Shown piece by piece: positions 1 through 64,000 of a stretch of DNA of 64,000 nucleotides. The position numbers and the translations under genes are program-made. This DNA is from Impatiens glandulifera. Its lineage: Eukaryota; Streptophyta; Magnoliopsida; Ericales; Balsaminaceae. The stretch is taken from contig NC_061862.1 of the NCBI RefSeq assembly GCF_907164915.1, forward strand, positions 91,653,995 to 91,717,994, given 5' to 3'. The notes below the pieces were generated by a model. It saw only the letters and a list, made by a program, of their open reading frames with translations, made no database searches and was not told the origin of the DNA. Each line of letters starts with the position of its first letter. The first letter of the stretch is position 1.

Positions 1-1800
1 TTTGTTCATTATTTCAGCCACACCGTTGTGTTGAGGTGTCTTTGAAAGTGTTTTCTCCAATCTTATGTTGTGATCTCTATAATATCGTTTAAATGGTCCT
101 CTATATTCACCGTCATTGTTTAATTTCACGTATCGCAATTTCCTGTATATTTCTCTCTTAACTCTAGCATAGAAATCTTTAAAAACCTTTTAGAACATGA
201 TCTTTAGTTTTCAAAACATAATATCAAACCTTTTTGGAGTGATCATCAATAAAGGTTACGAAATAATATGCTCCACCAAGAGATTTTTATTACATAAAAC
301 AAACATCAATATGAATCAAGTCAAGAACATTTGATTTTCTATGTGGATGAAGTGTATGGAATACAACTGTGTGTTTTTCCAGCTAAGCAAACATCACAGG
401 TTTTCAGAGATGTACCTTGCAAATCGGGAAGAAATTGTTTTCTAGCGAGAGTTTGAAGTCACTTCTCACTAATATGGCCGAGTCTCTTGTGCCACAAATC
501 AATGTCCACATCTTTCTGAATTAAGTTTATCTCTCCCTTGTACAATTTAGTTTTCACTACATACAACATGTTCGTCTTCATTCCTCTAGCCATCACGAGA
601 GAACCTTTGGTGAACTTTCACTTACCTTCACTAAAATAATTCCTGAATCCCTCATAGTTGAGTTTTTCCATAAAAATCAAGTTAAGGCGAATGTCTGGAA
701 CGTGTCTCACATCTCTAAGTATTAATTTTTATCCAATTGTAGTCTCTAAACAAATGTCGTTGATACCCGTTATCTTCGATCAACCGTCGTTACCCATTCT
801 TAGATTGCAAAGATCTCATCTCGAATATGTAGAGAAAAAATCTCCATAAGAAGTAACGTGAAAAGAAGCACTGGAATCAATCACTCAATCATTATCTTGA
901 CTTATGAGATTAACACAACCATCCTCGCACACGATGGTAGCGTCGCCTTCTACAACCACATTGGATTTTTTTCACCCTTCTAACCTTCATTTTGTTCTCA
1001 TTTCCATATTTGGCATTATCTTCTCATGTGCCCTAGTTTGTTACAATGATAACACTTAAAACCACAACGAGACTTCGATATTCCTTTGTCCGAGTCATTC
1101 TTTTCATTTTTGTCGTGTGAAGATATGTTCTTACTCCTCCACACGACTTTGAGTTTTCACCTACTAGGGCTATTGAAGTTGTTTTATATTTATCTCTTCT
1201 TTTATCCTCTTCATTGAAAAGAAATTCTTTAACCATGTACATGGTTAGAATACATCATTCGCTGAATTTCTCAACGAAATCACCAACGATTCCTAATTAT
1301 CCGGTAACGAGTTGAGAAGTAGTAGAGCTTGTAGTTCATCATCGAGAGTGATATACATCGATATCATCTGATTTACAAAGCCAATAAACTTTCTAGTGTG
1401 CTCTGTCATACTCTCACTTTCTTTGTACTTCAAGTTCACGATTCGTCAAATTAGCATCTCCTTGTTTCTTGAAGATCCTTCTCGAACATCGACTCCAACT
1501 TCTTCCAAAGTGTTTGTGCATCATTCTCTTCTGCATTGTGGTGGAAAATATTTTGGTCAACTCAATACTTGATCGTAACAGTTTCTTTCCAATTCATAAT
1601 TTTCCAATCTTCATCTCTAGTCGCGTTTGTCTTTGTCATACCTTGTACAAGCCTAAACAAATCTCTACAAATCCAGCATCTTGTGTTTTTAGACCGAAAA
1701 GTTCGTCGAGGTTAGCTTTATCATCCCGATCAAATTTTGTTCCTCCATTGGGAACACACAAAATTTGATCACTCCAACCAAATGATTTATTGCCACTTGT
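1..1800 (-). pseudogene. Decayed Ty1/copia polyprotein (gag to integrase)
   Basis: Read on the minus strand, pieces of a copia polyprotein follow one another in the right order with many stops between them. Near 1240-1800 there is gag-like text. A CCHC zinc knuckle (CYHCNKLGH) lies near 1015-1055. A protease-like active site (IDSSASFHVTS) lies near 865-905. A pre-integrase zinc domain (LWHKRLGHISE, then TCDVCLAGKTH) lies near 365-520, and the integrase phrase TPQHNGVAEIMNK sits at the very window edge. The element continues to the left of the window. Domain order and wording resemble Tork/TNT1-type copia elements. The frame is broken repeatedly, so it is dead. I could not locate its LTR with confidence; 1800-2250 may hold its leader. 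Confidence 0.8.
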
Positions 1801-2639
1801 TAGGAAAACACTTCTTTATAATAACTGTGGAATAGTTGTTCTTTCGTTCTTTTTATGCCCCAATGAGATAATCAAGAGAATCAAATTAAATAGTAAACAA
1901 CCAAACTAAGCACACATAGACACATCGATTTTAGCGTAGAAAATCTATTCAAGATAAAAAGAAACACGGGACCCGTAAGCCTCTTAAAAACTCATTCACT
2001 AAATTAAAGTGAATTGCACCAAAGTGTTCTCTAGTACCCCAAAGGTTCACTAATACAAAGTTTTCACCTTTAATGGTGGATTACAAGAACAATGACGAGA
2101 AAAAAATCTTACCAAAATAGAATACTCAAACGAGTATCTAAGAGAAATCTAAACAAATATTTAAACTAGTTAGATTGTAGAGAACTCTGTGAGGACTCAC
2201 CACCTGTGATTCGAGCCAAAACCGACACAATTCAATTGCTCGATCACCTCGTCAAACTCTGAATAGTTAACTATACTTTTGTTTATTCTCTTTGATTTTC
2301 TGTTTTCTATTATTGTATCATTGCTTTTATTATATATAATAAGATAATATAATATATAATCATAGAATATAATATATATAATAATATAATATATGATGAT
2401 ATATTATATATTATTAATCTAAGTCTAATGGGTCCGTCACCCAACACAATTATATGTTTTTTTTTCATTTTGAATGTATAAAGTGGGAGAGTCAATAATC
2501 AAATATAGACAAACCCTAGTTATGATTAAATAATGACAATCAAAAAACCCTAAAAAAACTTATTAGTATCATTTGCAAAAACAAATAACAGAGATTAAAA
2601 ACGAAAAAAATACAATCAAACACAAATTTTAACTACCCC

Positions 2640-3180
2640 AATCAGGATGTTTATTTTCATATAAACTTGTTGCGTCATAAGGCCTTCTCCCCCTTTTCCT
2701 TTCTCTTGCGATGCAAGGAGACTAAATTGAAGAAGATGTTGCCTACTTATTCCCATTGTGTAATCTTTCTTTGTACAGACCCGTGCTAATCTGATAGAAA
2801 ACGTTTTTTTAAGGACTTCAAGGTTCTTATCTTTTTTGTCCTCTACTTGGATTTCAGAATTTTTGCATTTGCTTCCTTCAGCATCAGCTTTGGTATCATC
2901 TGCATCAACATTGGTATCATTTGTCTCAGTTTATTTAGTCTAAGTATCTTTCTCTCTAGTTTCCTCTATTACAACTTGACTTGTTTGAGAATCAACTTCC
3001 TTTTTTTTCTTCCTCAACCTCTATTTCATTACAAAATTTATCATCTTCTTAATTAGAGTCCTCTTTACCCTCTTTCCTTTAATTACATTGTTTTCTTCCT
3101 TTTCAGAGTCTTCATTGACTTCAACTTCCTGCACTTCCTCCATATTTTGCATTTTGATGTTAGACTCCTCTGTTTTATTT
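2640..3180 (-). other. Degraded coding-like segment, unrecognised
   Basis: The minus strand reads as an acidic, lysine-rich text (for example TNDTNVDADDTKADAEG) running on for about 100 codons toward 2640 with few stops, then breaking up further upstream. It looks like the remains of an exon with a low-complexity charged region. I recognise no family and see no reliable start, so this may be chance composition. Confidence 0.25.
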
Positions 3181-3709
3181 TTTTACTTTTTTTCTCCCTG
3201 GTCTTTCATTATTCCTGTTGTTCTTCCTTGAACACATTTTGTGCTGGCATGTTGGAAAGTATTGCAGAATGAATCGTTTGTCTTGTCTTCACTAATAAGT
3301 ATATTTTGAATGTATATTTTTTCTTCCCTTTTCGAAACATTTTTATCGTAAAATGTCACTATCGATAAATCATACTTCCAATTAACTTTACAATACATAG
3401 TTTTGTGCTCAATCATTCAATTAGATGAACCTTTTGAGTGAAAGCAATGTAAAATAAAATATAATAATGTAAATTTTATTGAAATCTATCATTAGTTTAA
3501 GTTGTTCAAGACATTATATTTTCTCAACTATATAATGTTACAAATTGACGACTTAGGATAATTTTATTTATTATTGCTGAAAAAAGGTTAACTAAATTTA
3601 TCACTTAAGTTTATGTTTAATTTGAAATAAATTATATTTTAAAATAAACATATTGAACAAATTTAAAGTTCCACATCATAGTGTAAACACCTTAAACAAA
3701 AATAACAAA

Positions 3710-3813
3710 GGCTGTTATTATATAATTAAACAACTAAATTGACAAATTTTGTACTTAGTAAGGCTGTTATTATATAATTAAACAGCTAAATTGAAATTTT
3801 TTGTACTTGATTT
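3710..3813. repeat. 52-bp direct tandem duplication
   Basis: Two adjacent copies of a 52-bp AT-rich unit starting GGCTGTTATTATATAATTAA, with a few substitutions between them. It lies in gene-free DNA. Confidence 0.85.
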
Positions 3814-4380
3814 ATTTCCAAGTATAAGAGATGGTCCATTGTTGTTGTAAGCATAGTGATTAGTCTGAAAAAGGAATACAAATTAACAAGTAACATGAGT
3901 TGGTGACAAAAGCCAGCCACCCTTCTTGCTATTAAATATGTGTTTTTCAAAAATTATATTCTTATTTATTTATAACATTTTTATTTTAATATGGGACAAT
4001 TAATTTTTCATTACCTTTTATGGGTCTTAGTACAAGCTGAACTAATTTAATCGTGATATATAACCACTAGTATTTAAAATGAGTTGTTTTCCAAATATAT
4101 TAATGATATTTTCTATCTATATATATATATATATTATAATGAAATGATTATAAGTTACTTCAAATAAAACAAAAAAAAATACAATTCAATTTCTTCTTAA
4201 TAAAAAGGTCATGATTGAAATGGGGACATAGATGCTGGGTGTAACTTCTATAAAATAAACCATAATTTAAAAATAAATAAATAAATAAACAAACAAACAC
4301 TAAACTATTTAACATGTAATATTTATTTATTTATATTTTTAATTAATCTTCATTAACATTTAAATTATGAAATGTGTTTT

Positions 4381-4470
4381 TGTCAGGTGTGTGTTTCCAA
4401 TAAATAATTACTGAAAATTTAAGTTTGTCAGGTGTGTGTTTCAAATAAATAATTACTGAAAATTTAAGTT
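4381..4470. repeat. 45-bp direct tandem duplication
   Basis: Two adjacent copies of a 45-bp unit beginning TGTCAGGTGTGTGTTTC, nearly identical. It is a local duplication with no coding content. Confidence 0.85.
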
Positions 4471-5135
4471 TAGTATTGTTCCTAATTTATTGAGTTCTAT
4501 TACATTTGTTTAACACTTTAATTATTATTTTTCTGTGAACTTAATGTTTATCTTTTATTAATTAAAAAATATCATTTTAAATTGATACCAAAGTTTGTTT
4601 AATTAACCTTATTTTAACTTGTTTTAGTTGATATACTTAATTTTATTTAATTAATTAATTAATTTAGAATTAGTTTAGTGAAATAAAAAAAATTGTGGAT
4701 TTATATACTTCCATGTTAAAAATTGCTATATTAAAACAATGAAAGTGAAAAAAAAATTATTTTATACTTTTATAAAATTGGGAATTTATTAAATATTATT
4801 TTGAAAGAAGGATATTTATATATTATTATATTTAATAATAAATTAAATTAATATAAATAATAATAAATAAATAAATAATGCTAAAAATGATAGGAGTAGG
4901 GAAATTGAGAAAGAAATAAGCTGAGAATGAATTATTTAATATCATTTTATTGGATTGAAAAAGAATGAAAAAATGTGAAAAGAGATAATTGAAAGAATAT
5001 TTTTTATTTTTTCAATTAATAAAATTTTGTTTTACAAACTACTTTTTTTAAATTCTCTATTCAAATCATTTTAAAAAAAAAAATTATAACTACAAATTCA
5101 ATTATAAGAGTTCAAATAATATTTTTTTAATTTAT

Positions 5136-5339
5136 AAAATATTTTCACTTTGTTAAATGGTATAAAATCATAAACTAAAATAATTTATTAACTCCTAAAA
5201 TTTTAAATAAAAAATTAATTAGTTTAAAATTTTACATAAAATATTTTCACTTTGTTAAATGGTATAAAATCATAAACTAAAATAATTTATAAACTCCTAA
5301 AATTTTAAATAAAAAATTAATTAGTTTAAAATTTTACAT
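5136..5339. repeat. 102-bp direct tandem duplication
   Basis: Two adjacent 102-bp copies containing TTTTCACTTTGTTAAATGG, differing by about two bases. The near identity indicates a recent duplication in intergenic DNA. Confidence 0.9.
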
Positions 5340-5680
5340 AAAACATATTTGTAGTATTTTAAAATAATAAAATTATAAACTCTAGATCTCATTAGTACAA
5401 TCATATTTAATTGAAAAAAAACTGATCTAAATTTGTTTTATAACTTGATCTAAAAAAATATTATTTTTATCCACTTTTACCTAATGTTTTTTTTTAATCT
5501 AATTTAATAATATTATTTTAATATTAAATTAAAACAAAATCAATATCACTTGTTTATAACTGAAATGTATTTAAAAATGAACTTGTTTTTAAAAATATTC
5601 ATGACTTGATTTATTGTGAAAGTCAATATTTATTATATTTTGACAAAAAATTGTAATTTAAATTCAAATAAAAGAAATAA

Positions 5681-5918
5681 CTGCTCTTCTCCCCCGCAAT
5701 AACTTTCTAAAAATCAAATCTCAGTAATTCTCTCTCTTCTGGTATAGAGAGAGAAAGAGAGATTGTAGTACCTTCTTCCTCAGGTAAACGTTTCTTCATC
5801 CCTTTCATCCTCCATTAAAATGACCTCTACCACTATTTAATGATTCCACAGTATCAGTTACGCTCCCATTAAACATCGTTTCTCTTCTTCCAACGCCACG
5901 AACCATTCAAATTTCCCT

Positions 5919-5950
<32 letters not shown>

Positions 5951-6398
5951 ATCGACGCGTTTCCTTCTGTTTTGTCTTTTTCTCTAGTTCTATTGCACGG
6001 TTCGAAAGAAAATCTTTGGCATCAAGCTATTTCTAAAGAGGAGGAGAAGAAGAAGAAGAGATATTATTCCATTTGTTTGATGCTGCTTGAATGTGTGATT
6101 TTATTTCATTTTTAATTCACCGAAACGCGGCCGGCTGACAAGCGATTGGATTGAAATGTGCCGTTGATTCGTTCTTACGAGAGGATCTTGACAAATCGTT
6201 GTTATCAATGACTGCTGATTCGTAGTGCTCGAGCTTAAATAGTTGGATGGATGTAAGAAAGTAACATGGATATGTTCTTACCTCTGTACTTGTGTCGGTT
6301 AATTTCTTACTGAGAAAATGAAATCGGAAGCTAAAAATTAGGGTTCAGACTTGGAATTATTAGATAGATTTTGATCATTGCCGGTTTCTAAATTAACT
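5681..6398 (+). promoter_or_regulatory. Promoter and 5' leader region of the kinesin-8 gene
   Basis: The sequence changes from AT-rich intergenic DNA to a mixed-composition leader with a GA run near 5745-5762 and a long CT run at about 5929-5948, typical of plant core promoters and 5' UTRs. The transcription start cannot be fixed from sequence. A 5' UTR intron is possible because several AGGTAA-like sites are present. Confidence 0.4.
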
Positions 6399-9300
6399 AT
6401 GCCGAGCATCAGAGCTCCAGCGAGGAAGAAGGCAACCACGCTCACGGTAGTCTTTAAACTTCTCCGTGGTTTTAGCTAGTTGACGAGTCTCACATTTCAA
6501 TCGATGATTGTAGGTTGCTGTGAAATGTAGGCCGCTGGCTGAGAGAGAGCGTGGTCGTGATATTGTACGAGTCAGCAATGATAAGGTTTCTAAACTTCTA
6601 CTTGATTCTCATTTATTGTTCTACTTTAACTTTCCTGGTATTTGCAGGATGTGCTTGTTTTGGATCCTGATCTATCGAAGGATTACCTCGATGTTATACA
6701 GAATCGAACCAAACAACGACAGTATACTTTTGACCATTCATTTGGTCCCAAATCTAGAAATTCGGTATTCAACTCTTTATGATGACTCTAATCTTTTTCC
6801 TTGGATATTTGTTTCCATACTGAATGTTGTCATATTGAATGTTTTCCCTTTAGTCAAAATTTTAGGGTTTCATCAAGTAATAGCAAATTATGTTCTATAC
6901 ATATTTACAATTTTTTTGTTGTTGTTGTAAATTTTCATGGATCGCTAGACCTGTTCAGAATGTTATTTTGAATGTGGATATAGTTCCTCTTGGCAAATTC
7001 GACAGCATCAATATGAAATACATATTCTAGAATCAAAATCTTTACTGGCTGTTATGAATTTTTTCGCATCCATTTGCTTGAGTTGCATGAAATCAAGGCT
7101 AACAATGACATGGATCCAGGATGTTTACAAACGCAGTGTGTCTTCTATAGTCTCTGGGGTGGTTCAAGGTCTCAATGCAACCATATTTGCGTATGGTTCA
7201 ACTGGAAGGTAATATAGAAAACTGTGTTTTACTCTTGTTTTAGTCCTGCTCTTTTCAAATTCATTCACATATTATTCTTATATGGCTGATGGGGAGTTGA
7301 ATGCATGTAATCCAATTTTGGAAACAATTTTATTTTTTTATATTAGAATGTGCATCCAAATGAGATCATGTTTAGAAACTAAACATAGTCAGATTCAAAA
7401 ATTTATTCTGGATTCAGAAACAGAAAGTTTTACCAAATGGACCAATGAGAACGCAACATCATTTATGTATAATCTCATCCTTGATTTGTGCCCTCAAATA
7501 AAATAAAATCTCATCCTTGGTTCATCCCTGCAATATAAGGGGAAGAAGATGATCTTAAGTGCAATTATAGGCTTGTAGTTTCTCACTCAAGGCACTTAGT
7601 ATCACATTGCTTGCTGAGCTTTTAGAATAATTTCTTTCTGCACACAAATTTCAGTCCTTCTCATTATCCAATATGTCAGTTATTTTTTATATGCAAAACT
7701 AGATTTTGTTGTTTGGACTTTTGACTTGGTTCTCCATTAATGTGTTTGTGCAGAGAATTTTACTATGGGTGTAGTATCATGATAGGGTTAGGATATGATT
7801 GTAGATATAGTAAATAGATATAGATTGAAAGGAAGAAGGCCTAAGATGTCAGAATAGAGGATTCCAGATGATAGAAGACTGCAAACTTGTATTTCATTCA
7901 ACATACTATATTAACAAGGGTTTTCCCCTATTTATTTATTAACACAATCATGACATTATATTTACATCATATCCTACTTCTATCCTAATATTTATTTTCA
8001 GTGGCAAGACATATACGATGGTTGGCACTCAACCGGATCCTGGACTCATGGTTCTCAGTTTGCATACCATCTTTGATCTCATTAAAATGGACAATAGCCC
8101 TGATGAGTTTGATGTTTCTTGTTCCTATCTTGAAGTATATAATGAGGTATGTATAATGAAACTTTGTTGTGATCTATTTTCTTTTTTTATGTTGATGTCA
8201 TGAGAAACTATATGTTCTCATAAGTGCAGGTTATCTACGATTTACTTGAAAAATCATCTGGCCATCTAGAGCTAAGGGAGGATCCGGAGCAAGGAATAGT
8301 TGTTGCTGGACTTAGATGCATCAAGGTTTGTTCTTCAACTTTTTCCCTTATTAATCAACATTTACTTTGTTGTTATTCTAAGTTGCATTGTTGCAAGGTG
8401 TTTTTTTTTACTAAAACAGAATTGTATTACAGAAATAGAGGAGTCACAAGCAGAAATACATGAAAGAGAAATATTGAAAACATTAATATCCCCTTAAATC
8501 CTATATTTCCTGTCCAAATTACAAAGTTCATGGGCTGGCATTACATACTGGCTATACAAGGAAATAACTTTTATGGCAGTAAAAGGAAGTAGTTGTTTTA
8601 GCGGCTGTACAATATCCTTTGCCTCCCGAGAGATATTATGACTTAGTCCATATAAGTAAGGGACAAGATTAAGAGCATCTCAGATGATGATTTTGTTTGA
8701 ATCTTTTTGCAGCGAGCATGACTGAAAAAGTAGATGAGTTGCCTTTTGTCAAGGTGGTTATTAGTCTTTTACTATATATCAGTATGGTTTCTTTCCAACT
8801 TAAGCTTGTCTTATCTATAGTTCCAATGCTATGTAGTATCAAATAGGCCATATAACTATAAGATAGAAAGTCCTATGCATTTGTGAGATGCCATTATGTT
8901 GCAGTCTCAAATCTACCGCCTTGCATTTATACACCAGGCATGTCTTTCTTAGCTGTGACACAAGTTGTAGTGATTTTAAGAGAAAATCTATCTTATTCTC
9001 ATGATGATCTAAAACAACCTTGGTTTTACCAAAACTATTTAACATAGAGTATATTATGCCTCTTACGTATTAACAAAGTTGTTGCAAATACGACTTCTAA
9101 TAAATATAAAGAGCTAAGCCTGGAAATTCCAATCTTCGCCATTGGGGACCGATCCAAATCAAACCTTTTGAGGTGTTTTTCACCAGTTCAACTAGGGATA
9201 ATATTTGCTTGCCCTACCCCCGAACACTATAAATATGCAATATCACTTTTAAAACATATATTTACCATGCACCAATCTAACAATTTTAAGTTTATTTTTA

Positions 9301-12300
9301 TTTTGCTTATATGTTATCATATAAATATTTAATATTCTTAGACTATTAATTTATATTATAAATAGTGTAATTAAACTAATTTTTAGTATAAAACATATCA
9401 ATTATAATTATCATAGTATAAATGGTTCCCGCCGAACCTGATGGTTGCATGGATGGTACAAATAAAGAAATCCCTGAAAAGAACAGGGCGGGGACATTAC
9501 TCCCGACCCCGGTCCACACCACTTTAGGTATTTGATTATTTCAAATAAATATCAGGTCTTTGATTATTTCAAATAAATATTAGGTCTCTTACTCAAATCA
9601 GTTTCTCCAATATTCAGTAATCTGGTCCAAGCTCCTATTCTAGTTCTCTATACTTTTATTTTGGTTTTTCTAGCTATAAGGCTTGGCTTCTATTTTGGAG
9701 GTTCAAATAACTTACGTTTATTACCCCAAAAAATGCGTTGCAACTCCACCTTCTTTCCCTGCCTTGTTGGTTGTTTCCATTTTCTTGTCTGGATGTTTTT
9801 AGTTTTTACTGTAGTTGGAGGTGATATCAATTTGACTACACTACATGAAATTTAGGTTCATTCAGCAGACAGGATTCTTGAACTTTTGAACCTGGGGAAC
9901 AGTAGGAGAAAAACAGAAAGCACAGAGGTCAATGAAACATCATCACGGTGAGCTAATCATTGTTCATACATCTTCATTCTACATGTATGCAAAATTGGTG
10001 ATGTTACACAACTTATCACTTAGTTATTTAGATTAAGCTCAAATTAAGTTTAAAAAAAAAAGTTATACTAGAAAATCTGGCTTAGTTTGATAAGATAAGC
10101 TGTCTTAACTTGGTAATATAGTAAGAATATACAAAAATACAACTTTAATCCTTGTAAATTAATCAAATTATGTTTCTATAAGGGTAAAATAATCTTGAAG
10201 TATTTTCCCGGCATTAGTTCCATATTTTCTCAGATCAAACGTACATATCAAATATTTAAATTTAGATATTTTCTTTTGATGTATTCAACATTTATTTTCC
10301 AAACCATTAAACTAATTCGGCGCTTAGTTTGATATGTTGAAATTGTATGACCAGCTCTCACGCTGTTCTGGAGATCAAAGTGACCAGAAGAAGAAGGAAT
10401 AAATATCAAAGCCAAATTATTAAAGGAAAACTTTCTCTTGTTGATTTGGCTGGCAGGTTTGTTTGACAATATACTGTGATGTATATTATATACATCACAT
10501 TTTTTTGGATGTTTCTTTATGCTGCATTTGCAATTCACATTAGTTATCTCTTATAGTGAACGAGCCTCTGAAACAAATAGTGGTGGCCAAAAGCTCAGGG
10601 ATGGTGCCAACATCAATCGTTCACTTCTTGCCCTAGCAAACTGCATAAACGCCCTTGGGAAACAACAGAAGAAGGGTCTAGCTTATGTTCCATACAGGAA
10701 TAGGTGTGTGTTTGTTCCTGCCATTCGACTTTTTCCCCCTTGTTAAATGTTCTTACTATTTTCTTCGATTTTCACAGCAAATTGACTAGAATACTTAAAG
10801 ATGGTCTGAGTGGCAATTCTCAAACAGTGATGATTGCAACTATATCACCTGCAGATACCCAGTATCATCACACTGTAAATACTCTGAAATACGCTGACCG
10901 AGCGAAGGAGATAAAGACTCACATACAGGTTCGGATAGTTATATGTATCTTTTTTCATTGCTTCTTCTTTCAACAAAATATAGCTGAATTATTAACCCTA
11001 TTCTTGTAATCACATAATTACTACCCCACTTTTGCATTGGATGTAGTCTTAGTGAAAGTCTCAATCTCTCAAAAAAAGAGTCACTATCCCAATACATACA
11101 TATATAACAAATATCAAGACAAGCTCTTTCTAGGAGGGGATATGCTGGAGGTTTTCTTCATCTGATCTAAAAAGAAGAGGGAAGGGAGGGAATATTTATC
11201 AGAGTGATCTATTCTTATAAATAGGAAAGTAGATTTTTATTTTGTTTTGAAAATGTTAATGAGCTTTGTCCCCTGCCACGAAGCTAAACGAACCTTCGTA
11301 ATTAGGAAAAGAGGTATTTAGCTTATATCTTAAACCCAAAAGGAGAGAAAAAATGGTGGATAGCAAAACAGGCTTCGCTTCTACGATAGTGAAATAGAAG
11401 TGACAACTGAATCAAACGTACCAACAACATACAAATCTTACATGACAAGGAAACAAAGTGAATAAAACAACTCTAGAAAACTATCTTGCCTTAGGACTTG
11501 TAGTTTTAGTGATTTGGTTGGCATCAATGTCCCATGACTTGTACCTAAAACAATGACATGCATCTTGTGGAGCTTGTTTGATGTAGGTTTCTTTTTCAAA
11601 ATAAACCTTATTTTTGGAAAGAAAAAAGTTGTTTTATGAAAAAGTGGATCATTTGAGTTTGTTTAGGTTAAATGACTAAAATATGTTTTGGTATGTAATA
11701 TTTTTAAATGTTATAAAGAATAAAGTAAAGATATTTCGATATTTTAATTGATGATTTGATAGAAGTGATTGATGATGTTAGTGAATCCAACACCAAACAA
11801 GCCCATAGTTTATGTGGTAAAAGTCTTGGAGCTTGTTGGATGTAAGGTTATTTGGAAATAATCTGGATTATTCGAAGAAATATTTTTTGATGTAAAAATG
11901 GATTATTTGGGTTAAATGACTAAATATTATTTTTTTGAAAATGGTCCTGTGAAGACTGAATATTTTTATTCCATATTTAAAATGTTAAAAAGATAGAGTA
12001 AAGATAATTTGGTATTTTGATTGATGATTGGAATAAGTTGATTCACTTGATTGATAAAGTAATTGATGATTAGATTTAATATAATTTAAGAGGTTGAGTT
12101 CTCAAACTTGCGTGAGGTTTTGTGTATTTATATTTTGGTTCCTTGATCAAGTAATTCCCATGATAATATATTACCTATTTTTTAATACTTAACATCTTGG
12201 TCTAGCTACATGCGATTTGTCAGACTCAAGATCTCGTACCTGCAAACAGGAGAGTTGTCAATGCAAATCAACACACTCATTTGATACAAGTCTATGAACT

Positions 12301-15106
12301 ATGTCCTCCCAAAACGTCATAAGATCTTGTGCTGCGGACTTAATTTTTATTTTCAAATGTTTAAGTTATCTTGTGTTGCGGACTTAATTTTTATTTTGAA
12401 ATGTTTAAGTTTGTATTAGCAGGTCTCTCATAAAGACACTGCATTGTCCGTACCAAATATTGAACACTTACACATTGAATTGATAGCAATGACTTAATTA
12501 TATTAGCTCACTCATGTCAAAATTTTGCTTTTGCTATTTGATGTTTGATTCTAATTGTGTACCACAGAAAAATGTTGGAACCATAGATACACATGCTTCA
12601 GACTACCAACGCATGATTGAGAGTCTTCAGGTAAAACTTTCATAGACTTTTAGTTGTTTTATGCAGCGATTACTTTTGCATTTCCATTTATGAAATGTTT
12701 TGTTTACAGGTAGAGGTTGGTCGGTTGAAGAAAGAACTAGCTGTGAAGGAATCTCAACTCGTCAGCAAATCAATTGAAAAGGTTGCAGACGATGAGCTGT
12801 TATGGTTGAATTCATTGAGTCAAGAAACTAGTGAAAATGTTCAAGAGCGTATTAACCTACAAAAGGCTCTATTTGAGCTTGAGGAAACAAATATTCGGAA
12901 CCGCGCTGAACTCCAACATCTTGACGATGCCGTTGCCAAACAACAGGTGACTACTGACTGTTCATAACTTATTTATTTGGGCCTAAACATTATTGGCTCC
13001 TATTAGGACAATAATATCTTCTGGAATGGAAGGATTTTGTAAAATAAAAAAGAACAAATTCATAGCTTTCCAATTGTTTTGATGGATGTCTTGGACAAAC
13101 AGATGATTTTATGTGCAAATAAAATGAGGAAGGCTTTCAACATTTATTCCTAAATTACATTGTCAAGTGATTCGAAACATTTTGGATCTGGCTACTCACA
13201 ACTCTTATGCATGAACTATAATTAGATAGAAATAGAATTATAATTATAACTGTATAATATTTTCAATTTCATTGGAATTATAATTCCAATTCTTTATTTT
13301 AAGTCACTCAAACAAACAAAGGATTTTGAATACTCCAATTCCAATTCTGCCAGACCAAATATAGGGTTATATGTATAATCAAGTGGTAATTCCAAATAAC
13401 CTTGTTTCATGTAGGTTATCGTAAATCAGGAGCTTGTTTCATGCAGGGTTTTTTTTCAAATAATCTGATTTAAAAAAGAATTTTGTTGATAAAAAAGAAG
13501 GTAGATTATTTGGGGTTATTTGGGTTAGATGACTAAAATATCAATTATTTAAAATGTTAAAAAATAAAGTAAGGGTAGTTTAATATTTTAATTGATGATT
13601 TGATTGATGATTGGGACGATGAATTATTTGATTAATACCAAATAACCCTTCATCAAACAAGTCAAAGTTATTTGGATAAAAAGACATTAGGGGTATAAAT
13701 ATAAATATATATTATATTTGAAAAGTATTAAGGGTATTTTGTTAGTAGATTTGAATGATGAGTAGATTTTGTTTTGATAGTGTATTATTTAAAATTGATC
13801 TCAAATAACTCACATCAAACAAGGACTAAGTGGTTTCTTAGAAGTTGGTCCTCAATCAAAGAGATTGATCAGATTTCTCATTATTTGGTCTGTTTGGATT
13901 GAATGGGACAAGTGAATTTGGTTATCAATTCACATCTTATCGGGTTCAAGGCAAGAAGTATAGTAGCTGACTATATATTGAATTTTCATTTCCTACCTTT
14001 CCAATTGGCATATTTCTTTGATCCTATATTGATTGTTTCTCCATTTGTTTTCCTTTAGGCAATCGAGAAGGATGGAGCAGTTGTGCAGGCTCTTAGAGCG
14101 AGGAGACAAATCATTCTCGACAACATTCGCGATAACGACGAGACTGGTGTGAGCTACCATAAGGTGATTCTGAATTTACAACACCAAATGAATTTTTGGA
14201 GGGAAATTACACATTCATGCTTACTTTTAAATTTTGTTTTTCTTGTAGGAAATTGAAATGAATGAGAAGCAGCGTTGCGAGCTGCAAGACATGATAGATC
14301 AATCCATCAGTAGCAATGGCGATAAAACCTATTTGCGTATTCTTAGTCAATACAGGCTTCTGGTAATGATATAATATTCGAGACTTTTAACCATCATCAT
14401 ATAAAGAGTCTTGTCTAAGAGTCCAAAGGTCTCATGTTCGATATTCACTAAGAAGTTGTGGTCGTGCTAACTTTATAATAAATAGAAAAAGAAAATTAGC
14501 TGAAAATGAAATGATGGTTTGTATGTAGGGAATGGCGAATACGGAGCTTCAGTTTGAAATAGCTAGACGAGATCAAATAATCCACAATCAACGAGAAACT
14601 CAGAGGAATCTCTGGAACCTGATTATGTCAACCGGGCTTGATGAGAAACAGATATCAGATCTGGCCATTAAGCAAGGTGTTACCGTAGAAGAATGGACTA
14701 TGACCTCTTCCCACAAACGGTTATCATCACTAAACGAAAGACGACACTCTTCGCCTCTATGTTACCCTTGCACTACTACTACTACACAGTCCACATACAG
14801 CCGATCATCTTGCAGTTTTGAACAGAACCAACCGTTTTTATCTCATACAGTTTCCAGAGAGGATCATCATCAGTCCTATTACTCGATGTCTCGTCATGAT
14901 TACTCTCCTGATCCTCCATCGGTTAACTTACGTAATTCATATCCTCAAAAGGTTCTTAGATTTTTTTCTTTTCTTTAGACTTGATTTTTTCTTCTTCTGT
15001 GTGTTTAACTTGTTTGAGGATACAACAGGAGTCATGTTATGATTATGAGAGGAGAATAAGCAGCATTGGCGAGTCAACAACAAATCAGTTTGTAAGATAC
15101 AACTAA
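6399..15106 (+). CDS. KIN8B: Kinesin-8 motor protein (KIN8B-like), 16 exons
   Basis: Exons: 6399-6446, 6514-6585, 6648-6764, 7120-7208, 8002-8146, 8230-8325, 9856-9947, 10355-10456, 10557-10703, 10778-10928, 12568-12630, 12710-12946, 14059-14163, 14249-14362, 14529-14951, 15029-15106. All junctions are GT-AG and the sum is 2,079 nt, giving 692 aa. It encodes an N-terminal kinesin motor domain: the P-loop GSTGSGKTYT is assembled across exons 4 and 5, switch I is SSRSH and switch II is DLAGSE. The neck phrase [15 protein letters not shown] is followed by coiled coil and a Ser/Tyr-rich tail. The start [11 protein letters not shown] and the exon wording match plant kinesin-8, family B. Kinesin-8 motors walk on microtubules and regulate plus-end dynamics. 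The tail is shorter than the roughly 810 aa I recall for the Arabidopsis protein. The gene looks intact. Confidence 0.93.
7783..7991. repeat. Small inverted-repeat element in kinesin intron 4
   Basis: The two ends of this segment are imperfect inverted copies. TAGGATATGATTGTAGATATA near 7789 answers the reverse complement of the text near 7950-7985, which carries CATCATATCCTA. The segment ends about 10 bp before the splice acceptor of exon 5. It could be a MITE or a solo LTR of a small retroelement. No target duplication was resolved. Confidence 0.4.
8326..9855. other. Large kinesin intron 6 (1.5 kb)
   Basis: The intron holds no plausible gene. The part at 8430-9050 has short open minus-strand stretches that may be old retroelement debris. 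The part at 9140-9520 has GC-rich words (CGGGGA, CCCCGAAC) that stand out from the intron background and look like a dispersed repeat. I cannot assign either to a family. Confidence 0.35.
11573..11811. repeat. MITE-like element, copy 1 (kinesin intron 10)
   Basis: It begins CTTGTTTGATGTAGGTTT and ends CACCAAACAAG, an imperfect inverted repeat. The interior carries the family words GGTTAAATGACTAAAATAT and TTTTAATTGATGATTTGA, shared with the other copies in this gene. The length is about 240 bp, with no coding capacity. Confidence 0.6.
11832..12070. repeat. MITE-like element, copy 2 (kinesin intron 10), 3' end eroded
   Basis: It starts CTTGTTGGATGTAAGGTTATTTGG and contains GGGTTAAATGACTAAATAT and a TTTGATTGATGATTGG block in the same order as copy 1. 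The right inverted end is not recognisable. Confidence 0.5.
13433..13661. repeat. MITE-like element, copy 3 (kinesin intron 12)
   Basis: This is the clearest copy. It begins CTTGTTTCATGCAGGGTT and ends AACCCTTCATCAAACAAG, which is the inverted complement with one change and a short gap. The interior shares GGGTTAGATGACTAAAATAT and the TTGATGATTTGATTGATGATTGG block with copies 1 and 2. The length is 229 bp. Confidence 0.7.
13662..13823. repeat. MITE-like element, partial copy 4
   Basis: It follows copy 3 directly. It starts with TTATTTGG near 13668 and ends AAATAACTCACATCAAACAAG, the same right terminus. The middle is diverged and shortened. Confidence 0.45.
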
Positions 15107-19849
<4,743 letters not shown>

Positions 19850-20788
19850 TAGGATAAAGTATATATAAACCAGCTTTTGAGATGAGAGATTAGGAATAAA
19901 AGAGCTGAAATCCTTGTTTAGGCCTTTAGATTGGTTTTTATTAGATCATGCAATTGGGTGAAGATTATAATGTGTTACACACTCCCCTTCAGGCATGTAG
20001 GATTCCATGTCTTAGATTTTGTTTGAAAATGTAACTTTTTCTGCTTGGATCTTGGAGAAATTTGTTGTAATGGAAGATTTCGGCTAGGTTAAAAGTTCGT
20101 GTTTTGCCCATTGAACTTGTAAAAATATTTCAAAATCCTAATTCTTTTGTCCTCAATTGTAAAAATAGCTCAAATTCACTATTCAATTAATATTTTGGCA
20201 CTCTTTTAATAATATTATTATTATTGTTATTATTCTCTACAATATTTGTGAAAAATGGTTTAATTAAATTTACATGTTTGAAAACACATAGAGATTTTGA
20301 ATATTAAAAATATCATTAAATTAGTGAATATATATAATTAAGATAAATAATATTATCTCATCAAAAATTTGTTTTTAAATAAATTTATAATTTACTTTTA
20401 TTTAAATTTAAATCTAATCCAAAACTAGTTTTTTTTAATAAGTAAAACTAGAGATCCTATAAACCAATTAAACTGCTAAAATATTTATATATCACCTATA
20501 TATGGGCGAATAGAACTTAAATAATAAAAAAAAAAAAAATCAATTTAATCTCAAAAACCAATCAACTTGTTGAATATTTTTGTGATGGAAAAATTAAATA
20601 TCACAAAAAAAAATGTCTTAAGAAAGAAATTAAACATAATAATGTTTTTAATTAAGTTGTCACCGATATACTTAAATCTAACCTATACTTTTCTGTGTCT
20701 TAATTCAAATTGATTAAATTCACCTAAAATCTTCCAACTTTTTCATAATTTAAACTTTTTTGTGCGTGATGATTTTGCTTCCCACATC

Positions 20789-20791
<3 letters not shown>

Positions 20792-20881
<90 letters not shown>
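20792..20881. repeat. (AT)n microsatellite, about 90 bp
   Basis: An almost pure AT dinucleotide run, interrupted once by TTT near 20868-20870. Confidence 0.95.
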
Positions 20882-23689
20882 ATCATAATGTAGTTAGAAT
20901 CTTATGCTAACTAATTTGAAATTAATTTCATTAATTCATCATGTTGGTCTAAATTTGAATTGACATAAAACTATCTTTCCATGAATAATAATAATATTAA
21001 GTTACAAAATTAATATCTATTATTAAATAAAAATAATTATTTCAATTAATCTCTAGAGAAAATTAGCACAACAATAATATGATATTTCAATTTAATGTTT
21101 TTTAATACCAAACAATATTAGATTTGAAAATAATAAACTTCTTAATTTAAGACTGTTGTTATTGAACTAATTAAATTTGATTCCAAAGGATTAATTCTTA
21201 ATATGTGTTAAAAAAATGCTTAAGAAAAATGAACAATATACTAATCATTAATCACTTGGCAAGTTAAAAAATGAAAATTTTTTCCTTATGGCATTTAACT
21301 AACCATTTAATTTAATTTAATTTTCATAGAAGCACGACACTTTACAAATCATGCCATTTTAGGCTTAAGTTTAGTAATTACTAATTAGAAGTAAATAATT
21401 AAACACTAATATAAGTAAGATATTCCTCGGGTGTCAAATTTTTTCAACATATATTAGAACGTTTTAATTGAGTTTTTAAGAAGGAAATATAAAATTAATT
21501 TGGACTAAAATGTCGTCAAAATTTAAATGATTTAACCTGTAATAAAATAAGTTGGGTATAATTTATTTTTTTGTTTTTTTGCATTTGTTTCAACATTAAT
21601 TATCTTTTTCTAAATATTAATAAGAAAATGACTGAAAGAGACAATTATAAATATTTAATGGTCTATACTACTATAGTCTCGATCACATTGAAATATATTC
21701 CTTAAATAATATAATTAATCCATTTTCGTTATTATATATTATTAATTACACATATGAATACAAGGGCAATAATTAAAGATTCTCATAGACGATGTAAAAG
21801 AGATGATGTTAATTGATGTGCTAACTCTTTAACTTTTTTTTGGTATTTTTATTTAGTTTTTTTTTTAAATATGGTTGATTGGATTTTTCTTTATGGTTTA
21901 ATTATCATGGGTTAGTTTGATTTGACCTATAATTAAAATAAGATTATACAATAAATTTAGTGATTAATCATATAAAGCACACTTATGGTTAGGTATTGTG
22001 ATTTGAATAAATTGAGTAATTTCAAACATATTTGAGTATTTGACAGTTAATTAAAATGAATAAGTTGAACCAAAATAGTCTATAATATATTTTTTTTTAT
22101 TTAAAATTTATAAAAATAAAATAAAATTATTTTAATAAATTAAATGATTGAGAATGAAAAAGAAATAAGAAGACCTTATAGAGTCCCAAAGTATTGACAA
22201 TTAATGTAATATTTTTTTCAACAATTTCAATTTTTTTAAAAGAGCAATTTTTAAAATAATGTATTACCTTATTTTAATTAATTTATTAACTATATTACAA
22301 ATACTTACAAAAATTAGAAATACATGTATATTAAATAAAAATATATTTTTATACTATTTCACACAATAAATTGACGAATACTTGATCATAATTACAAATT
22401 AAGTAAAAATGACATTTTTATATGAATTTATTCATTAATTTTTATCAATAATAATTGTGTCGGTTTTGTAGTCACCCATCAAATTATAATTATGATGGAT
22501 GTAAAAATAAATAAATAAATAAATATATATATTAAAACATCAATCGATTCACAAGAAAATATAATTAATTATTTGTGTCGTTTATATGCTTTATGTCTGG
22601 TCGGATGTCACTCATGAATTAAATCTTTTTACATACATGAGATGATGACTTGTGGTTTTAGCTAGTGTTAATTTCACAATTAATTATTCAAGGTAATATA
22701 TACACTTTGATATTTTGGGTTTTGTTTGATTTTATTTTAAAAAAATTTTATTTTATTTAAATTGGGAAAAACTAGTTTTTATTTATTTTTGACCAAAATA
22801 TTCTTTTATCTCTTTAAATTTTTATTTAATAATTAATTTATATTAAAAAAATAAAGAATAATTTTGATATTTTAAGAGATAAATAGATTGATTAGATTAA
22901 TAATGTGATGGTTGAGTTTTGAGATAAAAACTAAGTTTTAAAAACTGAATTTATTCTAATAACACGTTCATCGTCCAAGCACTTAATTGATTTAAGATTT
23001 TTATTTTTTAAAGATAAATAATTATTTGATATAAATGTAGTTTTTTTACTTGAGATAAATTGTTATATTATGACAAATAATGAGTTTGGTTTGAGATGAA
23101 AAGTTAAATTTTTAAAAAGGTGATTCATTTTTATAACAATACATTGTATATCTAATTATGAAGTTGATCAATAATTTATTATCAAGGGAGGGAAGACTTT
23201 TACTTGTAACCCTATTGTGTTCTACCATCCATTGAGTTATTAGTCTCCACAAAATTTTCTTAAATTATTCTATGATAACATTGTTCTCAGGTACCTACTT
23301 CTCTTTATGAAGATTTGATCAAGTCATCTTCAGTTTTTTTTTTTAGATTAATACTCGCATAAATTATTCTTAAGTTGTCATCTCTTTATCATTAGTAATT
23401 CCTAATATAAAACCTCTTAACGAAATAAGCTATGTCTATCTCATCAAGCTGATAGAATCGTGATAACTTATTTGATTTTCATTTTCAACGATAATGAAGA
23501 CGATAATGAAGACGATTCTTATTTTCTAAATTAAAATGATATATATAGTTACAATAATGAAATAAACCACTAACCCAATAAAGTAATTCAATGGATAATG
23601 TGTCTAGAAGATTAAAGTCACGAATTTAATTTTTCCTTAGAATACTTAAAATGGGGTAATTGACAGTGGAGATAGTGCTTCCTAAATAT

Positions 23690-23690
23690 A

Positions 23691-23719
<29 letters not shown>
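23690..23719. repeat. (AAT)n microsatellite
   Basis: About ten consecutive ATA/AAT trinucleotides. Confidence 0.9.
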
Positions 23720-23721
<2 letters not shown>

Positions 23722-25220
23722 TAAAACAACTTATTAAAAAACTTGTATAAATTAAAATAAATACACATTTCAATATATTGGAAAATTTATAATCTCTCAT
23801 CATGTCCCAATTGGGGACAACAATTAATATTACATATTATGGTTGAGCTATATTTCTACTATAGATATACCCATCCTAAAATTATTAGGTTATCATTATT
23901 AAATTGGTTTGAAAATTGAAGTTAGAGAGATAGAGGAGATAGGGATGGATGATAGTCTTGTGTTGTTAGTTTCATGCATGTGGTTTAGAGCTTAGTGAAA
24001 GCTCATGATCTTTCCATATGTTTAACTTTTGCACAAGGCAATCTGCATATGCTTTCTGTCATTCTAGGCTGGCAATGGCATGGCTCCGCCCGGGGACCAT
24101 ATATGTTATCCACACCCTATACCTATACTACTTATTACCATTCCATCCATCACTACCAATTATACAAAAAAAAAATTCTTTATTTCTAATAAATCTTCGC
24201 TAAATCCAAATTCAAGTGTACGTACCAACAACGCAAAATACAAACAAAAAGTAAAAGGCATCGAAAAAAAGCCAAATCTAAATGAAGGTAAAATGTGAAA
24301 ATAGAAGAGCAAAATGCTTTATAAATTAATCCAACCCATTGATCAAAACTACCTATCCGCCAGCCTACTAAGAGGAGCTGCCTGACTGACCCTCTTCATC
24401 GGTCCCCCATCTAATACAGGGGTTCATTAAAATGGAATGGACAAAAGATTGGTGTGGGCCAATATGCTCTCCATGCTGCCTATATGTCTCAACTTAGAAT
24501 TAGATTGAGAATAACACATTTTGTGCATAATGAAGGGGGTAATTCTAATTTTCATTTTATATTATTGGTCCAATTGTTATTTGAATTCGAATTTTGTTCG
24601 TTTTTATTAGATGAAGCTCGAATTTAGATTTGTGTAACAGAGACTCGAACTATCACAATTTTAGTTATTTTAAGTTTTCTTCAAAATAAACGAACTTTTG
24701 TCTTCTTATTTTAATGTAATATTTTGATTTTCTTAATTAATTCGCACAAAATATAAAAATATTCAATTTAAAACATAAATATGTTCAAATTAGTATATCG
24801 TACACAAATCTATCTCTATTCGAATTTCTCAAGAGTTTTCTTTTATGACAACTTTTTTAGTTAGTGAAACCAAGCTCAACAAAATTAAATGCGTAAATTT
24901 AGAAAATACTCTATTTAAAATTATACGGACCTAAATATCATTTTATTAATTTACAAACATTAATTTGAGAAAAAAAAAATTTAAGTTAAAATTGTGATAG
25001 TTCAAATTTCATATCTTACCGTTCAAAGTTCAACCCATATTGAAATAAAAATGACTCAATATCAAACTCATTGTCATGGTATATATTTTATGTATTGGTC
25101 TATATGCCTTTGTTACTTTTGTGTGTATATTTCAAGATGTAGTTTAATTTGGTTCAATGTCTCTAGGACTATTGAATATGTCTTTGGCTTTGGAACTGTT
25201 GGGAAGAAGGGTGTGCTTAG

Positions 25221-25890
25221 TGTTACGGGCAGAAACTCGGTCACCGAATATTCTCTCGTCCCGCGCGGCACTAGGCTAGATTGCCACAATCCTAGCTAGT
25301 CAGCCTCTTAAAAGATGCAAGAAGATGGAATAATTTGAGAGAGAAAGAACTTGAAGAATATCTTGTTTATTATTTACAAGAGTGAGGTATTACAAGTGTT
25401 GAGTGCTTTGAACATTGGTTGTTGTGTTTAGTGTATGACCTAGACTTGTTTATATAGAAGTGGGAAGATCATTCTAGATCTTCCTTGTCTTAGACATTTC
25501 TAGACTCTTCTATTATTAATCTAATCTTAAGAATTCCTAGAGGTTTCTAGAGAATTCTACTAGCACCTATACATGAGAATTCCTAGAGAATTCTAGAGAG
25601 TTCTCCCACCTTACATACAAAAAGAACTTCCTAGAGAATTCTAGAAAGTTTCATGACCCTACTTACAAAAAGAGGAACTCCTAGAAAATTCTAGAGAATT
25701 CCATGACCTCACTCATAAAAGGGGAATCCTAGATAAATCTAAAGAGTTCCATTACCAACAAAAATCCAGGAACTCCTAGAGGATTCTAGAGAGTTCCAGA
25801 AATGACCCAAGACTTGAATATTCTGGATCATTTCTGGAAAATGCACCTTGTAGGCTTGACATGTGCACCCCATACCAATGGGCCGTGACA
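25221..25890 (-). mobile_element. Solo LTR (about 670 bp)
   Basis: The segment begins TGTTACGGGC and ends GGGCCGTGACA, an imperfect inverted TG...CA pair, with TTAG immediately before the start and TTAG(T) immediately after the end as a likely 4-5 bp target duplication. The minus strand carries a TATA-like CTATATAAAC near 25450, so transcription would run on the minus strand. The interior has several CTAGAGAATTCTAGAGAGTTC-like short repeats. No internal retroelement region is present, which fits recombination between two LTRs. I could not tell gypsy from copia. Confidence 0.7.
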
Positions 25891-27234
25891 TTAGTCTCTG
25901 GTCCTATCTACTTATATCCGGTTTGATTTCAATTTTCTTTTTGGAATATTAAGAACTTGTATTAAGAAACAAGCTTAAGATATTATTTTAGATCATAATA
26001 TAGGTTAAAAAATTGGATATTGTTTTCCTCTTTCATTCAATTTTCAATTCCTCGCTCTACCTCTATTTTTATTTGATTTTTAATTTTGATTGTAACATTT
26101 AAAAGAAAAGTAGGCTGGAGCTCAAAATTGAAAACACAAATAAAATAAATGAAAAATTAAATAGTCACCTCTCTTCCTAAAGTACAACAATTGTAATGAA
26201 TTTTAAAAATAATATATAAATCTTTCACAAATTTACAGACAACAAACAGAAATTCAATCCATAAAATACTGAAATTATAGTAATAAATTCTAAAGAAGAA
26301 AAATAATTCTAAATAACTTTTATATCAAAAGACAGTTTTAGATTAATCTAGTTCTTTAGTTCAAATGTGCATCTCTATATATTCAAACCAAGGTTATTGA
26401 ATTTGTGTGAATTCACAATAATTGAATTATTCTCTTATATGTAATAAATATTTTATTCTTTTTAGTTAAATTTAATTTCAAATTTTCATGATTCTATCTT
26501 TAGCATTGACTCAACTTAATTTCAATTAATTCATTTGGATAATTTATATGGTAAGCATTTTATTTTTGAATCAAATATTTGATTCTTACTAAAAGCGATT
26601 TGATATAAAAAAAAAATGATGCAAAGTCAAATATTTTAAGTTTTCACTAATATTTTGTGTTATTTACGTCATTTTTTTTACATACTTTTATATGGAGAAT
26701 TATTACAACTTTATTTAATAAAATATCCAGATTCGCTCCAATGTTTCTTAGAAAGATTAATGTAACATGCAGTCAAAAAGCCATTTTTTTTACAAAGGAT
26801 CTGTTTAATTAGATTCATCTAATTTTATAAATTCTCTAAGAATTTATAAAATGAGTTTCTTTTAGAAAAAGTTGAGTAACTATTAACTAACTATACATTA
26901 TATTGAGTTTTATATGAAATGAGTTTTACCCATTTATTGGCTATTATAATTTAGAAATAAACTACTTAGTGGGTGATCCTGCCTAACTAACCAATCAACC
27001 ACTTTAATTCCCATATTATTTGTCATTAGTAATTTAATACCTTGGAGGATTGCTTAGATTGATGATTGTAAGTCGATTTTAGTTTAACAATTCAATCCAT
27101 TGGTTTGCCTAAGTTTAGGGCTCATTCGAAAAATACTTTTTAGAGCATGAAGTGGATTTATGTTTGTTTAAGTCGTATAAGATTTTTTTCGATAATAAGT
27201 TAAATAATCTTTCATATTATCAAATCTAAAATAA
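25891..27234. other. Intergenic DNA, nothing recognised
   Basis: AT-rich DNA between the solo LTR and the copia insertion. No open frame of interest and no clear repeat boundaries are seen. Confidence 0.5.
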
Positions 27235-27291
27235 AGTATATAATTTTAAAATAATTAAAAATTAGAGTTATTGAAAACATTTATTACAATC
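27235..27291. repeat. Left copy of 57-bp flanking direct repeat
   Basis: The 57 bp starting AGTATATAATTTTAAAATAA and ending CATTTATTACAATC recur exactly at 29640-29696 on the other side of the copia element. Ordinary copia integration leaves 5 bp. Confidence 0.95.
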
Positions 27292-27491
27292 AGAAGAAAG
27301 ATAGTAAGAAGATAAGATAGAGAGAAGATTAGAATTGATATTGTGTTTATTATTGATAAACAATAGACATATATATATACATGAAATGGGAAAATGAAAA
27401 GTCTAAGACTATGAAAAGCTAAGAATATGAAAAGCTAGAAATACGAAAAGTTTTTAAATAATAAATGAGGAATTAATTATTTGGTTTAATA
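27292..27491 (-). repeat. 3' LTR of the copia element
   Basis: A 200-bp direct repeat identical to 29439-29638. Its outer end joins the left 57-bp repeat without the usual 5-bp duplication. Confidence 0.95.
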
Positions 27492-29395
27492 TCCTCCCGC
27501 AAACGAAACGGAGTGGCACACACCGTGAGTTTGTCACGTAATAGAGCAAAACGGTTTGTCGCAAGTCCTTTGGTGAGTATATCTGCAATTTGATTATCAG
27601 TAGGTATGTACCGGATGGTGAGAGATTTTTGAGCAACACGTTCACGGACAAAGTGAAAATCAATCTCTATATGTTTTGTACGAGCATTAGTTCGTGACGA
27701 TGAGACATTGAAAGGCAATTTATGTGCTTTCCCTAACTGACAAGCTTCACAAAATGGAACATTTTTATTTCCAATTATTGGTAACATGAAACGTGAAATA
27801 AGAAATGATGTGGTTGAAGCTGATGGATGCCCCAAACGATGATGCCATGTTGTTGCTGATGATCGGGTGCCAATAAGAGCTTGTTTATTTGTAGGTGCCG
27901 GAGAAAGATAATATAGCCCGTCTTTAAGTTTGCCCCGAAGTACCTCTATCTTCGTATTGCGGTCCTTTACCGAACAATATGATGGATGAAATTCAAAGAA
28001 GACGTTATTATCGGCAGTAAAACGAGCAATGCTCAAAAGATTTTTCGATATGTGAGGTACATGCAAAATATTTCGTAAATGTAGTGGTTTTGGCACAGAA
28101 TTAATCTTGGAGTTGCCAATATTAGAAATTGACAAAGACTCACCATTACCAACAATTATTTTTTCATTACCTTGATAAGGAGAATGAGTATGAAGGTTTT
28201 CCAGATCAGAAGTAATATGATCTGATGCACCCGAATCGGCGTACCAAGCGGGGTCGGAGATAACCGTTGTTGATGCCATCATTGCTGTATGAGGATTACT
28301 AGGCATAAAATTCTGATCAAATCGACGACGACAATTGGTGACTGAATGCCCAAAAATGTTACATAATTGACATTGTATATGAGCACGACAATTGTTGGAA
28401 GTGTGACCAGTTTTATCACATGTATTGCATTTTGGTCTATTATTTCCTGCGTTACGATTTTCAAAATTTTGACGATTCCCAGAAAAATTATTGTGTCCAT
28501 TATAGGACTGTTTGCTAGGCCCATTATAACCATTGTTGGACCTATTATTTTTCAGCCCAATCATGCTTGACCTATCAACGCCAGACCCAAGAATGCTTTG
28601 TTCGTTAGATCCACCATGTCCATTAGAAGAGGAATATTGATGGTTTCTGAAAGAAGATGAAAAGCCTCGTGATTGCCCTTTCGAGTTCCATCCGCGACTG
28701 TTTTCTTTAATAACAACATTCGCTGATCTATTTGAGACGTTAGAATGAGAGAGTTCGAGACGTTGTTCTTGATTTAGAAGAAGCCCCGTGAGATCTTCAA
28801 TGCTCACTGGTTCAACTCGTGTTGTTACAGCAACAACAAGGGAATCATATTCAGGGCCGAGGCCACTAAGAACGTAGGTAAGGAGATCCAAATCAGAGAC
28901 TTTTTCGCCGATAGAGGCAAGTGAATCGGCAATAGATTTTACAGATTGCAGATAATCAGTCATACTTTTTGTTCCTTTCTTTTGAGTTTGAATAAGAAGT
29001 CGTAACTGAACTAACCGTGCCCTAGATTGAGTTGCAAACATTTTCTCCAAGGCCGTCCATAGTCAAAATGACGTTTCACAAGCATCACCAACAACTTGAG
29101 CCAATATAGGTTCGGTGAGGGTGGAGAGAAGCCAACTTATGATACGTTGATCTTGTTCTTCCCATGATTCGAAAGCAGGATTGACGATCATGACTGCTTC
29201 TGAAGTTTCTTCTGCCGGAGCAAGAGTTGGGCTCGGGGCAAGAAGAGTTCCGTTGACATAAGAAAAAAGACGATTCCCCTTTAAAACGGGAATAACTTGA
29301 GATCGCCAGAGTACGAAATTTTGTTGATTCAGTTTCACAGAAATAGGCTGGAGGAAAGAAGAAGCTAATAGAGGAATATTTTTACTCTCAGCCAT
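27473..29395 (-). pseudogene. Copia gag-protease-pre-integrase fused to RNase H tail
   Basis: The start is the ATG at 29393-29395. Domain order: copia gag (WRSQVIPVLKG onward), two CCHC knuckles (CNTCDKTGHTSNNC and CQLCNIFGHSVTNC, near 28400), an aspartic protease motif (WYADSGASDH, near 28230) and the GAG-pre-integrase domain (HHRLGHPS, CEACQLGKAHKLPF, near 27830-27730). The frame then jumps, near 27680-27690, straight into the C-terminal RNase H phrase HIEIDFHFVRERVAQ and TDNQIADILTKGL. The deletion is in frame. One in-frame UGA at 29063-29065 interrupts gag; the codons on both sides stay in register. The stop codon lies 18 bp inside the 3' LTR. Confidence 0.88.
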
Positions 29396-29426
29396 TACTT
29401 AGGATCGAAAAAGAAATTAATCAGAA

Positions 29427-29438
29427 GCTCTGATACCA
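29427..29438 (-). other. Primer-binding site (initiator tRNA-Met)
   Basis: The minus strand reads TGGTATCAGAGC directly next to the 5' LTR. This 12-mer is the usual plant copia primer-binding site. Confidence 0.92.
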
Positions 29439-29638
29439 AGAAGAAAGATAGTAAGAAGATAAGATAGAGAGAAGATTAGAATTGATATTGTGTTTATTAT
29501 TGATAAACAATAGACATATATATATACATGAAATGGGAAAATGAAAAGTCTAAGACTATGAAAAGCTAAGAATATGAAAAGCTAGAAATACGAAAAGTTT
29601 TTAAATAATAAATGAGGAATTAATTATTTGGTTTAATA
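29439..29638 (-). repeat. 5' LTR of the copia element
   Basis: A 200-bp repeat identical to the 3' LTR. In element orientation it ends CTTTCTTCT just before the primer-binding site. Confidence 0.95.
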
Positions 29639-29639
29639 G

Positions 29640-29696
29640 AGTATATAATTTTAAAATAATTAAAAATTAGAGTTATTGAAAACATTTATTACAATC
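29640..29696. repeat. Right copy of 57-bp flanking direct repeat
   Basis: An exact copy of 27235-27291. One extra G (29639) separates it from the LTR. Confidence 0.95.
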
Positions 29697-30980
29697 CATA
29701 ATCTTCCATATCCATTGAAAGCAACCAAATAGTATTTATATTCAAACATATAAATAGATTTTATAAATTAATTTATAATAAAAAAAAATTACAATTTAAC
29801 AAAAAAAAATATTAAGTGACATAGAGAGTTAATAAATAAGTAGTTGGTTTTGGTTTATTTAGGCTTATAAATGTTTGATTGAGGAAATTTAAAAAGTAAC
29901 AAATTTTTGGAATTTATTTGATCAAGATAGTTTTGCCAAATATTTTTTAAAAAGGTGATAAATTTCTAAAAATAATTGTATGATCAGGACATTTTTGTAT
30001 ACTTTTATAAAATTTATGATCAATTAAAAATTCACACCAAATTAGTATGTCATCATGAAAAGATTGTGTAGGGTGTAAAGCTTTCTTAATTAGCTTGATT
30101 GAGGGATTGTCTATTTATTTATTTATTTATTTATTTTTACTTTATTATTATGTTTGTTTTAAATATGAAAACTCTTTTAAGAATAAAAACATTTCTTTCT
30201 TATGGGGTGAGTTATTAATTTACGCACTTCTTGAGAAAGCATTCCAAAAACTAAAACTTGTTGGTATATGGATATTTTATTTTAAAAAATAAAATTGTAT
30301 TATGATTTAAAAATTTGTATAAATATTATTTTTTTCATTTATTTTTCACCTTATTTTTTTTTTATTAAATTCAATCATATTTTTTTTATATTAAAAATTA
30401 TTTTTACATTTTACTTTAATCATTTTCAAAATTAATTATGTGAATGATAATTATATAAAATACAACTTTATAAATAAACTTAATTCTTCATATATTTTTT
30501 TAAATGAGGCTTAGTTTCCTTGATTTTAATGTTAATGTGAAAATCTAGTAAATTTGAAATTTTTAAAACTAATACAAATAAGGGTGGTTATTGGATTTTT
30601 TTTGATATTTTTCTTAAAAATTCATGTTTGATAAAATAAATAAAAAATAATAATTTCTTGTGTTTAAAAGTTAAAAATATATTTTATTTTTTTTAAATAA
30701 ATTAATTTTATATAATTAAATAAAGAATAATTTTAATATTATATAAAATGATATGAATGAATAGTTTAATTTAGAATAAAATGATGGAAAATTTAAAAAT
30801 ACTCATTACATCAAAAAAAGAATCTAAGTTATAAAATTATTTGTGACAAATTAACTATAAATAACATTGAAATAAAATATTACCGTTCACCAATTGAGAT
30901 TGACTGATGCATATAAAAACACGATTTGAAATTATTTTCTTAATATAATATAAGGCATTATTAGCTTCTAACATTTAATA

Positions 30981-31012
<32 letters not shown>

Positions 31013-31323
31013 AATGAGAAAAAGTAATGATATCTAGATTTTTAACGATCATTTTCCATATTCAAATTGGGATAAACTTTGCTTTTGTAATTGGGAAACA
31101 AATAAGTTAATTAAACTAAAATAAATCCAGCCCTTAACTTAGAATTTAATGTTTTTCAAATTTAAAATTTTAGTATTTTGTTCTTTTTAAGAATTGAAAA
31201 AACGGAAAAGGAGGAGAATAAAAATTCACGCTTTCTCGTCCTCACTAGTAAGCTCTGCTCTCATCTCTTTCTCTCTCTTCTTCCATCGCCGCCGGTGGTC
31301 ACGCCGCCGTCGCCGCCGACGAA
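29697..31323. other. Intergenic DNA and BAM-like gene promoter
   Basis: AT-rich DNA with an (ATTT)n run near 30111-30136 and an AT/T run near 30980-31012. The last 100 bp are CT-rich and GC-richer (31240-31323) and form the 5' leader of the receptor kinase. No other gene is seen. Confidence 0.5.
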
Positions 31324-34300
31324 ATGCGTTTCTTCCTTCTCTTCCTCCTCTTCCTCATCATCATCCATATTGCTTCTTCCGCCGCTCGAATGCCTGAATA
31401 TCAGGCGCTTCTCTCTCTCAAATCTTCAATCACCGACGACCCCCAGTCGGAGCTTTCATCATGGAACGTCTCCACCAATCACTGCACTTGGTCCGGCGTT
31501 ACCTGCGATTCAACCCGTCATGTCACTTCCCTCGACATCTCCGGCCGTAATCTCTCCGGTACTCTCTCTCCAAATGTCGGACACCTCCGTTTCCTCATTA
31601 ATCTCACCCTTGCCGCCAACCAGTTTATCGGACCTATTCCTCAAGAGATCTCTTCTATTTCCACTCTCCAGTTTATGAATTTTTCAAATAATCTCTTCAA
31701 TGAGTCCTTCCCGAAGGAGCTATTTCGTCTTCGAAATCTTCAAGTGCTTGATTTGTATAATAATAACTTAACCGGAGTACTTTCTTCCGGATTCTATCAG
31801 ATGTCTACTCTACGTCATCTTCATCTCGGTGGGAATTTTTTTTCCGGTGTTATACCGCCGGAGTTCGGTATGTTTCCTTCTCTTGAATATCTCGCCATTT
31901 CGGGAAACAGTCTCGTCGGCGTTATTCCGCCGGAAATCGGAAACATATCTACACTCCAGCATCTCTATATCGGCTACTACAACAGTTATACTAACGGAAT
32001 ACCTCCTGAGATCGGAAATCTTTCTAGACTCGTTCGATTTGATGCGGCTAGCTGTGGACTCACCGGCGAGATTCCTCCGGAGATTGCGAAACTACAGAAC
32101 CTGGATACTTTGTTCTTGCAGGTGAATACACTCGCGGGTCCTTTAACGCCGGAACTTGGAAGCTTGATGAGCTTGAAATCGATGGATCTGTCGAATAACT
32201 TGTTCACCGGTGAAATACCGGGTTCATTTGAGAATCTGAAGAACCTCACGCTACTAAATCTTTTCAGAAACCAGCTGCATGGTTCGATACCGGATTTTAT
32301 CGGAGATTTGCCTTCTTTGGAGGTGCTGCAGCTGTGGGAAAACAATTTCACTGGAAGCATTCCTTCTGGTCTGGGAACAAATGGAAAGCTTCAAAGTGTT
32401 GATCTTTCGTCGAACAAATTGACGGGTACCTTGCCGCCGGATCTGTGTTCTGGAAATACCCTCGAGGTTTTGATAGCTCTGGGAAACTTCTTGCTTGGAC
32501 CGATCCCAGAATCTCTGGGTAAATGTGAGTCTCTTAATCGAATTCGGATGGGAGAGAATTATCTCAATGGTTCCATACCCATGGGTCTTCTCACCTTGCC
32601 GCAGCTCACACAAGTTGAACTTCAGGATAATCTATTGTCTGGGTCATTTCCTAAAACAATTGGTATGTCCGAAACTTTAGGTCAAATTAGTCTCTCAAAC
32701 AACCAACTTACAGGTCCATTGCCTCCAACCATTGGGGATTTCTCCGGCATCCAGAAGCTCCTTCTTGATGGCAACCAGTTCTCTGGTCCTATACCACCGG
32801 AAATTGGAAGGCTGCAGAACCTGTCCAAGCTCGATATCAGTCTTAACAGCTTTTCCGGTTCAATCCCACCTGAAATCAGTCAATGTAAACTCCTAACATT
32901 CCTTGATCTCAGCCGAAACCAGCTAGTTGGTAACATCCCACCGGAGATTACAAACATGCATATCCTAAACTACTTAAATTTATCGAAAAATCACTTTGTT
33001 GGAACCATTCCTTCTTCTATATCTTCCATGCAAAGCCTAACATCTATTGATTTTTCATATAACAATCTATCTGGGTTAGTCCCTGGCACAGGCCAGTTTA
33101 GTTACTTCAACTATACTTCCTTCCAAGGAAACCCAGGTCTCTGCGGTCCATATTTAGGGCCTTGCAAAGACGGGAATTCCAATCACTCTCACCCTGCTCA
33201 TGCAAAGGGGCTCTCAGCTTCTCTTAAGCTTCTTCTCGTTATTGGCCTACTTCTCTGCTCTATTGCTTTCGCAATAGCTGCCATTATCAAAGCAAGGTCT
33301 TTGAAAAGGGCGAGCGAGGCCAGAGCATGGAAACTAACAGCTTTCCAACGACTGGACTTCACTTGCGACGATGTATTGGATTGTTTGAAAGAAGACAACA
33401 TAATAGGGAAAGGAGGTGCTGGGATTGTATACAAGGGTGTAATGCCAAACGGGGATCTGGTTGCTGTGAAAAGGCTACCTGTTATGAGCCGTGGATCTTC
33501 CCATGACCACGGTTTCAACGCCGAGATACAGACTTTAGGGAGGATTCGCCATCGCCATATCGTTAGGCTATTGGGTTTTTGTTCTAACCATGAGACTAAT
33601 CTATTGGTTTATGAATACATGCCTAATGGTAGTTTGGGTGAAGTTCTTCATGGTAAGAAAGGAGGACATTTGCATTGGGTTACAAGGTATAAGATCTCAT
33701 TGGAGGCTGCTAAGGGCCTTTGCTATCTCCACCACGACTGCTCCCCACTCATTCTTCACAGAGACGTTAAGTCGAATAACATTCTCCTCGACTCCAATTT
33801 TGAGGCTCACGTTGCTGATTTTGGACTCGCCAAGTTCTTGCAAGATTCTGGAACTTCGGAATGCATGTCTGCCATAGCCGGCTCTTATGGTTACATTGCT
33901 CCAGGTATATTCTATTCCAAATTATGCTATAATCTATTATAAGTTAATTAATTGTATTATGATATAGTATTATGGCCTGATTAAGGTCTTGATAGTAGAT
34001 TGTTGATTTGAAATAACCCAGATCAATCAAGGCCTAATATAGATTATATAAGATGCTCATTTGGGATAAGTCTGGTCTATGAATGATGTGAGTTTGTAGT
34101 AATCAGTCATTGTCTTTGTCTTTGGCATTTATTGACATTGCTGTAGAGTTTGGAAGGACATGGGTCTCTTGTATTTCCTTGGCTGGAAAAGCACCAACTG
34201 ATGGGTCTCCCCACCCATAGATGGGGTCCTCTGTACTGAAAAGGATTTCCAACTGCTATTAAAAATATTTTCTTGTGGGGACGACTATGAACTTCACCAT

Positions 34301-34916
34301 TGCACCTATTACACATTCAAATGATTATTTATCCTTTAGCTTTCTTCAGAAAACAAAACAAAAAATTACCATGCTTTTTTTTTTACTGTTGATATCGAAT
34401 TTGAAGTAGAAAAAAAAAGTGGGTAATTCACTAGAATGTTTTATTTTCCTTTGTAAATCTTAGGCCTTGTTTTAACCTTTACCTTTAACAGAATACGCTT
34501 ACACACTAAAGGTGGACGAGAAGAGCGATGTGTACAGTTTCGGTGTTGTTCTGTTAGAACTCGTGAGCGGTAAAAAGCCAGTGGGAGAATTTGGGGACGG
34601 AGTTGACATTGTCCAATGGGTGAAGAAAATGACAGGAGGACAGAAAGAAGAAGTTGTAAAAATCCTCGATCAAAGGCTCCATACGGTTCCTCTACACGAA
34701 GTGATGCATGTTTTCTATGTGGCTATGTTGTGTGTAGAAGAGCAAGCAGTTGAAAGACCAACCATGAGGGAAGTGGTTCAGATTCTAACCGAAATTCCAA
34801 AACCGGCGAATGCTAAAGAGGAAGGAGGAGAGGAGTCCCAACCGCCGCCACCAATATCAGATGCTTTGGAGACTTTACAATCATCTACGTCGGATCTTGA
34901 TCTTCTTAGCATTTGA
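31324..34916 (+). CDS. BAM1: LRR receptor-like kinase, BAM1/BAM2 type (LRR-XI)
   Basis: Two exons, 31324-33904 and 34492-34916, encode 1001 aa, close to the 1003 aa I recall for AtBAM1. Order: signal peptide ([12 protein letters not shown], about 1-20), LRRNT domain with [15 protein letters not shown], about 20 plant LRRs (GxIPxEIGNL type, about 70-590), a transmembrane helix ([20 protein letters not shown], about 640) and a Ser/Thr kinase. The kinase has [11 protein letters not shown], catalytic VAVKR lysine, HRDVKSNN loop and DFGLAKF. The intron splits the activation segment after SYGYIAP. BAM receptors bind CLE peptides at the plasma membrane and act in meristem, anther and vascular signalling. 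The HRD arginine is present, so it is an RD kinase. The tail ends DLDLLSI. It appears intact. BAM1 versus BAM2 is not decided. Confidence 0.93.
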
Positions 34917-36731
34917 GAAATATTAGTCTTGGTTTGGTTTTGAGATCGGTTCTAACCGAAACTCGGAATTCAACATTTTCTTTTATTGGATCGGTTGTTT
35001 TATGTTTTTTCTTTGTATGTTGTTTTGGAACTTTTAATGTAATTTCTGGTTTGTTGGATCTTCTTGTTTGTCTCTTAAGGGTGTTCGAAGTTTTATTTTG
35101 GGATATCTATGTACAGTAGGAAGGGGTTAATTGAGGTTGTTATTTGTTGTTAGATAATTTTGTTTTGTTTCTATTTCTCAATTAATTAGAAGCTTGTTCA
35201 GTTGGATATTTTTTTTAAAAAAAGAATCATATATAATCAACATTTTTTATTTTTTTTTATCAAACTCTACTTAAAAAGAAAAGTATTGTATGATTATATA
35301 TTTTAAAAAAATTAGAAAGGTAACCACTTTCCCAAAGTCATTAAGATTTTAATATTATAGACATTTACTCTACCAATTAGTTAACAAATATTAATATTTT
35401 CTTAAAACTTTTACTTAAACTTTCTTAAAGTAAATGGAAATTTTTTTATATTATATAAGTGGTATATATTATTGTTATTTGATTTAAAATATAAAAATTG
35501 GTATAAATTATGTACTTTATAATTTTGTTTGATATATAATATAAAAAATATAAGGATATGATATTTTAATTAATTAAAGTTAAAATAATAAGTTTAGAGT
35601 TTTCTATATATTTTTAATAATTAATAATTATTATTATTTAACATTTTAGCTAATAGAATTTAATTAATATATAATATGATTTTTATGTGGTATTAATTGA
35701 TTGTAACAATATAAATAAATACTATTATTTATGATTAATTAAATTATAGGAAAACTTATAATAATAATTAATATCATGATTTTTATAAGTATAATTTTTT
35801 AATATTAAAATTATTTATATTTTAAAAAATGGATGATCAAATAAGGTGGAAGATGAGATGAAAATGAGGGAACTTTTAAAGTTGATTAGAGAGTAGGTGG
35901 CGGTAACTTCTTTGTTGACTCAACAGAGGATCTCTTTCTCTCCATGTGCTGCATCATCAATGCACAATTTTATACATTTTTTAAATAAATCCATTCCTTT
36001 TTTAAATAAGACAAATTATTAATGACACGGTGAAAAGATATATTATTTGATTAAAAAATAAAGATATTAATATATATAAAAATTAGTTAGTATGATTTGA
36101 TAAAGAATCACTATCATCTTCGAACAACAACAATAGGAAACACATCGAAATAAATAAAAGTATAACAAATTATATAACGATGAGTGATATGGAAAGAAAT
36201 TTGAGGAATCATTGACGAAAAAATGATAAAAGGTGAGAAAAAAAAATTATTATTTTTTTAACGAATTAAATTACGACTTCATTACCTTTCGTGTATATAT
36301 ATATATATATATAATTAGTTTGATTTAAACTTATTTGTTAAATGTTAAAATGTTTAAATTATATAAAAGAGATAGAGATGAGAAATGATTATTGCAAATA
36401 TGAAGACGACTGCAGATAAGGACCTGACCTGCCCTGACCACCTGCCCATTCAGTTTTGGCTCCCACTACAGTCACAGGTACACGTCTCTCTCCTGCCCCC
36501 TGCCCCTCTTGTTCATATAATGTTTTTTTTTTAAAAAAATAAAAGATTATTTATCGAAAATAAATTTATATTAAAGACCCTCAATTTAATAGATTTTTTA
36601 AGCTAATATTAATTGAAGGTGTAATAATCAAACTTTAAAATATAGCCTTGATTGAATATTTTGAAATCAAATAAGGTGGATTGAAAACAAACAGAGCCTG
36701 ACAGATGTCATAAATAATTTATATATGAGAC

Positions 36732-36758
36732 AAAAAAAAAAAAAAAAAAAAAAAAAAA
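36732..36758. repeat. A27 homopolymer
   Basis: An uninterrupted run of 27 A. It could be the tail of an old retroposed copy, but no body is recognisable upstream. Confidence 0.85.
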
Positions 36759-38525
36759 GGCCTGACAAGGGGAGAAAATTCTAGTACCCTAATCCCAAAT
36801 TCCTACTCCATTTATATGTATATGGCATTATGGTTATGAAAAAATAGTTACAATACTATTCTGATGGCTATAATTCAATGAAAGAATATATATGAAACAA
36901 TGCTAATTATTCGAAATATTATTCAAATAAACCAAAAAAAACTACCCTAATTATTCACTAGAATCCAACATTTTTTAAATAATTCTTATAATTGTATGAT
37001 AGTATAAAAAAAATGGTTCAACTTCTAAATTGTGACACATGATACTCGAATAATTATAATTTTAAATATTTAATTCATCTCAGTTTTAATTATTCAAAAA
37101 TCGTCCTTATTCTTAATTTAATGTAACATTTTCATTTCTTATAATTAATTTACTATAATGATAAAATATCAATTCTACCTCTTTTTTATTTTTTTCCAAC
37201 TCTTCACCATCACACATTTTGTAACCAGCTCAAACTGCATTTTGCAAACGCGTAGAAACTCAAAAAAAAACAATTAAAAAAAATAAAGACATCCAAAACA
37301 GTAGGTCGTTAAGAAGTTTAGTGAAAAATAAATATGAAATATATATTTGTTTAAAATTTTCTAAATATTTCCTTATAACACATTTTGTAACCACCAAAAT
37401 TAATCTCGAATAAATATTCAATTTTAAAAAATAATGTGCAAAACATTTATAAACATTCATTTATAAATATGACAAAAACTAATTAGAAAAATGAAACGAA
37501 ACAATCAAATTAAAAGAAGGGTGTTTTGTCTATTTGGTATAAAGTCTCAAATTGCTAAAGTTGTAATAGTTTTAATCTCATCTAACCAAATTTGAAGCTC
37601 AAGCTTTCCTTGGATAAAAATAAACACAATGGAACCTCAAATAACAGTTAAGTAAAAAAATAGTAATCTCATTTATAAATACTTTTTAATTTTAATTTAA
37701 TTTAGATTTGAATTTAAGGATAAAAATAACCAATAATAATTGAACCATAGAGAATTATTACAAAAAGAAAGAAAATGGAAGAAAAGAAGGTAAAAACAAG
37801 TAACAAAACCATCCATATGATTCATCAAATGATAATATGTTGATTTACAATGTAGATCATCTTGCACAACCGATACAAGATCATTACTAATAATATTTTA
37901 CAAAACTTTGACCTAATTTGAATATGTTACCAAATTTAATCCCTTAAGTTGAATATCTCGTTAAAGTTAAAGGTAATTTATCATACATCTTAGCTTCATT
38001 TTAAATATATCACAATAACTCATTTAGTCTTTACCAAAATATTTTGATAAAACAAATAAATTTTCAGAAATTTATCAACCACAAATAACAAACAAACAAC
38101 CCTAAAATTATATTCTATCACAATTTGCATTTTCTTTCTTAAAGAAAGTAGAGGTGGTGAATTAACAACTAGTCAAATCTTATGCCTAAAACGATAATAA
38201 ACATTTGATTTTAGTTATAATTATTATAAGTGGACAATAAAATGAACATACTTAAACTGCTAAAATCAATATATATCTACTGTAACTACAATTGAATAAG
38301 ATTATTTTCTCTTATAAACCACACTAAGCGTTTCTATTAGAAAATTTCAATTTCATGTAACCAAATATAACCGAATCAAACCGACTAATAAAAAACCATC
38401 TTTGATTTTTAATTTATATATAACATGTAATCTTAAAAATAACTAAATGAGTATTCAGAATATTTAAACAATATTTTCAAAAAAAACATTTTACATGGAT
38501 AAGATATATTTTCTCTTTATATTTA

Positions 38526-38529
<4 letters not shown>

Positions 38530-38599
<70 letters not shown>

Positions 38600-38600
38600 T
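38530..38600. repeat. Compound (AT)n(AG)n microsatellite
   Basis: A pure AT run to about 38582 followed directly by AG repeats to about 38600. Confidence 0.95.
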
Positions 38601-41102
38601 TTAAACAATATTTTCAAAATTTATATATGTTGCCCATATATAAATGGACTAAATTAAAAAATTAACTAATCGATCCTCAAAAAAAGGCACAACAATATTT
38701 TAAGACAAAATTTATTGTATTAATCTAAAATTATTTTAAATGATTCAAACTATGCATATTCATAATTATGTTTAATAAATTTATAATAACTAAACAATTT
38801 ATATCACTCGTCTTAATTTTTATGTGGGCATTTATTTTAAGAACTTTGAATGACTAAATCACTTTTTTAATTTATAAAGAAAATAAAACATGATCCCACA
38901 TTATTTAAGACGTTTTTTTTTTTTAGTGTTAATCGAATTTGTGAAAATATCTAATCCCTTAAAAATATTTTTTGTCGCTTTAAATTAAATACTCTAGCGG
39001 GGTTAAGTATAATTATAAAAATCAATTTTGTATAACTAAACTAATGATTCATGTCTAGTAAAACTGTAGAAACACTTAAATCAAATCACATTATTATAAT
39101 AATTACTAAAGAACACATATATACTCAAGTAAAAACAAAGTAGAAGGGACCTAGTGAAAAGCTGGTTAAATCAAAAATTTCAAACCCTAGCTATGTGAGA
39201 ATCCTATTTCATCACTTTGTAGACTTTTATATCACAATAATTTTATTTTGTCCAATATTGTCTCAAGGCGGGCCACGACAATCTTTTCAATTGTCATTCG
39301 CAACTTTAAGTGGTTGGTTACATCTTTCGGATATTTGTCTTTAAAACAAATCTAATGTTTTTTTTTTAAATTATTTTTGTAGTTGTTATGGATTATAGAT
39401 GATTGTATTATATATTCCTATTCATGATTATATATATGTAATAGTATTCAACTTTATTTTACTTCCAATCAATGAAAACATCAAAAAAAAAACATAGAGT
39501 TTGATGTGTGAGGGTTTTTTTTTTTATATATATAAAAAAATAGGTTATTGGGTTCTAATTTGTTGAACTATTATAATATCATTTTGTATTTAAAATTTAA
39601 ATTTTAGAATGATTGAATGATTAATTGAAATAATAATAATAAAAATTCAAAAACTCTAAACTAATATATCATTAGAATTCGTGTCAAATTAAAATGGATA
39701 GAATTGAGATTATTAATGCAATAAAATAAAAAACTAAGATTTTGATGTTAGGTTATTTGAATTTTTACTATTTTTTTTTTGGAAAAAAATATTTTTATGA
39801 AAAAAAGAAGTTACATGGGTTTTAATTTGTTAGATTATTATAATATTTTTTAATATTTAATATTTATATATATAAAAACAAATTAAAAATATTTTGATAT
39901 TCGAGATGATAAATTAAATAATTGAATGATTAATAGAAAAAATCAAACGTGATATATAGATTTTTGATAAAATAAAAAAATTAAATCAAACAAGTCCATT
40001 TATCTATAGAAGTTTTGTCAAATTAAAATGGATATATTTGAGACTTAATAAATTAAAATAAATTTAAAGCTGTATAGTATTTGAACATTATTTCAATTCA
40101 CTTTAATTTGATTTCATACATATTTGTATGTGTTGGAAAATTTATCTTCCTCTAGTATGGTCTTATAGGAGTATTTTTACTATTAAATAGAGAAAATATA
40201 TTTAGTAATAAAAAAAACTCTAAGACTTAGTTTCTTTCAATTTATAAATGCGAATAAATCGCGATTATGTAATAAATTATTATAGGGATTTTAACAAAAT
40301 AAACCATCTTATATAGTTATATAAATAAAATCAAACATGTTTTAGTGTTAACGAATAAGTTTGATAATTTAGAGCAAATAAGAAATATATCTTAGTCGTC
40401 TGAGTTTGAATTACTATAAGTGAAAATTTAAATTTGTTATTAAATTTTATTTCATTATTTATATTTTAGGTTATATTAAATAAATATAATAAATTTATAT
40501 TATCATTAATAAAAATAATTTAATTTATTAGTTAAATGTCATGTTAAAATGAATCAAACTTTGTTAGTAGATTTAATTTTCTTATTTTGTGTGCTAATGG
40601 AATGAGTTTCTTTAGGCGACCACTCATCAAACCCAATTCAAATACATCTTACTATAATGATTAAAATTATTATATTAAATAAAAAGTTAGTGAAACTTGT
40701 TACTTTTGTGTTGAGTTACATCCAATAACGGAATAAAAAATTTCATATAATTGAATTAAGAGAAACAAAAATATAGGCATTAACTAGAGATAAAATAACA
40801 ACAAAAGAAACTCAAAAAATATATTAGTCGAAGAAAAAATAAAAAAATAAAAAAAAACAGTTAAAAGAAAAATATTATTAAAAAATATAATAATAAATTT
40901 ATGAGATCTCCATCAATAACTTGAGTAAAACTATTTATGAAGACTTGGTTAGGTGTGCTCAAAAAAATAAAATAAGATTTTGATATTAAGTTAAAATAAA
41001 ATATTATTATATTTAATGATATAATAAATTAGGTTTAATATATAGACATTATAATAAACCAATAAAGAAATTGTATAATAATATAGAGATGTTATCACAT
41101 TG

Positions 41103-41753
41103 TTAGACTATCCACAGGGTGTCAAATGAGTGTTAAAATAATATCAAATGGTGCAGCACAATATTAAAATTAAGTGTTAAAATATCAAATTTTGATAGGG
41201 ACCAAATTTGATGTGGCCCAATCACAGCGTGCCAAGTGGCAGCGCCAGTGGTTACTTTTTTGTTTTGTTTTCTTTTTTAAATACACTTTTACATAATAAT
41301 TGATCAAAAAATAAATATATATATATATCATTATTTTTTATTTTTCGAGATTTATAAATAGAGACTTGGTTTGTGTCATTTGGACACCAAAAAATTTCTG
41401 AAATTTTCCACCATATTATCATCCTTGTTTGTATCACATTTTTTTTGAAATCTTCAAACTCTTTCATGGATCCTTCACAAAACTACAACTTCTTTCCAAA
41501 TTACTTCCCAAATCAAGCTCAAAACCCAAATATACAACCTTCGAACCAAAACAGGATGAATTACCCATGGTTAAAAAAAAATAAAATTATGTATAAATGA
41601 TGTGGAAGTGAGAGAAAGTGAAAAAATAATTTTGATACCTTGAATAACACTCTGCTGTAGGATATGCTAAAAAGTGAGTGTTAAAATAGGTGTTAAGCTG
41701 ACGTGGCAGGGTATTAAATGAAAAAATTTGATATCCTGATATTGATAGTCTTA
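41103..41753 (+). mobile_element. PIF/Harbinger-type miniature element
   Basis: The body is 41106-41750, flanked on both sides by TTA (41103-41105 and 41751-41753), the 3-bp target duplication of PIF/Harbinger elements. The termini are imperfect inverted repeats: GACTATCCACAGGGTGTCAA on the left answers GACTATCAATATCAGGATAT read inward from the right. The interior keeps the beginning of the family's accessory ORF (see 41466-41600). At 645 bp it has no transposase and would need help in trans. Confidence 0.75.
41466..41600 (+). pseudogene. Truncated N-terminus of Harbinger accessory (Myb-like) protein
   Basis: The ATG at 41466 opens a 44-codon frame beginning MDPSQNYNFFPNYFPNQ, rich in Asn, Gln, Phe and Pro. 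This wording is typical of the start of the plant Harbinger ORF1 protein. The reading stops soon after, and the SANT/Myb domain is absent. It is a relic inside the miniature element. Confidence 0.55.
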
Positions 41754-41871
41754 TAATATTGTGATAATATCTCACATATATTATTTTATATTATAATATC
41801 ACTTCATTTAAAATAAAAAAAATATTATTAAAAAATTATTAATGAGAGTCCTCCATCACAATGACTAGAGT

Positions 41872-41880
41872 AACTAATGG
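41872..41880. repeat. Left 9-bp target-site duplication of the MULE
   Basis: AACTAATGG is repeated exactly at 63841-63849. Nine base pairs is the standard Mutator-family duplication. Confidence 0.95.
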
Positions 41881-42863
41881 TATATCAGATCTTCTGCTAC
41901 CGATTGCCGTGTTCCCCTGTGGCGGACCAATCAGATTGCGGCATTATTAATTTAATAATAAATCAATCTGGGCAGGAGACGGAGGGAGGGAGAATCCGGA
42001 ATCCGGGTTTAGGCCCGGGTTCACACCAGACGCCGTTAACGGAAGCGCCCGTTAACGCCAGGAAATAATATAATATTCAGATAATACCCAGATAAGATAT
42101 CTTCGCTCTGATCTACACGCCCGTTGCCATGACCCTCATGTAAACCCCGCATACCCACCCATGAGAAGAACGCCTGCCGTTCATGAAAATACACTTACAC
42201 GTCCATGTAAAGACCGAATTGACAGTCATATACTATTTACGTTTTTTAAATATTAGTTTAATTTATTAAATAGCACAGGCAGCGATATAATATTCGCTTC
42301 AATTAATTCAATCTTTTATTTTCTAGGATTTTATAATTTTTTTTTATTTAATTTTTTTTTACCTCGAGACTCTCTGGAGCGAAGATATATTTGCTTCAAT
42401 TAATTTTAATAAAAACCCCATGTAAAACCCCCCTACCCACCCATGTGAAGACCGCTTGCCTACCATGTAAAGACACTTACCCGTTTATGTGAAGGCCAAA
42501 ATGACATGGATTTTATATTTCCGTTTATTAAATATTAATTCAATTAATTGAAGATGACATGCAGCAACCGAACAAATCTTCGCCTCAATTACCGGCTTGT
42601 TTTCTTTTTCCATTTTTTTTTTATTTCATTTTTTTTGCCCCGAGACTCTCTGGAGCGAAGATATATTTGCTTCCATTAAGTTTAATAGAAACCTCATGTA
42701 AAACCCCCCTACCCACCCATGTAAAGACCTCTTGCCTACCATGTAAAGACACTTACCCGTTTATGTAAAGACCAGAATGACATGGATTTTATATTCCCGT
42801 TTATTAAATATTAATTCAATTAATTGAAGATGACATGCAGCAACCGAACAAATCTTCGCTTCC
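41881..42863 (+). repeat. Left terminal inverted repeat of the MULE (about 983 bp)
   Basis: The sequence from TCAGATCTTCTGCTACCG inward is matched by the reverse complement of 62858-63840. The outer 180 bp are GC-rich and hold the palindrome CCGTTAACGG (42033-42042) and a second CGTTAACG (42050-42057). The inner part consists of about two copies of a 277-bp unit (starting at 42364 and 42641), each with a 16-bp near-palindrome and CATGTAAA words. Confidence 0.93.
42364..42863. repeat. 277-bp tandem units in left TIR
   Basis: Two units begin CGAGACTCTCTGGAGCGAAG at 42364 and 42641. Each contains in order: a 16-bp near-palindrome, CATGTAAAACCCCCCTACCC, CATGTAAAGACACTTACCCG, and AACAAATCTTCGC. 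The right TIR has the same array plus a decayed third unit. Confidence 0.9.
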
Positions 42864-43374
42864 ATTCCTTGGCTACATTTTTTTTTTATTCCGTTTATTA
42901 ATAAATGTTAATGTAATTAATTTAAATTGAAAATCAGTACACGACCAAATATTCGCTTGAATTTTGTTTTTCGAGTAGACGATTGAAAGCGAAGATTTCT
43001 TATTTTCCAATAATTTTAGCCTGACGTTCATGTAAAACAACCTCCCCTCACATGAGAAGCCAACTTGACTGTCATGTAAATTCACTTACCCGTGCATTTA
43101 CATTCCACGAATAAATCTTCGCTTCTATGAATACTATCTCTTTTACATTTATTTTTATCATTTCTTTATGAATTTACGATATCGAACGAATATTTATTCT
43201 CTTCCATTACTAGTTGATATAATTTCAATTTCCCGCTACAAGCCGACTATCCCTCTATTTCATTTTCATAAGCAACTGTTCATATTCTTCTCTCTCTATC
43301 TCCCGGCGATAATCCAAACACTGAACGTCGAAACCCTAGATATTTCGTTTATACTACAAGGATTTCTTCTGAAC

Positions 43375-46300
43375 ATGTCGGGTAACCAAGGCAACAACAT
43401 GGAAGTGGATCATCCCATCGACTCCCGAGAGGTCGTCTTGCAAGTTTGTAGGAGCATAACCGAAAACGAAACTGCACCCACTCCGGCATCCAACGTCAAT
43501 CCCAGCACTAAACCAGAGAGGTATGTTCATCTTATTGTGTTTATACTAATTTTACACATGTTTATTCAATTTATTTCGTTGAATACTGATTTATGCTATC
43601 CCACCCAAAATAATGACTTCGAGGTTTAATAACTTTACATATGAAAGGAAGAGGAAGAGAAATCCGAAGACGAATACTAAGTCGTCGATGACTGCTGAAT
43701 CAGTTTCCACAGTTGCTGTCGAAGCTACTGATGTTGCTGCAGGTACTGATGAGATTTTACCACCACCTTTTCCCCCTAAAAAAAAACGAAATGTTATTCA
43801 TACCTCCACTCCAACAGTCGATGAAGAGTTACCAGAAGCACCCCCAGAAACCACTAATATTTCTCCGTCTACTACCCCATTCGATGAAGAGTTTCCCCCA
43901 TCTCCCCAAAAAACCAAAACCCGCAAGAAACGTAAAGTGACATTTCTAACCAGATCATCACCTCATGGCCTCGCTCAACTCATTCCTCAATTGAGCGTAG
44001 AACAGAGGGAAGCCGTGAAGGAAATCGGGTTTGGTTCTCTTCTTACAATGGGCGTCTCCAAGTGCCTGGCTCATTTTTCCAGACACGTAGTCCAATGTTT
44101 TGACCCGGATAAGAGTTCTCTGGTATTGGCAAACGGTGATGAGATCCGTATCGATGAAGATCTCGTACAGCTCGTGATGAACCTCCCTAGAGGGGCAATG
44201 AACGTAGTCGAGTCCGTTGGGTTGGACAAGACTAAGGATCCTGATTATTTTAATTTCTTGAGGGATTGGAAGACCAGATGGACCGGGGAAGACTCAAAAG
44301 CTCCCGAAACACTTTCTATGATCCCCAAGATATTGAGTAACACAAGTGCAGACAACGATTTCAAAATAGACTTCGTTGTCTTTGTTGTCTCTAGTTTTTT
44401 ATGTCCTGTTCAAAATTCACGAGCCAGGTAAACATGTATTCAAACCTATTATATATCTAATTGTATCTTTGAATACTGACAAATGTATTTTTTTCATTTC
44501 AGGTTCAAAATTCTCAAATCCTTAATGGAGGTTGATAACATAAAGGAACTGAACTGGTGCCACTTTACACTACAACGATTGGTTGACAGTGTAAGAAGTT
44601 GGCAAGAAAAAGCAAGTAAAGATAAAAATCCATATTTCGATGGACCTATAACCCTTTTATCGGTAAGTATTGTTGCCTCTCTTATATATGATTTATAGAT
44701 ATGTAATATTTTCTAACATGTTTCCCACTCCTTTACTCCAGATTTGCTACCTAGATGGTGTTTTTGTGGAAGGTGAACGTATCCCCTACGAGAGAAAATT
44801 TCCAATTATCTCCTGTTGGGATGACGTCAGCGTGTTAGAGTTTACCAACTTAGAAGGTCGTGCCGGTGGTTTTGGGCTGGGCAGGGCAAGGGCGCGCGTA
44901 GCAGTTGGACAACCCGAGAATCCAGTTGACTCGGTTGAAGTAAAAGAAGACGATAATGAGGTATGTGGAAACAATAAATTGACTCCCATTGTTCATTATT
45001 ATCCTGTTTACAAGATTAATGAAGTCTGTTTTTCATAATGTACAGTTGTTGACCTCCCAAATCCTGCAAACTTTTAAAGATACAGCCCAACAGCTGAATT
45101 ACCTATCCGGGGAGTTGGAGAAACGCAACATCGATCCGAAGCCCTTTTTTGAGGCCGGTTTCCTGAACCTCAGAGAGTCTGAAGGGTTCATGAAACACTT
45201 GAAGGTGGTGTTCGATGGTCCGGTTCATGTAGGTGTGGAAGATCCTACAAGGGAGGCACTTGTGGACACTTTACCGTGTGCGGGCTTGAAAGTCATTAGT
45301 CCCCGGGTTGATTACACATGTGAGACTGCATTGGAGGACCATGCAGACAATCCAACAACACGGGTTGAACAGAATGATTTAGAGGATGCAGTTATGCCCC
45401 ATCAAGAAAATCGTTCAGATCAGGTAGAACCGAATGATCTCGATGATGCAGTTCTGCACAATGAAGATCAGTCACTCCCTGTTCAAACGAAAGATGTTGA
45501 GGATGTAGGTCATGACATTGACGATGAATCACTCCTTGTTGAACAGGAAGTTGTACAGGCTGCATTTCAGCCCATTCAAGCCAAGTCACCCCCTTTTCAA
45601 CCGGACGAACCTGAGGATGCAGTTATGCCCCCTGATGAAAATCGTTCGGATCACGTGGAACCGAATGATCTCGATGATGCAGTTCTGCACACTGAAGATC
45701 AGTCACTCCCTGTTCAAACGAAAGATTTTGAGGATGTAGGTGTGGACATTGACGATGAATCACTCCTTGTTGAACTGGAAGATGTACAGGCTGCAGTTCA
45801 GCCCATTCAAGCGAAGTCACCCCCTTTTCAACCGGACGAACCTGAGGATACAGTTCTTCCCAACAAAGATGCCTCACCCCGTGTTGAACCAACTGATCAT
45901 GATGGCGAAGTCAAGGAACCGGATGAGGTACCCCCAGTGCAGACACCCACTCTTGAAGACGATGATCAGGGTGAAGGCAAGCAACAGGTTGAGGAACCCA
46001 AATCTCATCATTTAGAACCGAATGATCATGGTGCAGGGAAGGAAAATGTCGAGGAACCCCAAGCTCAGTCTGTTGCACCAACTGATCAGGGTGAGGGCAA
46101 GCAACAGGTTGAGGCTTCTAAGGCGGTTGAATCTTCTGAAGATGAAGATGAAGGTGATGGGGGGGGGGGCGCATCAACATTAAAGAATATCCTAAGAGGA
46201 AGATCTCAAAAATTCCTGTGCACCTTCGATCCCCTTACATGCAACAGGTGGCTGATATGTTGGACCACAAAATAACCAACAAGGAACAGAGATTAGCCGA

Positions 46301-47370
46301 TTTTGTGTTTGATGAAGACCTCCCTGGATCGTAAGTTATTTCGCCTTGTTTTAGAAATTTTAAAAATGAAATTATTTAGTTATGGTCTTCTAAATGAATG
46401 TATTTTGCAGTGACGTTCTGTACGTAGGTGCACCTGGTAATATCACCCGGGAATTACTTCGTTCAATGAAAATGGGTCGCGAAATTTCGAGCGAAGTGAT
46501 TGACGCTTGGTCCATAATTGTGCACTTCAAATGCCGTAGGTTGCCAAGGCATGAACCAAGAATAATTTGTTTCTCATCATGTTCACATGTAAGTGCATCT
46601 CTTTTTTTTTGCTATGTATTGTTTGATGTTCATGACTTTGATGCTCTGCCCTTATTTTGCAGGTTAATATGCAGCATGATGCCACGTTATTTTCCCAATC
46701 CATTGAAGAAGACATGAGAAACTACCAAGTCACAAAAGAAGACCTCATCTTCGCTGACGTGGTCTGTACATATCCCTCAATTCCAAGTAAATAATATGCA
46801 ATAATGTATTAAATGTTTGTGTTCTTTTTGCAGATATTCCTACCCGTTGTCGTTTCCCGACATTTCTTCCTTGTTTGTGTGAATATTAAGGACTCCAAAA
46901 TCGTTGTAATAGACAACTCCGGCCGTCCTCATGGAATGAAAATTTTGGACAAGTATGTCACTTTGAGTAAACAACTCGATTGTTTTGTGAAATTCTTGTT
47001 AAGTCAAGGCATGGACAGAATGGCTGCCAAGGTTAAAAAATACAGGATAACGGCACCAAAGCTGGACTGGCAAGACAAAACAAACAAGACAGACTGTGGT
47101 GTATACTTAATGAGACATATGGAAACATATAGAGGAACGGCGAAGAATTGGTCTATTGACATCAACGAAAATAATGTAAGTGTTATACCATATCTAATTT
47201 TTAGTAGATGACATTGAACAATTTTAGATGTTCTTATACTTTCTCTTGTTCTTTTGAAGGCCGAAGAAGCTTTGAGTACGTTGAGGATTAAATATTTATA
47301 CAGAATTCTTATGTCTGAGCACAATGTCAATAGGTTCAAGTTAAAGACTGCAATTAGATCAAGATATTAG
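43375..47370 (+). CDS. ULP-A: ULP1/SENP-type cysteine protease of the MULE, one frameshift
   Basis: Model: 43375-43520, 43648-44427 (acceptor could also be near 43620), 44503-44662, 44742-44960, 45046-46330, 46411-46588, 46663-46761, 46834-47175, 47260-47370. The N-terminal domain (EIGFGSLLTMGVSKCLAHFS, IDEDLVQLVMNLPRG) is shared with ULP-B. An acidic middle with two 77-aa repeats and a C48 protease domain follow. His (SRHFF, about 966), Asp (VIDNS, about 983), Gln (DWQD, about 1036) and Cys (TDCGVY, about 1044) are all present. Family knowledge: such enzymes cut SUMO-like proteins. The frame needs 12 or 9 G at 46159-46169 but 11 are present; downstream the correct frame reads IPVHLRSPYMQQ. 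With the G restored it would be about 1106 aa. This is either a mutation or a homopolymer error. Confidence 0.82.
45391..45851 (+). repeat. Two 231-bp (77-aa) acidic repeats within ULP-A
   Basis: Units start at 45391 and 45622 with GTTATGCCCC and encode ENRSDxVEPNDLDDAVLH and SLPVQTKDxEDVG in each. They are highly similar, so the duplication is recent. A third, partial unit follows at 45841. Confidence 0.88.
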
Positions 47371-47630
47371 GGATTTGTATGTCTTATACGGAATTATACT
47401 TGTACAGTAATTCTTATGTTTACACAGGTCAATTCACATTTTTTAATGTATGGATGTTTGATAGTGAATTATAACTTATAATGCAATTCAGATCTTAATG
47501 TATGGACTGCAATTCAGATGTTAATGTATGGAGTTATAATGTATTGATGTTTGATGTGTCTTCTTGTACCGATTTTTTTAAAATCATAAACGAGGACATT
47601 TTCTTAACTGTGTGTTTTAATATTCTTAAA

Positions 47631-47965
47631 CGAAGATATATTGTCAACATCATGAAACTGAAAAACTTGCAACCGTAATATCTTCTTCACTGAAAATTTT
47701 GAAATTCATAAACGAAGATATCTTCTTATGTTAATTTTTGGTGAAATCCATATTTTGGAAATCCGAGACGAAGATATCTTCTTCACTATATGTTTTTAAA
47801 TTCATAAACGAAGATATCCTCGCAACTATACATTTTGTAAATCATAAACGAAGATATCTTCTTATGTTAATTTTTGGTGCAATCCATATTTTTAATATCC
47901 GAGACGAAGATGTCTTCTTCACTATATGTTTGTCAATTCATAAACGAAGATATCCTCGCAACATG
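47631..47965. repeat. 136-bp tandem repeats with CGAAGATATCTTC cores
   Basis: Two copies with a period of 136 bp (for example CGAAGATATCTTCTTATG at 47713 and 47849). Each holds three CGAAGATATC palindromic cores spaced by 40-55 bp. It lies downstream of ULP-A and about 190 bp before the DUF7745-like start, so it could be a promoter or a transposase-binding array. Confidence 0.85.
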
Positions 47966-48154
47966 TAATGCACCTACCTGTGGTATGTATTGATTTCAAT
48001 TCAAGAATGAAAACTCATTTATTAACTTCAACTACTGCTGTATCAAGATCATCACTCTCATACCCTCACTCTCACTCTCACTCTCACATTACACTCTTAC
48101 TCCTTCCCGAATCTCTATCTACCGTTGTCTTTCCTTAAGCGTAAAACTCATAAG

Positions 48155-49321
48155 ATGGATGTAGAGATGGACCCAGACATGCTGGTTTTATCGCAGCAAC
48201 AACTGGAGCGATACTTAAGTCTGATCAACGATGACCCTGTCCCTTTTAGTGTCTATCATGTAGATGAGATTCTTCCTCTATTACGAATAAACGTTAACGA
48301 CGGACTGATGGCCCACATGCAAAGCAGATGGGATACGGACTCTCGTTCTTTTGTTATTGGGGAAATGCACATATGCCCGACGCTAGAGGACTTTGCTTCA
48401 ATCCTTAGGTGTGGTACAAATGCACTCATGATCTTGCCTGTCCATCAAGATCCTCATATGGCCGTCCACATTTGCGACAGCTTCTATGGATGTACAATGC
48501 TTGATGCTCTCTTGTTTACCCTCCAACATGGATTTCTGAATATGACAAACATAGACGAGTACATTTGGCGTGTCCAGGGAGCTGAGAGGACCATCAGCCA
48601 CACACAAAGCAAACTGATCATGCTTGTGGTTCTGGCTCATTTTTTTTTATGTCCGGCTGCAGGACGCCGGCCTTCGGAAAGGCTCCTGCGTGTAGTTCCT
48701 GCACTGATGGGAAACGCCCCAAACCTGGCTAGCCTGGTACTTGCTGAGACATTACTTGGTCTTAACGAATTTGTTCCCGAGGAAAACAACTATTCTCGCC
48801 GTGGATCACCTTTGGTTCTATACCTCTGGTTGTTAGACAAGTTGCATTGGTTGCCCCGTCCTTCAATTCCCTACACTTCCTTTGCCAATCTACAAGTGCA
48901 AAGGGTCAATGGACTCGTGCCTCCGAATTTTATTTCGGATATTCACCCAATTAGGTTCATTGTTCCGTGGTATCTGTTTACTGAAATGATGTACGAGATG
49001 AGGGGTTCTCCATTCATCATTTTGTTGGGCCTTCAGGGAACTACCTCCTACTGCACAAGTGTCATATACAGACAATTTGGCCTACGGAATCCCCTACCTT
49101 CAAATGGAGACAATCCTCCGGAGGACTTCATGTTTACTCCTCAACATCTTTACTTAGAGTACGCATCAATAATTGAAAATTCTTTGACGGTTTTCATCCC
49201 CAACCGATGGATCAATGCTGTGAACGAAGCCATTCAGCTATACATTCCACCCGTCATCGAACATGAGGTCGTGTCGCTGACAGGACCGATAGACGAGTCA
49301 TCCTCTCATGAATCAGACTAG
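48155..49321 (+). CDS. DUF7745 / plant mobile domain-like protein
   Basis: A single open exon of 388 aa from the first ATG (MDVEMDPDMLVLSQQ). The N-terminal part has a tryptophan and the phrase EMHICPTLEDFASILRCG, matching the PTLEDFxxIL signature of plant mobile/DUF7745 proteins. The C-terminal half has PFIILLGLQGTTSYCTSVIY followed by RQFG, matching the LLGxxGxxxYxPxLxxRQxG phrase of DUF7745 as I recall it. No catalytic motif is evident. These domains occur in transposons and in host genes linked to silencing, but no biochemical activity is established that I know of. The frame is intact with no intron. It is flanked by ULP-A and ULP-B on the same strand, with its own repeat-rich upstream region. 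Confidence 0.7.
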   Translation: MDVEMDPDMLVLSQQQLERYLSLINDDPVPFSVYHVDEILPLLRINVNDGLMAHMQSRWDTDSRSFVIGEMHICPTLEDFASILRCGTNALMILPVHQDPHMAVHICDSFYGCTMLDALLFTLQHGFLNMTNIDEYIWRVQGAERTISHTQSKLIMLVVLAHFFLCPAAGRRPSERLLRVVPALMGNAPNLASLVLAETLLGLNEFVPEENNYSRRGSPLVLYLWLLDKLHWLPRPSIPYTSFANLQVQRVNGLVPPNFISDIHPIRFIVPWYLFTEMMYEMRGSPFIILLGLQGTTSYCTSVIYRQFGLRNPLPSNGDNPPEDFMFTPQHLYLEYASIIENSLTVFIPNRWINAVNEAIQLYIPPVIEHEVVSLTGPIDESSSHESD

Positions 49322-49904
49322 AGCTTCATTTGTATTGTTGAACATCTCTATTTTTGGTTAATCTGTGCAGTACTTATGTAAACGGATTATGGAATGTTTT
49401 TGTGTATTCATCAATATTATGAAGTTATGTTTGATTATAGTCTGAAGTTATATTTTACATTATGTAGTTCGTTTATTCTGTAGTGATATAAATCGACTCA
49501 TTGTCGTTAGCTTTGATTCATTCTTTGATTGCAATTTGGATGTCATGATCAATTCAAAGTATAATGTAAAACAACTGATCTGTTCATGTAAACCCCTTCG
49601 ATTGATCAATCGATTGGTTGCTCGCTTCCTTACACCATATCTATTCAGTAAATCGAACGGACATTTCTTCGCCTGTAAAACCCTTAAAAACGAAGATGAT
49701 GTCGCATCCAATCTTTGAAGTTACATATTATTGTTGACACTTTCATGTCATACTGTAATGAATTGGAAAACGAAGAATCATTCGCCTGTAAGTTTCTATA
49801 TTAAACAAAACATTGTTACGAAACGACATAATATTCGCTTGATCTTCATATTTCAGGTCGACCACATTCAACGGAAATGTATTGAAAATATCTTTCATCA
49901 TTCA

Positions 49905-50390
49905 AAAAAGAAAAGAAGTGTGTTTTCGTATAAAACCCTATAAAGAAATCATTTCATATCTATGGATTACTGTATGTAGCCTGTAATGACATATCAAATC
50001 GGAACAGTGTGCAGTATTGTTGTCACATCAAAAAAATTAATAAATATTGTATTTTAATGAATTTGCAAATTATGTTTATTTTTCAATTTTTAAGCACATG
50101 ACTTCATCTAATTATATTTGAAAAGAAGCGAACATATATTCGTGTGCAGAACTAATTTGAAGCGAATAAATATTCGCTTGAATGAATTCTAGGTTGACTT
50201 ACATGTGAAACACACAACCCCTACATGAGAATACCCTTTACAACTGATGTAAGTACACCAACGCTTGTATGTGAAGACCAAAATGATGAATGAAAGTGGG
50301 AGGAAAATACACGCCGCGAATAAATCTTCGCTACAAACAATTTTTCAATTTCTCACATTTAATTTTTATTTATAATTATTACACATCGAA
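49905..50390. repeat. Direct duplication, copy 1
   Basis: It contains GAAAAGAAGTGTGTTTTCGT, CCCTATAAAGAAATCATTTC, ACACAACCCCTACATGAGAA and GCGAATAAATCTTCGC in the same order as 51465-51980. Divergence is modest with small indels. Confidence 0.85.
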
Positions 50391-51464
50391 TCGGACCAAA
50401 ACTTACATTTAAAATTATGGCAATGATATGACTTATGGGCAACGTATACTTAGCCAGAAGAGTAGATATGATAATACTTTCTTATTTTTAACAAATTCGT
50501 TATTTTATTAATGTTTAATGACATTTGCATGAAAATATAAATAACAAATAATTATTATAATTCGACGTACAAATTTTCATTACAAGTTTCATAAACATTT
50601 CCCCGTTTCATAAACATTTGTACATTTTAACAATATTAAGCTGCATCTCCAGCTTCAAGGCATCTCCATTGAAGCAACCACAGCGGATCTCTCACGCATA
50701 ACTGGGGTCATACACCTGTTGAGTTATCTCTTGAGATGTTTTCCATCCCAGGGAATCTCCCAAATGTTACATCCCAGGTAAGCAACCACAGCAGTGTACA
50801 CGAATGATCTTCATTTGATCGGTAGTTTCTACTTGAGTTACCAAGCATTCGTGGTAACTGAAGATGTTTTCCACCAGTTGATCTTGATTGTACAAGTTTT
50901 CCATCACAGAGAATCTCCCAAATGATACATCCCAACAAACTATATGAAAAAAACACACTCTCAACAACAACGCTCAATAGATATTTCATGCTGCCGACGA
51001 AGATTGTTCATGTAATCCCTACATTTATAGCAAAAAGAAAATCTGTTTTCTTCATAAATTATTCAGATCTATTGATTCAGAAAAAGTAAATTTCCCGTGA
51101 TGAAATATCAAATCCGAACAGTGTGTAGTCACTTTGTCACATCATGAAAAAGTAATTTCATTCACGAAAAAGTAATAACACTTAATAATATTAAATAAAA
51201 TAAATAATTCAATATTGTCATTCACATTATATTAAGATAATAAATTATTTCAACATGAATAAACACATTTTCATGAATAATTATAAAATTATATTCAATA
51301 TATTAACATTAATTCTTTTTATTAATTTTTAATTAAAGTTTAATTATTAAGCTTTTATTATTTTTAATTAAAGTTTAATTCTTTTTAATATTTTTTAATC
51401 TTATTCTTTTAATATTAACAATATTCCTTTGTTTTGTCACATCATGCAGAAATTATATGTCATC

Positions 51465-51980
51465 ATTGAAAAAGAAGTGTGTTTTTGTATAAAACCCTAT
51501 AAAGAAATCATTTCATATCTATGGATTCAGTAAAAGTATTAAGCATGTCATGACATGTCAAATCGAACAGTGTGCAGTATTGTTGTCACATCACAAAAAG
51601 TAAAAAATCGTATATTTTAATACAGTTTCCAATTCATTTGATTTTTATTTTTCTAAACACATGCATTCATCTAATTATAGAAGAAAAGAAGCGAACATAT
51701 ATCCTTGTTCAGTGAAAATTGCAAATTATGAGAAACTAATATGAAGCGAATAAATCTTCGTTGTAATGAATTATATGTTCACTTACATGTGAAACACACA
51801 ACCCCTACATGAGAATACCCTTTACAACTGATGTAAGTACACCAACGCTTGTATGTGAATACCAAAATTAATGAATGAATGTGGGTGGAAAACACACGGC
51901 GCGAATAAATCTTCGCTTCAAACCATTTATCAATTTCTATCTCCTGGATCACATTTCTTTTTTATTTATAATTCATTACA
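51465..51980. repeat. Direct duplication, copy 2
   Basis: Second copy of the 49905-50390 block, offset by about 1.56 kb. A third, decayed piece lies near 51045-51170 (AAATCCGAACAGTGTGTAGT). Confidence 0.85.
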
Positions 51981-52965
51981 GTCATATTTTTGTACGTTAC
52001 ATCATATCTTAAAGTAATCATTATACATCAATCATAATTTATATATTGTTAATTAAAAAGTTTAGGTGATGTTTGATCTACACTTACTATAATTAAATAA
52101 TTATAGTAACAAATTAAAAAATTAAAAAATTATTCAAAAAATTATTCATACATAACAAAATTATTCATACATATATCATATCTGAATACTACGGTCATAA
52201 ATTAAAAAATTACATTTACTATAAAAAACATTATATGAAATATTGAATAATTTCATACATAACAAACCTTTGTATTTATTACATGAGTGTCAAAGTAAAA
52301 TTTATATATTGTCATATATATTTCAAAAAAAAAATTAATTAAATTTAATTCACAGCTCAATTAAAAATGAAATTAATACACTGAAGCGCCAAAAATTTTT
52401 CCACATGTCAAGTCAACTGTCACAAAGTCTCAGGCTTTGTGACGACGGCCAGTCAATCGCTACCATCGAATCAAATGTCATTCGTTTAGATTGGATACGA
52501 TCTGTTAGATTGGCAGAGCGAAGATTTATTCGCTTATTCAGGATCGAGAAGCAAATAGTTGTTCATTTGGTTGGAATTTTTGTTCAAATCATGTGAAACA
52601 AGAAATACATGTACTAAGCGAAGATATATTCGTACATTGCGGAGTTCTGCACGAATACATCCTCGTCCATTGCAGTATGTTACTTTACATAATGAATAAT
52701 TACCTTTCACACTACAAAAGCGAATATCGCTTCGACTCGTACGAAGTTAATGAGAAACTCGTTATTCATGTTTGTGAAAACCGATACGGCCTAATGAAAA
52801 TACATTCACACTAACAGTGCACTGTGCCAAGTAAAGCTGTAAAACATCTGAAGCCCGAATCCGGCTGTCATACGTTATTCGACCATCTGACCTAGCGCTG
52901 TCGTCTCCTGCATTTCGACTACGAATCCATTTGTCTTCCGGTTAGTATCTTCGGCTCCAGCGAAA

Positions 52966-55900
52966 ATGGTAAGAAGTGTTTACGGTTGCATGCTTGTGTC
53001 TATTTCTTTTTCTTAGTTTACGTCATTCGAATCTAAATGTGACTTTAACATCTCAGAATCAGGATTCCGATATGCAAATAGTTCCATATACTGAATCCAC
53101 GACTGAAGTGAACACACTAAGGTAATTACGCGATTGTTACAATTGTTAAAATTTTACTATATTTGGATTAGGTGAATAAGCCAATTTGCTAATGATAATG
53201 TAGTGTTCAACAAAGGAAACGAAAACCCGATTCATCAGGCACGCCAACGACACCACTGGATATTCTGGCCAACGCGGCGAATGAAGCACTTAGTGAGAAC
53301 CAGGTTCAGAAGAAAAGAAGAAGGACTCGTGACCCTGAGGTCGATTTCAAGAGCAGAACCTCTCCATCGGGCCTTCATCACCTGATTAACAGGTTATCTG
53401 AAGAACAGAAGCAGGCTGTGAGGGACATAGGATTTGGTTCCCTTCTGTCACTTGGCATATCAAAATGCCCACTTCAATTCTCACGCTGCATTGTGAGTCT
53501 ATTCAATCCCAGAAGGAGGAGCATCGTCCTACACAGTGGAGAGGAGATGCAGATTGATGAAGAGGATGTTCAATGTGTATTGAACATACCCAGAGGTGAA
53601 TTAGTTGTGGCAGAGTGTTTGGGAAATCACACGGACGACAAGGTGTACAAGGACCATCTCACGGCGTGGAGAAGGAGATGGGGATTCGAGAACAGTGGAG
53701 GTCCTTCAACCTACCAAATGCCTGACAAAATTCTACAGAACACAGAAGGAGACAGTAACTTCAAGATGGACTTCGTGGTGTTTGTTGTATCCAGTTTTTT
53801 GTGGACATCCCAAAATCCACAGTGCAGGTATACCCAAAGAACCTAGCATTAATTCTGTGATCTCATTTAGAACTTCAATATAATTTTAAATGGCTTGAGT
53901 CAATACTTTTTTATTTTCAGATTCAAAGTACTGAAATCCCTCCAGGATGTATCTAAAATCAAAGACTACAACTGGTGCAAGTTCACGTTAGACGGGCTAG
54001 TCGACAGTGTTTATAAGTGGAAAGCAAAAAAGACATCCTATTTCCATGGACCATTAACCTTTCTTTTGGTGAGTGTAGAAATCTATTGGCTGGAGGTTGT
54101 CCATTCATAATTTTTTGATGACTTTGAACGTAACATATATTTGTTCATGCTAATGTATCAGTTGTGCTACTTGGACCGTGTGGTTGAGTTCAAGGTAAAC
54201 AGTAAGATCTCAAGGAGTTTTCCTATTCTAGGATGCTAGGACGAGAAGAAGATGTACGAAAGGGTTGACTATGAGGCTGCACAGGGGGGGTTTGGACATG
54301 GTAGGGTGGTTGCTCGCATAGCCATTCCGAATGAGCAGCCACCGATGCAACAAAATGTGCAGCCAACACCACCACAAACTGGAGATGACCATCCAACTGA
54401 GCATGCTCCAATTACAGAAAACCTGGCGTCATGTTTGAGGAAGGTTGCGGCCGCTGCCGAACAATTGGCACAAGGGGCTAAATATCTGAATGAGATGCAC
54501 CAGATAAACGCCATGGAACTTGTGCAGTCTGCATTTGAGCCATTGGCCACGGTGCTAAACTCCAATGCAATCTTGAGGGAAGGCTTACAGCGGAGTCTGG
54601 ACCAAAACAAAAAGCAGCAGCCCAGAGGAAGTGGCATTAACCCCAACACGGAAGCCACCACCCAAGCGAAAGGCAACACCCTTCCTACCAACAACCAAGC
54701 CAAATCCAACACCCCTCCTCTAAACACCCCAGACCACACACAACCCACCCTCACACCCACACCCCCATCCCACACGAACCCCCTTCCACTCAAAACAGTT
54801 ACCCAAACCCCAGCCCCACCCCCTCCAATGGCACAAGCCAAAGCCACACCCCTTCCTCCAATCACAACCACACCCCCTCCAGTGGCACAAGCCAAAACAA
54901 ACCCCATTCCTCCACTCAAAACCACACCCCCTCCAATGGCACAAGCCAAAGCCACCCCCCTTCCTCCAATCACAACCACACCCCCTCCAGTGGCACAAGC
55001 CAAAACAAACCCCATTCCTCCACTCAAAACCACACCCCCTCCAATGGCACAAGCCAAAGCCACCCCCCTTCCTCCAATCACAACCACACCCCCTCCAGTG
55101 GCACAAGCCAAAGCCAACCCCCTTCCTCCACTCAAAACCACACACCCTCTAGTGGCACAAGCCAAAACAAACCCCATTCCTCCACTCAAAACCACACCCC
55201 CTCCAATGGCACAAGCCAAAGCCACCCCCCTTCCTCCAATCACAACCACACCCCCTCCAGTGGCACAAGCCAAAGCCAACCCCCTTCCTCCACTCAAAAC
55301 CACACACCCTCTAGTGGCACAAGCCAAAACAAACCCCATTCCTCCACTCAAAACCACACCCCCTCCAATGGCACAAGCCAAGCCCCAAACCAACCCCATT
55401 CCTCCACTCAAAACCACACCCCCTACAATGGCACAAGCTAAACCCAAAGCCAACCCAATTACTCCCAAAACAGAAACCACCACGAACACCAGCACTCCAA
55501 CCACCCCAGCCTTGCCTCCTACCCTAATTATCCAAAAAAAAGAGGAAGCAGGACCTTCAAAGGCCTTAAATGTCCAAAGAAAACCCCCACGAAATTTGAA
55601 AACTGATTGGTTAACCGATGTCATCAAAACAGAAACCAACAAAGACTCCCCTTCTTTGGCGATAGTTAAAAAGGAACCTGAAGAATGCATCTCCCGTCTA
55701 CCACAGCCACTTCAAACCGCCTCTTCATTGGAGACAGTAAAGAATGAACCTGAAGAAGGCATCTCCAGTCTACTGACGACATTTCACACCGCCTCTTCTT
55801 TGGAGATAGTAAAGAATGAACCGGAAGAAGGCATCTCCAGTGTACTACCGCCACTTCAAACTGGCTCTTCTCGTCCAAACATGCAAACGAAAGAATGGCT

Positions 55901-57113
55901 TAAAGCATTGCACTTGCCTACAGCTTTGAAAACACCACAATTCAATAAAATGTTTAGGGATGACAAGAAACTAACAAACTTTCAGAAGATTTTTGTGGGT
56001 TTCGTATTTGCTGGAGGACTTGATCCAAGGTAATGTTTGCTGCAAATGCTTAATTATTCATAAAAAATAGGAATTGCACACCATCTTGAAAAATGTTTTG
56101 CTGTTTTCATGCAGTGAAATGTTATTTATTGCGGAACACCTATGTCTACACGTGACGCGCGGGGACATGCTTACAATGGCTGATCAAACCTGGGTAGACA
56201 GTATGATTATTGATGTTTGGTCATACATTTTGCACAACCTTTATAGGAAAAATGTCAAACCTCGTTACAAGAAGATTTTCTACACAACCGTGCTCACCGT
56301 AAGTTGTACTAGCACTGTTATTTATCAATTATGTTATTCTTGTGAGACTAAAGACTGCTGTAAACAGATTTTTCGTGAAGGTGGGATAACTACCCGAGAC
56401 AAATTCAATGACAGGTTCTGTCTAGAAGGTCGGGCTTTCCAAATTTCAAAAATCGACCTCTGGGAAGTGGACCTCGTAAGTACATCTCTGGCTGTCATAC
56501 CTTATAATATCATTTACCACTCAGTTCAAATCTAATCTTTTTTTTAATTCTATCCACAGTTGTTTTTCCCAATCATTGATGACAGACATTTCTACCTTGT
56601 TTGCTATAACTTCATACAACGGCAATTTCAAGTAATTGATAACCGGGAGTCACCTATGCAATCGCCCTTCGAAAGAAGATATAAGAATGCCCAAATCTTG
56701 GTATGACACTACAATTAACATTTAAAACAGTTCAAATTTGGAATTCTAGTAGCACTAAAATACATTACATAATGTTGTTTGTAATGATGTATCAGGATGA
56801 CTACATTCAACAATATATGAACGACGTAGACCCCGTTCTTGCTAAAAAGTATGGCGGTTTGGAAAAGATATGTCTGAAATTGCCATGGCAGGATTCAAAG
56901 AATTACACTGACTGCGGCATTTTTTGCATGAGACACATGGAGACGTATGAAGGTGAGGTGAAGGGGTGGAAAACTGGCTTTGGAGTTAAAAGAAATGTAA
57001 GGAACCAAATAAAGACATTGAGGATGGAATACTGTTGGCGTGTCATTGGCTCGGAGCTAAACAAGGCCAGGACCGAGGTCTACAATTCCTGCCGTAAATG
57101 GATAAGTCAATGA
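52966..57113 (+). CDS. ULP-B: second ULP1-type protease of the MULE, one nonsense codon
   Basis: Model: 52966-52968 (ATG only), 53057-53121, 53204-53827, 53921-54068, 54162-56029, 56115-56298, 56368-56475, 56560-56700, 56796-57113. All sites are GT-AG and the sum is 3,459 nt, which keeps frame for 1,152 aa. The N-terminal domain (DIGFGSLLSLGISKCPLQFS, IDEEDVQCVLNIPRG) parallels ULP-A. The middle is a proline-rich repeat domain. The C-terminal C48 protease has His (DRHFYLV, about 1010), Asp (VIDN, about 1027), Gln (WQDS, about 1079) and Cys (TDCGIF, about 1087). Codon 306 is TAG (54237-54239) where ULP-A has TGG (SCWDD versus GC-stop-DE). That is one G-to-A change, so a full protein is not made unless the stop is read through. 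Confidence 0.82.
54811..55455 (+). repeat. 18-aa (54-bp) proline-rich tandem repeats in ULP-B
   Basis: About eleven copies of a TTPPPxAQAKxxPxPPxx unit, arranged largely as 36-aa (108-bp) doublets alternating PPPMAQAKATPLPPIT and PPPVAQAKTNPIPPLK. The near identity of the doublets shows recent expansion. The repeats make a long open frame on the opposite strand, which is an artefact of composition. Confidence 0.92.
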
Positions 57114-57404
57114 ATTAGGAACTGTATACATAGTGTGGAATTAAATTTTACGAAGAATTTTAGTTGACATGAGTACAATAATGTCCTCATAGACAGATGG
57201 GGTAATTAAACTATTCCTATAATTGTAATGATTTATTGTTAAAATAAAGAATATGTTGTGTAATTTCAATTCTCAAAAATTGTTACTTCACATCCTCACA
57301 CTAATGAACGTGTATACATGAAGTGTGTTTTTTTATGAAAGTTGATTTTCAAATACTTGTTCAATTATGTGTTAAATGAATAAATTAAGTGAAATAAACA
57401 TGAG

Positions 57405-57810
57405 CCGCATAAATATTCGCTTCAAAGACCTTCTCTTCATAAAATATATATGTGAAGCCTCGAATTTCATGAAAGAAATATGAAGAGAATAAATATTCGC
57501 CTCTAAGATATATTTTCGATTAAGCGAATACATATTCGCCTCAAATTATTGATTATGTAAAACCACCATCTCATCCATGAGAAGCGGGATGACTTGTCAT
57601 GTCACTGCAATTACCCCGACATGTACATACCAGTTTCAACATAAAGATCAATTTCGTCAGACAAATATGAGGAGAATAAATATTCGACCGAGATACATGG
57701 TGAGGTTCAAGCGAACACATATTAGCCTCAGTATTATGTTTCATTTTCTCAATTTGCATCTAAAAGGATACTTAATATTAGTTGACTTGGGGCGAATAAA
57801 TATTCGATTG
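57405..57810. repeat. Cluster of GCGAATAAATATTCGC-type sites between ULP-B and transposase
   Basis: Within 400 bp there are five sites in full or near-full form: about 57406, 57485, 57524-57539, 57675 and 57792-57807. There is also a CATGAGAAGCGGGATGACTTG module related to the terminal-repeat unit. The cluster sits between the converging ULP-B and transposase genes. Confidence 0.75.
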
Positions 57811-57949
57811 ATTTAGGTGTTTGTAATTTTTTAGAAATGAATTAGTGTGGTCATTCATTTGGTATTTCATAAAACTTCGCATGCATACATTCGACCTTAT
57901 TCTTTGTTTCAAATCCAACGTACATACAATACTATATACATATCAGATT

Positions 57950-60690
57950 TCACATGAAACTGGAATTCGATAGTTGAGATGACAAAAGAACAGTGAACGG
58001 AGTATTGGCGTCCATGCTGAAACTTTCGTCCCATTGTTGAGGAGTTGAGAACTGAGGAGTTGTCGTTGGCATTGCACTTGATGGCTGGAAAGGAATATCA
58101 AATTTATTTATAAGTATGTTATTATATGAATATTAATAACACAATTATTAGTAAAGAAGGGTAAGTCAGCAATTTCATACCGGAATATGTGAATCACTAG
58201 TTATTCTTGTTGATTTTCGTTTTCTTGAGTTCTTCTCCAGTCCACCTTTCCTTCTCTTACCCGACTTTGTTGGCTTCTTAGTTTTCATTCCTTTTGCTTG
58301 AACAGGGGCACCCTCGGCAGAACGTGATAAACCGGTTGGTGGAGTTTGCATATTTATACTCTCCTGCAATTTTTTATCCACAAACGTGCACTGGCTCAGC
58401 ATGATTTCTTTGACATGATTGTAAGTGTCATCTCTTTCGGCTGCCTTGTTAAATAAATGCATGGACAACCCACACAAATCTCTGTATCTTATGTTGTGAA
58501 GCTCACTCGGATCAACATTAGTACTGTCCACGATTGGATCAGTTCCAAATATTCCATCTTTGGCTGTTCTTGTCCACCTCTTCAATATCAACGCCGGAGG
58601 AATCTTCAACACGTCAATCGTTGTGAAAATCTTTAGGATGTGAGCACACAAAATCCCTCCAAATTCAAATTTACAGCAGCTACACTCGATATTCTTATCG
58701 TCATTCTTATGAACTGTAACTGTATGAGAGCATCTCCTAGTGTGGGGTGTTACCTTGTATTTTCTGTGTGTGTCGACATCCTCTAACATTTCAACACCAC
58801 AATCATGCGACATAAACCATTGTTGTTCAAAGCACTTAAAGACCTCTGGGGTGTAAACTTTGCAGGCATCCTTTAAGATCAAAACTGGATAGTTAAGACT
58901 AGGTTGGCTGGTAATTGATTTGAAATCAGCCTTCAACACATCATATCTTCTTTCATCGAGTAGTCTTTCAAAGTGTTTGAAAAATTCTAAAAACTTGTGT
59001 TTGTAGGAGCAGTACCTTTTCAACATACTGTTCATACTCTCACTTCTCTGTGTTGTCGTCATATCAGCACAAAACATTTGTCGTCCATACACTAATGCCC
59101 ACTTTCGCCTAATGCTAAACATGCGTTTCAACCAATCGTTGTTTTCAAGCCCGTAGTTTGTCAACATTTGATTCCAAGCTTCAACAAACTCTATCTCTTC
59201 TTCAAAATCATATATACACGAAGAAAAATCCTTAGAAAAATCTCTGAAATTATGGAACACCGAGCTAAGATGTATGGCTGCATTTTGAAATATGTGCCAA
59301 ATACAGAGACGATGATTAGTTTCGGGCCATTGAGACGCCAAGGCCTTAGCCATGGCCGCGTCTTGATCTGTAAGAATGGTTTTTGGTTTTTTTCCCATGC
59401 ATAGCTTTGGTGAAAGTCTCAAACAACCAATCAAAAGTCATCGCAGTTTCATCGTATAATAGAGCTGCTCCAAAAAGAATTGATTGTTTGTGATGATTGA
59501 CACCTACAAAAAGCGCAACTGGACGACCTTCATTATTCTTCTTGTATGTGGTGTCAAAACTGACCACGTCTCCGAAGTATGAATAATCGGACCGCATGTT
59601 GGAATCACACCAAAAAATATTCGTTATCAAATCGTCCGCATCAAGTTGAAAAGCATTATAAAAACCAGGATCATTGGATTGTTTGTTCTGCAAATACTCT
59701 AATACACCCCCTGTTTCCCCAAAATTACACTCTCTGGTTCTTTTCGTGCGCAGGTAATTTTTGTAATCCTCAGGAAGAAAACCTAGATTCTCCCTTCCAC
59801 CGATTTGTTTAGACATTAGAGCATGTGATGACTTAGGAGGAATTCCCACGTTATTGGCCATCTCGATATGTAAGCCTGCAACTGCAGAAATATTCCTATG
59901 GCATCTATACAGGTGAGTTTTCTTTGGACTTGCAAGAGGATGACTATGATCACTAATAAAATTTACCACTTGGAACTTTCCATTGTCTGCACGTTTTATC
60001 CTCAATTTCGCTTCACAACAGAACCGAGTCACAGAACGTCTACGTTTCACATAGACATCACGTTTGTCCTTTCCCCGTTCACCCTGTGCACTACAACAAA
60101 AAACTCTATCCAGTATTTTACCCTCCTTGTCTACATGTTTTGAACTGCGCCTTATACCAAATCCTATTAGTTTAGCGTATGCTAAGTAGAATACGTAGCC
60201 TTCTTCTTCACTCTCAAATTCTCTACCTAAAAGTGGAATTAAGTTGGATTCGATGTCCTCCAAAGGTTGGCCGTTTCCATCGAAATTCAATTGACGACGA
60301 CAAGTAGCAGATTCGCTGTTCAGTTTGAACAAGTGGAAAATAAAGGTTTGTAGATTATTGGAAAATGAAAACAATATAAGCGAAGAAAGCTTCACTTCAA
60401 CAGTATGAAGAGTGTAATATTAGGCGAATATAGTTTCGCTTCATAAGATATTATCTCATAATATAGTAGTGAAGAGATCTTCGCTTACATGTGCACTACA
60501 AAAATTGGAGATGTTAAACAATGTTACCTTAAATCAATAATATCATTCTCGTCCATATCATTCTCGCTGATACGTATTCCTTCCTGATAATCAAAAAGAA
60601 CAGAACATTTCATGTCGAGTATTCAAAAAACATAGAAAAGGTTGGGAAGAAAAGTAAAGGAGGTATAGATGACATTCAAAAACATACCAT
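57950..60690 (-). CDS. MULE transposase, FAR1/MURA type, one frameshift
   Basis: Minus-strand exons: 60690-60688 (ATG only), 60583-60528, 60315-58181, 58084-57950. The sum is 2,329 nt, one base over a multiple of three; without the extra base it would encode 775 aa. A FAR1-type zinc-finger DNA-binding domain (GREFESEEEGYVFYLAYAKL to SDHSHPL, about 50-155) is followed by a MULE DDE domain (SFDTTY, Asp about 274; LTDQDAAM, Asp about 336; QRSESMNS Glu about 445). A SWIM zinc finger (CSC...CAH, about 564-578) and a basic tail follow. It should bind the terminal repeats and cut the element out. The frame breaks at an A7 run (59387-59393), where six A would keep it. The fourth exon is inferred from clean splice sites. 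Confidence 0.88.
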
Positions 60691-60844
60691 TTTATAATTT
60701 AGGAAGATGGATTGATATTATAATGAAGTCTCCGGCGAAGGAGAGGTCGATGGTAGACAATGTAGTATAACTCCGGCGAAGAAATGGTCGTACGGTAGAG
60801 AGAGAGAAGCGTACAAAGTTGTCTAGGCTGCTCTTAGCATGGCT

Positions 60845-60858
60845 TGCTGCATGCAGCA
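60845..60858. promoter_or_regulatory. 14-bp perfect palindrome upstream of transposase
   Basis: TGCTGCATGCAGCA is its own reverse complement. It lies about 155 bp upstream of the transposase start codon, so it is a candidate regulatory site, unrelated to the GCGAA family. Confidence 0.4.
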
Positions 60859-61260
60859 TTTAATGAAAAGGTGGCAGGTGTTAGGTGGCGGTGAGGTGAC
60901 TTGTTAAAAAAATTATTTCATTTTAATAATTAAATGACAAAAATTATTATGAAATTAAATTAATAAATCAATCAATCAATCAGTAAGCGAAGATTTCTTC
61001 ACATTATTATTTTGACAATTGTTTTACAAATATTATTTTGACAGTAGTTTTAAAAAATATTAATTATTTATCAAATTTATACTTCAAGTTATACAGTATT
61101 TCTTAATGTTTCAAGATTTAGTTACATATAAGGCTGAAGTTTAAAAAAAAAAACAATACGAAGAACAAAAAACATAATTCTGAAATCAAATATGACATTG
61201 AATTTTCAAGAATGCAAAATATTCAAATATTAAGTAACAAATTAAACCAACACATGTCTA

Positions 61261-62432
61261 TTACAAAAACAAAGGCTGCAAATCACAAGCAGCAATGGAT
61301 TCTAGCAAGCTTGTGTGAGGAACACCAAACACATCCAAATATGTCTTCAGAGGATTCTCTGCCTCAAATACCCAAACAAGTTCATTAACATCGTGCCGAG
61401 ACTTGTCGTATACAACTATAGTTTTGTCGTCCTCGGGCTCGACAAATGGATTCTCCATTTCTTTAGTTGTACCTCCTCCAGCAATTACAAATCCCATAAG
61501 ATCAAGTTTGTAAGCCGGGATGAATTCCCCTGCAAATATGAAGGTGTAACTGTCGAAGAGTTTGGGCAGCTGAAAGAAAATACAATACATTATTAGTAAT
61601 CATGGACAATTGAATATCATATGGAGGAGTAGGAATAAGACAAAACTTACATTGTTCAAATAACGCATTCTGCCAGCTCTTGGACCGCCCACAGTCCCAT
61701 GATTATCTCGCTGCACCTCGTATGGTTCCTCGTCCACGTAACAGTTAAATCTGATTGATGATTTTATCCCTGTATAAAAGCAATAGGTGTTTTTAGTTTC
61801 ATATATGTGAAAATGAATATTGAGTTAACAGTAAAGGGTTAAGAATAACAGAGTCTAACAATCAATGGTAAGGACCCAACTCCCGTTCAATATGCCCTTC
61901 AATACTTTGATGGTGCGACCGCATCCACCATTAGAATCGGTGGATGCTATGACGTGGGTAACATCGTCTCGCCACCTCATTGACACCGTGGCACCACATG
62001 TGTTAGCATATTGTTGCATCAAGTGCTGTTTAAAAAAAATCATAAATATTTCAGGTAAACAGGATGAAAACTTATACAATATGGAAAAAAAAGGGAGAAA
62101 TGGAACGAAGAGTACTATCTCTTCACTTGTTAATTGATTTGGGCATAAAATCCAGTCTTTGCCAAAGTTTTGGACGGATGCTGAGGCAGTTGCCTGCAAG
62201 TGGATGAAAAAAAAAGGTCTTTGTGAGTATGTACTAGGGTTTCATGGAAATAATATCACAAAACACAACACTAGGTAAGTTTTCATAAATAACATTGATT
62301 TACAGTCAAGGTGACATTTTGAGAGTAGGGTTTCCTAAAGATTAAAGAGACAACAACATCACATAACAGAATCTAGTGTAGTAGTTCCATAATCCTAAAT
62401 AATAAAAGTTACTAGTCAGGAATACGTACCAT
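61261..62432 (-). CDS. BARD1-like tandem BRCT protein carried by the MULE
   Basis: Minus-strand exons: 62432-62430 (ATG only), 62193-62116, 62025-61860, 61769-61651, 61569-61261. All sites are GT-AG and the sum is 675 nt, giving 224 aa with no stop. The first BRCT repeat has CGATVSMRWRDDVTHVIAST and GILNGSWVLTIDW, where the TGG for the last Trp is rebuilt across a splice junction. The linker DEEPYEVQRDNHG and GPRAGRMRYLNN matches plant BARD1. The second BRCT has LPKLFDSYTFIFAGEF and ends SIAACDLQPL. Tandem BRCTs bind phosphopeptides in DNA-damage signalling; plant BARD1 also acts in meristem gene control. The RING and PHD parts are absent, so this is a captured C-terminal reader module. Intact splicing and frame suggest selection or recent capture. 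Confidence 0.87.
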
Positions 62433-62568
62433 TGTGGAGTCGTGAAGATGTGGATTCAGGTTCGGTCGACGGGGAGCCGGTTACGAATCGCCGTGAAAAG
62501 GAGGCAGGAAGAGAGAGAGATGAATCGGGCGGCAATGATAATAAAATAATCATATTAGGGGGTATATA

Positions 62569-62735
62569 TATTCATGTAACCGGGGCGAACATGTCTTCTT
62601 TCGAAAAGCGACTATTCATTCCATGTAACATGACACAGGGACCAAGGGCGAATAAGTGTTCTCTCGAGAAGCGACTATTCAATCCATTTTACATGGAACA
62701 TGGTCTAGGCGAACAAATGTTCTTTTCCAGCGAAA
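62569..62735. repeat. About 63-bp tandem repeats upstream of the BRCT gene
   Basis: Three units, each with CATGTAAC or ACATGGAAC, then GCGAA(C/T)A...GTTCT/TCTTC and AAGCGACTATTCA. The GCG positions are 62585, 62648 and 62709. They are related in wording to the terminal-repeat modules and lie 140-300 bp upstream of the BRCT start codon. Confidence 0.7.
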
Positions 62736-62857
62736 AAATTTAAATAAATAAAAAAAAGTAATGAATTAATTGAAGCAAATATATCTTCGCTCATGAAGGA
62801 CTCCACCCAAAAAAAATTAAATAAAAAAAAAATTGGAAAAAATATCTAGCCGGTAAT

Positions 62858-63840
62858 TGAGGCGAAGATTTGTTCGGTTGCTGCATGTCATCTTCAATTA
62901 ATTGAATTAATATTTAATAAACGGAAATATAAAATCCATGTCATTCTGGTCTTTACATAAACGGGTAAGTGTCTTTACATGGTAGGCAATAGGTCTTTAC
63001 ATGGGTGGGTATGGGGGTTTTACATGATGTTTTTATTAAAATTAATGGAAGCAAATATATCTTCGCTGCAGAGAGTCTCGGGGCAAAAAAAATGAAATAA
63101 AAAAAAAATTGGAAAAACAAACAAGCCGGTAATTGAGGCGAAGATTTGTTAGGTTGCTGCATGTCATCTTCAATTAATTGAATTAATATTTAATAAACGG
63201 AAATATAAAATCCATGTCATTTTGGTCTTCAAATAAACGGGTAAGTGTCTTTACATGGTAGGCAAGCGTTCTTCACATGGGTGGGTAGGGGGGTTTTACA
63301 TGGGGTTTTTATTAAAATTAATTGAAGCAAATATATCTTCGCTCCAGAGAGTCTCGAGGTAAAAAAAAATTAAATAAAAAAAAATTATAAAATCCTAGAA
63401 AATAAAAGATTGAATTAATTGAAGCGAATATTATATCGCTGCCTGTGCTATTTAATAAATTAAACTAATATTTAAAAAACGTAAATAGTATATGACTGTC
63501 AATTCGGTCTTTACATGGACGTGTAAGTGTATTTTCATGAACGGCAGGCGTTCTTCTCATGGGTGGGTATGCGGGGTTTACATGAGGGTCATGGCAACGG
63601 GCGTGTAGATCAGAGCGAAGATATCTTATCTGGGTATTATCTGAATATTATATTATTTCCTGGCGTTAACGGGCGCTTCCGTTAACGGCGTCTGGTGTGA
63701 ACCCGGGCCTAAACCCGGATTCCGGATTCTCCCTCCCTCCGTCTCCTGCCCAGATTGATTTATTATTAAATTAATAATGCCGCAATCTGATTGGTCCGCC
63801 ACAGGGGAACACGGCAATCGGTAGCAGAAGATCTGAACTG
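62858..63840 (-). repeat. Right terminal inverted repeat of the MULE (about 983 bp)
   Basis: Reverse complement of 41881-42863. Where I compared them directly (for example 63541-63660 against 42061-42180) the two are identical. A third, decayed 277-bp unit extends further inward to about 62770. Confidence 0.93.
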
Positions 63841-63849
63841 AACTAATGG
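63841..63849. repeat. Right 9-bp target-site duplication of the MULE
   Basis: AACTAATGG, identical to 41872-41880. Confidence 0.95.
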
Positions 63850-64000
63850 AGACATCGTAAAATTAAAATTATGACTTGGTGTGTGAACAACGAAAACAAG
63901 AATCTAATACCATATTAGAATATAGAAAAACTTTATTAAAATGTTATATATTGATTATATAAATGATGTTGAATATATATATTATAATATATAAAAAGTT
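63850..64000. other. Right flank, AT-rich
   Basis: It contains AATCTAATACCATATTAGAA, which loosely resembles the primer site plus LTR edge of a copia element on the minus strand. The window ends before this can be tested. Confidence 0.25.

Follow-up and report, generated by a model that had tools for sequence, protein, structure and literature searches.

Several groups of Mutator-like elements (MULEs) resemble the element described here in one part or another, as far as the portions of the sources compared describe them. Jittery-group MULEs (group 36, PMC6446971; Jitvine-1 and -2, PMC2528002) encode a transposase with an N-terminal FAR1 and a C-terminal SWIM domain, and some Jittery-like grapevine families have ULP sequences downstream of the transposase (PMC2528002); the dicot/monocot Jittery subgroup is tabulated with one ORF, terminal inverted repeats (TIRs) of 39-292 bp or none, and 8 bp as the sole stated length of the target-site duplication (TSD) (PMC6446971, Table 1). 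Kaonashi (KI) MULEs and ULP-bearing VANDALs with VANC (PMC13317346, PMC5735166, PMC2528002) carry several genes each, with C48 genes oriented opposite to the transposase, a variable, repeat-bearing accessory protein and a short noncoding motif; KI-MULEs are described there as three-gene elements without TIRs and with a mudrA-type transposase, and both the targets and the protein linkers of VANC are altered through tandem repeats (PMC5735166). PMD-bearing MULEs (PMC5418596, PMC6446971) hold a captured mobile-domain protein suggested to be an anti-silencing factor. Abermu of barley (PMC9168764) is a high-copy, multi-gene element of more than 8 kb, closest to MuDR, with three ORFs and a reverse-strand accessory ORF, and its authors stated that a MULE with two extra ORFs was previously unreported; MuDR and Hiun/VANDAL21 (PMC6446971) carry accessory genes beside the transposase, with two and three genes.

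The element at this locus has the transposase architecture of the Jittery group but differs from it in its five genes, TIRs of about 1 kb, 9-bp TSD and 22-kb length. As in Kaonashi and the ULP-VANDALs, its protease genes (ULP-A and ULP-B, + strand) lie opposite the transposase (- strand), and it shares with them a repeat-bearing accessory protein, a short noncoding motif and the alteration of both by tandem repeats, whereas its motif is palindromic (that of VANC21, YAGTATTAY, is not; PMC5735166), it possesses TIRs, and it contains a BRCT gene, a kind of gene unmentioned in the portions of PMC13317346, PMC5735166 and PMC2528002 compared. It resembles Abermu in its multiple genes, high copy number and reverse-strand accessory reading frames, and differs from the PMD-bearing MULEs in carrying a DUF7745-like gene, with PMD- or DUF1985-like domains at most weak and in a separate gene. 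The first-pass annotation set the element against typical MULEs of 3-8 kb with one or two genes; no MULE with this five-gene set was found in the literature searched, where ULP-bearing and multi-gene MULEs are known, but large MULEs are less unusual than that contrast implied, with grapevine families of up to 16.2 and 17.7 kb and Jittery-like ones of 11.9 and 14.4 kb (PMC2528002).

Structure and copies of the element

The element occupies positions 41881-63840 of the window (the whole 64,000-nt stretch of DNA analysed), is about 22 kb long, and is bordered by AACTAATGG. MuDR and Hiun/VANDAL21 are much smaller. Its ends and genes are as follows:

41872-41880, no strand: left TSD copy AACTAATGG, exact 9-bp direct repeat
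41881-42885, + strand: left TIR of about 1 kb, its terminal CAGT changed to TATA, with subrepeats of about 276 bp at 42134-42866
43375-47370, + strand: ULP-A gene, 9 exons; N-terminal domain in common with ULP-B, acidic region, C-terminal Ulp1/C48 domain
45382-45861, + strand: 231-bp coding repeat in the acidic region of ULP-A
48155-49321, + strand: DUF7745-like gene, single exon, 388 aa, open (Pfam DUF7745 below cut-off, E 5.2e-5)
52966-57113, + strand: ULP-B gene, 9 exons, the first being the start codon alone; proline-rich linker, C-terminal C48-like domain
54811-55471, + strand: 54-bp coding repeats in the proline-rich linker of ULP-B
57950-60690, - strand: transposase gene of 4 exons encoding FAR1 (DNA-binding), MULE transposase and SWIM domains; in the window copy the A run 59387-59393 carries a frameshift
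61261-62432, - strand: BRCT gene, 5 exons, 224 aa, open; BARD1/BRCA1-type tandem BRCT (Pfam BRCT E 1.2e-6)
62837-63840, - strand: right TIR, ends ACTG
63841-63849, no strand: right TSD copy AACTAATGG, exact 9-bp direct repeat

The exact 9-bp duplication was as first annotated, and the plus strand of the window holds these two occurrences of AACTAATGG only. The inverted repeats, given earlier as about 983 bp and identical where compared, measured about 1,001 bp and were 97.8% identical (41885-42885 against 63836-62837; 1,001 columns, one gap); once the outermost four bases are set aside, the first mismatch falls at column 572. Those outermost bases read TATA at the left and CAGT at the right of the window copy; we regard the left end as altered because four of five other whole copies terminate in CAGT...ACTG and the fifth, which has nine additional bases at the left, in CAGA...TCTG. 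Across the six copies the subrepeat unit gave two to five matches per end.

The element is a multi-copy, apparently plant DNA transposon of about 22 kb with five genes. The first-pass annotation would have been refuted had no second copy carried this gene set, but five further copies were retrieved whole from the same genome; they are collinear, 22.2-22.8 kb long and 95.5-98.4% identical, each has a different 9-bp repeat, and the five genes stand in the same order in all six. A partner TIR lay at full-length distance for 20 of 29 TIR loci examined; judged from their flanks, 16 of these 20 are bordered by an exact 9-bp repeat (set off from the left end by nine bases in one case), one by a repeat with a single mismatch and three by none. 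Apart from the whole copies, 14 of 23 TIR ends checked had a partner at full-length distance, which, with the collinear copies, bears out the earlier view of one mobile unit. Among the matches listed, a convergent BRCT exon lay within 20 kb of 42 of 106 DUF7745 loci (shuffled mean, 0.84) and none lay on the same strand or on the wrong side; the BRCT gene was also present in all nine further elements probed. The divergence of one copy from the window was 11-14% at 45.9-47.9 kb, 4-14% at 49.4-51.9 kb and mostly 0-4% elsewhere, and parts have therefore been exchanged between lineages.

The description "structurally complete" needs correcting, as three of the genes are broken in the window copy. 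The broken genes could be taken as the mark of a dead family, a reading that we rejected because one of the six whole copies has all five frames open.

Coding content

The five-gene content first proposed is supported by Pfam, with the ULP-B C48 and DUF7745 matches below cut-off. The MULE transposase domain (PF10551) was matched in two frames (E 7.6e-13 and 1.7e-11), together with an N-terminal FAR1 domain (PF03101, E 5.3e-21) and a C-terminal SWIM domain (PF04434, E 4.1e-8); the gene is present in six of six whole copies and open in four. The MULE domain, the 9-bp TSDs and the long TIRs place the element in the Mutator superfamily, and the FAR1/SWIM arrangement is that of the Jittery group, although the single ORF and short or missing TIRs tabulated for that group are not found here. 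In a Pack-MULE the transposase is lost and host fragments lie between the TIRs, whereas here every whole copy retains a transposase. The best reading is an autonomous MULE of FAR1/SWIM (Jittery) type with accessory genes.

ULP-A has a Peptidase_C48 match, GT/AG splice ends in six of six copies and a full frame in one of six, the window copy being frameshifted at a G run (46159-46169). ULP-B carries a TAG stop at 54237-54239 in the window copy and is open in four of six copies, one of those four with an altered splice site; its C48 match was below cut-off (E 0.0014), and its N-terminal domain gave far sub-threshold matches to DUF1985 (E 0.027; 14.9 bits against a cut-off of 35.1) and PMD (E 0.06), neither of which was matched by the corresponding domain of ULP-A in Pfam. 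The two proteins are 51% alike over 259 codons of the N-terminal domain and 30% over 250 of the C48 part, and the comparison rests on this protein resemblance because the synonymous distance is saturated (NG86 returns no value). The DUF7745-like frame is open in five of six whole copies, and no stop was listed at 88 of 106 scored loci among the matches listed, a figure that leaves frameshifts uncounted. At E 1e-3 a set of 5.8 billion proteins yielded no homologue of the DUF7745-like protein (3,583 candidates) or of ULP-A (best 7,989 candidates). AlphaFold models had mean pLDDT values of 36.0 and 49.7, too low for a fold search, and Rfam gave nothing at the gathering threshold.

The BRCT protein has BARD1 as its top PDB match (E 8.2e-15), followed by BRCA1, and its tandem BRCT aligns with plant BRCT proteins at their C-terminal end, as expected of a BARD1/BRCA1-type C-terminus. 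The gene is open in five of six whole copies, its exons are stop-free in 13 of 14 aligned copies (the start codon is uncovered in two), and among the matches listed the last exon has a stop at nine of 150 scored loci and none listed at the other 141. Identity of its product to eight presumed host BRCT proteins is 40-47%; among themselves these eight share 49-68%, except for one same-genus pair at 95%, and of the 62 residues invariant across them the BRCT protein retains 47. The gene is best read as captured from a BARD1/BRCA1-like gene and retained since.

Selection on the genes

Constraint on the genes forms a measurable gradient: it is strong for the transposase, strong in pooled tests for the BRCT gene, suggestive for DUF7745, and the ULP genes are fast-evolving and mosaic. 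Pooled dN/dS was 0.19 for the transposase (20 synonymous and 15 nonsynonymous changes; synonymous excess, p 1.3e-4), 0.18 for BRCT (7 and 6; p 0.037), 0.35 for DUF7745 (8 and 9; p 0.079, non-significant), 0.59 for ULP-A (86 and 154; p 0.0034, or 0.054 without the most diverged copy) and 0.75 for ULP-B, which is near-neutral across the six copies (38 and 96; p 0.48). In 14 copies the BRCT gene varied at 16 of 675 coding columns versus 42 of 497 intron columns (Fisher p 3.7e-6). Of the five comparisons of BRCT with the most diverged copy, two gave dN/dS values of 0.82 and 0.83, and a third had no synonymous change. Judged from these substitutions, the transposase is under purifying selection and so, less firmly, is the BRCT gene, whose protein seems to be kept by selection; from such selection on some of the genes, the label "cooperative" given to the transposon at first pass may be apt.

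A palindrome in the noncoding DNA

The motif GCGAA-N6-TTCGC, with at most one mismatch, occurs 25 times in the 10,006 noncoding bp of the element (Markov mean, 0.12), not at all in 10,950 coding bp and once in the 42,040 bp outside the element, so that a short motif is enriched in noncoding element DNA, as in VANC-type systems. In a spacer scan allowing two mismatches, a spacer of 6 gave 39 sites and the next best spacers gave 16 and 12. The motif is present in both TIRs and in the following places:

49770-52735: intergenic cluster (at most one mismatch), sites at 49770, 50128, 50162, 50316, 51746, 51901, 52518, 52618 and 52720
57485-57807: cluster flanked by the 3' ends of the ULP-B and transposase genes, sites at 57485, 57524, 57711 and 57792
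60380, 60424 and 60469: sites in transposase intron 2, within the stretch 60380-61002
60987: site between the transposase and BRCT genes, same stretch

Stronger conservation of the palindrome cores was tested with a marginal result: the cores were slightly less variable than background (15/200 versus 998/8,680; one-sided p 0.044), and against the most diverged copy p was below 0.05 in one of five comparisons only.

Proposed mechanism and alternatives

Our whole explanation, an autonomous Jittery-type MULE with ULP anti-silencers, a DUF7745 helper and a captured BRCT protein, seems to us about evenly poised between right and wrong; our confidence is reduced by the BRCT comparisons, which go against it where the most diverged copy is concerned, and by the ULP step, which taken alone has roughly an even chance of being correct. 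The transposase would bind the element ends and cut, moving the element by cut-and-paste. ULP-A and ULP-B, or one alone, would behave like Arabidopsis VANC/KIU as predicted anti-silencers reading the palindrome: they would bind GCGAA-N6-TTCGC as dimers and remove silencing marks from the element, their C48 domain having SUMO or some other ubiquitin-like tag as its substrate. A transposon-borne, mobile-domain-like factor that aids anti-silencing may be what the DUF7745 protein is. The BRCT protein, which would descend from a BARD1/BRCA1 C-terminus captured long ago and would by now belong permanently to the element, perhaps tethers repair or chromatin factors at the excision or insertion site. 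It is doubtful that these parts amount to a five-protein apparatus, each under its own selection, in which a BRCT module steers host repair or chromatin at element sites and the ULPs clear silencing through the palindrome.

The palindromes could instead be binding sites of the transposase, for instance of its FAR1 DNA-binding domain, or ordinary promoter elements, with the ULPs acting otherwise. They lie not only between genes but also in both TIRs, as expected of subterminal transposase sites, and this alternative is possible, if short of probable. Against it speak the clusters far from the ends (49.8-52.7 kb and 57.5-57.8 kb) and within an intron of the transposase gene, an arrangement that resembles the one described for VANC targets in the part of PMC5735166 compared. 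A different objection is that the extra genes, BRCT above all, are functionless passengers acquired by Pack-MULE-like transduplication. MULEs often capture host gene fragments, according to the portions of PMC13317346 and PMC2528002 compared, ULP-B is close to neutral, the BRCT protein is less similar to its presumed host counterparts than they are to each other, and three copies set against the most diverged one show little synonymous excess in BRCT; yet the scarcity of stops in BRCT, its low coding variability and pooled dN/dS, the host-invariant residues that it keeps, and its constant presence, with that of the five genes in every whole copy, make the passenger explanation unlikely. A composite or nested origin of the 22 kb, in which two or more elements would lie between TIRs that are unrelated, is very improbable: the mosaic divergence of one copy from the window would fit it, but 20 TIR pairs lie at full-length distance, and we rejected it because all six whole copies are collinear throughout their length and have an exact 9-bp repeat apiece.

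Among Mutator elements this one is unusually elaborate. Accessory genes are known in MULEs, mostly one or two per element, and here a high-copy family has five genes, among them ULP protease genes of a kind tied elsewhere to escape from silencing. With this family one can test what accounts for the frequent presence of Ulp1-type proteases in MULEs and whether host repair proteins become lasting components of transposons; the palindrome can serve directly as a DNA probe to identify the protein that reads the element.

Structure and coding capacity of the element

The element (41881-63840) is flanked by exact copies of the 9-bp duplication AACTAATGG at 41872-41880 and 63841-63849, just as the first-pass annotation had read them, and this word has no third plus-strand occurrence in the window. 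The terminal inverted repeats (TIRs), put earlier at about 983 bp and called identical, are indeed present, with both values slightly off: they run for 1,001 aligned columns at 97.8% identity with one gap. In an alignment of 1,006 columns, three differences fall in the outermost four bases, and 22 substitutions and one gap lie from column 572 inward. Of the other five copies fetched whole from the same genome, four end in CAGT...ACTG, so the TATA at the left terminus in the window represents a changed end; the fifth has the termini CAGA...TCTG, with nine extra bases between the duplication and the left end. TIR subrepeats numbered two to five unit matches per end in the copies compared.

Exon-intron models were drawn up manually on the window sequence, and the other copies served to check them.

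Gene models of the element (window coordinates)
43375-47370, plus strand: ULP-A, Ulp1/C48-type protease gene, nine exons
48155-49321, plus strand: DUF7745-like gene, one exon
52966-57113, plus strand: ULP-B, Ulp1/C48-type protease gene, nine exons
60690-57950, minus strand: transposase gene, four exons
62432-61261, minus strand: BRCT gene, five exons

The modelled introns had GT/AG ends in all six copies, save one ULP-B site in one copy. An odd layout is shared by three of the five genes, in which the first coding exon is the ATG alone (ULP-B, 52966; transposase, 60690; BRCT, 62432). In Pfam the transposase matched FAR1, MULE and SWIM, ULP-A matched Peptidase_C48 and the BRCT protein matched BRCT; the matches of ULP-B to C48 and of the DUF7745-like protein to DUF7745 were both below cut-off. 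By reading of the sequence, both ULP proteins contain what we take to be the histidine, aspartate and cysteine motifs of C48 peptidases.

In the window copy the DUF7745-like and BRCT frames are open, ULP-A has a frameshift at a G run, the transposase a frameshift at an A run, and ULP-B a TAG stop; two of these three lesions could be assembly errors, since they lie within homopolymers. Among the six copies, the full frame was open in four for the transposase, five each for the DUF7745-like and BRCT genes, four for ULP-B (one with an altered splice site) and one for ULP-A, and all five were open together in a single copy.

Elsewhere in the window, identical 200-bp direct repeats (27292-27491 and 29439-29638) bracket a fragment identified by eye as Copia-type gag-pol (ORF 27473-29062, minus strand). 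The stretch 27292-29638 is probably an internally deleted LTR element; no obvious 5-bp duplication was seen in the flanks at its bounds. Two open frames recognised by eye are apparently host genes, one for a WD40-repeat protein (17712-18536) and a long one for a leucine-rich-repeat receptor kinase (31252-33942).

Copies in the genome

The 654-Mb assembly (1,110 contigs) was searched with a 300-bp TIR query, and all 40 matches scored, of 1,298 candidates, were ends aligned across 296 bp or more with an identity of at least 99%. Twelve of these ends could be joined into six pairs, the window element included, with about 22 kb between partners. The second copies that the single-element reading called for were thus found: the five other pairs were all collinear with the window element, three in reverse orientation, at distances of 1.6-4.5% from it. 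From the 28 unpaired ends, five on small contigs were dropped; a partner TIR at full-length distance was present for 14 of the 23 examined and absent for nine, giving full-length-distance pairs at 20 of 29 loci (the six pairs and these 14). Read from the flanks of these 20, 9-bp direct repeats were exact at 16, carried one mismatch at one and were absent at three. In two cases, those of the element ends L027/L039 and L044/L059, 9-12 bp beside one element recur beside another on a different chromosome; no direct repeat flanks the elements to which L039 and L059 belong. Such matches suggest that copies recombined or that the assembly was joined there, though a coincidence is also conceivable for nine A/T-rich bases.

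Two of the genes were followed across the genome. The BRCT protein was matched at 90-99% in its last exon at no fewer than 150 loci (150 scored of 1,580 candidates), nine of which had a stop there. The DUF7745-like protein was matched at 85-100% at no fewer than 106 loci (106 scored of 3,049 candidates), with stops in 18, a count that leaves frameshifts aside. Downstream of at least 42 of the 106, a convergent BRCT exon lay within 20 kb, a lower bound because both lists hold scored matches only; among the matches listed, the distance was 11-14.6 kb for 36 of the 42, and no same-strand downstream or upstream BRCT exon occurred within 20 kb of any of the 106. When positions were shuffled within approximate contig extents taken from the locus lists, 200 trials averaged 0.84 convergent pairs and never exceeded three. 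At the remaining 64 loci the BRCT partner is either missing or outside the matches listed.

One copy has a mosaic appearance. Relative to the window it differs by 0-4% over most of its DNA and by 3-9% in the TIR regions, compared with 11-14% in four 500-bp bins at 45.9-47.9 kb (mostly the 3' half of ULP-A) and 4-14% in intergenic DNA at 49.4-51.9 kb (bins 49381-51900). The divergence at 45881-47881 and 49381-51900, several times that of most of the element, points to exchange between lineages of the element.

Selection and the origin of the BRCT gene

Pooled dN/dS over the 15 pairs among six copies was 0.19 for the transposase, 0.18 for BRCT, 0.35 for the DUF7745-like gene, 0.59 for ULP-A and 0.75 for ULP-B. 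Single-change codon variants were also counted against a neutral expectation, with multiple-change codons (46 in ULP-A, five in ULP-B) excluded. Synonymous and nonsynonymous variants numbered 20 and 15 in the transposase (p 1.3e-4), 7 and 6 in BRCT (p 0.037), 8 and 9 in the DUF7745-like gene (p 0.079), 86 and 154 in ULP-A (p 0.0034, rising to 0.054 once the most diverged copy is omitted) and 38 and 96 in ULP-B (p 0.48). These p-values serve as guides only, as copy pairs are non-independent and shared variants were counted simply.

For BRCT, dN/dS against the most diverged copy was uneven (0.82, 0.83, 0.16, 0.22, and one comparison without synonymous change). Adding eight copies to the original six gave 8 synonymous and 7 nonsynonymous variants (p 0.029), with a stop in one of the 14; variable columns numbered 16 of 675 in coding sequence versus 42 of 497 in introns (Fisher 3.7e-6). 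BRCT was matched in all nine further elements probed, where one incomplete match was excluded and two matches start after the ATG exon.

Ten proteins matched the BRCT protein at 38-46% identity in a search whose length range excludes full-length BARD1: eight plant-named, one nameless and one transcript from a eukaryote set. In the PDB, BARD1 was the top match, followed by BRCA1. Aligned with eight of the ten, the element protein is 40-47% identical to each, compared with 49-68% among the eight themselves (95% for one same-genus pair); it retains 47 of their 62 invariant residues and aligns to their C-terminal end. The data are best explained by an old capture of a BARD1-/BRCA1-like C-terminal BRCT pair that the element then retained as one of its genes.

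An array of palindromic sites

Short-word counts revealed that GCGAAGAT-type words are over-represented in noncoding element DNA. Convergent CGAA-N6-TTCG occurred 15 times in 10,006 noncoding bp and once in coding sequence, and the pair was absent at this 6-bp spacing from the 42,040 bp outside the element; every other spacing up to 40 gave three or fewer in noncoding element DNA. Allowing one mismatch, GCGAA-N6-TTCGC had 25 noncoding sites (second TIR excluded), none in coding sequence and one outside, compared with an average of 0.12 and never more than one in 100 trials of a first-order Markov null. At up to two mismatches there were 39 noncoding sites versus three coding and six outside, and spacers of 10 and 11 were raised too (12 and 16). 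The six copies hold 29-35 palindromes each, both TIRs included, and four palindromes of one copy lie in segments absent from the window. Tandem repeats 3' of ULP-A (47572-47962), rich in CGAAGATAT, hold additional half-sites.

Variability in the palindrome cores was slightly below background (15/200 versus 998/8,680, one-sided p 0.044), and when each of the other copies was compared with the most diverged one, one test in five fell below 0.05. Conservation this slight counts against a strong functional claim for the palindromes.

Relationship to known elements and a possible mechanism

The defining features of the Mutator superfamily are present, and the transposase has the FAR1, MULE and SWIM layout of the Jittery group. 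In Table 1 of PMC6446971 that group is listed with a single ORF and with TIRs that are either 39-292 bp long or lacking, in contrast to the five genes and ~1-kb TIRs found here; every entry of the table that states an ORF count has 1 or 2. A MULE with three ORFs and more than 8 kb was still termed unusual in 2022 (PMC9168764). That ULP-bearing MULEs are a known kind, as the first-pass annotation held, is borne out by PMC2528002, which places them in Arabidopsis, melon, rice and grapevine, some being Jittery-like. No Mutator-like element with BRCT, BARD1 or DUF7745 was described in the titles and abstracts of the papers that searches of an open-licence library listed.

An anti-silencer role has been proposed for captured PMD genes (PMC5418596), and ULP-carrying VANC genes, which encode VANDAL anti-silencing proteins, recognise motifs of their own family as described in PMC13317346. 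VANDAL target motifs and VANC proteins change via tandem repeats (PMC5735166), a likeness to our element, where such change affects both the TIR subrepeats and the coding linkers, whose tandem repeats vary in number (the 54-bp unit of ULP-B has 8.5-13.4 copies).

The structure of the element, its copies, the joint inheritance of two of its genes, the selection described above and the site array are observed; beyond them, a division of labour may be proposed. The complete five-part apparatus appears doubtful, and that the palindromes are mainly transposase or promoter sites is a possible, less favoured reading; the chances that the ULP proteins are VANC-like seem about even. Under the proposed division, the transposase would cut at the element ends, one or both ULP proteins would bind the palindromes and lift silencing, the DUF7745-like protein might assist, and the BRCT protein may recruit repair or chromatin factors.
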